Assembly (NCBI GenBank): GCA_017524545.1
Contig: JAFXVN010000027.1
Coordinates: 1-64,000, forward strand
Source of the DNA: Bacteroidaceae bacterium
GTDB taxonomy: Bacteria > Bacteroidota > Bacteroidia > Bacteroidales > Bacteroidaceae
DNA length: 64,000 nucleotides
Direction: 5' to 3'
Part shown: piece after piece, positions 1 through 64,000 of the stretch
Position numbering within the stretch: position 1 is the first letter of the stretch
Layout of the letters: every line of letters starts with the position of its first letter
Position numbers and translations under genes: made by a program
Notes under the pieces: generated by a model
The model's database searches: none
What the model was told of the DNA's origin: nothing
What the model saw: only the letters and a program-made list of their open reading frames with translations

Positions 1-26
1 TGGGTTTCTTACGTGGATACATGGTG

Positions 27-34
27 CAAAGGTA
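27..34 (-). promoter_or_regulatory. -7 box reading out of the left edge
   Basis: The minus strand reads TACCTTTG, matching the Bacteroidetes -7 consensus TAnnTTTG. It points leftward, so the gene it serves lies outside the window. Confidence 0.45.
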
Positions 35-137
35 CACATTTTTTACCTTGCGACACCCAAAGACACCCGGAAAACTTGTCTAAACACCTGTAAAACAATG
101 GATGCCATTTTGTGGCACAGAAAGTGATGAAGTCAGG

Positions 138-206
138 AAAAAAGGGCTTGCGCGGGTTGCGCAAGGATGTTTTCAAAAAATAAAACGCTTGCGCAGCTTG
201 GGCAAA
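138..206. repeat. double-hairpin direct repeat, copy 1
   Basis: Begins AAAAAAGGGCTTGCG and contains a CTTGCGC/GCGCAAG stem followed by a weaker TTG...CAA stem. A similar sequence lies at 849-917, so the two copies bracket the DUF4160/DUF2442 pair. The first 37 nt of the copies agree closely; the second halves share structure more than sequence. Confidence 0.7.
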
Positions 207-273
207 TAAAAAGCCCCTGCAGATTGGCTGGGGCTGGGGTAAAGCACGAATATAATGCTTGCTGATTCTGAAA

Positions 274-513
274 TCAATGTCGGACCGTCTGTAATGCTGT
301 GAAGCCATTATCGCGGAACATGCCTTCGAAGGAAAGGTCTTCGTCAATCTGCGGCCAATGAATGCCAAATGGCGATAGGTAGAAGTCACGACGCTGGTCG
401 TCAGTGGCGTGAGCCAGTCGCTCCCAGTCGGAAAAAGCATATTTGGCTCGCAGGCCGTCGGCTGTCTCCGCATACACATGGGCGGCATCCACCCAGACTT
501 TTACTATATTCAT
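274..513 (-). CDS. DUF2442 domain protein (possible antitoxin-like partner)
   Basis: Small protein of about 79 aa that starts MNIVKVWVDAAHVYAET and carries the IHWPQIDEDLSFEGM segment typical of DUF2442. An upstream ATG at 546 is possible, but it would overlap the preceding gene by 25 nt; the 513 start matches the family N-terminus and leaves an 8-nt gap. It follows a DUF4160 gene in the same direction. This pairing is common in bacterial genomes and is often suspected to be a toxin-antitoxin-like module, but its biochemical function is not established. Confidence 0.75.
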   Translation of the reverse strand: MNIVKVWVDAAHVYAETADGLRAKYAFSDWERLAHATDDQRRDFYLSPFGIHWPQIDEDLSFEGMFRDNGFTALQTVRH

Positions 514-521
514 GTTGTTTT

Positions 522-755
522 TCATTTCTTGAAGTGCATCTTCCAACGCTCCGTGATAACCTCCACGTTCTCTTCAATGATGGATTCAATGATGGCTATC
601 TGCTGTTTCTTGAAACCGTGATTATATATTTGTTCAATCGGGTTCACGTTGTACTTGGCTTCCTGGTCGTCCTTAACAATGTGAACATGTACGGGGTCAT
701 GGTCATTTGAGTAAAACAGGAATCTGAATCCAAAGAAGATAAACACTGTTGGCAT
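522..755 (-). CDS. DUF4160 domain protein
   Basis: 77-aa protein with the family signature HDPVHVHI near residues 19-26, preceded by a short aromatic N-terminus (MPTVFIFFGFRFLFYSND). It is the first gene of a two-gene unit with the DUF2442 gene at 274-513, read from a -7 box at 787-794. Small size, pairing and accessory location fit a toxin-antitoxin-like module; that role is inference. Confidence 0.8.
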   Translation of the reverse strand: MPTVFIFFGFRFLFYSNDHDPVHVHIVKDDQEAKYNVNPIEQIYNHGFKKQQIAIIESIIEENVEVITERWKMHFKK

Positions 756-786
756 ATTACATATAGTTTAGTCATCAATTTCATTG

Positions 787-794
787 CAAAGATA
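787..794 (-). promoter_or_regulatory. -7 box for the DUF4160/DUF2442 unit
   Basis: TATCTTTG on the minus strand, 31 nt before the DUF4160 start codon. Confidence 0.6.
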
Positions 795-848
795 GCACTT
801 TTATGTGAAACGAGGTGCTTTCAGGCTGAAAATTTGATGAAATATATC

Positions 849-917
849 AAAAAAGGGCTTGCGGGTGTTGCGCAAGGATGTTCTCAGGAAAAAAACACTC
901 TTGCCCTGTGTGGGCAA
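849..917. repeat. double-hairpin direct repeat, copy 2
   Basis: Second copy of the element at 138-206: AAAAAAGGGCTTGCG, a TTGCG...CGCAA stem, then TTGCCC...GGGCAA. Both copies have the same orientation on the plus strand and flank about 640 bp holding the DUF4160/DUF2442 pair. Confidence 0.7.
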
Positions 918-973
918 AGGCAATTTGAAATAAAAACCTAATACCTATACTTGGATGTAATCAGAATTTATCG

Positions 974-981
974 TACCTTTG
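974..981 (+). promoter_or_regulatory. -7 box for the YoeB-type toxin-antitoxin pair
   Basis: TACCTTTG, 27 nt before the antitoxin start. About 33 nt including this box (from 950) recur almost unchanged before the broken gene at 1639. Confidence 0.65.
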
Positions 982-1008
982 CAGTCGTAAAACTAAAAGA
1001 ATTGCATT

Positions 1009-1266
1009 ATGACAAGCATCGCAATGAATAATCTCTGGAATTATCTCCAAGGTCTTTCCCTCTCTGCACGCAATCAGGAGTGGTTGGCGGCGCGGTTACA
1101 GGAAGCCTCACGAACGAAACATGCAAAAGCGGGGAAGGACGAAACGCTGATGTCCAAGGAGGACTTCTTTGCGCAGATAGATGAGGCGAGAGAACAAATC
1201 AAGCGGGGAGAAGGCGTTACCTTCACGAGCCTTGATGACATGAACGCATGGCTTAATGCACTCTGA
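1009..1266 (+). CDS. putative antitoxin of a YoeB-type module
   Basis: 85-aa protein, charged and probably helical, with KEDFFAQIDEAREQIKRGEG in the second half. It precedes a YoeB/Txe toxin by 3 nt, the usual order for such modules, and would neutralise the toxin and autoregulate the operon. A second in-frame Met at 1024 is an alternative start. The assignment rests mainly on the neighbour; the sequence itself shows only a generic antitoxin-like profile. Confidence 0.75.
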   Translation: MTSIAMNNLWNYLQGLSLSARNQEWLAARLQEASRTKHAKAGKDETLMSKEDFFAQIDEAREQIKRGEGVTFTSLDDMNAWLNAL

Positions 1267-1269
1267 ACG

Positions 1270-1542
1270 ATGTACGCCATTACTTATTCTCCGCGTGCCC
1301 AGGAGGGGCTTGCCAAGTTGAAAAGAAGCGAACCCGCAGCGTTTAAGAAGGCCATAAAGTTACTTAACGAGATAGCGCAACATCCCTATACTGGCACAGG
1401 TCATCCCGAACCATTGCGCGGCGACCGCACAGGACAATGGTCACGAACCATTACCAAAAAACATCGACTGGTCTATGAGGTCTTTGAAATGGAGGTACAT
1501 GTAGATGTCCTCTCAACTTACGGCCATTATGATGACAAGTGA
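1270..1542 (+). CDS. yoeB: Txe/YoeB family toxin (ribosome-dependent mRNA endonuclease)
   Basis: 90 aa, the full family length, RelE fold. The order MYAITYSPRAQEGL, HPEPLRGD, WSRTITKKHRLVYEV and C-terminal STYGHYDDK matches YoeB. The Glu of HPEPL, the Arg of HRLVY and the His of YGHY correspond to the catalytic Glu, Arg and His of the family, so the toxin looks active. YoeB enzymes cut mRNA in the ribosomal A site. It is co-transcribed with the antitoxin upstream. Confidence 0.9.
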   Translation: MYAITYSPRAQEGLAKLKRSEPAAFKKAIKLLNEIAQHPYTGTGHPEPLRGDRTGQWSRTITKKHRLVYEVFEMEVHVDVLSTYGHYDDK

Positions 1543-1602
1543 TGCCGTTGACTTTGCTCCCTTTCCTTGAATGCAAGACTTGGATGTAATCAGAAATTAT
1601 CG

Positions 1603-1610
1603 TACCTTTG
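1603..1610 (+). promoter_or_regulatory. -7 box, duplicated copy
   Basis: TACCTTTG within ACTTGGATGTAATCAGAAAT...CGTACCTTTGC (1578-1611), a near copy of 950-982 before the antitoxin gene. It lies 29 nt before the start of the broken gene at 1639. Confidence 0.6.
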
Positions 1611-1638
1611 CGGGCAGAAAGACGAAATACTAAGCAAT

Positions 1639-1847
1639 ATGGAAAAGAAGTATTGTGACATTGAAGCCGAACCAGTAATGGCAGCTGAAGCCATTGCTCC
1701 CTATACTTTAAGTAATTATCATGCTACGTCGAAGGAAGTTTCTGCGAGGGAACGTGTGATGGCTGGTATGTGATGGCTGGTACTGTGTCAGTTGATGAGT
1801 ATTTCGACGAATTGCTGAGCAAATTATTCCTGCAAAATAAAGATTAA
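1639..1847 (+). pseudogene. small hypothetical gene frameshifted by a 14-bp tandem duplication
   Basis: Starting at ATG 1639 the frame reads MEKKYCDIEAEPVMAAEA and ends at a TGA at 1771. The 14-mer TGTGATGGCTGGTA occurs twice in perfect tandem (1755-1768 and 1769-1782). Removing one copy restores the frame into MAGTVSVDEYFDELLSK and a natural stop at 1845-1847, giving a protein of about 64 aa. The restored C-terminus resembles small Bacteroidales proteins of unknown function. As it stands the gene makes a 44-aa truncated product; loss of one unit would reactivate it. Confidence 0.75.
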
Positions 1848-1866
1848 AGCAGAACACGAAATCTAT

Positions 1867-1954
1867 AAACAACGGATTGCACAGATTTTACGGATTTTGG
1901 TCGCAATGACAGCCAAAGAGACATCCGTTAAATCTGTGCAATCCGTTGTTGTTT
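1867..1954. repeat. long hairpin built of about 9-nt words, between convergent genes
   Basis: AACAACGGATTGCACAGATT is answered by AATCTGTGCAATCCGTTGTT, a long near-perfect inverted repeat around a loop of about 30 nt. It lies between the rightward broken gene and the leftward prfC, where it could end both transcripts. Elements at 16052-16138 and 32962-33050 have the same design and partly the same sequence (AACAACGGATT). Confidence 0.8.
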
Positions 1955-1975
1955 AACACAACCTGTTAGGTTGTC

Positions 1976-3574
1976 CTAAAACTCGCTTGTAAAGTGGAAG
2001 CGTATGTGCTCAAAGTCTTGCTGAGCCATTTGGAGGACGTAGCCTGAATCAGCCAGGAAGACGTCTCGGCCTTCCCTGTCGCGAGCCATGTACTGGTGCT
2101 TGCGCTTCTTGAAGTTCTCAAGTTCCAGCTCATAGCCGGGCATTGCTTCTACCCAACAAGCCTTGTAAAGGCTGATAGGCTCCCAGCGGCACTTGGCGCC
2201 GTATTCGTTCTCGAGGCGGTACTGAATGACTTCGAACTGCAACTGACCGACGGTGCCGATGACCTTGCGATTGTTGAACTGATTGATAAAGAGCTGTGCC
2301 ACGCCTTCGTCCATGAGCTGGTTGATGCCCTTCTCCAGTTGCTTGGTCTTCATGGGGTCGGCGTTCTCGATGTACTTGAACATCTCGGGCGAGAAGGAAG
2401 GCAGGCCGCGATAGTGCAGCAGTTCGCCTTCGGTCAGGGTGTCGCCTATCTTGAAGATGCCATTGTCGGGCAGGCCGACGATGTCCCCTGGCCAAGCCTC
2501 GTCGATGGTCTCCTTGCGCTGCGCCATGAACTGCGTGGGGCTGGAGAAACGGAGCGTCTTGCCTTGGCGGACATGAAGATAGGGCGCATTGCGGATGAAC
2601 TTGCCAGAGCAGACCTTACAGAAAGCGATACAGGAGCGGTGGTTCGGGTCGATGTTGGCAGTAATTTTGAAGATGAAGCCGGTGAATTTGGGCTCGTCGG
2701 GCGTGACGACACGCTCCTCTGCCTGCGTGGGACGCGGATAGGGAGCGATGCGCACAAAGCAATCCAGCAGTTCCTGTACGCCGAAGTTGTTCAGGGCAGA
2801 GCCGAAGAAGACAGGCGCCACGTCGGCATCGAGATAAGTCTGCACGTCGAATTCGGGATAGACGCCATCCACCAGTTCGAGGTCTTCGCGAAGCTTGGCG
2901 GCATCGCGCTCGCCGACCCGCTCGTCAAGCTCGGGAGAACCGAGCTTGACACTGACTTTCTCAGTTACTTTCTGCTTGTCGGGCGTGAAGAGGTTGAGGT
3001 TCTGCTCGTAGATGTTATAGACACCTTTGAACTTCGCGCCCTGATTGATGGGCCATGAGAGGGGACGGACGCTGATTTGCAGCTCTTCCTCCAGCTCGTC
3101 GAGGAGGTCGAAGGGGTCTTTGCCCTCGCGGTCCATCTTGTTGATGAAGATGATGACAGGCGTCTTGCGCATACGGCAGACCTCCATCAGCTTTCGTGTC
3201 TGTGCCTCAACACCTTTGGCTCCATCCACCACAATGATGGCACTATCGACAGCAGTCAAGGTACGGAAAGTGTCTTCGGCAAAGTCCTGGTGGCCAGGGG
3301 TGTCAAGGATGTTGACCTTGTAAGCCGTGCCCTCGGGGTCTCCCGAGGGGGAGTAATCAAACTCCATGACCGATGTGGTCACGCTGATGCCGCGTTGCTT
3401 CTCGATTTCCATCCAGTCGCTGGTGGCGGTCTTGCGTATCTTGTTGCTCTTCACGGCACCTGCCACCTGAATCTGTCCGCCGAAGAGGAGCAACTTCTCG
3501 GTGAGGGTTGTCTTGCCGGCATCGGGGTGCGAGATGATGGCAAAGGTGCGGCGGCGCGTTATTTCATTTACCAT
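1976..3574 (-). CDS. prfC: peptide chain release factor 3
   Basis: 532 aa, full length for RF3, the GTPase that removes RF1/RF2 from the ribosome after termination. G1 is HPDAGKTT (residues 16-23), the switch I region follows GISVTTS, G3 is DTPGH (91-95) and G4 is NKMD. Residues 75-83 (SPSGDPEGT), just before strand VNILDTPGH, look like extra sequence and are encoded by a G/C-rich imperfect palindrome at 3328-3354. It is the last gene of a leftward unit with the DUF4924 and LysE genes; the 31-nt gap upstream holds an A/T heptad repeat. Confidence 0.97.
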
Positions 3575-3580
3575 TGAAAC

Positions 3581-3610
3581 AATTCAAAATTTATAAATTC
3601 AAAATTCAAG
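3581..3610. repeat. A/T tandem repeat (about 7 nt, ATTCAAA type)
   Basis: AATTCAAAAT...AAATTCAAAATTCAAG fills the gap before the prfC start codon. It belongs to the class of locus-specific heptad repeats listed elsewhere here. Confidence 0.7.
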
Positions 3611-4124
3611 ATTGCTTTGCCTCTTCGCCGAGGCGGAGGAGGTCGCTGATAGGCTTCAGTGCTGCCTGAGTGCCTGCTGAGATTTCCTTGCCTTGCATAC
3701 GAAGCAAGGTGGCTCCGTAGAGGGCGTCGATGCAGTTCTCCATCTCATGCTTGTTCCTGTTGTTGCCTTGAGCTCGCAGGGCGACGATGTGGGGCAAGGC
3801 TTTGTAATAGGCGGCTTTGTAGTCGTGCTCGTCATTGTCGGCAAGAAGCTCCTGATGGTGGTCTTCGAGAAGGTCGAGGGTGTTCTGCACCACTCGGACG
3901 TGACCAGCTTCTTCCTTTCCCTCCTCGTGCATCATCCTTGCCAGAGACTCATACCATTCCTTGGCTTGTGCCAGTTGTTTCTCTTCGTAGCCGAAACGCG
4001 GCAGATACTCGGCGGCTATGCGGTCGGCATCAAAGCCGTAGGCACGCACCAAGTCCTCCACCTGATACATATATACAAGGTAGGCACTGACGCTTTGGCT
4101 TCTGAGTTTCTTAGCAACGTACAC
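3606..4124 (-). CDS. DUF4924 family protein
   Basis: 172-aa soluble protein, mostly helical by composition, with VSAYLVYMYQVEDLVRAY near the N-terminus, matching DUF4924, a Bacteroidetes family of unknown function. The start is GTG at 4124 with an ATTCAAA repeat just upstream, so the original start may have been altered. It lies between the LysE-type exporter and prfC in one leftward unit. No catalytic motif is evident. Confidence 0.8.
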   Translation of the reverse strand: MYVAKKLRSQSVSAYLVYMYQVEDLVRAYGFDADRIAAEYLPRFGYEEKQLAQAKEWYESLARMMHEEGKEEAGHVRVVQNTLDLLEDHHQELLADNDEHDYKAAYYKALPHIVALRAQGNNRNKHEMENCIDALYGATLLRMQGKEISAGTQAALKPISDLLRLGEEAKQS

Positions 4125-4133
4125 GGCTATGTT

Positions 4134-4163
4134 AATTCAAAATTATTAAATTCAAAATTCAAA
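4134..4163. repeat. A/T tandem repeat before the GTG start of the DUF4924 gene
   Basis: AATTCAAAATTATT followed by AAATTCAAAATTCAAA, period 7-8. It sits about 10 nt before the start codon at 4124. Confidence 0.65.
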
Positions 4164-4169
4164 TGGCTT

Positions 4170-4817
4170 TTATCTGAACAGCGTATAGAAGAACCCGACA
4201 CACGAGCCGACCATGACCAGCAGGCCAAGCAAGCGGTTGAGCAGGCTGATGGTGCTCATGTCGAATCGGGAACCAAGCTTGTTGAGCGCTGTCGTCAGGC
4301 AAAGCCACCAAACGATGGCACCCGTCAGTACGCCGGCATAGCCGATGGCCTGCTCCACATGATGGTCTGGCACGACAAAGCCGCATCGGGCAAAGAGTGC
4401 CAGGAAGAGGAAGATGATGAGCGGATTGCTGACGGTAATGGCAAAGCCCGTGAACATGTTGTGCCAAAGGCTGCCGCGCTTTCCGCTGGCTTTATGGGGA
4501 GGTGCCGGTTTCGTGTAGTAGGTGTATGCGCCGAAGCAGAAGAGCAGGATGCTGCCCAGGAGCTTGAGGTAGAGAATGGTGGTGGGTCGCTCTATGAAGT
4601 CCATCACGAAGCTCATGCCGAGGCCTGTTATCACGGCATAAAAGAGGTCGCTCGCCGCTGCTCCTATGCCTGTGGCAAAGCCAAACCAGCGCCCTTTGTT
4701 GAGGGTGCGCTGCACGGTCAGCACGCCGACGGGCCCCATCGGTGCGCTTGCCACAATTCCTACCACCATGCCTCTGACGGCAAGGTCGATGGCATTCACA
4801 GGTTCAATCCAAATCAT
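4170..4817 (-). CDS. LysE family amino-acid exporter
   Basis: About 215 aa from ATG 4817, six hydrophobic segments, with the LysE/RhtB hallmark VASAPMGPVGVLTVQRTLNKG near the N-terminus and GFAITVSNPLIIFLF in the middle. The family exports amino acids or related metabolites across the inner membrane; the substrate here cannot be read from sequence. A longer frame reaches 4868, but a -7 box at 4858-4865 overlaps it, so the start at 4817 is preferred. First gene of the LysE-DUF4924-prfC unit. Confidence 0.88.
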   Translation of the reverse strand: MIWIEPVNAIDLAVRGMVVGIVASAPMGPVGVLTVQRTLNKGRWFGFATGIGAAASDLFYAVITGLGMSFVMDFIERPTTILYLKLLGSILLFCFGAYTYYTKPAPPHKASGKRGSLWHNMFTGFAITVSNPLIIFLFLALFARCGFVVPDHHVEQAIGYAGVLTGAIVWWLCLTTALNKLGSRFDMSTISLLNRLLGLLVMVGSCVGFFYTLFR

Positions 4818-4857
4818 ATATGTAGGTGAAGCGTGAACACTTTTCCCAATTCGCCTG

Positions 4858-4865
4858 CAAAAATA
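4858..4865 (-). promoter_or_regulatory. -7 box for the LysE-DUF4924-prfC unit
   Basis: TATTTTTG on the minus strand, 40 nt before ATG 4817. Its position rules out the ATG at 4868 for transcripts from this promoter. Confidence 0.55.
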
Positions 4866-4918
4866 CAAAAAAAGATTAAATTCTTTGCCCTTCGCTCTTC
4901 ACTTTTCACTTTTTTTTG

Positions 4919-4926
4919 TACCTTTG
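4919..4926 (+). promoter_or_regulatory. -7 box for the ROK kinase gene
   Basis: TACCTTTG, 51 nt before the ATG at 4978. A TTCACTT heptad repeat (4896-4917) lies immediately upstream. Confidence 0.65.
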
Positions 4927-4977
4927 TGCAGAAACGAAGCAATTATTTCTGTCAAACAAATCAAATAATACACAATT

Positions 4978-5949
4978 ATGGACAAAGTTAAACCCTATGT
5001 AATTGGTGTGGACCTTGGTGGTACCAACACCGCATTCGGAGTTGTTAACGCTCGTGGCGAGGTCGTTGCAGAGAACAGCATCAAGACGCAGCAGTACAAG
5101 ACCGCTGAAGCTTTCGTAGAGGCAGGTGTGGCTTGCCTGAAGCCCCTGCTGGCACAGATTGGCGGAGCCGACCAGGTGCAGGGCATGGGCATCGGTGCGC
5201 CCAATGGCAACTACTACAACGGCACCATCGAGTTCGCCCCCAATCTTCCTTGGGCACACAACGGCATCGTTCCTCTTGCTGAGATGTTCCACGAAGCCAC
5301 AGGCATTCCCGTGAAGCTTACCAACGACGCCAACGCTGCGGCTGTGGGCGAAATGGCATACGGTGCAGCACGCGGCATGAAGAACTTCATCGTCATCACC
5401 CTGGGCACAGGTGTGGGCAGTGGTATCGTCATCAACGGACAGATTGTCTATGGCAGCGACGGCTTTGCTGGCGAGCTGGGTCACGTTATCATGGACCGCA
5501 CGGCGAAGGGTCGCAGCTGTGGCTGCGGCAGGACAGGTTGCTTGGAGGCTTACTGCTCTGCCACCGGCGTAGCACGCACAGCCCGCGAGATTCTTGCCAC
5601 TACCGACCGTCCCTCCCTGCTTCGCGACAAGCCCGCAGAGGAGTTGGAGTCGCTCGACGTCAGCATTGCAGCAGGCAAGGGCGATGAGGTTGCCAACGAG
5701 ATTTTCCAGTTCACAGGCAAGATGCTGGGTGAGGCTTGTGCCGACTTCGCAGCCTTCTCAAGCCCCGAAGCCTTTATCTTCTTCGGTGGCCTCTGCAAGG
5801 CAGGCGACTTGATTATGAAGCCCATCGAGGAGGCCTACAACAACGCCGTGCTCAAGATATTCAAGGGCAAGGCCAAGTTCTTGGTTTCCGGCTTGATGAA
5901 TGCCAATGCCGCTGTCCTCGGAGCAAGTGCTCTCGGATGGGAAGAATAG
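4978..5949 (+). CDS. ROK family sugar kinase, probable glucokinase
   Basis: 323 aa, standard ROK length. The N-terminal phosphate-binding motif is VDLGGTNTAFG, the sugar-binding segment LTNDANAAAVGE and the ATP motif TLGTGVGSG. The ROK zinc site is seen as GELGHVIM...CGCGRTGCLEAY. Such kinases phosphorylate glucose or related hexoses at C6 in the cytoplasm; glucose is the likeliest substrate, N-acetyl hexosamines are possible. Monocistronic, with its own -7 box and a strong terminator at 5983. Confidence 0.92.
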   Translation: MDKVKPYVIGVDLGGTNTAFGVVNARGEVVAENSIKTQQYKTAEAFVEAGVACLKPLLAQIGGADQVQGMGIGAPNGNYYNGTIEFAPNLPWAHNGIVPLAEMFHEATGIPVKLTNDANAAAVGEMAYGAARGMKNFIVITLGTGVGSGIVINGQIVYGSDGFAGELGHVIMDRTAKGRSCGCGRTGCLEAYCSATGVARTAREILATTDRPSLLRDKPAEELESLDVSIAAGKGDEVANEIFQFTGKMLGEACADFAAFSSPEAFIFFGGLCKAGDLIMKPIEEAYNNAVLKIFKGKAKFLVSGLMNANAAVLGASALGWEE

Positions 5950-5982
5950 GCTTTAGGAAAGAAACTTAGTCGATAAATACAG

Positions 5983-6033
5983 AAGGCCCCCTTCCGTTTC
6001 CTATAAGGAGATACGGGAGGGGGCCTTTTTTTT
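5983..6033 (+). terminator. intrinsic terminator after the ROK kinase
   Basis: AAGGCCCCCTTCCG pairs with CGGGAGGGGGCCTT, followed by a run of ten T. The stem is preceded by few A residues, so it mainly serves the rightward transcript. Confidence 0.9.
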
Positions 6034-6061
6034 ACATGTATTTTGGGTGTTAAGAGAAGGA

Positions 6062-6958
6062 CTATTTCCTTCTCTCGCAGAAGCTTGGCATCAGGAAGAG
6101 AGCGAACGCATTGTCACCAATGGCAAAGAACGGGCCGCCATCGGGAGCATACCAGCGGTCTTCGTTCAGCGGGTTCCAGTTGCCTTCCAGCGTGATGGGG
6201 TCAAGGTCTCCTTCACCCCAGCCGTCGCCTGTGCCCGGCTCGCGGCTTGTATAGCCAGCTGTTGTGGTGAGGCTGACAATACCGTTCTCATAGGTATAGG
6301 TGCCGGTGTACCTCTGTCCCCAGGGCACAATGATAATCTCGAATTCGTTGCCGTCGAACTTGTAAGCAATTCTGACAGTCTTATCTTCTTCGGTCCTGCC
6401 GAACCACCATATCCACTGGCCCTGGATGTCTTCCATCTTGGTGTTGATGGTCATTCCGTTCTTCACGACGATGAATGCCAGGTTCTCGTCCCTACCTAAT
6501 TCTGGCTGTTCGGGGTCTTCGTAAATCTCCTTCATGATGAGCACGGACTGACCGCCCGCAAGACCAGCCATAGACTCGTAATGCGTTCCGTTCATGTCGA
6601 ACGAGACGACGTTGTTCTCGAGAGTATATGGTCCCTGATAGACTACGTTGCCTTCCTGCAGAACCTGTACATTGTCGTTGTTGAAGCTCAGGGTATAGTC
6701 CGCGCTGTAGCCCAGGCCGCCGTCGCTCCATGTGCCATTCAGGGCATTCACGGTGACTGGCTCAACGTATGGGCCTGGGGGGACTACGGGGCCGTCCTCG
6801 GAGGCGTAGGCAGCGATGCTGTCGAGCTGTTCGTAGGGAACTTTTATCTGTGTGCCGTCTGTCTTGTAAACGATGATGCCCTGTGCGTTTGCCAAGATAT
6901 AGCCTGCGCTCAGGAGGAGGCAGGAAAGGATGCGCTTCATATTATTCATAGTCTTCAT
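6062..6958 (-). CDS. secreted hypothetical protein with lipocalin-like repeats
   Basis: 298 aa with a signal peptide ending ILANAQG (near residue 25). Next comes a short IIVYKTDGTQIKVPYEQLDSI strand-turn segment common at the mature N-terminus of Bacteroidales surface proteins. Two similar beta-rich units follow, around LNGTWSDGGLG...TLSFNNDN and IQGQWIWWFG...AYKFDGNEF, each about 90 aa and resembling lipocalin-like domains. No enzyme motif is visible. It is translationally coupled to the gene upstream: start ATG overlaps that gene's TGA by 4 nt (6955-6958). Confidence 0.7.
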   Translation of the reverse strand: MKTMNNMKRILSCLLLSAGYILANAQGIIVYKTDGTQIKVPYEQLDSIAAYASEDGPVVPPGPYVEPVTVNALNGTWSDGGLGYSADYTLSFNNDNVQVLQEGNVVYQGPYTLENNVVSFDMNGTHYESMAGLAGGQSVLIMKEIYEDPEQPELGRDENLAFIVVKNGMTINTKMEDIQGQWIWWFGRTEEDKTVRIAYKFDGNEFEIIIVPWGQRYTGTYTYENGIVSLTTTAGYTSREPGTGDGWGEGDLDPITLEGNWNPLNEDRWYAPDGGPFFAIGDNAFALFLMPSFCERRK

Positions 6959-8775
6959 TTCTTTATGATTTTAATGGTTGTTGTTTCTGTTTTGATAAGA
7001 TAGATGCCTGCGGGCTGGCCGTCCAGCGAATACTGGAGGCTGCCGTCTGCGCCTATGGTATGGGAGGCAATCTTGCGGCCGCTCATGTCGTAGATGCTGA
7101 CCATTGAACCCGGACGTGCCTTGTTCATGGAGAAGTCGTCGAATTCCTTGTCTTCGGGGATTCGGCCTATGGCATCTTCAAATTCTGTGATGTCCTTGGC
7201 AAGGGTGAACTTGCGCACGTCGGCTACGGGATAAGCAATGTCCACCTCGTCGGAGATGATGAGGAAGTCGCCGTCGCGGTGCTTGATGCGCGGATGTGTG
7301 GCGACGTGATAGACGTCAAACTGGCCGTTCTTCAGCCAGAGCACGAGCCAAGTGTCTTCGCCTTCTACGGGCGTGTCATTTCCCTGTGCTTCGATGGTGA
7401 ACTCTGAGGGATACCATGTGTCGCCTGGCATGACGGTCTCTGCTTGGCTCATCGTCGGTGCGTTGGGATAGAAGGTCTCCTGTGTGGCATCGGTGGCGTT
7501 TGCCCTGAGATAGTAGGGACGCTTGTAGATGCCGCTGCCTGTATATACGACATCTCCGTCTGTCGAGAGGGTTTCTACTGTCACCCATTCGCCGTCGATG
7601 TTCTGTCCGATGACATCAACTGTGGTCTGAACGGGCTGCCCGTCCTTCTCCACCTTCACGCCCAAGCTTCCGAGGTAGGCGTCGCCCATAATCTGCACTT
7701 CGCGGTACCATCCCATCATCGGATAGTAGAAGGTCAGGTAGTAGGCGGGATTGGTCAGTTCGAAGATGCGGTAGTTGTATTCATCCATAGAAGTGTGGAA
7801 GGCGTACTGGCCCGGAGCGCGTTCGCTGACACAGCTGGGGTCGAACAAGGTTGGATTCTCCATCCAGTCGTATTCCATACGGGTGAACATCTTCTGAGGC
7901 TCGGGAATCACATACTCGGTGTTGAGCATAAAGCCGTCGTTGCCAATGTAGCTGACGGAAGCCAGTACAGGCACACACACAACGCCACTGAGCGGATGGA
8001 GCAGCGTGAAGTCGCAATGCACCTTGTCGCCGCCCACTCCGATGATGAGCTGATAGCCGAGGTCTTCCTCCGTCGGGGTATAGACCTTACCGGTTGCACC
8101 TTCAATCTCTTCCATGTCCCAGTTGTTGGGGTTGCGGCGGTACCACTGATAGGTGAAATAGTCAGGAAAATCCTCGCTTGTGTAGTCTGTTGTATTGCCA
8201 TCTACGTATGTGCGTGAGGTGACGGAGAACTGCTCTCCGACAGGAATGCCCACCATCGTGTGCTCAATCGTAGGCGACTCCGTCCAGCCGATATAGCGCG
8301 AGGAGAAGCTGGGAGGTGTGGCCGTCACGATGTTCGAGACGTAGCCGTCCTTCTCTCCGCCGTGCAGACAGAGACGGAAGTCGGTGCTGACTGTGATGCT
8401 GGGGCTGGTACCTATGGTGCGGTCGCTGTAGGTAGTAGGATTCTCGCCGTCCATCATTGTAGCCCAAGCCCCATTTCCATGAGCACGGTACTGTATGGTG
8501 TAATAGTCACATCCAACCTCCGCAACCATAGGGAACGACAGGTTGGCAGCGATATAGACCCCACCGCCAAAGTAGTAGGTGTCATATCCCACATGGGTCA
8601 GTTCCAGTATGGGAAGCTCGCCTTCGCGGGCAGGAGCGAGGGCTGGCAGCTCGGGCAACAGACCTTTGCAGCCCGGCTCGGTCACTTCTGCTGGAAGTCG
8701 TCCGTTCTGGGCACTCACTGACAATGCGCCGAGGAGTGCCGCGATTAACAAGGTAAGTTTCTTCTTCATAAGCAT
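6955..8775 (-). CDS. large secreted protein with C-terminal sorting-like tail
   Basis: 606 aa. A signal peptide is followed by SVSAQNG at about residue 22. The body is rich in aromatic and Gly/Thr beta segments with no recognised catalytic motif, including a segment LGYQLIIGVGGDKVHC that resembles Ig-like surface-protein repeats. The end, VSIYDMSGRKIASHT...GIYLIKTETTTIKIIKK, is a T9SS-type sorting tail as seen in many Prevotella and Porphyromonas proteins. First gene of a two-gene unit with the lipocalin-like gene. Confidence 0.7.
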   Translation of the reverse strand: MLMKKKLTLLIAALLGALSVSAQNGRLPAEVTEPGCKGLLPELPALAPAREGELPILELTHVGYDTYYFGGGVYIAANLSFPMVAEVGCDYYTIQYRAHGNGAWATMMDGENPTTYSDRTIGTSPSITVSTDFRLCLHGGEKDGYVSNIVTATPPSFSSRYIGWTESPTIEHTMVGIPVGEQFSVTSRTYVDGNTTDYTSEDFPDYFTYQWYRRNPNNWDMEEIEGATGKVYTPTEEDLGYQLIIGVGGDKVHCDFTLLHPLSGVVCVPVLASVSYIGNDGFMLNTEYVIPEPQKMFTRMEYDWMENPTLFDPSCVSERAPGQYAFHTSMDEYNYRIFELTNPAYYLTFYYPMMGWYREVQIMGDAYLGSLGVKVEKDGQPVQTTVDVIGQNIDGEWVTVETLSTDGDVVYTGSGIYKRPYYLRANATDATQETFYPNAPTMSQAETVMPGDTWYPSEFTIEAQGNDTPVEGEDTWLVLWLKNGQFDVYHVATHPRIKHRDGDFLIISDEVDIAYPVADVRKFTLAKDITEFEDAIGRIPEDKEFDDFSMNKARPGSMVSIYDMSGRKIASHTIGADGSLQYSLDGQPAGIYLIKTETTTIKIIKK

Positions 8776-8817
8776 AAAAGTTTATGGTTATACCTAATTA
8801 TATAATAGTTCTCGCTG

Positions 8818-8825
8818 CAAAGATA
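8818..8825 (-). promoter_or_regulatory. -7 box for the two secreted-protein genes
   Basis: TATCTTTG on the minus strand, 42 nt before the start at 8775. Confidence 0.6.
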
Positions 8826-8925
8826 CGAAAAATAATTTATTCCAAGCGGTTAAAACAGGAAAATGTTTTGTTAAGCCGTGTTTTTCCCGGGTGGCACGAA
8901 GCTTGTTGTGCCATGCGTGGCAGGC

Positions 8926-8968
8926 AAAAAAAATGAGGGTATCGTTCCTCACGGAGCAATACCCTCTC
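8926..8968 (-). terminator. intrinsic terminator after gapA
   Basis: On the minus strand AGAGGGTAT...ATACCCTCA forms a stem followed by eight T. It lies about 50 nt downstream of the gapA stop. Confidence 0.85.
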
Positions 8969-9018
8969 TCAAATTCAATAGAGCTTATGAAACAAATTAT
9001 CTTTCCTTCTTGTGTCTA

Positions 9019-10047
9019 TTAAAGTTCTGCGAAGTACTTGATGGTGCGAACCATCTGGCTGGTGTAGCTGTTCTCGTTGTCGTACCAGCTAACTACCTGT
9101 ACGAGGCTGTTGCCGTCGCCCATCTTGCTGACCATAGTCTGGTTAGCGTCGAAGAGGCTACCGAACTTCATGCCGATGATGTCGCTGCTGACGAGCTTCT
9201 CCTCGGTGTAGCCGAAGCTCTCGTTTGTAGCGGCCTTCATAGCAGCGTTGATGCCTTCAACAGTTACCTCACCCTTGACAACAGCGTGCAGGATGGTGGT
9301 GGAACCTGTGAATGTGGGAACGCGCTGGGCAGCGCCGATGAGCTTGCCGTTCAGTTCGGGAATTACGAGGCCGATAGCCTTGGCAGCACCTGTGCTGTTG
9401 GGAACGATGTTGGCAGCACCGGCACGAGCACGCTGCAGGTCGCCCTTGCGCTGAGGACCGTCGAGAATCATCTGGTCGCCAGTGTAAGCGTGAACAGTTG
9501 TCATGATACCGCTCTGGATGGGAGCGAAGTCGTTCAGAGCCTTTGTCATGGGAGCCAGGCAGTTGGTGGTGCAGCTGGCAGCGCTGATGACGGTGTCTTC
9601 CTTCTTCAGGGTCTTGTGGTTTACGTTGAAGACGATGGTGGGGAGGTCGTTGCCTGCGGGAGCTGAGATGACAACCTTCTTGGCACCAGCGGTCAGGTGT
9701 GCAGAAGCCTTCTCCTTGCTTGTGTAGAAACCAGTGCACTCCAAAACTACGTCAACACCGAGCTTGCCCCAAGGCAGTTCAGCAGCGTTGGGCACTGCAT
9801 AGATGGTAATCTCCTTACCGTCAACGATGATAGAGTTCTCTGTAGCCTCTACAGTGTGCTTGTTCTCGCCGAACTTGCCGCAGAAACCGCCCTGAGCGGT
9901 GTCATACTTCAGGAGGTGAGCCAGCATCTTGGGGCTGGTGAGGTCGTTGATAGCGACTACTTCATAACCTTCAGCCTCGAACATCTGACGGAAAGCGAGG
10001 CGACCGATACGGCCGAAACCGTTAATAGCGACTTTTACGTTTGCCAT
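9019..10047 (-). CDS. gapA: glyceraldehyde-3-phosphate dehydrogenase, type I
   Basis: 342 aa. The NAD-binding start is [16 protein letters not shown], the catalytic Cys lies in [11 protein letters not shown] (about residue 160), the [15 protein letters not shown] and [13 protein letters not shown] segments match GAPDH, and the C-terminus has [13 protein letters not shown]. Converts glyceraldehyde-3-phosphate to 1,3-bisphosphoglycerate in glycolysis. The Asp of AINDLTSP near residue 35 favours NAD over NADP. Read from a -7 box at 10241 through a tiny ORF (10129-10221). Confidence 0.97.
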
Positions 10048-10085
10048 TTTTCTTTAGTTTTTATTAAAAAGGTTTATAATAAAAT

Positions 10086-10116
10086 TAGAATTTTGAATTT
10101 ATCGATTTTGAATTAT
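10086..10116. repeat. A/T tandem repeat upstream of gapA
   Basis: GAATTTTGAATTTATCGATTTTGAATT, period about 7-8, within the leader between the small ORF and gapA. Confidence 0.6.
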
Positions 10117-10128
10117 GCCTTGTGCGTC

Positions 10129-10221
10129 TCATCCGCAGTTGCAGTAATGTGCCGACTTGCAAGCGGCGGCAACCATTGCCAAAAGCAGGCCAAGCGATGT
10201 GTAAATGAGCGTTTTCTTCAC
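10129..10221 (-). CDS. 30-aa putative lipoprotein ORF in the gapA leader
   Basis: A GTG-started frame reads VKKTLIYTSLGLLLAM then VAAACKSAHYCNCG and stops. Lys-Lys start, hydrophobic core and VAAAC lipobox with Cys21 make a complete small lipoprotein signal with a 9-residue mature part holding two more Cys. The -7 box TATCTTTG lies 20 nt upstream and no other promoter is obvious before gapA, so the ORF would be translated from the gapA mRNA. Could be a genuine small protein or a leader peptide. Confidence 0.5.
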   Translation of the reverse strand: MKKTLIYTSLGLLLAMVAAACKSAHYCNCG

Positions 10222-10240
10222 TTTCTTTCTTTTTGCGGTG

Positions 10241-10248
10241 CAAAGATA
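10241..10248 (-). promoter_or_regulatory. -7 box for the small ORF and gapA
   Basis: TATCTTTG on the minus strand, about 190 nt before the gapA start. The long leader contains the 30-aa ORF. Confidence 0.6.
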
Positions 10249-10257
10249 CGACAAAAA

Positions 10258-10289
10258 AGTGAAAAGTAAAAAGTGAAAAGTGAAAAATG
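10258..10289. repeat. heptad tandem repeat GTGAAAA
   Basis: Four or more units of GTGAAAA/GTAAAAA in tandem, just upstream of the gapA promoter. The complementary word TTCACTT recurs at 12606-12646 and 4896-4917. Confidence 0.75.
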
Positions 10290-10344
10290 TAGGGGATAAG
10301 GAGAATAATTCTTCATTCTGCTTTCTCTATTTAGCAATTTTTCA

Positions 10345-10352
10345 TATCTTTG
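10345..10352 (+). promoter_or_regulatory. -7 box for mscL
   Basis: TATCTTTG, 92 nt before the mscL start; the leader is mostly heptad repeat. Confidence 0.6.
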
Positions 10353-10390
10353 TGCAGGAAATAATGTGAAAAAAGGAAGACAGCAAATAA

Positions 10391-10437
10391 ATTGTAAATA
10401 GTAAATTGTAAATAGTAAATTGTTAAATCGTAAATCA
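10391..10437. repeat. heptad tandem repeat GTAAATT in the mscL leader
   Basis: Six units of GTAAATT/GTAAATA/GTTAAATC in tandem, ending 8 nt before the mscL ATG. The same word occurs before the HU gene (28909) and rpsJ (47494). Confidence 0.8.
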
Positions 10438-10444
10438 AATCACT

Positions 10445-10855
10445 ATGTCATTCATTCAAGATTTCAAAGCGTTTGCGCTTAAAGGTAATGTGGTGGACAT
10501 GGCTGTCGGTGTCATCATCGGCGGTGCATTCGGCAAAATCGTGACCAGCGTTGTGAACAACGTCATCATGCCTCCTATCGGCGTGGTGACAGGCGGTGTC
10601 GATTTCACCGACCTCAAGCTCGTCATCAAGGAAGCTGAGGGCGAGGCGGAGGCCGTGACGCTCAACTACGGCCAGTTCATCCAGGATGTTGTGGATTTCC
10701 TCATCATCGCATTCTGCATCTTCCTCATGGTGAAAGGCATCTCTGCCCTGACACGCAAGAAGGAAGAGGAGAAGGCTGCTGAACCCGCACCTGCTCCAGA
10801 ACCCAGCGCAGAAGAGAAGCTGCTGACAGAGATTCGTGACTTGCTGAAGAAGTAA
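10445..10855 (+). CDS. mscL: large-conductance mechanosensitive channel
   Basis: 136 aa, normal for MscL. The N-terminal amphipathic helix [20 protein letters not shown] leads into TM1 with [15 protein letters not shown]2 is [15 protein letters not shown], and a charged C-terminal helix carries an Ala/Pro/Glu stretch ([13 protein letters not shown]). Forms an inner-membrane pore that opens on hypo-osmotic shock. Monocistronic with a heptad-repeat leader. Confidence 0.96.
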
Positions 10856-10867
10856 TTTGTTTTTGGG

Positions 10868-10996
10868 GAAGTTAAAGAAGTTAATGAAGTTATGTGGCTT
10901 TCAGCCACGGAAGTTAAAGGACAATAGTCTTGCATCTTGGAACACTACAACCCAAAGTGTCGTCCTTTAACTTCCTTAACTTCCTTAACTTCCTCA
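10868..10996. repeat. hairpin of 9-nt words after mscL
   Basis: GAAGTTAAAGAAGTTAATG and GGAAGTTAAAGGAC on one side pair with GTCCTTTAACTTCC and CTTAACTTCCTTAACTTCC on the other, period 9. It ends 17 nt before the GH76 start and could end or process the mscL transcript. Confidence 0.7.
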
Positions 10997-11012
10997 ATTA
11001 AAAGGTAAAAAG

Positions 11013-12563
11013 ATGTTTAAGAAATTTGCTATCCTCCTGCTCCTTGCCCCTTGCTTCTTGCCCCTCTTTTCTCAGACGACGGCCATCAAGAACCTCTACC
11101 GCACCGTCAGCGACACCTATGAGACGAAGGCCGACTCCATGACCAACGCCTTCATCGAGTCCTTTATGATAAAGGAAAAGGGCATCTTCAACGACCGATA
11201 CCAGTACTATGCCTTCAATGCCTACTGGACGCAGGCACACGCCATCGATGTCATCATCTATGCCTACGAGCGGCACAAGAACATCAACCGTACGCTTGCC
11301 AACAAGTACCTCAACTACATCCGGCTGTGGTACAAAAACAAGGCAAATAACTATGCCGGTGCTGCGGCCAGTTCCAGTACGACGCCCAACACCAGCACCG
11401 ACTATAAGATGTTCGAGAACCCCTTCACCGACGATATGTGCTGGATAACACTCACCCTCCTGCACATCGGCGAAGCAACCGGCACCAAGGCTTACACCAC
11501 CGTAGCCCGTCAGGTTTTCGACAACTACATCATCAAACGCGCCAGCGAAGACGAAGCGACAGGGGGACTGTGGCTGCCCTGGAACACAAATGGCGACGGC
11601 AACGGGCCGAATGCCTGCACACAGTCGCCTGCCACACTGATTGCCGCCAAACTCTATCAGAAGTTTGGCACGGCAAAGTATCTGGAGTATGCCAAGAAAC
11701 TCTATGCCTACACCTCCAAGAAGATTGTCTTTTCCGACGGACGTGTGGAAGACCCTCCCCTGACCTACACGCAGGGAACCTTCGGCGAGGCGTGCCGCAT
11801 ACTCTATCACGTCACCGACGAGTCAACTGCCATCAAAAACAAGTACAAGTCGCTCGCCTATACATATCTTAATTATGCTTTCACCAGTGGTCGCTGCACC
11901 AACGGACAGAACATCCTGCGCGACGAAGGGCACAACGGCGACCAGAGCATCTTCAAGGCCGTGCTCATCCCATACGCCGTCAACTTCGTCCTCGACGAGG
12001 ACATGGCTGCCTCCAACCGCCTCAGCCTCTGCCGCCTCATTCAGAAGAACACCACGACGATGTGGGGCAACCTCGACCTTACACGCTATCCCATCGTCTT
12101 CTGCAACTGGGACTGGACGAAGCCCTATACAGGCGAAGACAGCGATGCCTCGATGGGGTCGGCTTGCTGCGGAGCCTCGCTGATGGAGAACTCGGCACGC
12201 CTGTGCCGCGCCATCATCGACCGCTACGACCTCGGCGCACTCTATGCCGAGTGCAGCAGCCTCAGCATCCAGCCGGGACATGAGAACGATGCCGAGTTGG
12301 CAGCTTTCAACGCGGCAATGGCAAATGCAGCAGAGATTCTTGCCGCCCCAAGCGACTATCTGACCTATCAATTCAAGCAGGCCATAGAAAACCTCCAAGC
12401 CGCCTATCCTGGTGCACAGGAGTATGCCACAGGCATAAATGAAATTAGCAATGAACAATTAAAAATTAAAGAGGATATCTACGACCTGAGCGGAAGAAGG
12501 ATGGGCAAAGGAAACCTGCCTCGCGGCATTTACATCCAGAACGGAAGGAAAGTCCTTCGCTAA
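11013..12563 (+). CDS. glycoside hydrolase family 76 (alpha-1,6-mannanase-like), secreted
   Basis: 516 aa. Signal peptide MFKKFAILLLLAPCFLPLFSQ. The (alpha/alpha) barrel family hallmark, a pair of Asp, is in NPFTDDMCWITL (about residues 138-149), with YWTQAHAIDVIIYAY and GGLWLPWNTN also typical. GH76 enzymes cut alpha-1,6-mannan of fungal walls. The C-terminus IYDLSGRRMGKG...GIYIQNGRKVLR is a sorting tail. The preceding linker (NEISNEQLKIKED) is encoded by an A/T repeat at 12437-12472. A mannosidase (GH92) is also in this window. Confidence 0.88.
   Translation: MFKKFAILLLLAPCFLPLFSQTTAIKNLYRTVSDTYETKADSMTNAFIESFMIKEKGIFNDRYQYYAFNAYWTQAHAIDVIIYAYERHKNINRTLANKYLNYIRLWYKNKANNYAGAAASSSTTPNTSTDYKMFENPFTDDMCWITLTLLHIGEATGTKAYTTVARQVFDNYIIKRASEDEATGGLWLPWNTNGDGNGPNACTQSPATLIAAKLYQKFGTAKYLEYAKKLYAYTSKKIVFSDGRVEDPPLTYTQGTFGEACRILYHVTDESTAIKNKYKSLAYTYLNYAFTSGRCTNGQNILRDEGHNGDQSIFKAVLIPYAVNFVLDEDMAASNRLSLCRLIQKNTTTMWGNLDLTRYPIVFCNWDWTKPYTGEDSDASMGSACCGASLMENSARLCRAIIDRYDLGALYAECSSLSIQPGHENDAELAAFNAAMANAAEILAAPSDYLTYQFKQAIENLQAAYPGAQEYATGINEISNEQLKIKEDIYDLSGRRMGKGNLPRGIYIQNGRKVLR
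12437..12472. repeat. A/T repeat inside the GH76 gene, before the tail
   Basis: GAAATTAGCAATGAACAATT and AAAAATTAAAG resemble the intergenic A/T heptad repeats but are in frame, encoding the linker between TGI and the IYDLSGRR tail. Confidence 0.55.
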
Positions 12564-12605
12564 CCCCGTTTACTGTAAACAAATGTTAAATTGCAGAAGC
12601 TGACA

Positions 12606-12646
12606 AATAATTTTTCACTTTTCACATTTCACTTTTCACTTTTTGT
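12606..12646. repeat. heptad tandem repeat TTCACTT upstream of tRNA-Cys
   Basis: TTCACTT/TTCACAT units in tandem, ending at the -7 box. A second word, ATTGTAAATCGTCAAATTG, follows at 12688-12713, between promoter and tRNA. Confidence 0.7.
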
Positions 12647-12648
12647 TG

Positions 12649-12656
12649 TACCTTTG
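12649..12656 (+). promoter_or_regulatory. -7 box for tRNA-Cys
   Basis: TACCTTTG, 63 nt before the tRNA 5' end. Confidence 0.6.
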
Positions 12657-12718
12657 CACCGCAATTTGAGCGAAAGCAGTCAATCGAAAATTGTAAATCG
12701 TCAAATTGTAAATGTTTT

Positions 12719-12793
12719 GGTGCCTTGGATGAGTGGCTTAGTCAGTGGTCTGCAAAACCATGCACGGCGGTTCGAATCCGCCAGGCACCTCCA
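12719..12793 (+). tRNA. tRNA-Cys (GCA)
   Basis: The acceptor stem GGTGCCT pairs with AGGCACC, the anticodon loop is CTGCAAA (anticodon GCA), and the T arm is GGCGG-TTCGAAT-CCGCC. The discriminator base is T, the main identity base of tRNA-Cys, and CCA is encoded. The D arm was not resolved base by base. It is followed by a terminator, and metY, a sulfur assimilation gene, lies next. Confidence 0.95.
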
Positions 12794-12804
12794 CCAAAAG
12801 AAGA

Positions 12805-12842
12805 ATCCCGCAACGGTCAGTGCCGCTGCGGGATTTTCACAA
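12805..12842 (+). terminator. intrinsic terminator after tRNA-Cys
   Basis: AATCCCGCA...TGCGGGATTTT: 9-bp stem with an inner CGG/CCG pairing and a T run. It separates the tRNA transcript from metY. Confidence 0.85.
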
Positions 12843-12868
12843 AAACGACCTACTCATTATGAAACAGG

Positions 12869-12954
12869 TTGTCGAGCGCAAAGGTTGCTCGACAAAGTCC
12901 TCCGCCTGTTTGCCTCACGAGCAACTTTTCTTCGTACCTTCTTGCGCTCGACAA
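12869..12954. repeat. three related inverted repeats upstream of metY
   Basis: TTGTCGAGCGCAA (12869-12881) pairs either with GCTCGACAA at 12887-12895 (9 bp) or with its exact complement TTGCGCTCGACAA at 12942-12954 (13 bp). These are mutually exclusive structures. The whole region lies upstream of the metY -7 box, so an attenuator would need a more upstream start. Confidence 0.55.
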
Positions 12955-12996
12955 TAAAAATAAAAACATTTATTTTGTGTTGTGCTCGCTTTTTCG

Positions 12997-13004
12997 TACC
13001 TTTG
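12997..13004 (+). promoter_or_regulatory. -7 box for metY
   Basis: TACCTTTG, 33 nt before the metY ATG at 13038. The short leader it implies is too small for a SAM riboswitch. Confidence 0.7.
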
Positions 13005-13037
13005 CACGGTGATTATCAAACAACAACCTGTTTCATT

Positions 13038-14315
13038 ATGAAAAAGAACCTCGAAACCATCTGCATTCACGGCGGATGGAGGCCCAAGAAGGGCGAACCA
13101 CAGCAACTCCCCATCTACCAAAGTACAACATTCCGCTACGAGACGAGCGACCAGATGGCGCGTCTCTTCGACCTCAAGGACAGCGGCTACTTCTATACCC
13201 GCTTGGCCAACCCGACGAACGATGCCGTGGCACAGAAGATTGCCGCACTGGAAGGCGGTGTGGGTGCAGTGCTGACGAGCAGCGGACAGGCGGCGAACTT
13301 CTACGCCATCTTCAATATCTGTCAGGCTGGCGACCACTTCATCACTGCCAACACGATTTACGGCGGTACGTTCAACCTCTTTGGCGTGACGCTCAAGAAG
13401 CTGGGCATCGAATGCACTTTCATCGACCCCGATTGGGACGACGAGCGCATCGAGGCCTGTTTCCGTCCGAACACGAAATGCTTCTTCGGCGAGACCATCT
13501 CCAATCCCGGCTGCAACGTCTTCGACATTGAGCGCTTCGCCAAGATGGCGCACAAGCACGGCGTGCCTCTGATTGTTGACAACACCTTCGCCACCCCCAT
13601 CAACTGCCGCCCGTTCGAGTGGGGCTGCGACATCGTGACACACTCCACGACGAAGTACATGGACGGACACGCCACGCAGGTGGGCGGCGTAGTGGTGGAT
13701 AGCGGCAACTTCCCGTGGGACGACTATGCAGACAAGTTCCCCGGCCTCTGCACGCCCGACGAGTCTTATCACGGCCTCACCTACACCAAGGCTTTCGGCA
13801 AGATGGCTTACACCACCAAGCTTGTGGCCCAGCTGATGCGCGACCTCGGCAGCATCCCTGCTCCGCAGAACGCCTTCCTGCTCAACCTCGGCCTTGAGAC
13901 CCTGCACCTGCGAATGCCCCGCCATTGCGAGAACGCACAGAAGGTTGCCGAGTGGCTGGAGAAGAATCCGAAGGTGGGATGGGTGAACTATGCCGGCCTG
14001 CCCTCGAACAAATACTATGCTTTGGCTCAGAAGTACATGCCCGGCGGCACTTGCGGCGTGATTGCCTTCGGGCTGAAGGGCACGAAGGAGGAGGCCATCC
14101 GCTTCATGGACAACTTGGACTTCATCAGCATCGTGACGCACGTTGCCGATGCCCGCACCTGTGTGCTGCACCCCGCCAGCCATACGCACCGCCAGCTCAG
14201 CGACGAGCAGCTCCGCGAGGCAGGCATCGCGCCTGACTTGGTGCGCCTGAGCGTCGGCATCGAGAACATCGACGACATCATCGCCGACCTCGAGCAGGCA
14301 ATGGCGAAGATGTAG
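13038..14315 (+). CDS. metY: O-acetylhomoserine aminocarboxypropyltransferase / sulfhydrylase
   Basis: 425 aa PLP enzyme of the Cys/Met metabolism class. N-terminus ETICIHGGWRPKKGEPQQLP, substrate region YFYTRLANPTNDAVAQK, PLP lysine in THSTTKYMDGH (about residue 205), and the C-terminal HPASHTHRQLSDEQ and RLSVGIENIDDI motifs. It makes homocysteine from O-acetylhomoserine and sulfide in the cytoplasm. The frame is open upstream to 12591 through the tRNA gene, which cannot be coding; ATG 13038 follows the promoter and matches the family start. Confidence 0.95.
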   Translation: MKKNLETICIHGGWRPKKGEPQQLPIYQSTTFRYETSDQMARLFDLKDSGYFYTRLANPTNDAVAQKIAALEGGVGAVLTSSGQAANFYAIFNICQAGDHFITANTIYGGTFNLFGVTLKKLGIECTFIDPDWDDERIEACFRPNTKCFFGETISNPGCNVFDIERFAKMAHKHGVPLIVDNTFATPINCRPFEWGCDIVTHSTTKYMDGHATQVGGVVVDSGNFPWDDYADKFPGLCTPDESYHGLTYTKAFGKMAYTTKLVAQLMRDLGSIPAPQNAFLLNLGLETLHLRMPRHCENAQKVAEWLEKNPKVGWVNYAGLPSNKYYALAQKYMPGGTCGVIAFGLKGTKEEAIRFMDNLDFISIVTHVADARTCVLHPASHTHRQLSDEQLREAGIAPDLVRLSVGIENIDDIIADLEQAMAKM

Positions 14316-14318
14316 TCC

Positions 14319-14481
14319 ATAGCTCATAATTCATAGTTCATAATTCATAGTTCATAGTTGACTTCGTCGAGCTGAAGCTTCATAGTTGTGTGATGCAAGC
14401 TGGCTTTAACGTGCCTGCTCATCATAAATTTTCTTAATTCTTTCGCAACTATGAACTATGGACTATGAACTATGAACTATT
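14319..14481. repeat. inverted heptad arrays TTCATAG / CTATGAA
   Basis: TTCATAG/TTCATAA units (14322-14360) are answered by ACTATGA/ACTATGG units (14449-14481), so the two heptad arrays can pair into a long hairpin around about 85 nt. It lies after metY and immediately before the -7 box of the DUF4369 gene. Confidence 0.75.
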
Positions 14482-14486
14482 ATGTG

Positions 14487-14494
14487 TATCTTTG
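14487..14494 (+). promoter_or_regulatory. -7 box for the DUF4369 gene
   Basis: TATCTTTG, 20 nt before GTG 14514. It overlaps the first codons of the longer frame from ATG 14472, which it therefore argues against. Confidence 0.6.
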
Positions 14495-14513
14495 TCGTGC
14501 TTTAAGCACAAAA

Positions 14514-15203
14514 GTGGTGAATAACAAACTATACTATCTGCTTTCAGCCGTTCTGCTGACGTTTGTCTCCTGCCAGAGCCAGTACATGGTGAGGGGTTCC
14601 TCCAATGTGGATGAACTGGAGGGAAAGATGCTGACGCTGAAGGTCTATGTCGATGGTGAGATGCAAAGCATCGACTCTACGCGAGTTGTGCACGGTCGCT
14701 TCAGCTTCGGCGGCGGCATGGACTCCACGATGCTTGCCAATGTCTTCCTCGGCAACCTGAGCATCATGCCCATTGTGCTGGAGGAGGGCGAGGTGAAGCT
14801 GCAAATCAACGAGTCGCAGCAAACGGCCTCCGGTACGCCGCTCAACGACACGTTATCCGGCTTCATCCAGCGCAAGACACAGCTCGACGCACGGATGGCA
14901 GAGCTGCCGCATCTGGAGTCGCAGATGATTATGGACGGCACGGACTACGACGACATCATGTTCGAGCTGGGCAAGCAGTCGAAACAGATAGCGGCCGAGA
15001 ACGACAAGCTTATCACCCGCTTCATACGCGCGAATTATAATAATGTATTAGGGCCGGGCATCTTTATGATTCTGACCAGCAGCCTGCCTTATCCCGTCCT
15101 CACCCCGCAGATAGAGGAAATCATCTTGAACGCTCCACCATACTTCCTCGGACATCCCTACGTCAAGAAGTATATTGAGGAAGCGAAGAAGAATGGGGAT
15201 TAG
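14514..15203 (+). CDS. DUF4369 domain lipoprotein
   Basis: About 229 aa from GTG 14514 (VVNNKLYYLLSAVL), with a lipoprotein signal ending TFVSC, Cys20. The DUF4369 module is a beta-rich domain of about 90 aa (YMVRGSSNVDELEGKMLTLK to LEEGEVKLQIN), followed by a helical region. In Bacteroidetes this domain is often the N-terminal half of thioredoxin-like lipoproteins; here no CxxC thioredoxin domain follows, so it is the short version. Role unknown. An ATG at 14472 is in frame but lies upstream of the -7 box. Confidence 0.8.
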   Translation: MVNNKLYYLLSAVLLTFVSCQSQYMVRGSSNVDELEGKMLTLKVYVDGEMQSIDSTRVVHGRFSFGGGMDSTMLANVFLGNLSIMPIVLEEGEVKLQINESQQTASGTPLNDTLSGFIQRKTQLDARMAELPHLESQMIMDGTDYDDIMFELGKQSKQIAAENDKLITRFIRANYNNVLGPGIFMILTSSLPYPVLTPQIEEIILNAPPYFLGHPYVKKYIEEAKKNGD

Positions 15204-15275
15204 GGATTAAAAGGATTAGAGATTAGTGATTAGGGATTACAATGTTTAATGTTCAACTTTCATCTTTCAATTTGT
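15198..15275. repeat. heptad repeat GATTAGG running into the start of plsC
   Basis: GATTAGG/GATTAAAAG/GATTAGA/GATTAGT units lead up to ATG 15242. Heptad-like words (ATGTTTA, ATGTTCA, ACTTTCA, TCTTTCA) continue through the first ten codons of the acyltransferase gene. Confidence 0.7.
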
Positions 15276-16027
15276 TCTTTTACCGACTCTACCAGCTTCT
15301 CATCGCTCTGCCGCTCGCTCTTCTGTCAACAGCCCTGACCGCTATCACCATCATCATCGGCTGTGCCTTCGGCAAGGCCAGCACATGGGGCTACTACCCG
15401 CCGATGATATGGAGCCGGCTGATGTGCTGGGGGCTTCTGCTGCCAGTCAAAGTGGAGGGGCGCGAGCTGTTGGAGGAGAGGCAGTCCTACGTCTTCGTGG
15501 CCAACCATCAAGGCCCCTACGACATCTTCCTTATCTATGGTTTCTTGGGGCGCAACTTCAAATGGATGATGAAGAAGTCCCTCAGAAGCATCCCGCTTAT
15601 AGGCAAGGCCTGCGAGAGTGCCGGACACATCTTCGTCGATAAGAGCGGGCCAAAGGCCATTTACCGCACCTGCGAGCAGGGGCGAGCCGTCCTGAAGCAC
15701 GGTGTGTCACTTGTCGTCTTCCCCGAAGGGTCGCGTTCCTTTACGGGTCACATGGCGAAGTTCCGCAGAGGCGCTTTCCAACTGGCCGACGAACTGCGTT
15801 TGCCTGTCGTTCCAGTGACAATAGACGGCAGTTTCGATGTCCTTCCCCGTCAGAAAGGCATCAGCTTCGTCACCTGGCATCCTTTGAGGCTCGTCATCCA
15901 TGCCCCCATCCACCCGGAAGGCCAAGGTCCAGAGGAAGTGCAGCGCGTCCTTGAACAAAGCTACGAAACCATCATGCGCGACCTGCCCGAACGCTATCAG
16001 GGCTTTGTCACCAACCCCGACCAATAG
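15242..16027 (+). CDS. plsC: 1-acyl-sn-glycerol-3-phosphate acyltransferase
   Basis: 261 aa. One N-terminal membrane segment (LLIALPLALLSTALTAITII), then the HX4D acyltransferase motif in ANHQGPYDIF, the acceptor motif FPEGSRS, and VPVTIDGSFDVLP. It adds the second acyl chain in phosphatidic acid synthesis at the inner membrane. The first ten residues (MFNVQLSSFN) are encoded by heptad-repeat-like DNA and probably replace the original N-terminus; homologs usually start near the FYRLYQLL segment. Confidence 0.92.
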   Translation: MFNVQLSSFNLFFYRLYQLLIALPLALLSTALTAITIIIGCAFGKASTWGYYPPMIWSRLMCWGLLLPVKVEGRELLEERQSYVFVANHQGPYDIFLIYGFLGRNFKWMMKKSLRSIPLIGKACESAGHIFVDKSGPKAIYRTCEQGRAVLKHGVSLVVFPEGSRSFTGHMAKFRRGAFQLADELRLPVVPVTIDGSFDVLPRQKGISFVTWHPLRLVIHAPIHPEGQGPEEVQRVLEQSYETIMRDLPERYQGFVTNPDQ

Positions 16028-16051
16028 CATCCGACGGAGCTATTATATATA

Positions 16052-16138
16052 AACAACGGATTTCACGGATTACACGGATTTAAGCTATACTGATAGTCAG
16101 CAATAAGCTAATCCGTGTAATCCGTGAAATCCGTTGTT
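16052..16138. repeat. perfect 29-bp hairpin of 9-nt words, between convergent genes
   Basis: AACAACGGATTTCACGGATT continuing to ACACGGATT is matched exactly by the complement ending ATCCGTTGTT, with a loop of about 28 nt. The repeated word is CACGGATTA/T. It lies between plsC (right) and the VWA gene (left), where it can form on either transcript. Same design and outer bases as 1867-1954. Confidence 0.85.
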
Positions 16139-16168
16139 CTTAATTATGATACAGTCTCTCTGTGTGCT

Positions 16169-17395
16169 TTATTCAGCAGTGCCGAAGATGATGTAGAACA
16201 CCTTCTCGATTTTGACTGTGCCGTCCTTCGAGATAATGGTGATGTGTACCTCGTGGGGCTTGCCGTCGAGCAGTTCGTCGATGTTTGTGAAGCGGATGAT
16301 GTAGGAGTTCTCCATTGCACCCGTCACAGGAAGGTTCTCAAGGGTAACGCCTGTGAAGCTCCGATTGGTGAAAAGCTTCGTGCCGCCAGTGTACTCGGAG
16401 ATGAGCCAGGGCTGCTCGCGATAGTTCCAGTTGTTGTTTTCGAACTGGCTGTCGCTATATACGGTGTGTACGGTGCCATTGGAAGCCTGCCAGTTGTTCT
16501 GGTCTTTGAAGAACTCAACAGAGAAATTGCTTTTCCCGTTGGGCTGGTTGGGTTCGTCGGTAAAGTTCACATAGATGCGGTTGGCACCAGCACGGAAGTT
16601 GAACTTGTCGTTGGCAAAGCGTATAGCAGCAGCACCGCATTCATACCAGCCTCCAACAGCATATTCAGCTGCCGCACTCTGTAAATCAGATGCGTCTGAA
16701 CCACCAAAATGATAGGTTCTAGAGGTTCCTGTACCATTGCCGTTCAAGAAAGATTTCAGTTCAGTGACATCCGTAAGGTTTATGGCTCCGGTAATAGGAC
16801 CTTCGTAACCCACGACTCCGAAGCGAGCGTCAAGCTGGTTGTCTACCAGCAACTGTGCCCAAGACTCAATGTCGCGTGCCACGGCGTCAGCCTCTTCATA
16901 CATGCTGCCCGAGTTGTCAACGGTGAAGACGATGTCGGCCTTGAGGGAGCGGCCTTCTTCCTGGTCGGAATGGTTATAGACATCGATGCCCTTGGGTTGG
17001 CCGTCAACTTCTACCCATACGTTCTGCTCGTCGCTGCCTGTACCGTAGAGCTTCAGCCAGTATGCGCCGCTTGCACTGCCGCCACCGGAACCACTGCCGC
17101 CAGAGCCAGAGCCGCTGCCGCCGCCGTTGATGCCGGTCATGTTAAGCCTGATGACAGGCACACCATTGATCCACTCCACTGTTGTCTGTGGGTTGGGAAC
17201 AGTAACCCCAGGGGTTGGTGTGTCGATGGTGGGGTTGGGAGTTGCCTGCGAGTCATCGGGAATGCCTGTCAGATTTTCTTTTTCTGGCTGTTCCGGCTCG
17301 GGAAGATCTCCCAAGTAGTAGTGGCACGATGACAGGGAAAGTGCGGTCGTTGCCGTCAGAGCAAACATGGTGCTCTTGAAGAGATTGTGTTTCAT
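16169..17395 (-). CDS. von Willebrand factor A domain lipoprotein
   Basis: 408 aa. Lipoprotein signal ending SLSLSSC (Cys24), then a Pro/Thr-rich stalk (TPNPTIDTPTPGVTVPNPQ) and a Gly/Ser tract near residues 91-109. The VWA domain starts at about 150 with a MIDAS motif DNSGSMYEE. The domain binds a divalent metal and usually a protein ligand, so a surface adhesion or scaffold role is likely but unproven. No neighbour gives a function. A -7 box before it was not clear. Confidence 0.8.
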   Translation of the reverse strand: MKHNLFKSTMFALTATTALSLSSCHYYLGDLPEPEQPEKENLTGIPDDSQATPNPTIDTPTPGVTVPNPQTTVEWINGVPVIRLNMTGINGGGSGSGSGGSGSGGGSASGAYWLKLYGTGSDEQNVWVEVDGQPKGIDVYNHSDQEEGRSLKADIVFTVDNSGSMYEEADAVARDIESWAQLLVDNQLDARFGVVGYEGPITGAINLTDVTELKSFLNGNGTGTSRTYHFGGSDASDLQSAAAEYAVGGWYECGAAAIRFANDKFNFRAGANRIYVNFTDEPNQPNGKSNFSVEFFKDQNNWQASNGTVHTVYSDSQFENNNWNYREQPWLISEYTGGTKLFTNRSFTGVTLENLPVTGAMENSYIIRFTNIDELLDGKPHEVHITIISKDGTVKIEKVFYIIFGTAE

Positions 17396-17637
17396 TTTGT
17401 TTTGATGTTTTGGGGGTTGTTTTGGTTTTTTTACTAAATCGTCGGCAAATTAACAATTTTATGCAATAATGTGCAAATGTTTGGCAAAGAAAATGGTCGT
17501 GCGTGCGCAAAAAAGCACAAAAAAGCATAATAACAAAGGGAACAGACTCTTCCGTCGCAAGGCATGAAATTCTTTTTTGCACAGCACAAAAATCCGCGCG
17601 GCACGTTATAAAAGTCTGCGTGGCACGTTATAAAGTT

Positions 17638-17721
17638 ATTTTCAAGGCTTGATAATATATTTTCACGCCTTGATAATATATTTTCAAACCTTGAAAATAT
17701 ATTTCCAAGCCTTGAAAATAG
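17638..17721. repeat. 21-bp tandem repeat, four units
   Basis: Units begin ATTTTCAAGGCTTGATAATA and vary at a few bases; each contains CAAGG...CCTTG-like symmetry. The units are directly adjacent, so this is not a CRISPR array. An upstream pair of GGCACGTTATAAA units shows a similar unit-with-variation pattern. Confidence 0.8.
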
Positions 17722-17811
17722 TTATTAGGCTCGTTCCTCAGACTTTTGCTTCTGCGCGTGGGAGGTTTGGTGGCTGGTTACGCCCTTGATGATAAGGAGA
17801 ATAGTTCTTTG

Positions 17812-17863
17812 TTCCTTCGTGGACCTGATACTCAACCGCATCTATAACGTGCTGCTCATTGCC
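17812..17863 (+). pseudogene. 52-bp copy of the 5' end of the 21207 gene
   Basis: TTCCTTCGTGGACCTGATAC and the following 32 bases match 21224-21275 with two substitutions, codons 7 to 23 of the receiver/ATP-grasp gene. The copy breaks off into an in-frame TAG. With the intact gene it forms direct repeats bracketing the GH98 gene. Confidence 0.85.
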
Positions 17864-17871
17864 TGGTTCGA

Positions 17872-20800
17872 TTAGCGGACGATTAGCTTGGTGGCGTTTC
17901 CGTCAGCATCCACAACAATATTCAAACCGCGCTGCAATGTCTGAAGGCGCACGCCCGAGGAACTGAAGATTTGACAATTTGACAATTTCCCGATTTCACA
18001 ATTGTCAGATTGTCCAATTGTCCAATTGCCTATTTCGGCGATGCCAGTCACAATGGAGAGGTTGCGCAGGCGGCACTCTGCCAACAGGAACTCATGGAAG
18101 CCACCGGAGGTAGTCTTGTCCTGGAACTGTATGATGTAATTGCCTGCTTCTTCTATTTCAAAGTCCAAGGTGTTGCGCACGGCTGTTGAGATGTCTCCTG
18201 CACTATTGCCATCGATATTTGGCTTGGCCGTCAGTGTCTTTGATGCTTTCACGAGAGTGCCGTTGGCATTGAGAATCCTTGCCTGATAGGTGGGTGTGCT
18301 CTTCCATGCTGCCATTGCAAAGATGAGGGAATACTCGCCGGGTTCCAACGTCAGGGGATATTGGGACAGGCGACCGTATTCAGCACTGGTATTGCGCCAG
18401 TAGAGGGCTTTGCCCTGATAGCCCGTCAGGCCAACGAAGGTGCGAGGACCGCTGCCGTTCTGCGAAGGATAGTCACGGACGTCTGTACCATCGGTGGTAC
18501 GCCAACCAACAGGCAATGCGCCGCTGGCCACATCGGTGTAGTCGAGTTCGTAGGTGGCTGCCATATCGTAGAAAAGGGGCTGAATGGTCACATTCTCGTC
18601 TGGCATAACGAAGGTCACCATACCTGCCTCAGCATCGAAGGGTATGGTCTTGCCCTGCGTGAAGAAGATGGAGTTGACCACACGCAGGGCTTTCAGGGCA
18701 TAGCCGTCTTCGGGGAAGATGGAGAGATGCACGGTCTCGCCCGCTGCAACGGAATCGGCATCTGCCACGACACGACCGAAGTCGGCATCGCGTACCGACA
18801 CCTTGAACTTCTCTTTCTGCCACCCCTCTGGCTCGTAGGTAATCTGGTCGATTGTCATCTTGATGGATGACATGTTTTGAAGTACGAGGGTATTGTCGCC
18901 AGCCTTCAGTTCAACATCGACGGCAGCTTCGCGCCAATCGTTCCTAGCAACCTTTTCAATAGTCGCGAAATTGGCTTTGCCGTTGACATTAACCCTCAGT
19001 CTTCCTGCCTTGTTGCTATTGCAATAGCGTATGAGAATCCGGTAGTTGCCGCCCTCTTGTAGTTGCAGCTGATGGCGCAGGGCGCAGGCTGTGCTGGCCT
19101 GTGTCTCGATGAATCCCATGCCCGCAAAGTCAGAGTAGTCCTGTGCCCACCAGCCGGAATGCGTCAGCTTGCAGTCTGCCGACTTCCGGTCCATGTTCTC
19201 GGCCTCGATGACGATAGGGCCATGATAAGGTTCGGGCTGCACGGGTTGCTCCAAAGCCTCGGCTGGCAGCACGTCGGTCTGCCGGTCGGTGGCTGCACCA
19301 GAGCAGTCAATCCGCAGAATGGCTGGCCCAAGATGCCTAACGCTGACAGCGAAGGTCTGAGCCTCAGCATTATATGATTGAGACGAGAGGGTCGCACGAT
19401 GGCTGGGTGCTCCTGTGGTGGGAGTCTGGAGTGTAGGTGTCGGCTCGGATGTAACACCCGTAAGGATAATTTCGTCGGTCTGCAGAGTCGTGGTATCGTT
19501 ACGATAGTTGTTGAGATAGAAGTCAATATGGTCGGCATATTCACGGATGACACCACCGGAGAGCTTGCCATAAAGGAGCTTTAGGGTGTCGCAGGTGTTA
19601 TACATCAGGGGGATGTCGGCAGAGGCAGTTTGCTTAGTGCCCAGATAGGTGTACGGAGTATAAGTCACCAATTGGTTGCGATAGCGGTTCACGTAGAGGT
19701 CGCCCTTCGACACTTCGGGGTATCGGTTGTTGAATTCGTTCTGTTTCTTGGTCTGAGTTCCCCAGCGTGTCGTATAGCTCGACTTCTTTACCTTGAGAGG
19801 AATGGACTTGGCTGCGCTGTCATAGAGGTCTGTCACGATGGGAATAGCCCCATAGCGGCCTGTTGACTTGAAATAGCACAGGTTGTTCTGCCACTGTCCG
19901 TAGTTCCACTGGCTTTCTTTCTTCTGATTGCCCGGGTCGGTCTGTAGATAGAGGCCGTTGTAGAGGTCATCCCAGGATGTATAGTCATCAGCCTTGTCGT
20001 TGATGACGACAATCTTGGTCTTGGCCACCACCTCTTCACGCGAGGGGATGTACATCGTGCCGTCGATAATCCTGCGCCACATGTCGAGCCAGATGCCTCT
20101 GAAGTTGGGGAAGGTATCCCAGTTGCGACAAGTATAGCCGTCAACCTGAGTGTCGTTTTGATTCTGGAAGCACTCGCCGCTCCAGATGAGTTCCGGTCCG
20201 TCCCACACAGCTCCGCCGTTCACGCAGCACTGCTCCATCACAGTGCCGATGCCAGCGCTGCCGGGATAAGAGCATTTGTTCGAGCCTACCAGCTTGGAGG
20301 TCATATCGTTCCAGCCGCAGTTGTCGTAGCGCACACCATAGTTCTTCGTCAAGCCCGAAATGAATGGCCCCCAGCAAACGCTTTCGTTGTTGTAGAAGCT
20401 GCTGCAATGGGTGTATTTATAGAGGAAGAGGATGGCTTCGGGATATTTCTTACAGGCCGACAGGAAATTGGGGTCGAGTTTCAGCTGAGCGATAGGATTG
20501 GTGTTCATGTGATAGACGCCTCCGCACCAGCTGACGGTGAGGAAGCCGCCATACTTGTGGGACATCTCCACGAGGTTGGCAAAGAGTGCCCAACGGCTTG
20601 CTGCTGTCATTGAGCTCATGTCGCCGGCATCGCCGAAAGCCCAAAACTGCTCGGCATAGTTCCAGCCCAGAAAGTTGGGATAGGTCTTGAAGAAGTACTC
20701 AAAGGTCTCTAGGTCGTTGTCCTGAATATGTGTGTGACCGCCAGAAGCGGGTTGGCACGAGAACCACATGCCGTTCTGCTGACAGACCGTAGCCCACGAC

Positions 20801-21072
20801 TTCCATGTGCGCACAGCATTTCGAGGCATACGGTACATGCTGGTATTCGTGTCGAACTGACACGAGAACGAGAGGTTCATGCAGACAAACGGCCGGATGT
20901 CCTGGGGAATCAAGTCAATGATTTTCTGCGGGTCGGCCGAGTTCCACACATCAATATGTATCATCCACAAGGGGTGCTCATTGTCGATGGGACGGCGTTG
21001 CTGTGCCCTTGCAGGGCTATAGTTAAAAGCGAAAAGTGAAATGAGCAGGATAAGCTTGAAAAGTCGTTTCAT
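17872..21072 (-). CDS. glycoside hydrolase family 98 enzyme, multidomain, secreted
   Basis: 1066 aa. Signal peptide to about residue 23 (SPARAQ). The GH98 catalytic domain (about 30-345) shows HPLWMIHIDVWNSADPQKII, PNFLGWNYAEQFW and GGFLTVSWCG. A GH98 C-terminal region follows to about 600, then a beta-sandwich sugar-binding module (IVIEAENMD at about 619, to 755), a short Bacterial-repeat-like unit and a jelly-roll. GH98 enzymes are endo-acting; known members release blood-group A/B trisaccharides or cut xylan. The tail SSGVRLQTLQRGLNIVV...IVR is sorting-like, and the linker before it is encoded by a repeat (17966-18030). Confidence 0.88.
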   Translation of the reverse strand: MKRLFKLILLISLFAFNYSPARAQQRRPIDNEHPLWMIHIDVWNSADPQKIIDLIPQDIRPFVCMNLSFSCQFDTNTSMYRMPRNAVRTWKSWATVCQQNGMWFSCQPASGGHTHIQDNDLETFEYFFKTYPNFLGWNYAEQFWAFGDAGDMSSMTAASRWALFANLVEMSHKYGGFLTVSWCGGVYHMNTNPIAQLKLDPNFLSACKKYPEAILFLYKYTHCSSFYNNESVCWGPFISGLTKNYGVRYDNCGWNDMTSKLVGSNKCSYPGSAGIGTVMEQCCVNGGAVWDGPELIWSGECFQNQNDTQVDGYTCRNWDTFPNFRGIWLDMWRRIIDGTMYIPSREEVVAKTKIVVINDKADDYTSWDDLYNGLYLQTDPGNQKKESQWNYGQWQNNLCYFKSTGRYGAIPIVTDLYDSAAKSIPLKVKKSSYTTRWGTQTKKQNEFNNRYPEVSKGDLYVNRYRNQLVTYTPYTYLGTKQTASADIPLMYNTCDTLKLLYGKLSGGVIREYADHIDFYLNNYRNDTTTLQTDEIILTGVTSEPTPTLQTPTTGAPSHRATLSSQSYNAEAQTFAVSVRHLGPAILRIDCSGAATDRQTDVLPAEALEQPVQPEPYHGPIVIEAENMDRKSADCKLTHSGWWAQDYSDFAGMGFIETQASTACALRHQLQLQEGGNYRILIRYCNSNKAGRLRVNVNGKANFATIEKVARNDWREAAVDVELKAGDNTLVLQNMSSIKMTIDQITYEPEGWQKEKFKVSVRDADFGRVVADADSVAAGETVHLSIFPEDGYALKALRVVNSIFFTQGKTIPFDAEAGMVTFVMPDENVTIQPLFYDMAATYELDYTDVASGALPVGWRTTDGTDVRDYPSQNGSGPRTFVGLTGYQGKALYWRNTSAEYGRLSQYPLTLEPGEYSLIFAMAAWKSTPTYQARILNANGTLVKASKTLTAKPNIDGNSAGDISTAVRNTLDFEIEEAGNYIIQFQDKTTSGGFHEFLLAECRLRNLSIVTGIAEIGNWTIGQSDNCEIGKLSNCQIFSSSGVRLQTLQRGLNIVVDADGNATKLIVR
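17966..18030. repeat. 8-nt repeat inside the GH98 gene, before the tail
   Basis: On the coding strand CAATTGGA-CAATTGGA-CAATCTGA, then AAATTGTC-AAATTGTC. It encodes IGNWTIGQSDNCEIGKLSNC in frame, between VTGI and the C-terminal tail. Confidence 0.75.
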
Positions 21073-21097
21073 AGGTGTTTATTTTTCTTTCATGCCA

Positions 21098-21105
21098 CAA
21101 AGATA
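21098..21105 (-). promoter_or_regulatory. -7 box for the GH98 gene
   Basis: TATCTTTG on the minus strand, 25 nt before the start at 21072. Divergent from the box at 21150. Confidence 0.65.
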
Positions 21106-21110
21106 CAAAA

Positions 21111-21145
21111 TAATTCAAAATCCTAAATTCAAAATTCAGAATTAT
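21111..21145. repeat. heptad A/T repeat between divergent promoters
   Basis: TAATTCAAAATCCTAAATTC then AAAATTCAGAATT, directly before the rightward -7 box. A second A/T word follows at 21181-21201, ending 5 nt before the GTG start. Confidence 0.65.
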
Positions 21146-21149
21146 TTCG

Positions 21150-21157
21150 TACCTTTG
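21150..21157 (+). promoter_or_regulatory. -7 box for the receiver/ATP-grasp gene
   Basis: TACCTTTG, 49 nt before GTG 21207. Confidence 0.65.
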
Positions 21158-21206
21158 CGCAAATTATAATAGTAATTAGCAAATCTATAAATTGTAAATA
21201 GCTGTC

Positions 21207-24200
21207 GTGACTCTAAAAGATACTTCCTTCGTGGACCTGATGCTCAACCGCGTCTATAACGTGCTGCTCATTGCCAATCCCTACGATGCCTTCATGCTCG
21301 AAGACGACGGGCGCGTCGATGAGAAGATATTCTCGGAATATGCCAAGCTCGGACTTCGCTTCCCGCCGCGTTTCCTGCAAGTGCACAGCCGGGAAGAGGC
21401 CGAGCAGACGATGGCCGGGGGGCATGTGAACCTCGTCATCGTGATGCCAGCGGCCGAAGACAACTCTGTGTTCGACATCGCTCGCGAAATCAAGCAGGAG
21501 TACCCCACGACGCCAATCGTGGTGCTCACGCCCTTTAGCCACGGCATCACGAAGCGTATGCAGAACGAGGACCTGAGTGCCTTCGAGTATGTCTTCTGCT
21601 GGTTGGGCAACACGGAGTTGCTGCTCTCCATCATCAAACTGATGGAGGACCGCATGAACCTGGAGCACGACATACGTTCGGCGGGCGTGCAGATGCTGCT
21701 TGTCGTGGAAGACGGCATCCGCTTCTATTCGAGCATCCTGCCCACACTCTACAAGTTTGTCCTGCAACAGAGTCTGGAGTTCGCCACCGAAGCTCTCAAC
21801 ACGAGCCTCGAGATGCTGCGCATGAGGGGAAGGCCCAAAATCGTGCTGGCTCGCAATTACGAAGAGGCGTGGCTGCTCTACAACCGCTTTGCCGACAACA
21901 CGCTCGGAGTCATCAGCGACTGCCGCTTCCCCATGACGCATGGAGGCGCGAAGGTGGCGGATGCCGGCTTCAAGCTGCTCAGTGCCATCCGTGCCAGCGA
22001 CCCCTACGTGCCTCTCATTCTCGACTCGAGCGAGACGGAGAATGAAAGGCTGGCAAGGGAATGCCACGCCAGCTTTATCGATAAGAACTCGAAGAAGATT
22101 GACGTGGACCTGCGCGACCACCTGCGCGACTACTTCGGCTTCGGCGACTTCATCTTCCGCGACCCCGACACGATGGAGGAGGTGGCACGCCTGCACAACC
22201 TGAAGGACTTGCAGGACAATATCATGACGCTGCCCACGCGAAGCCTGCTCTACCACATCTCCCACAACAATGTGAGCCGCTGGCTTGCCAGCCGTGCCCT
22301 CTTCCCCATATCGGAATTTCTGAAGCGTATCACCTGGGACAGCCTGCAGGACGTGGATGCCCACCGTGCCATCATCCTCGATGCCATCGTTGCCTACCGA
22401 AGGATGAAGAACCAGGGCGTGGTGGCGGTCTTTCAGAGAGAACGCTTCGACCAGTACAGCAACTTTGCCCGCATCGGCGAGGGCAGTTTGGGAGGCAAGG
22501 GACGCGGCCTCGCCTTCATCGACCACCTATTGGGACGGCACACCGACCTCAACGAGCGGGAGGGCGTCACCGTCCGCATCCCCAAGACCGTCGTGCTCTG
22601 TACAGACATCTTCGACGAGTTCATGGACACCAACGACCTCTACCAGACGGCGCTCAGCAGCATCCCCGACGAAGAGATACTCCAGCACTTCCTTCGCGCC
22701 CGACTTCCCATGCGGCTCGTCGGCGACATGGAAGCCTTCCTCGATGTCGTCGATGGCCCCATCGCAATCCGCTCCAGCAGCCTTCTCGAGGACTCGCACT
22801 ACCAGCCGTTCGCCGGTGTCTATAGCACCTACATGATTCCTGCGGCGCACGACCGCTACGAACGCCTCTCCATGCTCTCGGAAGCAATTAAGGCCGTCTA
22901 TGCCAGTGTCTTCTACCAGAGCAGCAAGGACTACATGACAGCCACCAGCAACGTCATCGACCAGGAGAAGATGGCCGTCATCCTGCAAGAGGTGGTGGGC
23001 GAGGAGCACAACGGCAGGTTCTACCCCGTCATCAGCGGTGTGGCTCGCAGCATCAACTACTATCCCATCGGCGACGAGAAAGCCGAGGAGGGAACCGTCT
23101 CTTTGGCAATGGGACTTGGCAAGTACATCGTCGATGGCGGCACGAGCCTTCGCGTCTGCCCCGCCCACCCGCATCAGGTCTTGCAGATGAGCGAGATGGA
23201 GATTGCCCTTCGCGACACGCAGACGCACTTCCTGGCCTTGAGAGCCCAAAGCTCGGAGGAGGCCGGAAGCATGAGCGTCGATGATGGCTTCAACCTCATC
23301 AAAGTGCCTGTTCGCGAAGCGGAGAAAGACGGTACCCTGCAATGGATATGCTCTACCTACGACCCCTTCGACCAATGCATCTACGACGGCTTCTACGAAG
23401 GACGTAACCGCAAAATCATCTCCTTTGCCGGTGTCCTGCAGAACGACATCTTCCCCTTGGCAGAGCTGATGCGTAAAGCCCTGCAATACGGTCAGGACGA
23501 GATGAAGCGGCCTGTCGAGATAGAGTTTGCCGTCAATCTTCATGCCGACCGCACCGGCGAGTTCTGCCTCCTGCAGATACGTCCGATGGTCGATAACCGT
23601 ATGGAGCTCGATGAAGACCTCACCGCTGTTCCCGACGAGGACTGCCTCTTGCGCTCGCACAGTGCCATCGGCCACGGCATCTACACCGACATCCAGGACA
23701 TCGTCTATGTCAAGACTGACGGCTACTCGCCCAGCAACAATCCAGCGATAGCCGAGGAGATAGAGCGCATCAACCGCACATTCCTGGAAGACCCCTCTAA
23801 ATCTCCCCTTAAAGGGGAGACTTCCGGTGCAGCGTGCCCCCTCCCTTTAAGGGAGGGCTGGGGTGGGTCCTCTTATTTGCTCATCGGCCCCGGGCGATGG
23901 GGCAGCAGCGACCCCTGGCTGGGCATTCCCGTCAAGTGGCCGCAAATCAGTGCCGCGCAGGTCATCGTGGAGGCAGGACTCGACAGCTTCCAGGTTGACC
24001 CGAGCCAAGGCACCCACTTCTTCCAGAACCTCACCTCCCTTGGCGTCTGCTACCTGACCATCAACGCCTTCCGTGGCGACGGCATCTACCGACAGGAAGT
24101 CCTCGCAGGGCTGCCCGCCGTCCAGGAGACAGAGCACGTCCGCCACGTCCGCTTGCCCCAGCCCCTCACCATCAAAGTCGATGGCAGCAAGAAGGAAGCG

Positions 24201-24224
24201 GTGGTTTGTTCAATTCAAAATTGA
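21207..24224 (+). CDS. PEP-synthase-like ATP-grasp protein with two receiver-like domains
   Basis: 1005 aa, GTG start. Residues about 15-150 fold like a response-regulator receiver but have VIVMPAAED where the phosphoacceptor Asp is expected. A second receiver-like segment (210-325) keeps GVISDCRFP. A pyruvate-phosphate-dikinase-type ATP-grasp domain follows (GEGSLGGKGRGLAF, AIRSSSLLEDS). The His-bearing swivel domain of true PEP synthases is not seen, so PEP synthesis is unlikely. The C-terminal part has LLIGPGRWGSSDPW. Residues about 863-888 are encoded by an in-frame palindromic element (23791-23872). Confidence 0.8.
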   Translation: MTLKDTSFVDLMLNRVYNVLLIANPYDAFMLEDDGRVDEKIFSEYAKLGLRFPPRFLQVHSREEAEQTMAGGHVNLVIVMPAAEDNSVFDIAREIKQEYPTTPIVVLTPFSHGITKRMQNEDLSAFEYVFCWLGNTELLLSIIKLMEDRMNLEHDIRSAGVQMLLVVEDGIRFYSSILPTLYKFVLQQSLEFATEALNTSLEMLRMRGRPKIVLARNYEEAWLLYNRFADNTLGVISDCRFPMTHGGAKVADAGFKLLSAIRASDPYVPLILDSSETENERLARECHASFIDKNSKKIDVDLRDHLRDYFGFGDFIFRDPDTMEEVARLHNLKDLQDNIMTLPTRSLLYHISHNNVSRWLASRALFPISEFLKRITWDSLQDVDAHRAIILDAIVAYRRMKNQGVVAVFQRERFDQYSNFARIGEGSLGGKGRGLAFIDHLLGRHTDLNEREGVTVRIPKTVVLCTDIFDEFMDTNDLYQTALSSIPDEEILQHFLRARLPMRLVGDMEAFLDVVDGPIAIRSSSLLEDSHYQPFAGVYSTYMIPAAHDRYERLSMLSEAIKAVYASVFYQSSKDYMTATSNVIDQEKMAVILQEVVGEEHNGRFYPVISGVARSINYYPIGDEKAEEGTVSLAMGLGKYIVDGGTSLRVCPAHPHQVLQMSEMEIALRDTQTHFLALRAQSSEEAGSMSVDDGFNLIKVPVREAEKDGTLQWICSTYDPFDQCIYDGFYEGRNRKIISFAGVLQNDIFPLAELMRKALQYGQDEMKRPVEIEFAVNLHADRTGEFCLLQIRPMVDNRMELDEDLTAVPDEDCLLRSHSAIGHGIYTDIQDIVYVKTDGYSPSNNPAIAEEIERINRTFLEDPSKSPLKGETSGAACPLPLREGWGGSSYLLIGPGRWGSSDPWLGIPVKWPQISAAQVIVEAGLDSFQVDPSQGTHFFQNLTSLGVCYLTINAFRGDGIYRQEVLAGLPAVQETEHVRHVRLPQPLTIKVDGSKKEAVVCSIQN
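23791..23872. repeat. palindromic G/C element inside a coding sequence
   Basis: ATCTCCCCTTAAAGGGGAGA and CCCTCCCTTTAAGGGAGGG form two strong hairpins, bounded by GACCCCTCT and GGGTGGGTCC. The element stays in frame and encodes about 26 extra residues (from SKSPLKGETSG) just before LLIGPGRWG. Its TCTCCCC...GGGGAGA...AGAGGGG order recurs in the sialidase gene. Confidence 0.8.
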
Positions 24225-24240
24225 TAAATTCAAAATTCAA
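24211..24240. repeat. heptad ATTCAAA repeat over a stop and near a start
   Basis: CAATTCAAAATTGATAAATT and CAAAATTCAA contain the stop codon of the 21207 gene (its last residues SIQN are repeat-coded) and end 5 nt before the TTG start of the YhcG gene. Confidence 0.7.
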
Positions 24241-24245
24241 AGGCA

Positions 24246-25046
24246 TTGGAAGCGACCCAACAAATAATCCGGCAAGACGGCAATCTCTTTGCTGATGTCT
24301 GTACTATTATTGAAGCAGGCAGAACAAAGGCTTACGCCTCTGTCAACGCCACAATGATAGAGACTTACTGGAACATTGGAAAGAGAATCGTGGAAGAAGA
24401 ACAGCAAGGAAAAGAAAGAGCCAAGTATGGAGAACACGTGTTGGAGGGCTTGTCCTCTGAACTGACCACCAGATATGGCAAAGGGTTCTCAGCACGTTAT
24501 CTTCGCTCGTTCCGTAAGTTCTATCTCATACTTCCCGACTATGAGATTTGGAAATCGCGATTTCCGAATCTGACGTGGACACATATTTTCTATTGTTTGA
24601 GAGCTGACAGCGACGTTGCCACGCGATGGTATCTTGAAATGACCTCGCAGGAGATGTGGAGCGTGCGCACACTTAGCCGCAACATCGGTACGCAATACTT
24701 CGAGCGACACTTCCGGCAACCGCAGCTTCCCATGAAAGAGGAACATCCCGACAAGTTGGAGATGCTCAAAAGTCCCATCATTGCCGAGTTCTTAGGATTC
24801 AAGCAAGACAACAGCTTTTCCGAGCAGGAATTTGAGACAGCCATCATCAACCACCTGCAAGATTTCATCATGGAGTTAGGACGCGGCTTTGCTTTCATGG
24901 CCCGTCAGCAACTCTTCCAAGCCAAGTACATGCCCTACCTGCCTACTGAAGAGGAGCTGCGACGCGAGATAGAGCAGCAAAAAGAGCTTTTCCTGCTGCA
25001 ACAGAAGGAAGCAGCCGTGCAGGCTTCAATAACAGATAAACAATAA
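24246..25046 (+). CDS. YhcG/DUF1016 family protein lacking the nuclease core
   Basis: 266 aa. The DUF1016 N-terminal domain is complete (ETYWNIGKRIVEEEQQGKER, GKGFSARYLRSFRKFY, SWT-like WTHIFYCL). Full-length relatives continue after FIMELGRGFAF with a PDDEXK nuclease domain of roughly 100 aa. Here the text jumps from AFMARQQ to YMPYLPTEEELRREIEQQ, the usual C-terminal end, so the catalytic core seems deleted in frame. TTG start at 24246, next to a heptad repeat. Probably inactive as a nuclease; it may still bind DNA or partners. Confidence 0.8.
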   Translation: MEATQQIIRQDGNLFADVCTIIEAGRTKAYASVNATMIETYWNIGKRIVEEEQQGKERAKYGEHVLEGLSSELTTRYGKGFSARYLRSFRKFYLILPDYEIWKSRFPNLTWTHIFYCLRADSDVATRWYLEMTSQEMWSVRTLSRNIGTQYFERHFRQPQLPMKEEHPDKLEMLKSPIIAEFLGFKQDNSFSEQEFETAIINHLQDFIMELGRGFAFMARQQLFQAKYMPYLPTEEELRREIEQQKELFLLQQKEAAVQASITDKQ

Positions 25047-25060
25047 CCTATAACCATTTC

Positions 25061-26464
25061 ATGGAATTCTTCAACACATTAAGCGACTGGCTTTGGACCT
25101 ACGTCGTCATCACGATGCTTGTGGGTTGTGCCCTCTACTTCACCTGGAACTTGAAAGCGGTGCAGTTCATGATGCTACCCACGATGCTCAAGAACCTGTT
25201 CCGTCCAAGCGACCAACCCATAGAGAGCATCGGTAGGCACAAAATCTCCTCTTTCCAGGCCTTTGCCATCAGTCTAAGCAGCCGAGTCGGTACAGGAAAC
25301 CTTGCGGGCGTGGCGAGCGCCATCTTCGTGGGAGGCCCCGGTGCTGTGTTCTGGATGTGGGTGATGGCTCTGCTTGGAGCTGCCACCGCCTTCATGGAAG
25401 CAACCCTTGCCCAGCTCTTCAAGCGTCACGGTAAGGACAGCTTCTATGGCGGGCCAGCCTACTACATGAAGTATGGCCTGAAGCAGCCCTGGATGGGCAT
25501 TCTCTTCGCTTTCCTTATTATATATGGTTTCGGCCTTGCCAACCAGCTTGTGCAGAGCAACACCCTTTGCGACGCGCTCAGCAGCACCTTCCACATACCC
25601 ATGCATTATGTGGCTGGCGGACTGGCCCTGATGACGCTTGCCATCATCTTCGGCGGCATCCAGCGCATAGCCCGCTTCTGTGCGATGGTCGTGCCCTTCA
25701 TGGCTTTCGGTTACATCCTGCTGGCGCTCTATATCCTCGTCGTGAACGTCACCCAGATTCCTACCATGCTGAGCCTCATCGTCCGTAGTGCCTTCGGGTG
25801 GGAGCAGGCTGCAGGCGGAGCTGTCGGAATCGCCATTATGCAGGGCGTGAAGCGCGGCCTGTTCTCGAACGAAGCAGGCGAGGGCAGTGCCCCTAATGCC
25901 GCTGCAACAGCCACGATTGCCCATCCCGTCACCCAAGGACTTCTGCAGAGCCTCGGGGTTTTCACCGACACGCTCGTCATCTGCACCTGCACCGCCTTCA
26001 TCATCCTGTTGAGCGGACTCTATGACCAGGGCACCGACGGCATCATCCTCACAGGCCATGCGATGGAGCACCATCTCGGAAGCTTCGGCGGCTGGTTCTT
26101 GATGGCGGCCATCTTCCTGTTTGCCTACTCCACCATCATTGCCAACTATTTCTATGGCGAGACTAACATCCGCTACATCACGGGCAAGTCCTGGGCGGTG
26201 ACGCTGTTCCGCCTCCTGAGCGGCGTGATGGTGCTTTTAGGCGGCTTTATGACCTTACAGCAAGCTTGGGGCATCGTGGATCTTGCCATGGCACTGATGA
26301 CCATCACCAACCTCATCGCCGTTCTTCTGTTGAGCCGCTATGCTTTCCGCCTCCTGAAGGACTTCAAGGAGCAGAAGAAGCAGGGAAAAGAGCCTGTCTT
26401 CAACCCCGACCTCTTCCCCGAAGCAGACCTTGAAGGCTGGAGAGAGGCGCCGAAGAACAAATAA
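25061..26464 (+). CDS. sodium:alanine symporter family protein (AGCS)
   Basis: 467 aa, about eleven hydrophobic segments. The AGCS signature appears as SLSSRVGTGNLAGVASAIFVGGPGAVFWMW, given here only as its family position near residues 70-100, and the segment RGLFSNEAGEGSAPNAAA near 265 is characteristic. Imports alanine or glycine with sodium at the inner membrane. It follows the YhcG gene by 14 nt with no promoter visible between. Confidence 0.92.
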   Translation: MEFFNTLSDWLWTYVVITMLVGCALYFTWNLKAVQFMMLPTMLKNLFRPSDQPIESIGRHKISSFQAFAISLSSRVGTGNLAGVASAIFVGGPGAVFWMWVMALLGAATAFMEATLAQLFKRHGKDSFYGGPAYYMKYGLKQPWMGILFAFLIIYGFGLANQLVQSNTLCDALSSTFHIPMHYVAGGLALMTLAIIFGGIQRIARFCAMVVPFMAFGYILLALYILVVNVTQIPTMLSLIVRSAFGWEQAAGGAVGIAIMQGVKRGLFSNEAGEGSAPNAAATATIAHPVTQGLLQSLGVFTDTLVICTCTAFIILLSGLYDQGTDGIILTGHAMEHHLGSFGGWFLMAAIFLFAYSTIIANYFYGETNIRYITGKSWAVTLFRLLSGVMVLLGGFMTLQQAWGIVDLAMALMTITNLIAVLLLSRYAFRLLKDFKEQKKQGKEPVFNPDLFPEADLEGWREAPKNK

Positions 26465-26499
26465 TCCTGCTTTCTTGCGATGGATTCGCCTTTTTTTTG

Positions 26500-26507
26500 T
26501 AATTTTG
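26500..26507 (+). promoter_or_regulatory. -7 box for ftsY
   Basis: TAATTTTG, 28 nt before the ATG at 26535. This makes the longer open frame from 26430 unlikely as coding. Confidence 0.55.
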
Positions 26508-26534
26508 CACACGAAACAACTAAGCATATCAGAC

Positions 26535-27488
26535 ATGGGATTCTTTAATTTCTTTACCAAGGAGAAGAAGGAGACACTCGACCAAGGGCTCGAGAAGACG
26601 AAGCAGAGCTTCTTCGGGAAGCTGACGAGAGCCGTTGCCGGCAAATCGAAGGTGGACGATGAGGTGCTCGACAATCTGGAGGAAGTGCTTGTGACGAGCG
26701 ATGTGGGTGTGGAGACGACACTCAACATCATCAAGCGCATAGAGGCGCGGGTGGCACGAGACAAGTATGTGACAACCAGCGAGCTCAACAACATCCTGCG
26801 CGACGAGATTGCAACGCTGCTTACAGAAAACAACACCGACGACACCGAGGGCTTCCAGATTCCCACGGACAAGCGGCCGTACGTCATCCTCGTGGTGGGT
26901 GTGAACGGCGTTGGCAAGACAACAACCATCGGCAAACTCGCCTACCAGTTCAAGCAGGCAGGGCTGAAGGTCGTGCTTGGCGCGGCCGACACGTTCCGCG
27001 CTGCCGCTGTGGAGCAGATATGCATCTGGGGCGAGAGAATTGGGGTGCCTGTCGTGAAGCAGAAGATGGGTAGCGACCCGGCCAGCGTGGCTTTCGATAC
27101 GCTGAACAGCGCCATTGCCAACGGTGCGGACGTAGTGCTCATCGACACCGCCGGCCGCCTGCACAACAAGAAAGGTCTGATGGACGAGCTTTCAAAAATC
27201 AAGCGCGTGATGCAGAAGCTCATGCCCGATGCCCCGCACGACGTGATGCTGGTGCTGGACGGCAGTACCGGCCAGAACGCCTTCGAGCAGGCCAAGCAGT
27301 TCACTTCCGCAACCGAAGTCACCAGTATGGCAATCACGAAGCTCGACGGCAGTGCAAAGGGCGGCGTGGTGATTGGCATCAGCGACCAGTTCAAGATTCC
27401 TGTGCGCTACATCGGCCTGGGCGAACGCGCCGAAGACCTCCAGCCCTTCAACCGCAGGGAGTTCGTGGACTCGCTGTTCAAGAATTAA
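26535..27488 (+). CDS. ftsY: signal recognition particle receptor FtsY
   Basis: 317 aa, a short FtsY without the long acidic A domain. The N domain (residues 1-110) is helical; the G domain has P-loop GVNGVGKTT (about 125-133), DTFRAAAVEQ, DTAGR and TKLDGSAKGG. It receives SRP-ribosome complexes at the inner membrane. Start chosen at MGFFNFFTKEKKE, after the -7 box. rimO follows 60 nt downstream. Confidence 0.96.
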   Translation: MGFFNFFTKEKKETLDQGLEKTKQSFFGKLTRAVAGKSKVDDEVLDNLEEVLVTSDVGVETTLNIIKRIEARVARDKYVTTSELNNILRDEIATLLTENNTDDTEGFQIPTDKRPYVILVVGVNGVGKTTTIGKLAYQFKQAGLKVVLGAADTFRAAAVEQICIWGERIGVPVVKQKMGSDPASVAFDTLNSAIANGADVVLIDTAGRLHNKKGLMDELSKIKRVMQKLMPDAPHDVMLVLDGSTGQNAFEQAKQFTSATEVTSMAITKLDGSAKGGVVIGISDQFKIPVRYIGLGERAEDLQPFNRREFVDSLFKN

Positions 27489-27525
27489 AAGGTAAAAAAG
27501 TAAAAAGCTTGCTACCGCCTAAACT

Positions 27526-27555
27526 TTTGAATTTATAAATTTTGAATTTTGAATT
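27526..27555. repeat. heptad TTTTGAA repeat overlapping the rimO start
   Basis: TTTTGAATTTATAAATTTTG and AATTTTGAATTG: the presumed TTG start of rimO (27549) is itself part of the repeat. Confidence 0.75.
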
Positions 27556-28856
27556 GTCGTGGCACGATAGACCTCATCACCCTCGGTTGCAGCAAGAACC
27601 TTGTTGACAGCGAGAAGCTCATCCGTCAGTTAGAGCTGAACGGCTATGAGGTGACGCACGATGCCGAGGAGCCTCAGGGTGAGATTGCTATTGTGAACAC
27701 TTGCGGTTTCATCGGCGACGCGAAGGAGGAAAGCATCAACATGATTCTGGAGCTTGCGCGGCGCAAACAGCAGGGCAAGCTTCGGCAGCTTATCGTCATG
27801 GGCTGTCTCTCGCAACGCTATTTCGAGGAGCTGAAGGTGGAGCTGCCCGAAGTGGACCGCTTCTATGGCAAGTTCGATTGGGAACAGATTGTCGCCGACC
27901 TTGGGGGTGTCTATCGCAAGGAAGCCGCAAACGACCGCCGGCTCACGACACCCTCTCACTATGCCTATCTGAAGATAAGCGAGGGCTGCAACCGCCATTG
28001 TGCCTATTGCGCCATCCCCATCATCACGGGCAGGCAGAAGAGCCGCAGCATCGAAGACATTGTGACAGAAGTGGAGAGCTTGGTGACAAAGGGTGTCAAG
28101 GAGTTTCAGGTCATTGCCCAGGAGCTGACGGGCTATGGCACCGACCTCTACGGCAGGCAGATGATAGCACCGCTCATCGACCGCATTGCCCAGGTGCCTG
28201 GTGTGGAATGGATAAGGCTTCACTATGCCTACCCGACAAACTTCCCGATGGAACTCTTGCAAGTGATGAGGCATCGCGACAATGTCTGCAAGTACCTCGA
28301 CATTGCCTTGCAGCACATCAGCGACAATCAGCTCTCCGCCATGCGCCGACACATCACACGCCAGCAGACCTACGACCTCATCGAGACCATCCGTCGCGAA
28401 GTGTCTGGCATACACCTCCGCACTACGCTCATGGTGGGTTTCCCCGGTGAGACGGATGAGGACTTCCAGGAGTTGCTTGATTTCGTCCGATGGGCGAAGT
28501 TCGAGCGCATGGGAGCCTTTGCCTATAGCGAGGAAGAGGGGACATACGCAGCAGAACACTACACGGACGATGTTCCCGACGAGGTGAAGCAGGCACGTCT
28601 CAGCAAACTCATGCGCGTGCAGCAGCAAATCAGTGCCGACGTGCAGGAGAGCAAGGTGGGGCAGGAGCTGCAGGTCATCATCGATCGCGAGGAAGGCGAC
28701 TACTTCATCGGCCGCACCGAATACGATTCGCCCGAAGTGGACCCCGAGGTGCTCATCAAGAAAAGCCCTTCCCCGAGGAGAGGGGAAAGCCTCCGTCCAG
28801 GCATGTTCGTGCGGACAACGATAGAAAGTGCCGACGACTTCGACCTCTATGGTTAA
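27549..28856 (+). CDS. rimO: ribosomal protein uS12 methylthiotransferase
   Basis: 435 aa radical-SAM enzyme that methylthiolates Asp of ribosomal protein S12. The N-terminal UPF0004 domain has the three cluster Cys (LGCSKN, C14; NTCGF, C52; MGCLSQ, C86) and the radical-SAM domain CNRHCAYC (C147, C151, C154); the TRAM domain closes the protein and ends DDFDLYG. Translation appears to start at TTG 27549 within a heptad repeat. SPSPRRGESL near residue 407 looks like extra sequence encoded by a G/C palindrome at 28765-28792. Confidence 0.93.
   Translation: MNCRGTIDLITLGCSKNLVDSEKLIRQLELNGYEVTHDAEEPQGEIAIVNTCGFIGDAKEESINMILELARRKQQGKLRQLIVMGCLSQRYFEELKVELPEVDRFYGKFDWEQIVADLGGVYRKEAANDRRLTTPSHYAYLKISEGCNRHCAYCAIPIITGRQKSRSIEDIVTEVESLVTKGVKEFQVIAQELTGYGTDLYGRQMIAPLIDRIAQVPGVEWIRLHYAYPTNFPMELLQVMRHRDNVCKYLDIALQHISDNQLSAMRRHITRQQTYDLIETIRREVSGIHLRTTLMVGFPGETDEDFQELLDFVRWAKFERMGAFAYSEEEGTYAAEHYTDDVPDEVKQARLSKLMRVQQQISADVQESKVGQELQVIIDREEGDYFIGRTEYDSPEVDPEVLIKKSPSPRRGESLRPGMFVRTTIESADDFDLYG
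28765..28792. repeat. short G/C palindromic insert in rimO
   Basis: GCCCTTCCCCGAGGAGAGGG followed by GAAAGC: CTTTCCCC/GGGGAAAG-like symmetry inside the TRAM domain coding region, adding about ten residues. Confidence 0.5.
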
Positions 28857-28868
28857 ATGCCTAAATAA

Positions 28869-28906
28869 TAAATTGTAAATAGTAAATCGTCAAATAGTAA
28901 ATGGTA
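28869..28906. repeat. heptad GTAAATA repeat before the HU gene
   Basis: AATTGTAAATAGTAAATCGT, CAAATAGTAAATGG: five units ending 3 nt before the ATG at 28909. Confidence 0.75.
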
Positions 28907-28908
28907 AG

Positions 28909-29190
28909 ATGAATAGCAAAGAATTTATCTCCAGCTTGGCGAACCGCACGGGCAAGAGCAACAAGGAAGTGTCATCGCTGGTCAGTGCCACCGTCTCCGC
29001 CATTATCAGTGAGCTTGCGGAAGAGAACTCGGTAGCCATTTCCGGCTTCGGCACCTTCGAGGTCAAGAAAAAGCTGGAGCGGGTGCTGGTCAATCCCATC
29101 ACCAAGCAGCGTATGCTCGTCCCGCCAAAAATAGTCGTCAGCTTCAAACCCAATGCTTCGCTTAAAATGAAAATGAACAGTGAAAGGTGA
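28909..29190 (+). CDS. HU family DNA-binding protein
   Basis: 93 aa, standard HU/IHF size. N-terminal helices MNSKEFISSLANRTGKSNKE, saddle strand AISGFGTFEVKKK and the beta-arm tip region ending VNPITKQRMLVPPK. Binds and bends DNA as a dimer. It lies directly before the HU-LysM gene; rimO is 52 nt upstream, so the three may be co-transcribed. Confidence 0.93.
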   Translation: MNSKEFISSLANRTGKSNKEVSSLVSATVSAIISELAEENSVAISGFGTFEVKKKLERVLVNPITKQRMLVPPKIVVSFKPNASLKMKMNSER

Positions 29191-29208
29191 TTACATTTAA
29201 TTCTATTT

Positions 29209-29294
29209 ATGACATCTAAAAACTCGAAATAAGCAAATAAACTATGCCCTTGATGACGAGAGGTATTCGAGTCTTTCGTGTTTTTAGATGTAAT
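29209..29294. repeat. hairpin between the two HU genes
   Basis: ACATCTAAAAACTCGAAA pairs with TTTCGTGTTTTTAGATGT (17 of 18) around a 45-nt loop that contains TGCCCTTGATGACGAGAGG, a word similar to CGCCCTTGATGATAAGGAG at 17781-17799. Likely terminator or processing site. Confidence 0.7.
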
Positions 29295-29338
29295 AAAAGA
29301 TAATGTTGATGAATGTAGGTTTGTTATTTAAATGAAAG

Positions 29339-30430
29339 ATGGAAAATGAAAAGATAAATCTCCAGCAGCTTGCAAAGACATTGGCTCTGGAAAAGGGCAT
29401 CTCGCAGAGGAAGGCAGAAACATTTCTCCGTGAGTTCTTCGATGCCATTGTTCAAAATGTGACCATCGACAAGCATGTCAAAGTCAAGGGACTTGGCACA
29501 TTCAAGCTCATCGAGGTGCTCGACCGCGAGAGCGTCGATGTCACGACCGGCGAACGCATCGTTATCCCCGGACACTCGAAGCTCTCCTTCACGGCCGATG
29601 CTTCGCTCAAGGACATGGTCAACAAGCCCTTTGCCGACTTCCAAACCGTCATCATCAACGAAGGCACAGACCTAAAAGACATGGAAGGCATTCCTGAAGA
29701 GGTGGAGCCGGAGACAGAAGCGGAGGACTATCTGCCGGAAGAAGCCGCGAGCGATAAGCAGGAAGAGACCATAGAACCAGAGCCTGTGCCAAGTCCAGAG
29801 CCTGAACCAGAACCGGCTCCTGCGCCTGAACTAGAGCCAGAACCAACTCCAGAGCCTGAATCTGAGCCGAATCCAGAGTCGGAGGTTGCGTCTATGCCTG
29901 AGCCGGATGAAGAATCGGAGCTGATGCTCGAGGGTGCCGATGTGGAAGACGAGATAAGCCCGTTTGCTCCGGCAAAGGTGCGAGCCATGACCACAGCGGA
30001 GAAATGTGCGCTGACGCTGGGTGTTATCCTGCTTTGCGTGCTCAGTTATTTTGCCGGCTACTATCGTATGTTCGACTCATTGAAGATTGTGCCGCACAAG
30101 AAAGAAGCCCCCAAGAAATCTCCAGCTGAAACACTCGTTGCAAAGAAGGATACGGTGGCGGTTGTTGCTGTCCAGAAGAAGGACACGGTGGCTGTCTCTC
30201 CTTCGGAAGAGCCGAAGACGGCTTTTGACCCAAGCATAAAGTATCGGATAACGGGCACACGGGGGACGTATGTTATGAAGTCGGGCGACTACCTCGCCAA
30301 AATTGCTTTGGAGGAGTATGGCGACAAGGACTTCGCCCGTTATATCATCGCCCACAATAAGTTCCCTAACCCCGACAATGTGCCTGTAGGCCAGGAAGTC
30401 AAGCTGCCCGAACTCGAGGAGGTGAAGTAG
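29339..30430 (+). CDS. membrane-spanning HU-LysM protein
   Basis: 363 aa. Residues 1-95 form an HU/IHF domain (QQLAKTLALEKGISQRKAE, VKGLGTFKLIEV, RIVIPGHSKLSF). Residues about 118-205 are a Pro/Glu repeat (EPVPSPEPEPEPAPAPELEP). A single transmembrane segment follows at 223-243 (ALTLGVILLCVLSYFAGYY), then a Lys-rich stretch and a LysM domain (YVMKSGDYLAKIALEEYG, about 308-358). With HU inside and LysM outside, it could link the chromosome to peptidoglycan. The topology is inferred. Confidence 0.88.
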   Translation: MENEKINLQQLAKTLALEKGISQRKAETFLREFFDAIVQNVTIDKHVKVKGLGTFKLIEVLDRESVDVTTGERIVIPGHSKLSFTADASLKDMVNKPFADFQTVIINEGTDLKDMEGIPEEVEPETEAEDYLPEEAASDKQEETIEPEPVPSPEPEPEPAPAPELEPEPTPEPESEPNPESEVASMPEPDEESELMLEGADVEDEISPFAPAKVRAMTTAEKCALTLGVILLCVLSYFAGYYRMFDSLKIVPHKKEAPKKSPAETLVAKKDTVAVVAVQKKDTVAVSPSEEPKTAFDPSIKYRITGTRGTYVMKSGDYLAKIALEEYGDKDFARYIIAHNKFPNPDNVPVGQEVKLPELEEVK

Positions 30431-30448
30431 AAACGGCTCGTCCCTCTC

Positions 30449-31597
30449 TTATCGGGCGTACTCTGCCGTGCCTCCTCTTGTGCGCAGGCGGACAATGGCA
30501 ATCGCCATAGCCCCATATATCAAAGCCACAGTCGCCAGGCTTGGGTAAATGCCTGTCAATGTTGCATGGGGGATGTTGCCAACGGTTTCAATGATTCGCT
30601 GCTGCAGGGCCTCCGCATTGTTCAGTAGCCAGCCTGTTGGCGCAGAGGGCAGAAGCATGGCAGCAAGTGCCAGATAGATGATGAGCGTCGTCAGGGGAAT
30701 AAGTATGATGCTCAGCAAGGGGCCAAGCAGTGGCAGCTGGTGGAAGTAAAAGAGTGTGAGCGGCATTGTGCCAAGCGTCGCAACGCAGGAGACAGCGAAC
30801 AGCCTTACCGTCCAATGCAGGGTGGGGAACCTCTCGCTGACAGGTTCCCAAAGTGCCAGCAGAAAGAAGACAGCGGCAAAGGACAGTTGGAAACTGATGC
30901 TCAACAGGTCGTCGGGCTTTATCAGCAGAATAATAATGGCACTCAACGCCAGCGGATGCAGCGGGTCGGTGTCGTATTGCATCAGGGAGATAATGGTGAA
31001 AACAGAGAGCATCAAAGCGGCCCTCACCAACGAGACGGGCATTCCCGTCACCAAAGCATAGCCCCACAGACAGAGCAGAACGGGCGGCAGGGCGTGCCAA
31101 CGCCATTTGCCATGGCGTAGCCTGCCAACGAACAGGAGGTACAGAATCCCATATACGATGCCCAGATGCATACCGCTCAGTGCCAGCAAGTGGCTTGCTC
31201 CGACCTGTCGGTAAGCTTGTTTCGTCTCATGCTCTAAGCCGTCTTTCTTGCCCACCACTAAAGCCGAACATAGTGCCAGCGTGCGGGGCGCGACCCCCGA
31301 CCTCTCCAACCTTGCCACTAAGGATGCTTGCACAGCCTTCGCCTTTTGTGCTATCGCGTTTTGTCCCGCAGCTTTGTGGTCGGGGAAGGGCGCAACGGCA
31401 GCCCTGCTGCATCCTAACAAGAACCACACCAAGAGCGTCAGGACATCGTGGAGGTGCCTGGTCTTTCTCGCCAGGGTACACGCCACGACAGCCACGACGA
31501 GCAGCGGCAAGTAATGGGGTAGGGGAAACAACAGCCCAACGCCAATGCCCGCCATCAGCAGTGCGGCGCACCAAAGCATCGGGTGTTGAATAATCAT
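30449..31597 (-). CDS. short ComEC/Rec2-like competence protein
   Basis: 382 aa with about nine hydrophobic segments. The Competence domain is clear: SHLLALSGMHLGIVYGI, TGMPVSLVRAALML and FQLSFAAVFFLLALW. Full ComEC proteins of about 700 aa also have an N-terminal OB-like domain and a C-terminal metallo-beta-lactamase-like nuclease; neither is visible here. It may be the channel alone, as seen in some Bacteroidetes. Function in DNA uptake is inference. Confidence 0.85.
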   Translation of the reverse strand: MIIQHPMLWCAALLMAGIGVGLLFPLPHYLPLLVVAVVACTLARKTRHLHDVLTLLVWFLLGCSRAAVAPFPDHKAAGQNAIAQKAKAVQASLVARLERSGVAPRTLALCSALVVGKKDGLEHETKQAYRQVGASHLLALSGMHLGIVYGILYLLFVGRLRHGKWRWHALPPVLLCLWGYALVTGMPVSLVRAALMLSVFTIISLMQYDTDPLHPLALSAIIILLIKPDDLLSISFQLSFAAVFFLLALWEPVSERFPTLHWTVRLFAVSCVATLGTMPLTLFYFHQLPLLGPLLSIILIPLTTLIIYLALAAMLLPSAPTGWLLNNAEALQQRIIETVGNIPHATLTGIYPSLATVALIYGAMAIAIVRLRTRGGTAEYAR

Positions 31598-31628
31598 AGC
31601 GGAAGAATCGTGTGTTGACTTTCTGCCA

Positions 31629-31636
31629 CAAAGTTA
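31629..31636 (-). promoter_or_regulatory. -7 box for the ComEC-like gene
   Basis: TAACTTTG on the minus strand, 31 nt before the start at 31597. Confidence 0.55.
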
Positions 31637-31846
31637 CGTTTTTTTCGCATACGACAGAAACATGTGGAGCAACTTTCTGGCCAGTCTGTTGAATTTGTGG
31701 TGAAATGAGGCGTAAACCCATATCGGTGCATATGACTTTACACAAATTGTATCAAATTCATTCACCAATTATGATATCCGCAGCCCCGGAACACTATACG
31801 ATACTATTGCTGTCCGGTAAAACTTTTTGTATGACTCAATGTTTTT

Positions 31847-31906
31847 GTTTCGCACGCGGAAACACCTTGTTTCACGGGCGAAACAGTTTGTTTCTCCGAG
31901 CGAAAC
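31847..31906. repeat. three tandem mini-hairpins GTTTC-N6/7-GAAAC
   Basis: GTTTCGCACGCGGAAAC, GTTTCACGGGCGAAAC and GTTTCTCCGAGCGAAAC in tandem, spaced by 5 nt. The arms are constant while the 6-7 nt loops differ and stay G/C-rich. Confidence 0.8.
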
Positions 31907-32040
31907 AAATCCGAGCGGCATGGCTCGTGATGTGCAAGTGCGGTGTCTGTGGTGGGACGAAATAGGAGTCGAACGATAGATAGTTTGTCCTATTTAGAAA
32001 GTTTGTTGGCAAATGTTTTGGTTCGTATCGTAATTTGATG

Positions 32041-32048
32041 TAAATTTG
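32041..32048 (+). promoter_or_regulatory. -7 box for the esterase gene
   Basis: TAAATTTG, 33 nt before the ATG at 32082. Confidence 0.5.
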
Positions 32049-32081
32049 TGCTAAAATCAAACAATTTAACTACAATATTCG

Positions 32082-32939
32082 ATGAGGAAGAAGATGATAA
32101 ATGCGGCTTTGCTGCTTCTGGTTTGCCTGCCGATGATGGCGGGGAGCATCGTGACGGACACGGTGAAGAGTATAATCTTGGGCGCTGATGTGCCCTGCAA
32201 TGTCTATCTGCCTGATGGGTTCGACAAAAACGAGGGGCGCTATTACCCCGTCATCTACCTCCTCCACGGACTAAGCGACGACTATCGCGCTTGGCGGGAC
32301 AGGGGGCAGATGCAGACGGTGGTCGATGAACTCATCGGCTCTGGCGAGTGTGTGCCGGTCGTCATCATCATGCCCAATGCGGGCGGCCCGGACACGCACA
32401 ACACTTGGAACGGCTACTTCAACATGCCGGGCTGGAGCTACGAGGACTTCTTCTTCCAGGAGTTCCTGCCGACAGTCGAGAAGAAGTATCGTGCTGTCGG
32501 GGACAAAGAGCACAGGGCCGTGATGGGCCTCTCGATGGGTGGCGGCGGCAGCACGGTGTATTGCCAGAGGCATCCCGACATGTTCTCCTCGTGCTACGCC
32601 ATGAGTCCGTGGCTTGACAACGGGGGCGACAACGTCGGTCCTGGCGGGAAGAAGGACAAGCGCTACTATGTCTGCGAGGCGGTGAAGGAGCACAGCGCCC
32701 TACGATTCGTTGAGCAAGCCGATGATGCTACAAAACAGAAGTTGCGCACCGTGAAATGGTTCTTCGACTGTGGCGACGATGACTTTCTCTTTGACCAAAG
32801 TGTCCGCATACACCAACTCATGCGCTCCGCCCGCATCCACGACGAGTTGCGCATCCGCAACGGCGTGCACAACTGGGAGTACTGGCACACTGCCCTTCGC
32901 ACCGCCCTGCCTTTCGCCTCGCGCAACTTCGGACGATAA
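32082..32939 (+). CDS. secreted alpha/beta-hydrolase esterase (PF00756, CE1-like)
   Basis: 285 aa. Signal peptide MRKKMINAALLLLVCLPMMAG. The lid region YYPVIYLLHGLSDDYRAW and the nucleophile elbow MGLSMGGGG mark the putative esterase family; Asp in FFDCGDDDFLF and His in RNGVHNWEYW complete a triad. Relatives include acetylxylan, feruloyl and tributyrin esterases and S-formylglutathione hydrolase. A secreted member near glycan hydrolases probably removes acyl groups from glycans; the substrate is unknown. Confidence 0.88.
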   Translation: MRKKMINAALLLLVCLPMMAGSIVTDTVKSIILGADVPCNVYLPDGFDKNEGRYYPVIYLLHGLSDDYRAWRDRGQMQTVVDELIGSGECVPVVIIMPNAGGPDTHNTWNGYFNMPGWSYEDFFFQEFLPTVEKKYRAVGDKEHRAVMGLSMGGGGSTVYCQRHPDMFSSCYAMSPWLDNGGDNVGPGGKKDKRYYVCEAVKEHSALRFVEQADDATKQKLRTVKWFFDCGDDDFLFDQSVRIHQLMRSARIHDELRIRNGVHNWEYWHTALRTALPFASRNFGR

Positions 32940-32961
32940 AGGACAAACATAAACACTTATC

Positions 32962-33050
32962 TTAAACCACGAATTGCACGAATTACACGAATTATTCCAC
33001 GCTGTCAAGGGCGTAGCCAATTCGTGTAATTCGTGCAATTCGTGGTTAAA
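32962..33050. repeat. 32-bp hairpin of 9-nt words, between convergent genes
   Basis: ACCACGAATTGCACGAATTA continuing to CACGAATT is answered by its complement to 33050 with one or two mismatches at the outer end. The word is CACGAATTA. The loop contains GTCAAGGGCGTAGCC, whose complement resembles GGTTACGCCCTTGATG at 17776-17791. Confidence 0.85.
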
Positions 33051-33055
33051 AGATA

Positions 33056-34450
33056 TTATAGTTTCCTTAGTAGGAATCTGTGCTTGCGGGGCTTGTTGAG
33101 CTTGTAGATTTGTTCAACGAGGCAGTTCATCTCTTGCTGGTAGGCTTCGCGAACTTCGGGGCGAACCATCTGGTCGTATGTGCCGCGTTTGCTTGCAAGC
33201 CAGGCATTGTCCTTGCAAAGCTCGCGGAATTTCTGCGCAGCGCGTTCGCTGTTGTCGTTGAGGAAGCCCGCCGGCATCATAAAGTCATAGTTGACCCATG
33301 CCCATTCGCGGAACCTGCGCTCCACCTCCCAGCGTGTCTCGTTCAAGGCCATCACAGCCAATGCCTGCTGGTACTGCGGCGTGTGGCGATAGACGGAGAG
33401 GTTGATGCCACGCTGAAGTGTGGCGGCAGAGAGGGTGTCGATGACGATGCCGTCGATGGATAGCTCATGGTTGCCATGAAGTCCCTTGACGGTCAAATGC
33501 TCGTCGCTCAGGTCGTTGATGAACGAGGGGATGGTCTTCGTGACTTGTGCTGCGCTGCGGGAGAATCCCCAGCCGTGGGCGATGGTGTCGAGGGGGAAGG
33601 GCAGGGAGGCAGCGAGGCAGTCGAACTGGAACCCGTCGCTCGTCTGCTTCACCTTCGATATGCGACAGTTGCTGCTCTTCGTCACTTTGCCGCTCTTCGC
33701 GTCAAGCTCCATGTCGGCAACCTTCTTGCTCACCATGCCCTGCGCTTGCAGGAAGAGGTATGCCATGACCGCGTGGCCGTCGTTGTCCGGGTGGATGCGG
33801 TCGGTGCCAATGAGCGTGAAGGTCGGGTCGGTTTCTTGCTGCTTCATGTTCAATGCCACCATCGGCGCGTTGAAGTCGAGAAACTCCCAACCGTTCCTCA
33901 CTGCCGTTTCCTTCTGCAGGGCAATGATGCGTTGCATGTTGTCGTTCTTGCGGACAAAGACATCATTGTTGAACGTCGAGGTCTGGTCGTAAGGCGACGT
34001 GCCAATCATCACCGTGCGTATGCCCTTGAGACTCTTCAGTTTCTCCTCGCAGAGGGCGAACAGCTGCTTGGCTTCCTCGAACTTGCGACGGGCAAAGGCG
34101 GCAGAGTCGGCACCATTGTACTCATAGTAGCCGGTGTCGTTCATGCCGAAGGTGAAAGTGAGGACAGACGGGTTCTTCGAGAGCACATCGTCGTCAAAGC
34201 GAGCCAGTATCTCCTTTGCCGTATCGCCACCCACGCCGCAGTTTGCCATCCAGACGCGCATTGTGGGGAAGTGCGTCATGTAGTAGAGCCAGATGTAGCT
34301 GTGGTAGTGTCCGCCGTCGGTAATGCTGTTGCCGACAAACGTCACGCGGTCGTCCTTCCTGAAAGGAGCAATGCCCTGTGACTGCACAGGCGTGCAGACA
34401 CAGGGCATTAGGCTCAGGAAGAGTATCCTTATGAGACGATTACCATTCAT
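33056..34450 (-). CDS. secreted SGNH/GDSL hydrolase
   Basis: 464 aa from ATG 34450 (MNGNRLIRILFLSLMPCVC), with a signal peptide ending near PVQSQG. Block I is FVGNSITDGG with the Ser nucleophile, block II CGVGGDTAKE, block III GMNDTG, block V DRIHPDNDGHAV with Asp and His. SGNH enzymes deacylate sugars or lipids. The C-terminal half has a helical region ending in RKHRFLLRKL. It overlaps the small ORF upstream by 11 nt, and the sialidase lies next upstream, suggesting a sialate or glycan O-acetylesterase role. An ATG at 34471 is a less likely start. Confidence 0.85.
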   Translation of the reverse strand: MNGNRLIRILFLSLMPCVCTPVQSQGIAPFRKDDRVTFVGNSITDGGHYHSYIWLYYMTHFPTMRVWMANCGVGGDTAKEILARFDDDVLSKNPSVLTFTFGMNDTGYYEYNGADSAAFARRKFEEAKQLFALCEEKLKSLKGIRTVMIGTSPYDQTSTFNNDVFVRKNDNMQRIIALQKETAVRNGWEFLDFNAPMVALNMKQQETDPTFTLIGTDRIHPDNDGHAVMAYLFLQAQGMVSKKVADMELDAKSGKVTKSSNCRISKVKQTSDGFQFDCLAASLPFPLDTIAHGWGFSRSAAQVTKTIPSFINDLSDEHLTVKGLHGNHELSIDGIVIDTLSAATLQRGINLSVYRHTPQYQQALAVMALNETRWEVERRFREWAWVNYDFMMPAGFLNDNSERAAQKFRELCKDNAWLASKRGTYDQMVRPEVREAYQQEMNCLVEQIYKLNKPRKHRFLLRKL

Positions 34451-34622
34451 TATCCCAAAGATTGACGTCACTTATTTGTGAATCGTAGTCTTTCACGAAG
34501 CCGATGTCAGCGTCATTGCTGACCTTGTCAAGTCCATTTACTATCACTGATGTAGCCATAACAGTCCTCCCTGAAATCTCACAGACAAATGCACTGGGGG
34601 AGATATATATACGTTTTTCCAT
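34440..34622 (-). CDS. 60-aa Prevotella-type small protein, function unknown
   Basis: Reads MEKRIYISPSAFVCEISGRT, then a Val/Ser stretch, and ends in an acidic VNLWDNEW. The pattern of a short basic start with YISPS, a central hydrophobic stretch and an acidic Trp-containing end resembles many small Prevotella and Bacteroides ORFs of unknown function. It lies 67 nt after the sialidase and overlaps the SGNH gene start, so translational coupling is likely. No signal peptide or domain is evident. Confidence 0.6.
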   Translation of the reverse strand: MEKRIYISPSAFVCEISGRTVMATSVIVNGLDKVSNDADIGFVKDYDSQISDVNLWDNEW

Positions 34623-34689
34623 AACGATTAAGCTTTTTGTTGTTTGTTTGAAGATTAAGTTGTTATTGTGCCATAATGGAGTGAAAAGA

Positions 34690-37600
34690 CTATTTCAGTA
34701 CTTTCTTTCCATTGATGATGTTGATGCCCTTGACAAACTTGCTCAGGCGCTGACCTGCGAGGTTATAGATGGCAGCCCCCTCTTCCGTCTCCCCGAGGGG
34801 AGAAACGATGCCTGTTGCGTCATCGAAGTCGAACGTGAAGCCCTTGACACCGCTTGCTGCTGGAACTGAGAGATAGGCCTTGTTGGCTCCAAGAGTGATG
34901 GTGGTCGCACCATATTTGTCGAACTTGTAGAAGCCAATGTTGCCATTAACTGTGCCGAGGGAGTAGTTTGGCGTTTCGTCGCCAAGGTCAAGACTCATTG
35001 GCACCAAAGTACCCTTCAACAGGTTCTCGCTCTCGCTAATTACGGGAGTGAGTCCATCCGTCATATTCAAGATGGTACTTGCATCCGCATCCTCATTGAC
35101 GAGCACCACAGCTGTGTTGGCAGGAATCTCCGTACCCTCGCTGCCCGTAGCAGTCAGCTGAGCCGCTCCGTTGTTGGTTGTTTCAATGTAGTAAGCCTTC
35201 GTCTCGCCAGTTGTTGTCACGTCGAACGGCAAGTATAGAGTAGCATAGCTGGCACCTCCAACAGCATTGAGTGCGAAAGGCTTGGCAAGGGTAATCGTGA
35301 AGTTGGTGATGGCAAACCAATTGCTCTGCGATGCGCCATAGAATGTGAAGGTCGTTGATGATGCATTCACATCGGTGACGTTGATATTCGTCGGTGTCGT
35401 AGTGGAAGTGATGTCTCCAGTAGTTGTACCGTCGGCTGCAGTGATGCGGTATGTGCCGCCCGTATATACAGCACCGCCTATCGTGTAACTCGAAATGACA
35501 TAACCTGAAGGTGCGGTGATGGTGTAGGTGTCCGTAGCACCATTGGCACTGGGTCTTATTGTCATGACGCGGGTTCCGAGCACGGTTGCCTTGTCGAAGC
35601 CGTAGCCACTTTCGGTAGAAACCGTCAGCCCTGCCATGCCTGATGATGCGTTGGACGTCCAAGTGCGTGCCCAATGTCCAGAGCCTGTGCCTGAGAAGGC
35701 ACCGTAAGAGTCGCAACCGGTGCTGGTTTGATAAACGGTGTTCTTAACAACATTCGTCTTCAGGTATTCGGGCACATTGTATTCTTCCAGAGCAGGAATG
35801 AGGCTGACGAGCTGGTCGCGGGTAATCTCGATGAAGTTCAATGGATAGTGGTTGTAGTCGGTATAGCCGCCTGCGCTGTTGAGGCTCTGGTCCTCGAAGA
35901 AGAGGTACAGGCTACCGTTGGCCGGGTTCTTGTCCATCGTCACATAGCGTGTGCCCTTGGTCTGCACGTTCAGGAACTCTGTCCAGTTCACGCCCTTGTC
36001 GGTACTGTAGAAGAGCTTGAAGTTGACATGGTTGCCAGTCGTGATGGAGTGGATGATGACGTCGGTCTTGCCTTCTGTCGTCTCTCGCTGGTAATAGTAG
36101 ATGTCCTGGTTGTTCTGATGGGTCTGAGAGAGCTGGCTGTTATCCCATTGCGTGCCAAAGTTGAAGCTGAGCGTCTTGCCGTCGTTGTTCTTTGTATAGG
36201 TGGCGGTGTTGAAGCGGCGTGGATTTTGCTTGCGGATGGAGCCGAAGAGCGAACCATCGTTCATCTGGATGATCTTGGCTTCATCGCCTCCCTGAACCAT
36301 GGGAGTCTCGCTGAAGTACCACGACTCGCCACCATCTCTTGAGTAGAAGATGTAGTCTTGTGAATCGCCTGTGTGCTCTGTTGCACTGGTCATCGTCTGT
36401 GCCGGGATGAGGTACATCAGAATGTCATCCTCGGGGATATAGAGACCGCGGCCGGAAGTCACGAAGTAGTCATAGAGACCAAAGCCTGCTTCACCAACGG
36501 TGGAGACGTTCTTGATAGCACCGCTCCTGTAGAGGTCAATTGGCGGGTTGCCTTCGCCACTGCTCCAGGTCACACCATTGTCGGTGCTGACAGACATGCA
36601 CATACCTTTCTGACCTTTGAAGTAACCTTCGTTGCCAGCGGCAAAGAGGCAGTAGAGCTTGCCGTCCTTACCCTTGACGAGGCTGGGGTCGCCGAAGCCG
36701 CAACGACTATCTTCGCCGCCATTGGCTGTGGTATTCTCGCCCTTAGCGATAACGAGGGGAGCACTCCAAGTCTTACCGCCATCGGTAGAACGACGAACGA
36801 CAATATCGATGACGTGGCTGTTGCCTATATCGTCATACCTGTCATAGCGTTTGTCGGCGGCTACGACGATGCTGCCGTCCTCAGCCACTATCATGGCCGG
36901 AATACGATAGACGCGGCTGCCATTGTCGCGAGGCAGGAAGGGATAGCTGCGTACATTGAAGACCATAGCGCCACGGTCGGCAGGGTCGCCAACAGAGGTC
37001 AGGTCGAGGTTCTGTGCCGTCTGGCCTTCCACCTGATAGGCGATGCCTGTCACGGCTGCATCGAGGACTGCACCGAGAGTGGCTGTACTGCTCACCGTAG
37101 CACCAATCCAATAGTAGTGTGTGCTGGCAGTGAGGTTGCCGATGTTGAAGGTAGCAGTGGAGCCGGAGATGGATGCCGTGGCGACCTCCGTCTTCGTGGG
37201 AGCACCGTCGCCTGTGGAATAGATTTCAGGTGAGTCGTTGTTTGCTTCGTAGATCTTCAAGGTGGAGATGTTGGCCTCCGAGCCGTCCTTGAGGCTGACG
37301 GTAAGCGTCGTGTTCGTAGCAGCCTTGAAGGGCTTGGCTGTGACGCGAAGCAGCATTACCTCACTGTCGCGACCTGCTGTCTGCCAGCCTTGCTCCACGA
37401 TAACGCCGTCTTCCACAATCGCGAGGTTGGGATCGTAAGCAAAGGTGACGGTATGTGCTGAGGCATCCACGGTCACATCGGTTGCTCCGTCCAAGTTGAA
37501 GTCTGTGCTTTCAGGAGTCACACCGGTGGGCAGGAAGAAGAAACCGTTCTTGTAAACAGCCGTCAGACCACTGACGTCGCTGCGAGAGCAGGTAATCTGT

Positions 37601-39834
37601 GCAGATTCAGGAGCATTGTCGCAAAGGACTTGCCAAGCCGTAAGCCCAGCAGCCGTGAGGTCGATGGGGTAGATGCTCCATGTAGTGCGATATGAAGCTG
37701 TCTCACCTATGAAGAAGTTGCCATTGCTCACGTATGGGTCGGCATATATTCCGTTGGATTTGATATAGTTTCCGTTATCATAACCAGGAACAACAGCTAC
37801 AGGTTCACTGGAAGGTGTGGGGAAGACGTTGCTTCTATTTATGAGGTATTGGCCGTTTGTCATTTGCCAATTATAGTCGCTCCCGTTCTTTACAAAACGC
37901 GTAAAGAATGTTGCGTCACTGATAGCAGGCTGCACATCGACGCCACCTGTAAAGGTGAGCGGATAATTGGCCTGATTAGTGGGACCGGGATAGATGTAGC
38001 GGCCAGGAGAGGCGGTGGCAGTGCTGTTGCTGGTGGTCTTGATGCTAATCACATACCATCCGTTGTCTGCTGTGACGGCTCCTGTCAAGGCTGTCTGGTT
38101 CTTCACAAGTTTGGCAACGGCATCGTTGGCGGCTGTGCTGGCATCTCCATCAACTTTCGTAATGGTGAAGTTGCCGCCTGCATCGTTGTAGTTGATGATG
38201 GGACCTGTGTAGCTATTGCTGACGGCCATGTAGGCAGCGTTGGTGCCACTGACAGGAGTAGAAGCCATTTTGATTTTCTTCGTGCCGTCACCTTGGGCTT
38301 CAAAGATAACCGCTACAGCATCGTCACTGAAGACCCAAGAGTTGCTTGCACTCTGTGCAATGCCGGTGGGAATAGCGAACTTGCCAGCACCTATATTATA
38401 AAGGTAGAATTGACCTGTTGTTTCTGTAGGAATAATGACCCACTGGCTGTTGGCATTGCTGGCATTAAATGTACCGCTCTTACCGCTTGACCAAACATAC
38501 TTTGGATTTTCGGGGTTGTAGATGAGCGCACCACGATTGCTATTCGTGTTGTTGATGGTATAGACTTTATGTATGTCTATGTATGTTACCTTGATGGTAT
38601 GGCTTGTTGCGTCCACCTCAATGTCTGGAGAGAATCCCCAACGAGTTGGAGCAGAGAAATTACTGGCAGATGGTGTTACGCCGTTATCAAAGAAAAGAGT
38701 ACCACCATTGTATACGCTCGTAAGGCCATAGATATTGCTTCCCGTGTAGGTTACTTGAGCATTTTCTTCACCGTCAAATTCAACAGACCATGGTTGAAGA
38801 CCATATAAAGAAAAATCTACGGAATAGAATTGAGCCACAGGGAATTTATTTAGGGCAGTTTGACCAATATACGGTGTAGCATCTTTACCACAGGGAATAA
38901 GACTATACCGATCTTCTGTATATCCAGATGTTACCACAGAATAATTAGGCGTGCCTGAACTCCTATATATAATGTAGTTCTTCTCTGCTTTTGAATTGCT
39001 TGCTGCTCCTGTTTGTCTTACATAATGTCCATTTGCACTACGCAGATAACCGTCAACACCTCTTCCACTCTCACTTCCTTCCTTTTCAAAATAAACTAAC
39101 GAAAGAGCTATTCCATCTGTTCCTGTGGGAACATCGTCAAGGTACAGCGAGTAGTTGTTGCTGTTAACAGTTACGTCTTGTGCATAATTCTTTACATATT
39201 TCCCATTGACATCGGCATTCGTATAGTTGGTATTGGTATCGTCATTGATATCAATCCATTTAATTAAATACCATCCTGATACAATACTGACAGGACTTGT
39301 AAGACCTTTCTCCGTAGGTCCAACTTCGAAAATCTTAACTTGTTTAGTGCTTCCGTCACCTGTGCCATAACCATGCAACTTGTTGCTGCTGCGATCAAGG
39401 CCACGAACAGTATTATTTGCGTCAGGAGCAGAAGGATAAGCTATACCATTAGAGAAGTTTAATGACCATGCACCGGCAGATGCTTCGTCTGCGACAGAAG
39501 CGATTGCTTGGTCATAAACAGGAACTCCCCAGAAGTGATTGGTGTAGTAGTTCTTAATTTTCCACGTGCCATCGCCATTGCTGATGAGATAATAAACGCT
39601 ACTTTCGTTACAAGCATTGCTCATTGGAATGTCGTAGTTGGCGCCGTTATCATTAATAAAAGGAAGGGTACCGGTTCCAGCTGCTTGGCTTTGTAAAACA
39701 TACGCTTTGCCGCTGACGATGTTACTGGCATCTGTCACTTGGCTACCCACAGTTACTGCTACCTGAGCGTTCAACTGTGTCACTGCTCCTACTGCCAGCA
39801 GGAGCAAGGCTGTTAGTTTTTGTTTGAGGTTCAT
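34690..39834 (-). CDS. giant secreted sialidase (exo-alpha-sialidase, GH33-like)
   Basis: 1714 aa from ATG 39834 (MNLKQKLTALLLLAVGAVTQ). The frame extends to 39963, but the extra part is a gene remnant. The first 900 residues are beta-rich modules, with a unit found twice (LQPWSVEFDG near 345, LTAWQVLCDN near 731). A BNR-associated domain precedes the catalytic domain: YRIP near 976, Asp boxes STDGGKTW, STDNGVTW, SRDGGESW and STDKGVNW, ending about 1360. A beta-sandwich and the tail IYNLAGQRLSKF...INGKKVLK follow. It releases terminal sialic acids. A typical sialidase has about 540 aa. The linker before the tail contains a palindromic insert. Confidence 0.9.
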   Translation of the reverse strand: MNLKQKLTALLLLAVGAVTQLNAQVAVTVGSQVTDASNIVSGKAYVLQSQAAGTGTLPFINDNGANYDIPMSNACNESSVYYLISNGDGTWKIKNYYTNHFWGVPVYDQAIASVADEASAGAWSLNFSNGIAYPSAPDANNTVRGLDRSSNKLHGYGTGDGSTKQVKIFEVGPTEKGLTSPVSIVSGWYLIKWIDINDDTNTNYTNADVNGKYVKNYAQDVTVNSNNYSLYLDDVPTGTDGIALSLVYFEKEGSESGRGVDGYLRSANGHYVRQTGAASNSKAEKNYIIYRSSGTPNYSVVTSGYTEDRYSLIPCGKDATPYIGQTALNKFPVAQFYSVDFSLYGLQPWSVEFDGEENAQVTYTGSNIYGLTSVYNGGTLFFDNGVTPSASNFSAPTRWGFSPDIEVDATSHTIKVTYIDIHKVYTINNTNSNRGALIYNPENPKYVWSSGKSGTFNASNANSQWVIIPTETTGQFYLYNIGAGKFAIPTGIAQSASNSWVFSDDAVAVIFEAQGDGTKKIKMASTPVSGTNAAYMAVSNSYTGPIINYNDAGGNFTITKVDGDASTAANDAVAKLVKNQTALTGAVTADNGWYVISIKTTSNSTATASPGRYIYPGPTNQANYPLTFTGGVDVQPAISDATFFTRFVKNGSDYNWQMTNGQYLINRSNVFPTPSSEPVAVVPGYDNGNYIKSNGIYADPYVSNGNFFIGETASYRTTWSIYPIDLTAAGLTAWQVLCDNAPESAQITCSRSDVSGLTAVYKNGFFFLPTGVTPESTDFNLDGATDVTVDASAHTVTFAYDPNLAIVEDGVIVEQGWQTAGRDSEVMLLRVTAKPFKAATNTTLTVSLKDGSEANISTLKIYEANNDSPEIYSTGDGAPTKTEVATASISGSTATFNIGNLTASTHYYWIGATVSSTATLGAVLDAAVTGIAYQVEGQTAQNLDLTSVGDPADRGAMVFNVRSYPFLPRDNGSRVYRIPAMIVAEDGSIVVAADKRYDRYDDIGNSHVIDIVVRRSTDGGKTWSAPLVIAKGENTTANGGEDSRCGFGDPSLVKGKDGKLYCLFAAGNEGYFKGQKGMCMSVSTDNGVTWSSGEGNPPIDLYRSGAIKNVSTVGEAGFGLYDYFVTSGRGLYIPEDDILMYLIPAQTMTSATEHTGDSQDYIFYSRDGGESWYFSETPMVQGGDEAKIIQMNDGSLFGSIRKQNPRRFNTATYTKNNDGKTLSFNFGTQWDNSQLSQTHQNNQDIYYYQRETTEGKTDVIIHSITTGNHVNFKLFYSTDKGVNWTEFLNVQTKGTRYVTMDKNPANGSLYLFFEDQSLNSAGGYTDYNHYPLNFIEITRDQLVSLIPALEEYNVPEYLKTNVVKNTVYQTSTGCDSYGAFSGTGSGHWARTWTSNASSGMAGLTVSTESGYGFDKATVLGTRVMTIRPSANGATDTYTITAPSGYVISSYTIGGAVYTGGTYRITAADGTTTGDITSTTTPTNINVTDVNASSTTFTFYGASQSNWFAITNFTITLAKPFALNAVGGASYATLYLPFDVTTTGETKAYYIETTNNGAAQLTATGSEGTEIPANTAVVLVNEDADASTILNMTDGLTPVISESENLLKGTLVPMSLDLGDETPNYSLGTVNGNIGFYKFDKYGATTITLGANKAYLSVPAASGVKGFTFDFDDATGIVSPLGETEEGAAIYNLAGQRLSKFVKGINIINGKKVLK
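34774..34806. repeat. palindromic G/C element in the sialidase tail linker
   Basis: On the coding strand TCTCCCCTCGGGGAGA then CGGAAGAGGGGGC, in frame, encoding VSPLGETEEGA between TGI and the IYNLAGQ tail. Same order of parts as the element in the 21207 gene. Confidence 0.7.
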
Positions 39835-39842
39835 AGTGTTTA

Positions 39843-39924
39843 GTTTTATTTGATGAATACTTTCTTTCCGCTGATGTCGCGGAGTCCCATTTATCATTTG
39901 GCCAGCAAGGTTGTAAATAGAACT
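39843..39924 (-). pseudogene. remnant of a C-terminal sorting tail upstream of the sialidase
   Basis: The minus strand encodes SSIYNLAGQ in one frame and, shifted by one base, GLRDISGKKVFIK plus a stop. Together they make a standard tail (IYNLAGQ...GKKVFIK), so this is the decayed 3' end of another secreted-protein gene. It explains why the sialidase frame is open beyond its ATG. Confidence 0.7.
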
Positions 39925-40031
39925 TTTGTACGCAAAGTTTAGAAAAAAGATTGACTTATGCAAGTTTTACCGCATAAGATAATCTCAAATCGGAGATTAT
40001 TGACAATTATTGTGCATCTTTGAACACTGGA

Positions 40032-40051
40032 CCAACGCAACACACAGAACC
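40032..40051. repeat. half REP element downstream of the RAYT gene
   Basis: CCAACGCAACACACAGAACC matches one arm of the palindrome seen at 40637 and 41129. It lies within 20 nt of the transposase stop codon. Confidence 0.65.
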
Positions 40052-40052
40052 T

Positions 40053-41078
40053 CTACCTCCCTTCGCAGAGCCTGCGGGCGATGTCGTTCAGAGCCAAGCA
40101 TTGGCCGCGGCGGATAGTGAGTTGTTCGTTGTGGTGCTCCCACGGAGCAAGGATGAGGAGCTGTCCTCTGGCGCAGGCCTCCATGCGGCTGCCGCCGGGT
40201 TTGGCAAGGTCGGTGAAGCCGTTCTCCTGCAGGTAAACAAGCGGAAGGCCAGCGTCGAAGGCAGCCCGCATGACAGCTTTCTCGCCGGGCGAGATGGCTG
40301 GCGAGACGAGCACAGCACCCTGCCTTGCAGCGGAGAGGCACTCCTGCACCTTGGCCGCTATCTCCTTTTCGGTGAGGCTGCGCGAGCATTGCACTTGCAA
40401 GCGGAAGGGGCGGTCGAGCAGGAAGCGGTTGCCGATGGCTGAAAAGGTGAAGCCTGCTGCCTGGACGTTGCGCTGCACGCGAAACAGGTCGGGATGCTCG
40501 CGTTTCATCAAGAGGCGGCGTGGGTTGTCGGTGAGATAGTGCAGCCATGTGTCGAGCTGCCCACTGCGGAGCAGGAGCTTGTCGTTGTAGCCTCGGGCAA
40601 AGAGCAAGCCGTGGCTGCGGTCTTCACCGCTGCGGTCTTGTTTTGTTTGTTGCGTTGGCAACGCAACATACGGAACCAGCTCCCGATAGTGCCGGTTGCA
40701 GCTTTGCTTGAAGCCGCGAAGCGCCATGCCGAGGGGCTTTTCCATCTTTTCCCTCACAAAGAGGATGCCGTGCAAGTGGTCGGGCATCATCTGAAGGGCA
40801 ATGACTTCTATCTCAGGATGGTGGAGCGATGTCGCCCACCATTCGTCGGCCACTCGTTGCCCCAGCTCCGAAAGCACGATGTGCGGCTCCTGTGGGCTGC
40901 CTTCCTGTGCCTCGCTTCTGCCCACGACTTGTCCAAAGAGCGGACGGCGGCCCTCGGTCACCATCGTAATCATGTATATCTGGCGGCCTGTGTAGTCGTG
41001 CCCCACGCAACGGCGAAGCATGGAGGGCTTCTTCTCGCCAGCAAAGGCTCTCTGGGCCTCGAAGGTTTCTTGGGTCAT
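40053..41078 (-). CDS. REP-associated Y1 transposase (RAYT-like) with C-terminal extension
   Basis: 341 aa from ATG 41078 (MTQETFEAQRAFAGEKKPS). The Y1 transposase fold is indicated by the HUH motif MPDHLHGILFV and a likely catalytic Tyr in FARGYNDKLLLR. A C-terminal part of about 140 aa (AVLVSPAISPGEKAVMRAAF, LLILAPWEHH, CLALNDIARRLC) is not part of standard Y1 enzymes and looks like a Rossmann-type, DprA/LOG-like fold. The frame contains an in-frame REP palindrome at 40637-40676 (PYVALPTQQTKQDRSGEDR region). No IS ends or second ORF are seen, so it fits a domesticated RAYT. Confidence 0.85.
   Translation of the reverse strand: MTQETFEAQRAFAGEKKPSMLRRCVGHDYTGRQIYMITMVTEGRRPLFGQVVGRSEAQEGSPQEPHIVLSELGQRVADEWWATSLHHPEIEVIALQMMPDHLHGILFVREKMEKPLGMALRGFKQSCNRHYRELVPYVALPTQQTKQDRSGEDRSHGLLFARGYNDKLLLRSGQLDTWLHYLTDNPRRLLMKREHPDLFRVQRNVQAAGFTFSAIGNRFLLDRPFRLQVQCSRSLTEKEIAAKVQECLSAARQGAVLVSPAISPGEKAVMRAAFDAGLPLVYLQENGFTDLAKPGGSRMEACARGQLLILAPWEHHNEQLTIRRGQCLALNDIARRLCEGR
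40637..40676. repeat. REP palindrome inside the RAYT gene
   Basis: CTTGTTTTGTTTGTTGCGTT followed by GGCAACGCAACATACGGAAC. The core GTTGCGTTG/CAACGCAAC is a near-perfect palindrome. The 40 bases match the copy at 41129-41169 with about two differences. Confidence 0.85.
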
Positions 41079-41107
41079 GTTTGTTGTGGCTTTTGGGTGC
41101 AAGTAGG

Positions 41108-41169
41108 CTTGTTTTGTGTGTTGCGTTGGCTTGTTTTGTGTGTTGCGTTGCCAACGCAACATACGGAAC
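41108..41169. repeat. REP elements upstream of the RAYT gene
   Basis: A partial copy CTTGTTTTGTGTGTTGCGTT (41108) directly precedes a complete copy (41129-41169) with palindrome GTTGCGTTGCCAACGCAAC. Both lie in the leader between promoter and start codon. Confidence 0.85.
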
Positions 41170-41174
41170 TGCTG

Positions 41175-41182
41175 CAAAGATA
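41175..41182 (-). promoter_or_regulatory. -7 box for the RAYT gene
   Basis: TATCTTTG on the minus strand, about 96 nt before ATG 41078; the leader carries the REP elements. Confidence 0.55.
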
Positions 41183-41225
41183 CAACTTTTTCGACAAAGG
41201 CGGGGCATAAACGAAAAGAAAAGCG

Positions 41226-41233
41226 TACCTTTG
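41226..41233 (+). promoter_or_regulatory. -7 box for the CAT-like gene
   Basis: TACCTTTG, 28 nt before ATG 41262. Divergent from the RAYT promoter. Confidence 0.65.
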
Positions 41234-41261
41234 CAGATTATTAAAGGAAAGCAACGAAGCA

Positions 41262-41885
41262 ATGAAACAGGAAATCAATCCAAGAGAGACGAGCCGCGCC
41301 TATGCCTTCGAGATGTGGATGAAAGCGCCGATGCCGATGGTGACGTTCTTCAAGACGCTCGATGTGACGCGGCTTGTAAGGATGAGCAAACGGCGGGGAC
41401 TGAAGTTTAACATGCTGATGTGCTGGTGTATAGGCAAGGCAGCGAGCGGCATAAAAGAGTTTTATCTGCTGCCAGAGGGTGACAAGTTGATGCGGTTCGA
41501 TAGCCTCGCTGTGAATACCATTGTGGCCAATCGGGAGGGTGAGGTCAGTTCGTGCGACATCCCTTTCAGCGAAGATTTGTCCCTTTTCAATGAACAATAC
41601 CTGACGCTCACAAGGCAAGTGGCTGAGACGTGCAAGAATTACGACTTGCCCGACTCGATGGTCATCGGCACCTCTGCTTTGGCGCGATACGACATCGACG
41701 GCGCAGTGGGCATGTACAGCGGCATCTTCAACAATCCTTTCCTCATTTGGGGCAAGTACAAACGCCGTTTCTTCAAGACAACCCTCACGGTCTCCTTCCA
41801 GTTCCACCACACGCAAATGGACGGCGTTCAAGCCGCCTGCTTCCTCGACGAACTGCAAAGAACCATCACTTCGCTTAGGCAGTGA
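41262..41885 (+). CDS. chloramphenicol acetyltransferase-like acyltransferase
   Basis: 207 aa. The CAT catalytic motif HHTQMDG lies near residue 183, with the Phe-rich FKTTLTVSFQ strand before it and RFDSLAVNTIVANREG in the middle. It lacks some residues of resistance CATs around the substrate pocket, and the length is slightly under the usual 215-220. Bacteroidetes carry many such housekeeping homologs, so an acetyl-CoA-dependent acyltransferase of unknown substrate is the safe call; resistance is not implied. Confidence 0.8.
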   Translation: MKQEINPRETSRAYAFEMWMKAPMPMVTFFKTLDVTRLVRMSKRRGLKFNMLMCWCIGKAASGIKEFYLLPEGDKLMRFDSLAVNTIVANREGEVSSCDIPFSEDLSLFNEQYLTLTRQVAETCKNYDLPDSMVIGTSALARYDIDGAVGMYSGIFNNPFLIWGKYKRRFFKTTLTVSFQFHHTQMDGVQAACFLDELQRTITSLRQ

Positions 41886-41997
41886 AGTGATGAAACCAGG
41901 CACGCTTAATTGTCCAACTAAGCGTGCATAGTTTGCCAACTAGGTTAGCCTAATTTATTTTTGTGGCGTTTCGCTTGCCAGAGTGTGACCTTTTTCG

Positions 41998-42005
41998 TAT
42001 ATTTG
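41998..42005 (+). promoter_or_regulatory. -7 box for dsbD
   Basis: TATATTTG, 14 nt before the ATG at 42020, or 26 nt before the Met at 42032. Confidence 0.5.
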
Positions 42006-42019
42006 CACCCTGAAACAAG

Positions 42020-44071
42020 ATGAACAACAAGATGAAGCGTTTCACATTATTCCTTACATTATATATATGTATAGGGGCTGCAGCTATGGCGCAGTTCCAC
42101 AACCCTGTCAACATCAAAGCCTCGCAGAAGAAGGTCTCGGAAGATGTCTTGGAGATTGTCTTCCAGGGCTCTGTCGATGAGGGCTGGCACGTCTATGGGC
42201 CGGACATTGCCGATGGCGGGCCGACCCGTGCCGAGCTGACTTTAGAGAAGCAAAAGGGTGTGAAGCCCGACGGCAAGCTCCGCGCAACAGGCAAGGTGCA
42301 GAGGGCGATGGACGATATGTTCGAGATGGAGGTCAGCTTCATGGAGGGCACGGCTTCCTTCTCCCAGCGCTTCATCATTACGGAGCCGGAGTACGAAGTG
42401 GCCGGCTACTTGACCTACGGTGCCTGCAACGACGAGAACTGCATCCCGCCGACAAATGTGGAGTTCAGCTTTACAGGTGAAGGAAAACCAAAAACTGCAG
42501 AAACTAAGAAGATAATCGATGAAGCAAAGGCGGAAGAGCCTGCCGTTGTGGAGGATACAACCAAGGCAGGAGAGCCAGCAGAAGAGGCTGTTTCACTCGA
42601 AGAGGATATTGATCTTTGGACTCCAGTCGTGGACGAACTCAAGGCTTTCGAGACTGGAACGCAAACTACGGACAGGAATCTGTGGGGTGTTTTCCTGCTT
42701 GGCATCCTTGGCGGTCTCATCGCTCTGCTCACTCCTTGCGTCTGGCCCATCATTCCAATGACGGTCAGCTTCTTCCTGAAACGTGCCGAGGACAAGCGGA
42801 AGGGCATCCGCGATGCCATCACCTACGGCATCAGTATCGTTGTCATCTATGTCCTGTTGGGCTTGCTCGTGACGCTCATCTTCGGCGCCAGTGCTCTGAA
42901 TGCCCTTAGCACGAACGCCATCTTCAACATCTTCTTCTTCCTGATGCTCCTCGTCTTCGGTGCAAGTTTCCTCGGAGGCTTTGAGATAACGCTCCCCAGC
43001 AGCTGGACGAATGCAGTTGATAGCAAGTCGAATAGCACAACAGGCCTGTTGAGCATCTTCCTCATGGCATTCACCCTGAGCCTTGTCAGCTTCTCGTGCA
43101 CAGGCCCCATCATCGGTTTCCTGCTCGTTGAGGTCAGCACGACAGGCTCACTTCTTGCTCCCACCATCGGGATGCTGGGCTTTGCGTTGGCACTCGCTCT
43201 GCCTTTCACGCTCTTTGCCATGTTCCCTGCCTGGCTTAAGAGTATGCCCAAGAGCGGCAACTGGATGAACTGCATCAAGGTTTGTCTCGGCCTTTTGGAG
43301 ATTGCCTTTGCTTTGAAGTTCTTCAGCGTGGCCGACCTCGCCTACGGCTGGCACCTGATGGACAGGGAGGTGTTCCTCAGTCTGTGGATTGTCATCTTTG
43401 CCATGATGGGAGCTTATCTCGTTGGTTGGATTCGCTTCCCCCACGACGAGGACGAGTACGACGAGATGGGCGAGGTCGTCCAGCGTCCGCGTACCAGCGT
43501 GACGCGCTTCTTCCTGGCACTCGCCGCCTTTGCCTTCGCCATCTATATGGTGCCAGGTCTCTGGGGCGCACCCTGTAAGGCTGTCAGTGCCTTTGCACCC
43601 CCAATGCAGACACAGGACTTCCGTCTGGGAGAGGAAAGTGTAGAGGCGCACTTCAACGACTACGACGAAGGGATGCAATATGCTGCGGCTCACAAGATGC
43701 CGGTTATGATTGATTTCACTGGCTACGGCTGCGTTAACTGCCGCAAGATGGAAGCTGCCGTCTGGACAGACCCCCAGGTGGCTGGCCTGATGAAGGAGAA
43801 ATATGTCCTCATCACCCTTTATGTCGATGAGAAAACGCCTCTTCCAGAGAAGCTGACCGTCAAGGAAAACGGCGCAGATGTGACACTTCGCACCGTAGGC
43901 GACCGCTGGAGTTATCTTCAGCGCAGCAAGTTCGGAGCCAATGCCCAGCCGTTCTATGTCCTCCTCGACAACGAAGGACACCCCCTCACAGGCTCTTATT
44001 CCTACAACGAGGATATTCCCGCCTACCGCAGTTTCCTTGAGAGAGGAATGCGGCAGTACAATGACAGATAA
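42020..44071 (+). CDS. dsbD: thiol:disulfide interchange protein DsbD
   Basis: 683 aa. Signal peptide to about residue 24 (AAAMAQ), a periplasmic N-terminal immunoglobulin-like domain with the Cys pair GACNDENC (about 134-141), an acidic linker, eight or so hydrophobic segments (about 228-520) and a C-terminal thioredoxin domain with GYGCVNCRKME (about 571). It passes electrons from cytoplasmic thioredoxin to periplasmic disulfides. The membrane Cys occur in LTPCVWPIIPM and SFSCTGPIIG. An alternative start is the Met at 42032 (MKRFTLFLTLY). Confidence 0.95.
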   Translation: MNNKMKRFTLFLTLYICIGAAAMAQFHNPVNIKASQKKVSEDVLEIVFQGSVDEGWHVYGPDIADGGPTRAELTLEKQKGVKPDGKLRATGKVQRAMDDMFEMEVSFMEGTASFSQRFIITEPEYEVAGYLTYGACNDENCIPPTNVEFSFTGEGKPKTAETKKIIDEAKAEEPAVVEDTTKAGEPAEEAVSLEEDIDLWTPVVDELKAFETGTQTTDRNLWGVFLLGILGGLIALLTPCVWPIIPMTVSFFLKRAEDKRKGIRDAITYGISIVVIYVLLGLLVTLIFGASALNALSTNAIFNIFFFLMLLVFGASFLGGFEITLPSSWTNAVDSKSNSTTGLLSIFLMAFTLSLVSFSCTGPIIGFLLVEVSTTGSLLAPTIGMLGFALALALPFTLFAMFPAWLKSMPKSGNWMNCIKVCLGLLEIAFALKFFSVADLAYGWHLMDREVFLSLWIVIFAMMGAYLVGWIRFPHDEDEYDEMGEVVQRPRTSVTRFFLALAAFAFAIYMVPGLWGAPCKAVSAFAPPMQTQDFRLGEESVEAHFNDYDEGMQYAAAHKMPVMIDFTGYGCVNCRKMEAAVWTDPQVAGLMKEKYVLITLYVDEKTPLPEKLTVKENGADVTLRTVGDRWSYLQRSKFGANAQPFYVLLDNEGHPLTGSYSYNEDIPAYRSFLERGMRQYNDR

Positions 44072-44190
44072 GACGCATAAAATGCCTCAAACAGGCATCT
44101 TTTCTGTTAAATTATCTTAAAACACCTCTATTCTCCTCCTTTTTTGCGGTCTAATCGGGGAAGGTGCATTGCCATTCCAATAAAAAGTCG

Positions 44191-44198
44191 TACCTTTG
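44191..44198 (+). promoter_or_regulatory. -7 box for the str operon
   Basis: TACCTTTG, 83 nt before rpsL. No internal promoter of similar quality was seen in the 18 kb of ribosomal genes that follow. Confidence 0.7.
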
Positions 44199-44280
44199 CA
44201 ACCCGAATAGGCAGAATGCGCCTGTTTTACAACATATCAGACTATAACACATAATATATAATAATAAAAACAACAAAACA

Positions 44281-44664
44281 ATGCCTACAATTCAACAACT
44301 GGTAAGAAAAGGCCGTACGGTGTTGGAAGACAAGAGCAAAAGCCCCGCTCTGGACAACTGTCCGCAGAGGCGCGGTGTCTGTGTTCGTGTCTATACCACA
44401 ACACCCAAGAAGCCTAATTCCGCGATGCGTAAGGTCGCTCGCGTGCGTTTAACAAATTCAAAGGAAGTGAACAGCTACATTCCCGGAGAGGGACACAACC
44501 TGCAGGAGCACAGCATCGTGCTGGTTCGTGGCGGTCGTGTGAAGGACCTTCCCGGTGTACGTTATCACATCGTTCGCGGTACGCTTGATACCGCTGGCGT
44601 GGCAAACCGCACTCAGCGCCGTTCCAAGTATGGTGCAAAGCGCCCCAAAGCTGCAAAGAAGTAA
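44281..44664 (+). CDS. rpsL: ribosomal protein uS12
   Basis: 127 aa. Decoding-centre loops [12 protein letters not shown] and [15 protein letters not shown] are intact, including the Lys positions where streptomycin-resistance changes occur (wild type here). The Asp of KDLPG is the target of RimO, encoded at 27549. First gene of the str cluster. Confidence 0.98.
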
Positions 44665-44768
44665 TTAACCAATCACGTTTTGGCTTGTAATGAAGGTTGA
44701 GTAAATGCCTCGGAGGAGGCGTTGAAGAACTCGAAGAAGCAACCCTGAACAAAAAACAAACAAAACAA

Positions 44769-45245
44769 ATGCGTAAAGCAAAACCAAAAAAGAGAATCAT
44801 CCTTCCTGATCCCGTGTTCGGCGACGTGAAGGTGTCCAAGTTCGTCAACCACTTGATGTATGACGGCAAAAAGAGCATTTCTTACGAGATTTTCTACAAT
44901 GCTCTTGAGATTGTAAAAAACAAGATGGCCAATGAGGAGAAGGATTCCCTCACCATTTGGAAGGAAGCCCTCGACAAGATTACTCCTCAGGTGGAGGTGA
45001 AGAGCCGCCGTATCGGTGGTGCCACATTCCAGGTTCCTACAGAAATTCGTCCAGACCGCAAGGAGAGCATCTGCATGAAGAACATGATTCAGTATGCTCG
45101 CAAGCGCGGCGGCAAGACCATGGCCGACAAGCTGGCTGCCGAAATCATGGACGCATACAATGAGCAGGGCGGCGCATTCAAGCGCAAGGAAGACATGCAC
45201 CGCATGGCCGAGGCTAACCGCGCATTCGCTCACTTCCGTTTCTAA
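44769..45245 (+). CDS. rpsG: ribosomal protein uS7
   Basis: 158 aa from ATG 44769 ([20 protein letters not shown]). The frame is open upstream to 44697, but the family start fits 44769. It nucleates the 30S head and contacts the E site. The 104-nt gap after rpsL contains no promoter match that I can defend. Confidence 0.97.
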
Positions 45246-45286
45246 TATCCCTTTAACCATTACAAACGATTAAACTCTTATTAGAG

Positions 45287-47404
45287 ATGGCAAAGCAAGA
45301 TTTACATTTGACGCGCAACTTCGGAATCATGGCTCATATCGATGCCGGCAAGACAACGACCTCCGAGCGTATCCTCTTCTACACCGGTAAAACTCATAAA
45401 ATCGGTGAGGTGCACGAAGGCGGTGCCACAATGGACTGGATGGAGCAGGAGCAGGAGCGTGGCATAACCATCACTTCTGCAGCTACAACAGCCTATTGGA
45501 ACTACGACGGCAAGAAGTACAAGTTCAACCTAATTGACACTCCAGGACATGTGGATTTCACAGCTGAAGTGGAGCGTTCTTTGCGTGTGTTGGACGGTGC
45601 CGTTGCCACCTATTGTGCAGTGGGTGGCGTGGAGCCTCAGTCCGAGACCGTATGGCGTCAGGCGGACAAGTACAATGTACCCCGTATGGGCTATGTCAAC
45701 AAGATGGACCGCTCTGGAGCTGATTTCTTCGAGGTTGTTCGCCAGATGAGGGATGTCCTGGGTGCCAACCCTGTCGTTCTCGCAGTGCCTATCGGCGCTG
45801 AGGAGAACTTCAAGGGCATCGTTGACCTGCTTAGGATGAAGGCCATCCTGTGGCACGACGAGACGATGGGTGCCGAGTACGATATCGAGGACATTCCTGC
45901 TGGCATGAAGGATGAGTGCGACGAATGGCGTGCCAAACTCGTTGAGGCAGCAGCCGAACAGGATGAGGCACTTATGGAGAAGTATTTTGAGGATCCCGAT
46001 TCTGTAACCACAGAAGAAATCATCGCTGCTATCCGTAAGGGTACTCTCGCCCTGAACATCGTGCCCATGACCTGCGGTTCTTCTTTCAAGAACAAGGGCG
46101 TACAGACATTGCTTGACTACGTCTGCATGTTCCTCCCCTCTCCCTTGGACACTCCCGCTATTGAGGGCGTTAACCCAGAGACAGGCGAGACAGAGACCCG
46201 CAAGCCAGATGAGGATGAGAAGACAGCAGCACTTGCTTTCAAGATTGCCACCGACCCGTATGTTGGCCGTTTGACTTTCTTCCGCGTTTATAGTGGTAAG
46301 GTTGAAGCCGGTTCGTACATCTATAATGTTCGTTCTGGCAAGAAGGAGCGCGTGAGCCGTCTGTTCCAGATGCATTCCAATCACCAGAATCCCGTTGACT
46401 GCATCAGTGCCGGTGACATCGGTGCCGGTGTAGGCTTCAAGGACATTCACACAGGTGATACCCTCACAGAGGAGGATGCACCCCTCACGCTCGAATCTAT
46501 GGACTTCCCCGATCCCGTTATTGGTATCGCCGTTGAGCCCAAGACACAGAAGGACCTCGACAAGCTCAGCAACGGACTTGCCAAGCTTGCAGAGGAGGAT
46601 CCCACCTTCACCGTTCGCACTGACGAGCAGAGTGGCCAGACCGTCATCAGCGGTATGGGCGAGCTTCACCTCGACATCATCATCGACCGTCTGAAGAGAG
46701 AGTTCAAGGTTGAATGTAATCAGGGCAAGCCCCAGGTTAACTACAAAGAGGCTATCACGACGACAGTCAACCACCGCGAAGTCTATAAGAAGCAGTCTGG
46801 TGGTCGCGGTAAGTTCGCCGACATTATCGTCAATGTGGGCCCTGTCGATCCCGACTTCACTCAGGGTGGTCTGCAGTTCATCAACAGCGTGACTGGTGGT
46901 AACATTCCTAAGGAGTTCATCCCCAGCGTTCAGAAGGGCTTCGAGGCTGCCATGAAGAATGGTGTGCTCGGTGGCTTCCCCATGGACAGCCTGAAGGTTG
47001 AGCTTGTGGATGGTAGCTTCCACCCCGTTGACTCCGACCAGCTCTCGTTCGAGCTTGCCGCTCAGATGGCTTACAAGGCCTGCTGCGCTAAGGCTAAGCC
47101 CGTGCTCATGGAGCCCATCATGAAACTTGAAGTGGTAACACCCGAGGAGAATATGGGCGACGTGATTGGCGACCTCAACAAGCGTCGCGGTCAGGTGGAG
47201 GGTATGGATTCCACCCGCACAGGTGCCCGCCTGGTGAAGGCTATGGTTCCCCTGGCAGAGATGTTCGGCTATGTCACCGCTCTGCGTACCATCACCTCTG
47301 GTCGTGCTACCAGCTCCATGACCTACGACCACCACGCTCCCGTGAGCGCAGGTATCGCCAAGAGTGTTCTCGAAGAAATGGGAGGTCGCGTAGATTTGGT
47401 ATAA
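45287..47404 (+). CDS. fusA: elongation factor G
   Basis: 705 aa, full length. G1 AHIDAGKTT, switch [12 protein letters not shown]3 DTPGH, G4 [10 protein letters not shown]; domain IV and V ends are intact ([20 protein letters not shown]). Drives translocation with GTP. The frame on the opposite strand (45530-47455) is a shadow. Followed by a perfect hairpin at 47411 before the S10 cluster. Confidence 0.98.
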
Positions 47405-47410
47405 ACAAGT

Positions 47411-47444
47411 GTTGCCGCTGAGCAAATGACTCTTCAGCGGCAAC
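47411..47444. terminator. perfect 11-bp hairpin between fusA and rpsJ
   Basis: GTTGCCGCTGA ... TCAGCGGCAAC with a 12-nt loop and no T run (A-rich sequence follows). More likely an mRNA processing or stability site at the junction of the str and S10 clusters than a full terminator. Confidence 0.6.
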
Positions 47445-47452
47445 CAAAAAAA

Positions 47453-47488
47453 CAAATAGCAAATAGTAAATCGTTAAATCGTAAATTA
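47453..47488. repeat. heptad GTAAATC repeat before rpsJ
   Basis: CAAATAGCAAATAGTAAATC and GTTAAATCGTAAATTAC, ending 5 nt before the rpsJ ATG. The same word class precedes mscL and the HU gene. Confidence 0.75.
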
Positions 47489-47493
47489 CAAAG

Positions 47494-47799
47494 ATGAGTC
47501 CAAAGATTAGAATCAAACTGAAGTCTTACGACCACAATCTGGTTGACAAATCCGCAGAGAGGATTGTTAAGACTGTAAAGGAAACAGGTGCTGTAGTAAG
47601 CGGTCCCATTCCCCTGCCCACACGCAAGAGAATCTTCACCGTCAACCGCTCCACATTCGTCAACAAGAAGAGCCGTGAGCAGTTCGAGCTGAACAGCTAC
47701 AAGCGCCTCGTTGACATCCACAGCTCCAGCGAAAAGACTATCGACGCCCTCATGAAGCTCGAACTTCCCAGCGGCGTAGAGGTGGAGATTAAGGTGTAA
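47494..47799 (+). CDS. rpsJ: ribosomal protein uS10
   Basis: 101 aa with the NusE loop [20 protein letters not shown] and C-terminal [11 protein letters not shown]. Also acts as the NusE antitermination factor. First gene of the S10 cluster; tuf, often found here in other phyla, is absent. Confidence 0.97.
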
Positions 47800-47844
47800 T
47801 ACACATTATTTATTTTATACATTATTTAATTTATAACAACAGAA

Positions 47845-48462
47845 ATGCCAGGATTATTAGGAAAGAAAATCGGAATGACTTCCGTTTTCAGTGCCGAGGG
47901 TAAGAATGTACCATGCACTGTTATCGAATTGGGTCCTTGTGTTGTTACTCAGATTAAAAGCGTAGAGAAGGATGGCTACAACGCTGTCCAGCTCGGTTTT
48001 GAAGATGCCAAGGAGAAGAACACCACTGCTCCTATGATGGGCCACTTCAAGAAGGCAGGAGTAACTCCCAAGAGACACTTGGCCGAGTTCACAGGTTTCG
48101 AGCAGGAACTGAATCTGGGTGATACCATCACCGTTGACCTGTTCGCAAACAGCACATTCGTTGATGTAATCGCAACCTCTAAGGGTCGTGGTTTTCAGGG
48201 CGTAGTTAAGCGTCATGGTTTCGGCGGTGTAGGCCAGACTACTCACGGTCAGGACGACCGTCTTCGCAAGCCAGGTTCTATCGGTGCCTGCTCATATCCC
48301 GCAAAGGTTTTCAAGGGTATGCGCATGGGTGGTCAGATGGGATGTGATCGTGTGACTACACACAACCTGCAAGTGTTAAAGGTAATTCCCGAACACAACC
48401 TCCTTCTCATCAAGGGTAGTGTTCCCGGATACAAAGGTTCAATCGTAAGCGTTTTGAAGTAA
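47845..48462 (+). CDS. rplC: ribosomal protein uL3
   Basis: 205 aa, starting [19 protein letters not shown]. The central extension [19 protein letters not shown] approaches the peptidyl-transferase centre; the Gln of [10 protein letters not shown] is the usual methylation site. Its stop overlaps the rplD start by one base. Confidence 0.97.
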
Positions 48463-49091
48463 TGGAAGTAAGTGTATTAAATATCAAAGGTCAGGAGACA
48501 GGACGCAAGGTCGCTCTCAACGATGCCATTTACGCTATTGAGCCCAACGACCACGCCATTTACCTCGACGTGAAGCTCATCATGGCCAACCAGCGCCAGG
48601 GCACAGCTAAGTCTAAGGAAAGAAGTGAAGTCAGCGGCTCAACCCGCAAGCTCGGCCGTCAGAAAGGCGGTGGCGGTGCTCGTCGCGGTGATATCAACTC
48701 TCCCGTTCTCGTAGGCGGTGGCCGTGTGTTTGGTCCCAAGCCCCGCGACTACGGTTTCAAACTCAACAAGAAGGTTCGTCAGCTCGCTCGTAAGTCATCC
48801 CTCGCATACAAGGTTCAGGAGAATGCCCTGATGGTAGTTGAGGACTTCACTTTCGACGCTCCTAAGACGAAAGCAATGGTTGAAATCTTAAATAATCTTA
48901 AAGTTTCGGACAAGAAAGCCCTTTTTGTCATGCCAGGTGCAGATAAAGTCGTATATTTGTCCGCTCGTAACATCGAACGCGTTCAGGTTATGCCTGCAAA
49001 TGCACTCAACACATACAAAGTTTTGAATGCAGATGTAATGGTTGTGACTGAAAGTGCTCTCGCTGTCATCGATGAAAACTTAACCAAATAA
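48462..49091 (+). CDS. rplD: ribosomal protein uL4
   Basis: 209 aa. Start ATG shares a base with the rplC stop. The exit-tunnel loop is [20 protein letters not shown]. In enterobacteria L4 represses its own operon; whether that holds here cannot be read. Confidence 0.97.
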
Positions 49092-49107
49092 GTAGTCGGA
49101 ACAGAAT

Positions 49108-49398
49108 ATGGGATATATCGTTAAACCTCTGGTCACTGAGAAGATGACCAGCATCACAGAGAAGCAGAACAAGTTCGGCTTCATTGTTCGTCCCGAAGCT
49201 AACAAGATCGAGATTAAGAAGGAAGTGGAAGCACTGTATAACGTCACCGTTACAGCAGTGAACACTTGTGTCTATGGCGGCAAGAGCAAGAACCGCTACA
49301 CACGCTCCGGTCTCATCAAGGGACGCACCAACGCCTTCAAGAAGGCAATCGTAACCCTCAAGGAAGGCGACGTAATTGATTTTTATAGCAACATTTAA
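49108..49398 (+). CDS. rplW: ribosomal protein uL23
   Basis: 96 aa, KPLVTEKMTSITEKQNKFGF at the N-terminus; forms the tunnel-exit docking site for SRP and trigger factor. 16 nt after rplD. Confidence 0.96.
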   Translation: MGYIVKPLVTEKMTSITEKQNKFGFIVRPEANKIEIKKEVEALYNVTVTAVNTCVYGGKSKNRYTRSGLIKGRTNAFKKAIVTLKEGDVIDFYSNI

Positions 49399-49404
49399 TA
49401 GAAG

Positions 49405-50229
49405 ATGGCAGTACGTAAATTCAAGCCCACAACACCGGGCCAAAGACACAAGATTATAGGTACCTTCGAGGAAATTACTGCATCGGTACCTGAGAAGTCT
49501 CTCGTTTGCGGTAAGCGTTCTACTGGCGGTCGTAACAACACCGGCAAGATGACAATGCGCTATATCGGTGGAGGTCACAAGCAGAAGTTCCGCTTCATTG
49601 ACTTCCGACGTGAGAAAGATGGTGTTCCCGCCGTCGTTAAGACAATTGAGTACGATCCCAACCGTTCGGCACGTATCGCACTCCTTTTCTACGCCGATGG
49701 TGAAAAGCGTTATATTATTGCTCCCAACGGACTGAAGGTGGGCGCTACTGTGATGAGCGGCGCCGAAGCAGCTCCCGAAGTCGGAAATGCACTGCCCCTG
49801 CAGAACATTCCTGTCGGTACTGTAATCCACAACATTGAGCTTCGTCCCGGTCAGGGCGCTTTGCTCGTTCGCTCCGCTGGCAACTTTGCTCAGCTGACTT
49901 CACGTGAAGGTCGTTATTGCGTTATCAAGCTTCCTTCTGGAGAAACCCGTCAGGTTCTCTCTGCTTGCAAGGCAACCGTCGGCAGCGTTGGTAATTCCGA
50001 CCACGCTCTGGAAAGCTCTGGCAAGGCAGGACGTTCTCGCTGGATGGGCCGTCGCCCCCACAACCGTGGCGTTGTCATGAATCCCCACGACCATCCTATG
50101 GGTGGTGGTGAAGGTCGCCAGTCTGGTGGTCATCCTCGTTCACGTAAGGGTCTGTATGCTAAGGGACTCAAGACTCGTGCTCCCAAGAAGCAGTCCAACA
50201 AGTATATTATTGAGAGATGTAATAAGTAA
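49405..50229 (+). CDS. rplB: ribosomal protein uL2
   Basis: 274 aa. The conserved C-terminal segment [15 protein letters not shown] with the His required for peptidyl transfer is intact. 6 nt after rplW. Confidence 0.98.
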
Positions 50230-50254
50230 ACAAAAAGTTAGCTAGAATAAAACT

Positions 50255-50524
50255 ATGAGTCGTTCATTAAAGAAAGGTCCGTATATCGAAGTCAGCCTCG
50301 AAAAGAAAATCGTCGCCATGAATGAAAGCGGAAAGAAGAACGTGGTCAAGACCTGGTCTCGCGCTTCTATGATTTCTCCTGATTTCGTTGGTCATACAGT
50401 GGCCGTTCACAACGGAAATAAGTTTATTCCTGTTTACGTTACAGAGAATATGGTTGGACATAAGCTGGGAGAGTTCGCCCCTACCCGCAAGTTCGGTGGC
50501 CATGCTGGTAACAAGAAGAAGTAA
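50255..50524 (+). CDS. rpsS: ribosomal protein uS19
   Basis: 89 aa: [18 protein letters not shown] and [16 protein letters not shown], a standard 30S-head protein that binds 16S rRNA with S13. Confidence 0.97.
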
Positions 50525-50563
50525 GCAGGTAATTAATCGTTAATTATATATAGTAATAATATA

Positions 50564-50962
50564 ATGGGAAAAAGAAAGAAATTAGCTGCTGAAGCAAGAA
50601 AGGAAGCTCGCAAAGCGCAAAGTTTCGCAAAGCTGAGGAATGTGCCTTCTTCTCCCCGCAAGATGAGATATGTGGTTGATTTGGTTCGCGGTATGGAGGT
50701 AAATAGAGCACTGGGCACTCTGAAGTTCTGCGTAAAGGCAGCAAGTGCAGACGTTGAGAAAGTACTTCGCTCAGCCATTGCCAACTGGGAACAGAAGAAT
50801 GAGCGCAAAGCCGAAGAAGGCGAGCTCTATATCTCTAAGATTTTCGTGGATGAGGGTGCTACCCTCAAGCGTATGAGACCCGCTCCTCAGGGTCGTGGCT
50901 ATAGAATCCGCAAGCGTTCTAACCACATCACGTTGTTCGTTGATACTAAGAATAAAGATTAA
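50564..50962 (+). CDS. rplV: ribosomal protein uL22
   Basis: 132 aa, with the tunnel hairpin [20 protein letters not shown] intact (site of macrolide-resistance changes). The basic N-terminal extension [17 protein letters not shown] is longer than in many bacteria, as in other Bacteroidetes. Confidence 0.96.
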
Positions 50963-50970
50963 GGAAAAGT

Positions 50971-51699
50971 ATGGGACAGAAAGTTAATCCTATAAGCAAC
51001 CGCCTCGGTATTATCCGTGGTTGGGACTCAAATTGGTACGGAGGAAAGGATTTCGGAGAGTCTATCCTTGAGGATAGCAAAATCCGCAAGTACCTTGACG
51101 CTCGTCTCGGTGACGCCAGCATTTCTCGCATTGTCATCGAACGTACCCTCAAGATGGTGACTATCACTGTTTGCACTGCTCGTCCTGGTCTTATCATCGG
51201 TAAGGGCGGAGAAAAGGTTGACACCCTCAAGGAGGAGCTGAAGAAGCTCACTCAGAAGGATGTGCAGATTAACATCTACGAGGTGAAGAAGCCTGAACTC
51301 GACGCAGTTATCGTTGCCAATAACATCGCTCGCCAGGTGGAAGGCAAGATTGCTTACCGTCGTGCTATCAAGATGGCTATCCAGAACACAATGCGTGCTG
51401 GTGCAGAAGGTATTAAGGTGCTGATTTCCGGTCGTCTCAACGGAGCAGAAATTGCCCGTTCCGAGATGTTCAAGGAGGGACGTACTCCTCTGCACACACT
51501 GCGTGCTGATATTGACTACTGCCAGTCTGAGGCTCTGACAAAGGTTGGTCTGCTCGGTATCAAGGTGTGGATTTGCCGTGGTGAGGTATATGGCAAGAAG
51601 GATCTCGCTCCTAACTTCACACAGCAGAAGGACAATGGCCGCAATTTCGGCGGTGGCGACAGAAAGAACTTCCGTCGCAAGAAGAACAATAATCGCTAA
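50971..51699 (+). CDS. rpsC: ribosomal protein uS3
   Basis: 242 aa. KH-domain motif [20 protein letters not shown], then the mRNA-entry helicase surface; a basic Asn/Arg-rich tail ([12 protein letters not shown]) extends the C-terminus. 8 nt after rplV. Confidence 0.97.
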
Positions 51700-51711
51700 A
51701 ATTAGATTATC

Positions 51712-52137
51712 ATGTTACAACCTAAAAGAACCAAATATAGAAGACCGCAAAAAGGTCGTTGCAAAGGCAACGCCATGCGTGGCAACCAATTGGCATTCGG
51801 CTCCTTTGGTATCAAGTCTCTTGAGACACATTGGATTACCGCCCGCCAGATTGAGGCAGCCCGTGTCGCTATGACACGTTACATGCAGCGTGAGGGACAG
51901 AGCTGGATTCGTATCTTCCCCGATAAGCCAATCACTAAGAAGCCTGCTGATGTCCGCATGGGTAAGGGTAAGGGTGATCCCGTAGGCTACGTGTTCCCCA
52001 TCACTCCCGGTCGCATCATTTTCGAGATTGAAGGCGTTTCATACGAAATTGCCAAGGAAGCACTTCGTCTGGCTTCTCAGAAGTTGCCAGTTGTGACGAA
52101 GTTCATTGTTAGACGTGATTACGACAAAAACGCATAA
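51712..52137 (+). CDS. rplP: ribosomal protein uL16
   Basis: 141 aa. [20 protein letters not shown] and [16 protein letters not shown]; helps shape the A-site tRNA pocket. The next gene begins 2 nt after the stop. Confidence 0.97.
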
Positions 52138-52139
52138 TT

Positions 52140-52334
52140 ATGAAGATTGCAGAAATAAAGGAGATGACTACTGCCGATTTGGCAGAGCGCATACAGACGG
52201 AGCAGGCCAACTACAAGCAGATGCTCCTGAACCATGCAGTATCACCCTTGGCTAACAGTGCACAGATTAAGGCTGCGCGTCGTGACATAGCACGCCTCAA
52301 GACCGTGCTTCGCCAAAGAGAGTTGAACAAATAA
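52140..52334 (+). CDS. rpmC: ribosomal protein uL29
   Basis: 64 aa two-helix protein ([20 protein letters not shown] ... [14 protein letters not shown]) next to the tunnel exit, adjacent to L23. Confidence 0.95.
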
Positions 52335-52347
52335 AATGGTCTTAAAC

Positions 52348-52605
52348 ATGGAACCAAGAAATTTAAGAAAGACGAGAACAGGTGTTGTCGTAAGCGACAA
52401 GATGGATAAGACCATTGTTGTAGCTGCAAAGTTTAAGGAGAAGCACCCCATCTATGGCAAGTTCGTTTCCAAGACGAAGAAGTATCATGCTCATGATGAG
52501 AAGAACGACTGCCACAAGGGTGACACCGTCCTGATTATGGAAACCCGTCCCTTGAGCAAAACCAAGAGATGGAGAGTAGTAGAAATCGTAGAAAGAGCTA
52601 AGTAA
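52348..52605 (+). CDS. rpsQ: ribosomal protein uS17
   Basis: 85 aa from ATG 52348 ([20 protein letters not shown]); the in-frame ATG at 52336 would add MVLN and is less like the family. OB-fold protein of the 30S body. Confidence 0.95.
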
Positions 52606-52607
52606 TT

Positions 52608-52973
52608 ATGATACAAACAGAATCTAGATTAGTAGTAGCAGATAATAGCGGCGCAAAGGAAGCTATGTGCATCCGCGTGTTGGGTGGTACCCGCCGTCGC
52701 TATGCATCTGTCGGTGATGTGATTGTTGTATCTGTGAAGAGCGCTATCCCCACCAGTGAAGTTAAGAAGGGTACAGTGTCTAAGGCCTTGATTGTACGTA
52801 CTAAGAAGGAAGTCCGTCGTGCTGACGGCTCCTACATTCGTTTTGATGATAACGCTTGCGTTCTTCTGAACAATGCGGGCGAACTGCGTGGTAGTCGTAT
52901 TTTCGGTCCTGTCGCTCGTGAGTTGCGTGCCGCCAACATGAAGGTGGTTTCACTGGCACCCGAAGTTCTTTAA
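52608..52973 (+). CDS. rplN: ribosomal protein uL14
   Basis: 121 aa: [20 protein letters not shown] and [20 protein letters not shown]. First gene of the spc-type part of the cluster; 2 nt after rpsQ. Confidence 0.97.
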
Positions 52974-52992
52974 TCAATTAAAGATTTCAGAA

Positions 52993-53274
52993 ATGAATAG
53001 TTTACACATTAAGAAAGGCGATGAGGTTTACGTGAACTCTGGTAACAACAAGGGCCAGACAGGTAAGGTGTTACAGGTTCTCGTTAAGGAAAAGCGCGCC
53101 ATCGTTGAAGGTGTTAATAAGGTGAAGAAGAGCCAGAAGCCCAGTGCGAAGTATCCTCAGGGTGGAATCATTGAGATGGAGGCTCCCATTCAAGTTTCTA
53201 AGCTCAATCCCATTGTGGAAGGCAAGATTGTCCGTTCCAATGGTAAGGCTAGAAAAGTAACTGTAAAAAAATAG
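52993..53274 (+). CDS. rplX: ribosomal protein uL24
   Basis: 93 aa with the KOW motif [20 protein letters not shown]. Shorter at the C-terminus than many homologs, which have about 105 aa. It initiates 50S assembly. Confidence 0.96.
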
Positions 53275-53286
53275 GAGAAGTAAATA

Positions 53287-53844
53287 ATGGCAAATACTGC
53301 AAGCCTTAAGAAAGAATATGCCGAGCGCATTGCTCCTGCACTGATGAAGCAGTTCAACTACTCTTCACCGATGCAGATTCCCGTTTTGAAGAAGATTGTC
53401 ATCAATCAGGGCTTGGGAATGGCAACTGCAGACAAGAAGATTATCGACGTTGCTATCAACGAGCTTACTGCCATCACAGGTCAAAAGGCCGTTGCTACGG
53501 TTTCCAAGAAGGACGTCGCTAACTTCAAGTTGCGTAAGAAGATGCCTATCGGTGTCATGGTAACATTGCGTCGCGAGAGAATGTACGAGTTCCTTGAGAA
53601 GCTCGTGCGCGTCGCACTGCCCCGTATCCGTGACTTCAAGGGTATTGAGAGCAAGTTGGATGGCCGTGGTAACTATACCCTTGGTATTCAGGAGCAGATT
53701 ATCTTCCCCGAAATCAACATCGATACCATCGACCGCATCCTCGGTATGAACATCACGTTTGTTACCACAGCAAAGACAGATGAAGAGGGATACGCCCTGC
53801 TCAAAGAGTTTGGTCTTCCCTTCAAGAACGCTAAAAACGACTAA
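53287..53844 (+). CDS. rplE: ribosomal protein uL5
   Basis: 185 aa. [17 protein letters not shown] and the P-loop-like [17 protein letters not shown]; binds 5S rRNA and contacts the P-site tRNA. Confidence 0.97.
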
Positions 53845-53849
53845 ACAAT

Positions 53850-54149
53850 ATGGCAAAAGAATCAATGAAGGCCCGCGAGGTCAAGAGAGCTAAACTCGTG
53901 GCTAAGTATGCTGAAAAGCGTGCTGCGTTGAAGAAGATTGTTAATAGTGGCGACCCCGTGGAGGCATACGAAGCAGCACAGAAGCTGCAGGCAATCCCCC
54001 GCAATGCCAATCCTATCCGTCTTCACAATCGTTGCAAAATCACCGGTCGTCCCAAGGGTTATATCCGCCTGTTCGGTCTTTCACGTATTCAGTTCCGTGA
54101 AATGGCGTCAAGCGGTCTCATCCCTGGCGTGAAGAAAGCCAGCTGGTAA
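53850..54149 (+). CDS. rpsN: ribosomal protein uS14, zinc-free form
   Basis: 99 aa, the long form without the two CxxC pairs of zinc-binding S14; it ends [12 protein letters not shown]. 5 nt after rplE. Confidence 0.96.
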
Positions 54150-54202
54150 GAGTTATTTTTAATATTGTCGGGAGAGTCCCGATCAATTAAATTCTAAATT
54201 AT

Positions 54203-54598
54203 ATGACAGATCCAATTGCAGACTATTTGACAAGATTGCGCAATGCAATTCAGGCCAAACACAGAGTTGTGGAGGTGCCTGCGTCAAACCTTAAGAAAGA
54301 GATCACAAAGATTCTCTTCGAGAAGGGCTACATCCTGAACTACAAGTTCGTAGAGGATGGCCCTCAGGGTACAATCAAGATTGCCTTGAAGTATGATGCC
54401 GTCAACAAGGTGAATGCTATCAAGAAGCTAATCAGAATATCCACGCCCGGTATGCGTAAGTACACCGGTTACAAGGATATGCCGAGAGTTATCAACGGAC
54501 TGGGTATCGCTATCCTTTCCACATCCAAGGGTGTAATGACGAACAAAGAGGCTGCCGACCTCAAGATTGGCGGCGAGGTTCTTTGCTACGTTTACTAA
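54203..54598 (+). CDS. rpsH: ribosomal protein uS8
   Basis: 131 aa, MTDPIADYLTRLRNAIQAKH and the C-terminal GVMTNKEAADLKIGGEVLCY. In enterobacteria S8 represses the spc operon. Confidence 0.97.
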   Translation: MTDPIADYLTRLRNAIQAKHRVVEVPASNLKKEITKILFEKGYILNYKFVEDGPQGTIKIALKYDAVNKVNAIKKLIRISTPGMRKYTGYKDMPRVINGLGIAILSTSKGVMTNKEAADLKIGGEVLCYVY

Positions 54599-54616
54599 TT
54601 GAAGGAGGAATACATT

Positions 54617-55189
54617 ATGTCAAGAATTGGTAAATTGCCCATAAGCATTCCTGCTGGAGTGACTGTTACAGTCAGTGACGACAACAAAGTCACCGTAAAA
54701 GGCCCCAAGGGTGAAATGTCTCAGGTTGTTAACCCCGCTATCAAGGTTAACATCGCTGATGCAGAAGTGACGTTTGAGATTGTAGAAGAAAACGACACCG
54801 TCGAGAAGAAGCAGAAACAGGCTTTCCATGGCCTCTACCGTGCTCTTGTCAACAACATGGTCGTTGGTGTTTCCGAAGGCTACAAGAAGCAGCTTGAGCT
54901 TGTAGGTGTAGGTTATCGTGTCTCTAACCAGGGTAACCTCTTAGAGTTCGCTTTGGGCTACACTCATCCCATTCTCCTTCAGCTTCCCTCTGAAATCAAG
55001 GTTGAGACAAAGTCTGAAAGAAACCAGAATCCTCAGATTATTCTGGAGTCTTGCGACAAGCAGCTTCTCGGTCAGGTGTGTGCTAAGATTCGCTCTTTCC
55101 GTAAGCCAGAGCCTTACAAGGGCAAAGGTATTCTGTTCCTGGGTGAGCAGATTCGCAGAAAGTCCGGTAAGTCGGCTGGTGCCAAGTAA
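54617..55189 (+). CDS. rplF: ribosomal protein uL6
   Basis: 190 aa from ATG 54617 (MSRIGKLPISIPAGVTVTVS). GAAGGAGG lies 12-18 nt before the start, one of the few Shine-Dalgarno-like sequences in the window. An upstream TTG is not needed. Confidence 0.96.
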   Translation: MSRIGKLPISIPAGVTVTVSDDNKVTVKGPKGEMSQVVNPAIKVNIADAEVTFEIVEENDTVEKKQKQAFHGLYRALVNNMVVGVSEGYKKQLELVGVGYRVSNQGNLLEFALGYTHPILLQLPSEIKVETKSERNQNPQIILESCDKQLLGQVCAKIRSFRKPEPYKGKGILFLGEQIRRKSGKSAGAK

Positions 55190-55208
55190 CATCTAAAACT
55201 GTAAGATT

Positions 55209-55550
55209 ATGACAACTAAATTAGAAAGACGAATCAAGATTAAGTACAGAGTTCGCAATAAGATTTCTGGTACTACAGAACGTCCCCGTATGTCTGTCTT
55301 CAGAAGCAACAAGCAGATATATGTTCAGATAATCAACGATATGACGGGTACCACTCTGGTCAGCGCATCTTCCCTCGGTATGGAGACATGCCCTAAGAAG
55401 GAGCAGGCTGCCAAAGTTGGTGAACTGGCTGCCAAGAAAGCTCTCGAGGCAGGCATCACTTCGGTTGTTTTCGACCGTAATGGTTATCTCTATCATGGCA
55501 GAGTGAAGGAAGTTGCTGATGCAGCACGTAACGGTGGACTTAAATTCTAA
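55209..55550 (+). CDS. rplR: ribosomal protein uL18
   Basis: 113 aa: [20 protein letters not shown] and [20 protein letters not shown]. Binds 5S rRNA with L5. Confidence 0.96.
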
Positions 55551-55556
55551 TGAATT

Positions 55557-56066
55557 ATGGCAAATAAAGTTAAGATAAGCAGCGAAATGGAGCTGAAGGA
55601 CAGGCTTGTAGCAATCAACCGTGTAACCAAGGTTACGAAGGGTGGTCGCACATTCACCTTCGCCGCTATTGTTGTTGTTGGTAACGAAAATGGTATCATC
55701 GGCTGGGGCCTGGGTAAGGCTGGTGAAGTCACCGCCGCTATTGCAAAGGGCGTTGAGTCAGCCAAGAAGAATCTGGTGCGTGTTCCCGTTTGGAACGGTA
55801 CTGTTCCCCATGAGGCCGCTGCAAAGTTTGGTGGTGCCAATGTGCTCATCATGCCTGCCTCTACAGGTACAGGTGTTGTGGCCGGCGGTGCTATGCGTGC
55901 TGTCCTCGACAGCGTGGGCATTAAGGACTGCTTGGCTAAGTCCAAGGGTTCTTCCAACCCCCACAACTTGGTTAAGGCAACCATTGCCGCTCTTTCTGAG
56001 ATGCGCGATGCAAGAACCGTAGCTGCCAACCGTGGTATCAGTGTAGAAAAAGTATTTAGAGGATAA
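55557..56066 (+). CDS. rpsE: ribosomal protein uS5
   Basis: 169 aa. The loop [20 protein letters not shown] (spectinomycin-contact region) is normal, and the C-terminal domain [20 protein letters not shown] is complete. Confidence 0.97.
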
Positions 56067-56077
56067 GGAGGTAAAGT

Positions 56078-56254
56078 ATGGCAACTATCAAAGTACAGCA
56101 AGTAAGAAGCCGCATTCATGCTCCCCGCACTCAGAAGGCCACTTTGGACACTCTGGGTCTGAGAAAGATGAATCATATTGTTGAGATTGAAGACAATGCC
56201 TCTAACCGTGGCTTGATTAACGCAGTCCATCATTTGGTAAAGGTGGTAGGCTGA
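56078..56254 (+). CDS. rpmD: ribosomal protein uL30
   Basis: 58 aa: MATIKVQQVRSRIHAPRTQK at the start and INAVHHLVKVVG at the end, which is the bacterial length. GGATAAGGAGGTAAAGT just before the ATG again shows an AGGAGG sequence. It lies between rpsE and rplO as in most bacteria. Confidence 0.95.
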   Translation: MATIKVQQVRSRIHAPRTQKATLDTLGLRKMNHIVEIEDNASNRGLINAVHHLVKVVG

Positions 56255-56286
56255 TAGTATTATGAACAATTAACGTCGATTATATT

Positions 56287-56733
56287 ATGAAATTGAATAA
56301 TTTGAAACCTGCTGCCGGATCTACTCATAGTCGTAGAAGACTTGGTCGTGGTCCCGGTTCTGGCTTGGGTGGTACTTCTACTCGTGGTCACAAGGGTGCC
56401 AAGGCACGTTCCGGTTACAAGAAGAAAGTCGGTTTCGAAGGTGGTCAGATGCCTTTGCAGCGTCGTCTGCCCAAATTCGGCTTCAAGAATATCAACCGTG
56501 TAGAGTATCAGGTGGTCAATCTTTCTTCAATTCAGAAGCTCGCAGAGAAGAAGAATTTGGAGAAGATTACCATTGAGGACATGGTTGTCGCAGGATTGGT
56601 TTCCGCAAAGGGACTTGTTAAGGTTCTTGGCAATGGAACTCTGACCGCAAAGGTTGAGGTTGTCGCCAATGCCTTCTCAAAGACTGCTGAAGAGGCTATC
56701 CAGAATGTAGGTGGTACTGCAACTAAACTTTAA
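56287..56733 (+). CDS. rplO: ribosomal protein uL15
   Basis: 148 aa. Gly/Arg-rich N-terminal extension RRRLGRGPGSGLGGTSTRGH penetrating the 50S, then a globular domain with YQVVNLSSIQKL. Confidence 0.97.
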   Translation: MKLNNLKPAAGSTHSRRRLGRGPGSGLGGTSTRGHKGAKARSGYKKKVGFEGGQMPLQRRLPKFGFKNINRVEYQVVNLSSIQKLAEKKNLEKITIEDMVVAGLVSAKGLVKVLGNGTLTAKVEVVANAFSKTAEEAIQNVGGTATKL

Positions 56734-56738
56734 TTCTG

Positions 56739-58091
56739 ATGAAGAAGTTTATTGAAACATTGAAGAACATCTGGCATGTTGAGGATCTGCGAACCAGAAT
56801 CCTCATCACGCTGGCATTTGCTGCGATGTATCGTTTCGGGTCATTCATTGTCCTGCCTGGTATTAACCCAGAGGCATTGACTGCTTTGAAGGAACAGACC
56901 AACACCGGTCTCATGTCTCTGTTGAACATGTTCTCCGGTGGTGCTTTCTCCAATGCATCCATCTTTGCTCTGGGTATCATGCCTTACATCTCGGCATCTA
57001 TCGTCATCCAGCTTTTCGCTTTCGTCGTGCCATATTTCCAGAAGATGCAGCGCGAAGGTGAAAGCGGACGCCGCAAGATGAATCAGTACACACGTTATCT
57101 GACCATGCTGATTCTGCTCGTACAGGCTCCGTCGTATCTGATCAACCTGAGGGTGCAGGCACAGGGTGCGTTGAATCCTGCCATTGACTGGACGCTGTTT
57201 ATCGTGGCGAGCACAATCATCCTCGCTGCTGGCAGCATGTTCATTCTCTGGATTGGTGAGCGCATCACCGACAAGGGTATTGGTAATGGCGTGTCACTCA
57301 TCATTATGCTGGGTATCATTGCCCGTCTGCCTCAGGCTTTCGGTCAGGAGTTCGTCTCTCGCATGAACAATGCATTGGGTGGTGGCTTGATAATGTTCAT
57401 TATTGAGTTTATGCTACTCTTTGCTGTAGTCCTCGCAGCTATTAGGTTCGTGCAGGGTGTTCGCAAGGTGCCCGTACAGTATGCTAAGAGAATGGTGGCT
57501 GGACAGCAGGTTGGTGGTGTTCGTCAGTACATTCCACTGAAGGTTTTTGCTGCCAATGTGATGCCTATCATTTTCGCACAGGCTATCATGTTTATTCCCA
57601 TCACTCTGCTTGGTCTCGTTGCCGACGGTGGGCAGGCTGCTTCGCCAGTACTCATGGCATTGTCTGACCACACCAGTTTGGCATACAACATTGTCTTTGC
57701 TCTGCTGATTATTGCCTTCACATATTTCTATACAGCCATTACCCTGAATCCTGTTCAGATGGCTGAGGATATGAAGCGCAACAACGGTTTCATTCCTGGC
57801 ATTCGTCCTGGCAAGGAAACTGCTGAGTTCATTGACAGGATAATGGATCGCATCACTCTGCCTGGCTCTATAATCTTGGCAATTATTGCCTGTATGCCAG
57901 CCTTCGCAGGTCTGCTCAATGTGAAGCCCGAGTTCGCTCAGTTCTTTGGCGGCACATCTCTGCTCATCCTCGTTGGTGTGGTTCTCGACACGCTCCAGCA
58001 GATTGAGAGCCATCTGCTCATGAGGCACTATGATGGCTTGTTGAGTTCCGGCCGCATACATGGCCGCTCTGGTATATCTTCACGTTATTAA
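56739..58091 (+). CDS. secY: protein translocase subunit SecY
   Basis: 450 aa with ten membrane segments. The plug region FSGGAFSNASIFALGIMPYI and cytoplasmic loop KRMVAGQQVGGVRQYIPLKV are recognisable. Core of the Sec channel in the inner membrane. 5 nt after rplO. Confidence 0.97.
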   Translation: MKKFIETLKNIWHVEDLRTRILITLAFAAMYRFGSFIVLPGINPEALTALKEQTNTGLMSLLNMFSGGAFSNASIFALGIMPYISASIVIQLFAFVVPYFQKMQREGESGRRKMNQYTRYLTMLILLVQAPSYLINLRVQAQGALNPAIDWTLFIVASTIILAAGSMFILWIGERITDKGIGNGVSLIIMLGIIARLPQAFGQEFVSRMNNALGGGLIMFIIEFMLLFAVVLAAIRFVQGVRKVPVQYAKRMVAGQQVGGVRQYIPLKVFAANVMPIIFAQAIMFIPITLLGLVADGGQAASPVLMALSDHTSLAYNIVFALLIIAFTYFYTAITLNPVQMAEDMKRNNGFIPGIRPGKETAEFIDRIMDRITLPGSIILAIIACMPAFAGLLNVKPEFAQFFGGTSLLILVGVVLDTLQQIESHLLMRHYDGLLSSGRIHGRSGISSRY

Positions 58092-58108
58092 GAAATAGTC
58101 ACCAGCGG

Positions 58109-58894
58109 ATGATTTTTCTTAAGACAGAAGACGAGATAGAATTAATGCGAGCTGCCAACCAGCTTGTTGCCAAGACACTGGCCGAAGTGGGGAAATATGT
58201 CAGGCCAGGTGTCACGACAAAGGAGTTGGATAGGGTAGCGGATGAATACATACGCGACAATGGTGGGGTGCCAACCTTCAAGGATTTCCCCAATCCCTGT
58301 GGGGGCACACCATTCCCAGCGTCGATTTGCACCTCGGTCAATGACGTAGTGGTGCATGGTGTCCCCAATGACACGCCGTTAGCGGACGGAGATATCGTGT
58401 CGGTGGACTGTGGAGTGCTTCTGAATGGTTTCAACGGCGATTCTTGCTACACGTTCCGTGTCGGTGAGGTTTCGGATGAAGTTGCTCAGTTGCTCGATGT
58501 CACGAAAAAAGCCCTCTATGAGGGTATTGCCAGTGCCCAGCAGGGCAAGCGCATCGGCGACATCAGTTCTGCGGTACAGACACTCTGCGAGTCTCATGGC
58601 TACGGAGTTGTTCGCGAGTTCGTCGGTCATGGCATAGGACGCAAGATGCATGAGGATCCTCAGGTACCCAACTATGGGAGAAAGGGAAACGGCCCGATGA
58701 TAAAGAGCGGCCTCTGCATTGCGATTGAGCCTATGATAACGATGGGAAGTCCGAAAGTCTATATGACGGAGGACAACTGGACTATCAGGACACGCGACGG
58801 CAAACCGTCGGCTCACTTCGAGCATACGATTGCGGTACATAAAGGTAAAGTGGAGATTCTTTCTTCCTTCGAAGATATAGAAAAGGCAAATTAA
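58109..58894 (+). CDS. map: methionine aminopeptidase, type I
   Basis: 261 aa. The pita-bread fold carries metal ligands in DGDIVSVDCGVLLNGFNGDS (two Asp), the His in FVGHGIGRKMHEDPQVPNYG and two Glu in IEPMI and FEHTIAV. Removes the initiator Met of nascent proteins. The PxxP zinc-ribbon extension of some forms is absent. 17 nt after secY. Confidence 0.96.
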   Translation: MIFLKTEDEIELMRAANQLVAKTLAEVGKYVRPGVTTKELDRVADEYIRDNGGVPTFKDFPNPCGGTPFPASICTSVNDVVVHGVPNDTPLADGDIVSVDCGVLLNGFNGDSCYTFRVGEVSDEVAQLLDVTKKALYEGIASAQQGKRIGDISSAVQTLCESHGYGVVREFVGHGIGRKMHEDPQVPNYGRKGNGPMIKSGLCIAIEPMITMGSPKVYMTEDNWTIRTRDGKPSAHFEHTIAVHKGKVEILSSFEDIEKAN

Positions 58895-58900
58895 ACGAAT

Positions 58901-59119
58901 ATGGCAAAACAAGCTGTTATAGAACAAGACGGTGTAATTGTGGAGTCGCTTTCAAATGCGATGTTCCGTGTTGAGCTTGAGATTGGTCAGAAGATTATCT
59001 GCAACATCTCCGGCAAGATGAGGATGCATTACATCAAGATACTTCCAGGCGACAAGGTCAAGGTAGAGATGAGTCCGTATGACCTGACGAAGGGACGTAT
59101 CGTATTCAGATATAAATAA
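58901..59119 (+). CDS. infA: translation initiation factor IF-1
   Basis: 72 aa S1/OB fold: [20 protein letters not shown] and [20 protein letters not shown]. Six nt after map. Confidence 0.97.
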
Positions 59120-59129
59120 AAACATCAAT

Positions 59130-59246
59130 ATGAAAACAAGAGCTTCTTTGAAAAAACGCACTCCTGACTGCAAGATTGTACGTCGCAAGGGTCGTTTGTA
59201 TGTTATTAACAAGAAAAACCCCAAGTACAAGATGCGCCAGGGTTAG
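59130..59246 (+). CDS. rpmJ: ribosomal protein bL36, zinc-free form
   Basis: 38 aa: [20 protein letters not shown], then [18 protein letters not shown]. Only one of the four zinc ligands of the usual C+ form remains, so it is a zinc-independent variant. Confidence 0.95.
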
Positions 59247-59275
59247 TATTATTGCAAACAAGAAAAGTATAGTAT

Positions 59276-59656
59276 ATGGCAATTAGAATTGTTGGTGTAG
59301 ATTTGCCTCAGAACAAGCGAGGCGAAATCGCTTTGACCTATATATTCGGTATAGGTCGCAGTAGCTCTGCCAAGATCCTGGAAAAGGCTGGCGTAGATAA
59401 GGACAAGAAGGTTACCGACTGGACCGACGACGAGGCAGGCAAGATTCGTGAGATTATCGGTGCCGAGTATAAGGTAGAGGGTGACCTCCGCTCTGAGATT
59501 ACGATGAACATCAAGCGTCTGATGGATATCGGCTGTTATCGTGGAGTTCGTCATCGTAATGGTCTTCCTGTGCGTGGTCAGAGCACAAAGAATAATGCCC
59601 GCACACGTAAGGGTAAGAAGAAGACTGTTGCAAACAAGAAAAAGGCCACTAAGTAA
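59276..59656 (+). CDS. rpsM: ribosomal protein uS13
   Basis: 126 aa: [20 protein letters not shown] and the helix-turn-helix region [20 protein letters not shown], with a Lys-rich tail. Start of the alpha cluster. Confidence 0.97.
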
Positions 59657-59689
59657 TTGAAAGTTGACAATTGAAAATTGAAATTTGAT
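59655..59689. repeat. heptad TTGAAAA repeat between rpsM and rpsK
   Basis: ATTGAAAGTTGACAATTG, AAAATTGAAATTTGAT: units TTGAAAG, TTGACAA, TTGAAAA, TTGAAAT in tandem, directly abutting the rpsK ATG. Confidence 0.75.
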
Positions 59690-60079
59690 ATGGCAAAGAA
59701 AACAGTTGCTACAAAGAAGAGAGTGGTGAAGGTTGACGCTATGGGTCAGCTCCACGTACACAGCTCGTTCAACAATATCATTGTCTCTTTGGCCAACAGC
59801 GAGGGTCAGGTCATTTCCTGGTCTTCTGCCGGAAAGATGGGTTTCCGTGGTTCAAAGAAGAACACTCCCTATGCTGCCCAGATGGCTGCTCAGGACTGTG
59901 CAAAGACTGCATTCGACCTGGGTCTTCGCAAGGTGAAGGCATACGTCAAGGGTCCAGGCAATGGTCGTGAGTCTGCAATTCGCACCGTTCATGGCGCAGG
60001 TATCGAGGTCGTCGAGATTGTCGATGTTACTCCGCTTCCTCACAATGGATGTCGTCCTCCGAAGAGAAGAAGAGTTTAA
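59690..60079 (+). CDS. rpsK: ribosomal protein uS11
   Basis: 129 aa from ATG 59690 ([20 protein letters not shown]), ending [11 protein letters not shown]. The in-frame TTG at 59678 lies inside the heptad repeat and is not needed. Confidence 0.96.
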
Positions 60080-60086
60080 TAATGAG

Positions 60087-60120
60087 CGTTATGTCGTAAT
60101 AACGTTATATCGTAATAACG
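60087..60120. repeat. tandem palindromic 16-mer before rpsD
   Basis: CGTTATGTCGTAATAACG and CGTTATATCGTAATAACG overlap by two bases; each is an inverted repeat CGTTAT/ATAACG, and the two can also pair with each other. Confidence 0.65.
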
Positions 60121-60137
60121 AAATATATTTATAGATT

Positions 60138-60743
60138 ATGGCAAGATATACAGGACCTAAGTCAAGGATTGACCGTCGCTTCGGCGAGGCTATCCTGGGT
60201 AATCCCAAAATACAGGCTAAGCGCAACTTCCCTCCCGGCCAGCATGGTAACAACCGCCGTCGCAAGACTTCCGAGTACGGCATCATGCTTGCAGAGAAGC
60301 AGAAGGCCAAATATACCTATGGCGTGCTGGAGAAGCAGTTCCGCAACATGTTCGAGAAGGCTGCACGCACCAGCGGCATCACAGGTGAGATTCTCCTTCA
60401 GAACCTGGAGAGCCGCCTCGACAATATCGTTTATCGTCTGGGCATCGCTCCTACTCGTCGTGCTGCCCGCCAGCTTGTCAACCACAAGCACATCGTGGTA
60501 GATGGTCAGGTAGTGGGTATCCCTTCTTATAGCGTTAAGCCCGGTCAATTGGTAGGTGTACGTGAGCGCAGCAAGAGCCTCGAAGTTATCCAGAATGCTT
60601 TGGCAGGCTTCAACCACTCCAAGTATCCTTGGATTGAATGGGATGAGAATCAGAAGGCAGGCAAGTATCTCCACAAGCCCGACCGTGCTGACATTCCCGA
60701 GACCATTAAGGAACAATTGATCGTTGAGTTGTACTCTAAATAA
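60138..60743 (+). CDS. rpsD: ribosomal protein uS4
   Basis: 201 aa, zinc-free form (no Cys cluster near the N-terminus: [20 protein letters not shown]). The S4 RNA-binding domain is [20 protein letters not shown]. In enterobacteria it represses the alpha operon. Confidence 0.97.
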
Positions 60744-60752
60744 AATATAAGA

Positions 60753-61745
60753 ATGGCGATATTAGCATTTCAAAAACCCGATAAGGTTATAATGTTGGAG
60801 GCGGATGACAAGTACGGTAAGTTCGAGTTCCGCCCCTTGGAAGGTGGTTTCGGTACTACCATTGGTAATGCTTTGCGCCGTATCCTTCTCTCCTCTCTTG
60901 ATGGCTTTGCTATCAACACCGTATCTATTTCAGGCGTTGAGCATGAGTTTGCCACCGTGCCTGGAGTCAAGGAAGATGTTACCAACATTATTTTGAACCT
61001 GAAGCAGGTAAGATTCAAGCAGGTTGTAGAAGACTTTGAAACGGAGAAAGTTTCTATTACAGTTGAGAACGCCACAGAGCTTAAGGCCGGCGACTTCAAC
61101 AAGCAGCTCGTAGGCTTCGAAGTCCTGAACCCCGAACTGGTTATCTGCCACTTGGATGCCAAGGCATCCTTGCGCATTGAAATCAGCATCAACAAGGGTA
61201 GGGGCTATGTTCCCGCCGACGAGAACCGTCCCTTCTGCACCGATGTGAATGTTATCCCCATCGATTCAATCTACACACCTATCAGGAATGTCAAGTACGC
61301 AGTAGAGAACTTCCGCGTAGAAGGTAAGACCGACTATGAGAAGCTCGTGCTTGAGATTACCACTGATGGTTCCATTCACCCGAAGGAAGCGCTCAAGGAA
61401 GCTGCCCGCATCCTCATCCACCACTTCATGCTGTTCAGCGACGAGAAGATTACGCTCGAGAACAGCGACATGGAGGTGAACGAGGAGTTCGACGAGGAGG
61501 TTCTGCACATGCGCCAGCTCCTGAAGACCAAGCTGGTTGATATGGACTTGTCAGTACGTGCCCTGAACTGCCTCAAGGCTGCCGATGTTGACACCTTGGG
61601 CGACCTCGTACAGTACAACAAGACCGACCTGCTCAAGTTTAGGAACTTCGGCAAGAAATCGCTCACGGAGCTTGATGATTTGCTCGAGAGTCTGAATCTG
61701 TCGTTTGGAACTGATATTTCTAAGTATAAATTAGATAAAGAATAA
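60753..61745 (+). CDS. rpoA: RNA polymerase alpha subunit
   Basis: 330 aa. The assembly domain has [20 protein letters not shown], and the C-terminal domain [20 protein letters not shown] with the DNA- and activator-binding helices is complete. Confidence 0.98.
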
Positions 61746-61751
61746 AAAGTC

Positions 61752-62252
61752 ATGAGACATAATAAGAAATTCAATCATCTGGGTCGTACTGCATCCCACA
61801 GGGCAGCTATGTTGAGCAACATGGCCATCTCCCTGATCATGCACAAAAGAATCACTACGACCCTCGCCAAGGCAAAGGCCTTGAAGAAGTATGTAGAGCC
61901 CCTCATCACCAAGTCGAAGGAGGACACTACCAATTCGCGTCGCGTTGTGTTCAGCTACCTGCAGGACAAGCACGCCATCACGGAACTGTTCACTGTAATC
62001 TCACAGAAGGTTGCCGACCGTCCCGGTGGTTACACCCGTATCATCAAGACAGGTTTCCGTGCTAGCGATGCCGCTCCCATGTGTTTCATCGAACTCGTTG
62101 ATTTCGACGAGAACATGGCAAAGACAGCTAAGAAGGCAAAGCGCACACGCCGTTCTTCAAAGAAGGCATCTGCTCCCGCAGCAGAAGCAGCCGAGGCATC
62201 CGCAGCAGACGCCGCAGAGAGTGCAGCACCTGCCAAAGAAGCTCAGGAATAA
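61752..62252 (+). CDS. rplQ: ribosomal protein bL17 with Ala-rich extension
   Basis: 166 aa. The core ends at about residue 117 (FIELVDFDE), followed by a Lys/Arg segment and an Ala/Glu-rich tail ([20 protein letters not shown]) absent from shorter bacterial L17. Tails of this kind occur in other Bacteroidetes. Last gene of the cluster. Confidence 0.96.
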
Positions 62253-62284
62253 TTCTAAATTGCAATAATCATAATCGTTAGTAG

Positions 62285-62321
62285 AACCGCTTCGTCCGTG
62301 AAGGATGGGGCGGTTTTTTTG
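62285..62321 (+). terminator. terminator of the ribosomal cluster
   Basis: AACCGC...GCGGTT with an inner TTCGTCC/GGATGGG pairing, then seven T. Confidence 0.8.
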
Positions 62322-62459
62322 TTTATGTCTCACAAATCAAAAGAGGTGGATGAGGCATGGAGGCGCTAACACATGCAAGCTCTGGCAGCTCTGAGGTGAC
62401 TTTCCTTCGGAAATATGAAGAAAAACATATTTTCCCTTTGTTTTTCGCTTACTTATTCG

Positions 62460-62467
62460 TATCTTTG
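62460..62467 (+). promoter_or_regulatory. -7 box for the GH92 gene
   Basis: TATCTTTG, 107 nt before ATG 62575. Confidence 0.55.
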
Positions 62468-62574
62468 CCAACAAATTTGCAATTAAGCGACTACTCGTAA
62501 TTGTCTTTTGACAATGAACACCGTTATGACGGATGATGCAGACAATGGAACTGTTACTTAAAAGAAAAGATACA

Positions 62575-64000
62575 ATGAAAAGTAAATTCCTTCTTCTCGG
62601 CCTTTTGTTCGCTGCTACGGCGCAGGCCGAAAATCTGGCAAAGTATGTGAACCCCGTAATTGGCACGGGCGACCACGGGCATGTCTTCGTGGGTGCCAGT
62701 GTGCCTTTTGGCATGGTGAATGCCGGCCCCACGCAGATTGAGACCGGTTGGGACTGGTGCTCGGGCTACCACGAGAGCGGCAAGAAAATTATCGGCTTTG
62801 CCCAGATGCACCTCAGCGGCACTGGTTGCGGCGACTTGGGCGACATCGGCCTGATGCCTGCATACGGTGATTTGGAGCTTACGCGCGAGGGCATCGCCAG
62901 CGAGTACAGCCACGAGTCGGAGGTCATCGTGCCAGGCTACTACCGCGTCCTGCTGGACCGCTTCGGCATCATGGCCGAGGTGACAGCTACGGAGCGCACA
63001 GCCCTCTACCGCTTCGGCTTCCCCAAGGGCAGCAACAATGCCCGCATCATCATCGACTTGGAGAACACCATCGGCGACCAGGCACGCGACACGCGCGTTG
63101 TGCCTCTCGACGACTACACGCTGGTTGGCTATCGCCGCAGCCACGGCTGGGCCAACGACCAGATTGTGTATTTCTGCATGAAGTTCAGCAAGCCCATGCA
63201 TTACTGGCTGAGCGAAGGCCTCAATGCCAAGTACGGTCAGGCCACTTTCGAGGTTGACCCGGGCGACCAGGTGATGGTGAAGGTGGCACTCTCGCCCACC
63301 AGCGAGGCCAATGCCATGCTCAACCTGAATGCCGAGCTGGGCAATGGATGGGACTTCGATGCCGTGGCCGATGCCGCTTCCGAGGCTTGGAACCAGCAGC
63401 TCTCGCGCATCCAAGCAACCTTCCGCACCGAGCGCGAGCGCACCATCTTCTATACCGCCATGTACCACTACATGGTGGCTCCCCAACTGTGGAGCGATGT
63501 GACGGGCGACTACATGGGTGCCGACTTCAAGGTGCACCGTGGCGCGGACTATAACACGCTCACCACATGGAGCCTCTGGGACACCTACCGTGCCGCTCAT
63601 CCTCTGGCCACCATCATCATGCCCGACCGTATGCGCGACTATGCCAAGACGATGCTTGCCATCTACCGCGAATGGGGCGAGCTGCCCGTATGGCATCTTG
63701 TGAGCAACGACACCTACTGCATGGTGGGTGAGCCCGCCGTGCCTGTTCTGGCAGACATCATCCTGAAGGGTGAGGCCGCAGACATCGACATCGACGAGGC
63801 TTACGAGGCCGTCTGTGCCAGCATGTTGCCTACAGAATTTGCCAAAACACGCCGTGTGCCTCTGCGCGGCAAGGACTATCTGGCAGAGCTTGGCTACCTG
63901 CCCTACGACGGCCGCGAGAGCGAGGTTGTGGGCAAGAGCATGGAGTACTACATTGCTGCCTGGGCAGCCGCACAGTTGGCAGGCCGCCTCGGTCACAAGG
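62575..64000 (+). CDS. GH92 alpha-1,2-mannosidase, truncated by the window edge
   Basis: 475 codons from ATG 62575 without a stop; the gene continues beyond 64000. A full GH92 has about 750 aa. Signal peptide MKSKFLLLGLLFAATAQA, then YVNPVIGTGDHGHVFVGASV, GFAQMHLSGTGCGDLGDI and MYHYMVAPQLWSDVTGDYMG with TLTTWSLWDTYRAAHPL, typical of the N-terminal beta-sandwich and the start of the (alpha/alpha)6 barrel. GH92 enzymes are calcium-dependent exo-mannosidases acting on N-glycans or yeast mannan. The catalytic Asp pair lies beyond the edge. Confidence 0.95.
   Translation, partial: MKSKFLLLGLLFAATAQAENLAKYVNPVIGTGDHGHVFVGASVPFGMVNAGPTQIETGWDWCSGYHESGKKIIGFAQMHLSGTGCGDLGDIGLMPAYGDLELTREGIASEYSHESEVIVPGYYRVLLDRFGIMAEVTATERTALYRFGFPKGSNNARIIIDLENTIGDQARDTRVVPLDDYTLVGYRRSHGWANDQIVYFCMKFSKPMHYWLSEGLNAKYGQATFEVDPGDQVMVKVALSPTSEANAMLNLNAELGNGWDFDAVADAASEAWNQQLSRIQATFRTERERTIFYTAMYHYMVAPQLWSDVTGDYMGADFKVHRGADYNTLTTWSLWDTYRAAHPLATIIMPDRMRDYAKTMLAIYREWGELPVWHLVSNDTYCMVGEPAVPVLADIILKGEAADIDIDEAYEAVCASMLPTEFAKTRRVPLRGKDYLAELGYLPYDGRESEVVGKSMEYYIAAWAAAQLAGRLGHK

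Follow-up and report, generated by a model that had tools for sequence, protein, structure and literature searches.

Heptanucleotide arrays in the window

The window, that is, the whole 64,000-nt stretch that we analysed (positions 1 to 64,000 of contig JAFXVN010000027.1, from the MAG GCA_017524545.1 of a Bacteroidaceae bacterium), includes genes for RF3, a ROK-family protein, GAPDH, mscL, Cys/Met metabolism and EF-G, and a tRNA-Cys. The gaps around these genes hold tandem arrays of heptanucleotides, which are listed in Table 1 together with their nearest landmarks. An earlier note on this DNA had named a series of such repeats, and every coordinate that it gave does hold a tandem heptamer when the sequence is read, the window having 22 period-7 rows at a score of at least 30. 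It had described them as lying directly before start codons, whereas its examples at 10258, 12606, 14449 and 21111 precede a promoter −7 box. The right-arm array at 14447..14480 also contains an ATG, at 14472. In relatives, the stretch from stop to start corresponding to the gap at 15196..15239, both codons included, measures at most 10 nt in 13 of 20 cases. Genes were taken from a home-made gene caller, and all the evidence presented here consists of position statistics.

Table 1 Heptanucleotide arrays and related elements in the window
Feature	Position	Strand	Context
AATTCAA array (TTGAATT on gene strand)	3581..3613	-	6 nt before ATG of RF3 gene 1976-3574(-); overlaps 3' end of called gene 3606-4070(-)
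7-8-7-7-family array, same as at 3581	4134..4163	-	just past stop of gene at 4170 (-)
Promoter-form TTCACTT array	4898..4913	+	−7 box TACCTTTG at 4919 follows after 5 nt, then ROK-family gene 4978-5949; short array that scores under the counting threshold
AATTCAA-family array	10088..10114	-	leader of GAPDH gene 9019-10047(-), 40 nt from start
Promoter-form array, TTTTCAC on -	10255..10286	-	−7 box TATCTTTG at 10248-10241 (-) follows after 6 nt; likely the promoter of the GAPDH gene
Leader-form array	10388..10435	+	33-nt element copy 10403-10435 (1 mismatch), 9 nt before mscL ATG (10445)
Promoter-form TTTTCAC array	12612..12643	+	5 nt before −7 box TACCTTTG at 12649; orthologous promoters with and without array
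33-nt AAATNGT element (2 mismatches)	12681..12713	+	5 nt before tRNA-Cys (12719-12793)
Left arm, TTCATAG	14313..14359	+	begins at stop codon 14313-14315 (TAG, itself within the array) of the gene for Cys/Met metabolism
Right arm, ACTATGA (reverse complement of left arm)	14447..14480	+	doubles as a promoter-form array; −7 box TATCTTTG at 14487 follows after 6 nt
GATTAG(G) array	15196..15239	+	fills 38-nt gap ahead of ATG at 15242
Two-sided promoter-form array	21112..21143	.	flanked at 6 nt on either side by divergent −7 boxes (21098-21105 on -, 21150 on +)
AATTCAA array	24212..24241	+	spans stop of called gene 21240-24224
TTTTGAA array	27525..27555	+	overlaps the called TTG start at 27549, the real start being uncertain
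Leader-form array	28862..28907	+	perfect 33-nt element 28870-28902, 6 nt before ATG at 28909
Leader-form array	47453..47486	+	33-nt element 47454-47486 (2 mismatches), 7 nt before ATG at 47494, downstream of EF-G gene
TTGAAAA array	59655..59688	+	fills gap from stop at 59656 to ATG at 59690

Genome-wide excess and vocabulary

To sample the genome, we combined the window with 40 stretches of 20 kb (864 kb, 24% of the genome, 465 gaps), comprising 117.8 kb of gaps and 732 kb of coding sequence. Arrays of period 7 with a TRF score of at least 36 were counted, period-14 arrays being excluded, and the expectation was taken from dinucleotide shuffles. The gaps contain 91 such arrays against 0.2 in shuffles, and the coding sequence 23; period 9 is the runner-up (45 vs 0.8), while no other period between 4 and 13 exceeds 15. 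The excess expected by the earlier note is thus genome-wide, and it recurs in relatives (80 loci, 1.32 Mb, one genome per species), with 81 arrays vs 0.2. A 7-nt tandem unit far above chance, dispersed and mainly intergenic, places the arrays with the intergenic heptanucleotide repeats (STRR-like or TAACTGA-like).

The 91 arrays use only 27 distinct words, where about 75 would be obtained for AT-matched random words. The commonest are AAAAGTG, AATTATG, AACTATG and AAAGTTG, and few contain GG (e.g. GATTAGG). Most arrays have 3 to 4.9 units, often 30–35 nt, and the unit number peaks at 4 and not at the minimum (50/91 in the genome, 50/81 in relatives). Comparison of orthologous gaps reveals that one leader or promoter can carry different words in different species, and that the unit number varies between species as well, which supports the variation in copy number considered in the earlier note. 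With both samples taken together, the coding strand is the G-richer one after stops (22/31 arrays) and the C-richer one at promoters (43/53), and the strand is mixed before starts (17 G-rich, 20 C-rich, 3 equal). Another genome, G360, has many arrays, yet only 1 of 12 lies near a −7 box. We gave no weight to its dominant word, AAAATGC (6 of 12 arrays), since a single 1.7-kb gap contains five of these six and also inflates the array density of this genome.

Most arrays lie at one of three landmarks

Arrays with a score of at least 36 were re-placed at random inside the same gap in 300 rounds. Within 12 nt of a −7 box, a start or a stop we find 74 of the 91 arrays, against 29.2 at random (maximum 41 of 300 rounds); the other 17 lie at none of the three. 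Arrays ending 0–12 nt before a start number 27, against 17.1 (maximum 26 of 300), and for relatives the proximity to starts does not reach significance (14/81 vs 11.5, maximum 19). The proposal that the arrays sit directly before starts therefore holds for one class at a fixed distance, and misses the promoter class and the stop or stem-loop class.

Promoter form

The σABfr promoter of Bacteroidetes consists of TTTG (−33) and TAnnTTTG (−7), as described in PMC7366714 and PMC6847099, and for Flavobacterium johnsoniae PMC7366714 reports that the −33 TTTG could not be identified. Here, 28 of the 91 arrays end 2–12 nt, mostly 5–6 nt, before a −7 box recognised by sequence only (3.8 at random), as do 28 of the 81 in relatives (5.0 at random); eight control motifs used instead of the box gave 0–2 and 0–4, respectively. 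The array promoters share the −7 element, just before which the arrays end, with this promoter type, but differ in lacking the −33 TTTG: it is found at −26 to −19 in 0 of 30 array promoters, compared with 27% of 196 others, and in 6.9% of 29 array promoters of relatives.

The phase of the heptad was assessed by rotating the arrays by 1–6 nt and scoring them with a matrix made from boxes without a counted array. The mean score of 30 sites in the genome falls from 2.04 to between −1.63 and −6.34, and that of 29 sites in relatives from 1.16 to between −0.84 and −5.65, the true phase being the best in 17/30 and 17/29. For TTTTCAC alone, the correlation with the native T frequency from −6 to −40 is modest, at 0.29, and 0.36 one nucleotide off, with the other phases ranging from −0.40 to 0.25. 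Length is also restricted, with 30–35 nt in 40 of 56 promoter arrays vs 45 of 116 arrays of other classes, and orthologues reveal in-place replacement by an array at constant length: in five of them, divergent −7 boxes lie 63 bp apart, three with an array and two without. Of the box-associated arrays, 2/28 in the genome and 1/28 in relatives are two-sided, in divergent gaps that hold shared promoters. A separate strong signal is the spacing of divergent promoters in 10.4-bp steps. By position, then, the promoter form occupies the −33 region of the σABfr promoter, in phase with the native base profile.

The TTTTCAC promoter form is present in 23 of the 101 genomes of the genus that were searched, many of which are incomplete, is lacking in the other 78, and occurs in 0 of 294 other genomes of the order. 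With spacers of 1–8 permitted, its 91 matches in the genus sample all fall on 5 (76) or 6 (15). In other families, TTTTCAC arrays are longer and have a −7 box within 12 nt downstream in 0 of 20 stretches (one ending at a contig edge); therefore, the word does not need a promoter. For the order-wide count of three TTTTCAC units the reversed-word control was uninformative, since TTTTCAC read backwards yields an identical repeat. Among the matches listed in a search of open-licence papers, there were no heptamer arrays in Bacteroidetes promoters and no phased divergent promoters there.

Leader form

Bacteroidetes lack Shine-Dalgarno sequences. Among the leader families, the most frequent is a fixed element of 33 nt, AAATNGTAAATNGTAAATNGTCAAATNGTAAAT, made of AAATNGT units in a 7-7-7-8-7 layout and present in 157 genomic copies; moving the 8-mer gives only 3 and 6 copies. 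Of these copies, 68 match at every one of the 29 fixed positions, whereas the four N positions are variable. A sense start codon follows 37 of 60 examined copies, usually after 6–7 nt, and one copy has a start in antisense. These comprise a first set of 40 (41 before merging overlapping copies), with 24 sense starts (13% for a random gap point), 14 at a distance of 6–7, and 1 antisense, and 20 further copies with 13 and 0. By position, the leader form, chiefly this element, is thus in sense and mostly 6–7 nt before the start or overlapping it.

Genomes of the genus have from 0 to 157 copies (61 genomes), and 118 genomes outside it gave a single match, with 2 mismatches. The element also precedes tRNA-Cys in six relatives (L049, L050, L059, L062, L064 and L073) and is absent there in L052 and L058, and 8 clear plus 4 possible copies of the 40 are inside coding sequence. 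In L026, a single C-terminal region holds in-frame copies at two sites. The tRNA-upstream and coding copies are not expected from a role in leaders alone. The motif YDLSGRK..GIYI.DGKK in coding copies was taken by us for a T9SS C-terminal sorting domain, but no such family was detected with NCBIfam (five proteins, E ≤0.01) or Pfam (last 99 residues, E ≤1).

The earlier suggestion that the repeat itself keeps the leader unstructured is not supported. Start regions with arrays fold at −4.05 kcal/mol (n = 31) and others at −7.48 (n = 385), but starts with AT ≥0.7 and no array reach −4.12 (n = 140), so AT content is enough for weak folding, and we reject an anti-structure role of the repeat as such.

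Gene-end form

By position, arrays of the third class begin at the stop codon or immediately past it, and some pair with an inverted right arm that precedes the next promoter. Concerted evolution of the hairpin arms was tested in eight species and found no clear support (mean scores: within-species left-right 26.6, between-species left-right 24.5, between-species left-left 28.3).

Comparison with known heptamer repeats

Cyanobacterial STRR are dispersed heptanucleotide arrays, as are those described here; unlike the latter, we know of no STRR with a register to a promoter box or ATG. TAACTGA direct repeats occur in Beggiatoaceae, some cyanobacteria and five Bacteroidetes (PMC4679880), so heptamers of this phylum were already published, and the earlier statement that no function is known for them there holds. 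As PMC4679880 describes them, they are likewise tandem, mostly intergenic, patchy between species and in many cases forward and ending a few nt before the start, with indels mostly in 7-nt steps in two related cyanobacteria. Here the forward, start-proximal trait is clear for the 33-nt element and weak for all words together. Those repeats use one word, in contrast to 27 here, among which TAACTGA is absent, and for them we know of neither a link to promoters nor a fixed layout of 33 nt nor a class of inverted arms, all three of which we find.

In Xanthomonas and Nostoc, the heptamers GGGAATC and GGGGA(C/T)T, according to PMC4692102, share with our arrays the preference for four units, the overlap with stop codons and the frequent presence at the same gene pair in two species with changed length and sequence; that paper also gives three heptanucleotides for Calothrix. 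They differ in being G-rich and forming quadruplexes in vitro, and in under-using divergent gaps (PMC4692102), which here hold shared promoters. The common words here are A/T-rich and lack a G-tract in each unit; therefore, the shared four-unit preference needs another cause, which argues against quadruplexes as its general reason.

Interpretation

Our preferred reading is that the arrays are probably short heptad cis-elements, kept by position inside the expression signals of a genus of uncultured rumen Bacteroidaceae. The promoter form may offer RNA polymerase a T-tract-rich replacement for TTTG, the leader form may be an A-rich landing site for ribosomes or an RNA-binding protein on mRNA without Shine-Dalgarno sequences, and the gene-end form would often supply the stop codon and may terminate transcription. 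Selection would keep position, phase and, in promoters, length, and the word would be swapped from a small vocabulary through a copying process, perhaps aided by 7-bp slippage.

Neutral simple-sequence repeats, arising by slippage with a preferred 7-bp step wherever DNA is free, so that positions reflect tolerance only, would account for the varying unit number of orthologous arrays and for L068/L075 vs L074, where three of four units differ, each at the same unit position. A bacterial heptamer excess with a polymerase-footprint explanation has also been published (Mrazek et al. 2007, as cited in PMC4692102). We nevertheless consider this quite improbable, given the 5–6 nt spacer and phase preference at −7 boxes, the peak at four units, the small vocabulary and the architecture repeated in 157 copies. 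As the commonest leader family is one fixed element, independent local slippage fails, and with the vocabulary test this rules it out as the sole cause. The earlier view of unrelated words from one mechanism was half right, the words not being arbitrary. Phase-variable repeats act in promoters and leaders of other bacteria, where arrays are also found here, and slippage could change promoter spacing or leader length; this is very improbable, since the units are imperfect and few, the identified array-adjacent genes of the window are mostly housekeeping (GAPDH, RF3, mscL, EF-G, tRNA-Cys), and the spacing between the divergent −7 boxes is constant in the five species compared.

A short mobile or copied element, of about 33 nt and inserted or converted into many sites by some enzyme, with harmless sites (leaders, gene ends, C-terminal linkers) retaining it, is a possibility of some weight, though a minor one: it would fit the copy number and genus restriction of the 33-nt element and the paired in-frame copies of L026. 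Random insertion, however, does not predict sense copies 6–7 nt before the ATG, promoters show in-place replacement at constant length, and no common sequence extends beyond the arrays, masked flanks being shared with another gap in 20 of 90 gaps with period-7 or period-14 arrays vs 66 of 353 without, which rejects a classical MITE or REP-type element. Somewhat less likely is a regulator that binds RNA or DNA at the arrays and reads the 7-nt register, comparable to the S1, Csp or Csr families proposed for the Beggiatoaceae TAACTGA repeats. The conserved AAATNGT skeleton with its free N positions, the sense orientation and the preferred ATG distance favour such a regulator, whereas element copies also occur in coding sequence, and the mscL leader carries AAATNGT in the window but TTAAACY in L049 and L059; other words in the same leader of relatives mean that no single sequence is required.

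Within the cis-element reading, a more complete version, which we hold as doubtful, is that in a Bacteroidales genus without Shine-Dalgarno sequences the boundaries of genes came to be marked by a modular code of heptads. In this code, T-rich units in the −7 register would replace −33, the 33-nt (AAAUNGU) leader, with about 157 copies and one free base per heptad, would be a ribosome- or protein-recognised initiation mark 6–7 nt before the AUG, and inverted heptads would close the transcript, the whole spreading by word copying and not by per-site slippage.

Heptamer repeats as such are already known; what seems new is their register in promoters and the element of 33 nt. The heptamer repeats of cyanobacteria, Beggiatoaceae and Xanthomonas have no established function, and the register to box and start gives a testable one. 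The 33-nt leader, at a preferred distance and in 157 copies, is a direct candidate for a start mark in Bacteroidetes, which lack Shine-Dalgarno sequences.

Period-7 arrays in intergenic gaps

The genome of the window (3.6 Mb in 85 contigs) was sampled through the window and a further 40 stretches of 20 kb each, together 864 kb with 615 genes and 465 gaps of at least 15 nt (117.8 kb of gap); gene calls come from a home-made caller based on codon usage rather than from published annotation. The earlier note had described tandem heptanucleotide repeats in gaps, and these are confirmed: at a TRF score of at least 36, the gaps hold 91 arrays of period 7, present in 77 of the 465, vs 0.2 in dinucleotide shuffles, and the 732 kb of coding sequence hold 23. 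The nearest relatives found are Bacteroidaceae and Prevotellaceae MAGs, chiefly from rumen and other herbivore guts, whose best 80 loci of 259 contain 81 such arrays (0.2 in shuffles). Five further genomes of the same uncultured rumen genus have 0.91 to 7.24 arrays per 10 kb of gap, the highest density being that of G360, where half of the arrays come from one 1.7-kb gap; two other genera of the family have 0.37 and 0.41.

At the same threshold, the sample has 45 gap arrays of period 9 (0.8 in shuffles). Those listed below for the window form inverted repeats flanking a loop (ACGGATT.../...AATCCGT) and lie 3' of stop codons or in gaps of convergent genes. An excess is likewise seen for periods 21 and 22 (30 vs 0.2).

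Coordinates of array features, in the window unless another locus (L-number) is named
Feature	Position	Remark
Promoter-form array	4898
Promoter-form array	10255 (-)
Promoter-form array	12612
Promoter-form array	14447
Promoter-form array	21112	two-sided
Period-9 inverted array	16056-16134	diverged copies at other places in the genome (array near 16050)
Period-9 inverted array	32968-33044
Period-9 inverted array	10868-10994
21-bp array, near-palindromic units TATTTTCAAGCCTTGAAAATA	17637-17720	similar array at another locus
21-bp array, near-palindromic units TATTTTCAAGCCTTGAAAATA	L018:16252-16508	gap
Perfect 22-bp direct duplication GGCTTGTTTTGTGTGTTGCGTT	41106-41150	near 5' end of gene called 40053-41162(-)
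In-frame heptad copies, C-terminal linker	L026:13444-13530
In-frame heptad copies, C-terminal linker	L022:12969-13001
In-frame heptad copies, C-terminal linker	L138
In-frame heptad copies, C-terminal linker	L141
In-frame heptad copies, C-terminal linker	L027

Position relative to landmarks

Each array was compared with 300 random placements inside its own gap. In the window's genome, 28 of the 91 arrays end 2-12 nt before TAnnTTTG, the -7 box of the sigma-ABfr promoter, on either strand (random 3.8, maximum 10), with a distance of 5 or 6 in 16 of them; eight altered box motifs used as controls gave 0-2 of 91, and 0-4 of 81 in the relatives. A stop codon lies within 12 nt of 27 arrays (random 15.0, maximum 21), and any of three landmarks accompanies 74 (random 29.2, maximum 41). 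The corresponding values for the 81 arrays of the relatives, which are not all independent since some gaps are orthologous, are 28 (random 5.0, maximum 13), 19 (9.5, 17) and 53 (22.3, 33). The proposed location directly before start codons stands in part: 27 of 91 arrays have a start codon within 12 nt (random 17.1, maximum 26), but the start is one of three landmarks and proximity to it is not significant in the relatives (14 of 81; random 11.5, maximum 19).

Promoter form

The pattern TTTTCACTTTTCACTTTT, 1-8 free bases and TANNTTTGC occurs in 23 of 101 genomes of the genus at 91 sites, 16 of these sites in the window's genome, with a spacer of 5 free bases in 76 and 6 in 15; across the order it is found in 1 of 295 genomes, the window's own. 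Three exact units of the bare word TTTTCAC are present in 16 of the 294 other genomes of the order, and in 20 stretches from eight genomes elsewhere in the order, one of the stretches stopping at a contig edge, no TTTTCAC array is followed by a -7 box within 12 nt. This indicates that the word exists apart from the promoter, and that promoter use is confined to the genus in the samples searched. TTTTCAC arrays of other Bacteroidales families (L169-L188) reach 16 units (L188), and other heptad words also occur there; three-unit TTTTCAC matches are patchy even within one genus (1, 0 and 25 in genomes G034, G152 and G250).

Phase was scored with a matrix from boxes without a counted array (window's genome and relatives, weaker arrays left in). 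Rotating the arrays against the -7 box lowers the score, and the true phase scores best in 17 of 30 array promoters of the window's genome and 17 of 29 of the relatives'. TTTG, the -33 element, is found at -26 to -19 in 0 of 30 array promoters vs 27% of 196 others. TTTTCAC fits the native T frequency, derived from 463 boxes of gaps without arrays, only modestly at -6 to -40 (0.29; 0.36 one nucleotide off), and the value at -41 to -54 is -0.29. A length of 30-35 nt is seen in 40 of 56 promoter arrays vs 45 of 116 in other classes.

Upstream of TAnnTTTG boxes that lie between same-strand genes (-40 to -120), AT content oscillates with a period of 10.4-10.5 bp out to about -120. The normalised peak is 13.4 in the window's genome and 12.5 in the relatives (between same-strand genes), and 21.3 when gaps of every type are taken from five other genomes of the genus, with 200 random anchors giving 95% at 6.8 and a maximum of 9.6; it was not seen in other genera and families, for which the samples were smaller (5.3, 4.8 and 3.5, at other periods).

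Leader form

The leader form is represented by AAATNGTAAATNGTAAATNGTCAAATNGTAAAT, a 33-nt element of AAATNGT units spaced 7-7-7-8-7, with 157 matches in the window's genome at up to 2 mismatches; in 68 of them every one of the 29 fixed positions agrees. Reversed, the pattern matches once, and with the 8-nt unit in second or third place it matches 3 and 6 times. The element is found in 46 of 61 genus genomes, the count per genome running from 0 to 157 over the 61, and in 2 of 119 across the order, namely the window's own and one with a single 2-mismatch match.

Among 40 sampled non-overlapping copies (up to 3 mismatches), a start codon adjoins 24 (13% for a random gap point), at -2, 6 or 7 nt (seven copies each) or at 4, 5 and 9 (one each); in the antisense reading, 1 of the 40 copies is so placed relative to a start. 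The rest comprise 1 copy before tRNA-Cys, 8 coding, 4 possibly coding and 3 elsewhere. Twenty further perfect copies gave 13 at a sense start (7 nt in six, 6 nt in two, -2 to 5 in five), 2 coding and 5 other, with none at an antisense start. The 8 coding copies, one frame of which reads VNSKSSNSK or similar, accompany the C-terminal motif YDLSGRK..GIYI, which we take to be type IX secretion-like; no model of such a domain was among the family matches of the five proteins searched. Leader function alone is therefore insufficient for this element family, given the coding and tRNA-Cys copies. C-terminal linkers of large proteins carry the element and other heptad words in frame (VNSKSSNSK, VNGKWLNGK, IHNSQFIIHN).

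Gene-end form

The stop codon can itself be part of the array, as with TAG within TTCATAG (window 14313-14315). Neighbouring arrays of period 7 or 14 are inverted copies of one word in 10 of 28 pairs (6.6% of random pairs) and direct copies in 1 (5.2%), and for 18 of the 91 arrays the same gap also holds a reverse-complement partner (1.2 expected). In several orthologous gaps GC-rich hairpins stand in place of the gene-end arrays, which suggests a possible role in termination.

Shared vocabulary and exchange of words

The 91 arrays use 27 words, vs about 75 for AT-matched random words, and form 204 same-word pairs vs 18.9 expected; 14 words are common to the window's genome and the relatives. 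Masked flanks are shared with another gap no oftener beside arrays (20 of 90 array gaps) than in array-free gaps (66 of 353). The commonest whole copy number is four (50 of 91 arrays, and 50 of 81 in the relatives), which matches the four-unit preference reported for Xanthomonas and Nostoc heptamers (PMC4692102). The arrays also resemble those heptamers in strand preference at stops and promoters, but before starts their preference is mixed. A quadruplex explanation is not general, because most array words are without G-tracts.

In syntenic gaps of species pairs with at least 90% protein identity, which are not independent, the word is shared in 21, different in 16, one-sided in 52 and absent from both in 258. 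One divergent promoter measures 63 bp from -7 box to -7 box both with an array (L068, L074, L075) and without (L080, L094), and another with conserved flanks has TTTTCAC units in L059 and ATTTCCT units of equal length in L049. Exchange is not length-neutral in every case, since array-less L052 and L058 lack 21 nt in the alignment of the window 12612 promoter. In the mscL leader the window carries AAATNGT units, L049 and L059 carry TTAAACY and L064 carries TTAATTC, while L052, L058, L060 and L061 show no clear array there. The best reading is that the arrays are heptad cis-elements kept by position.
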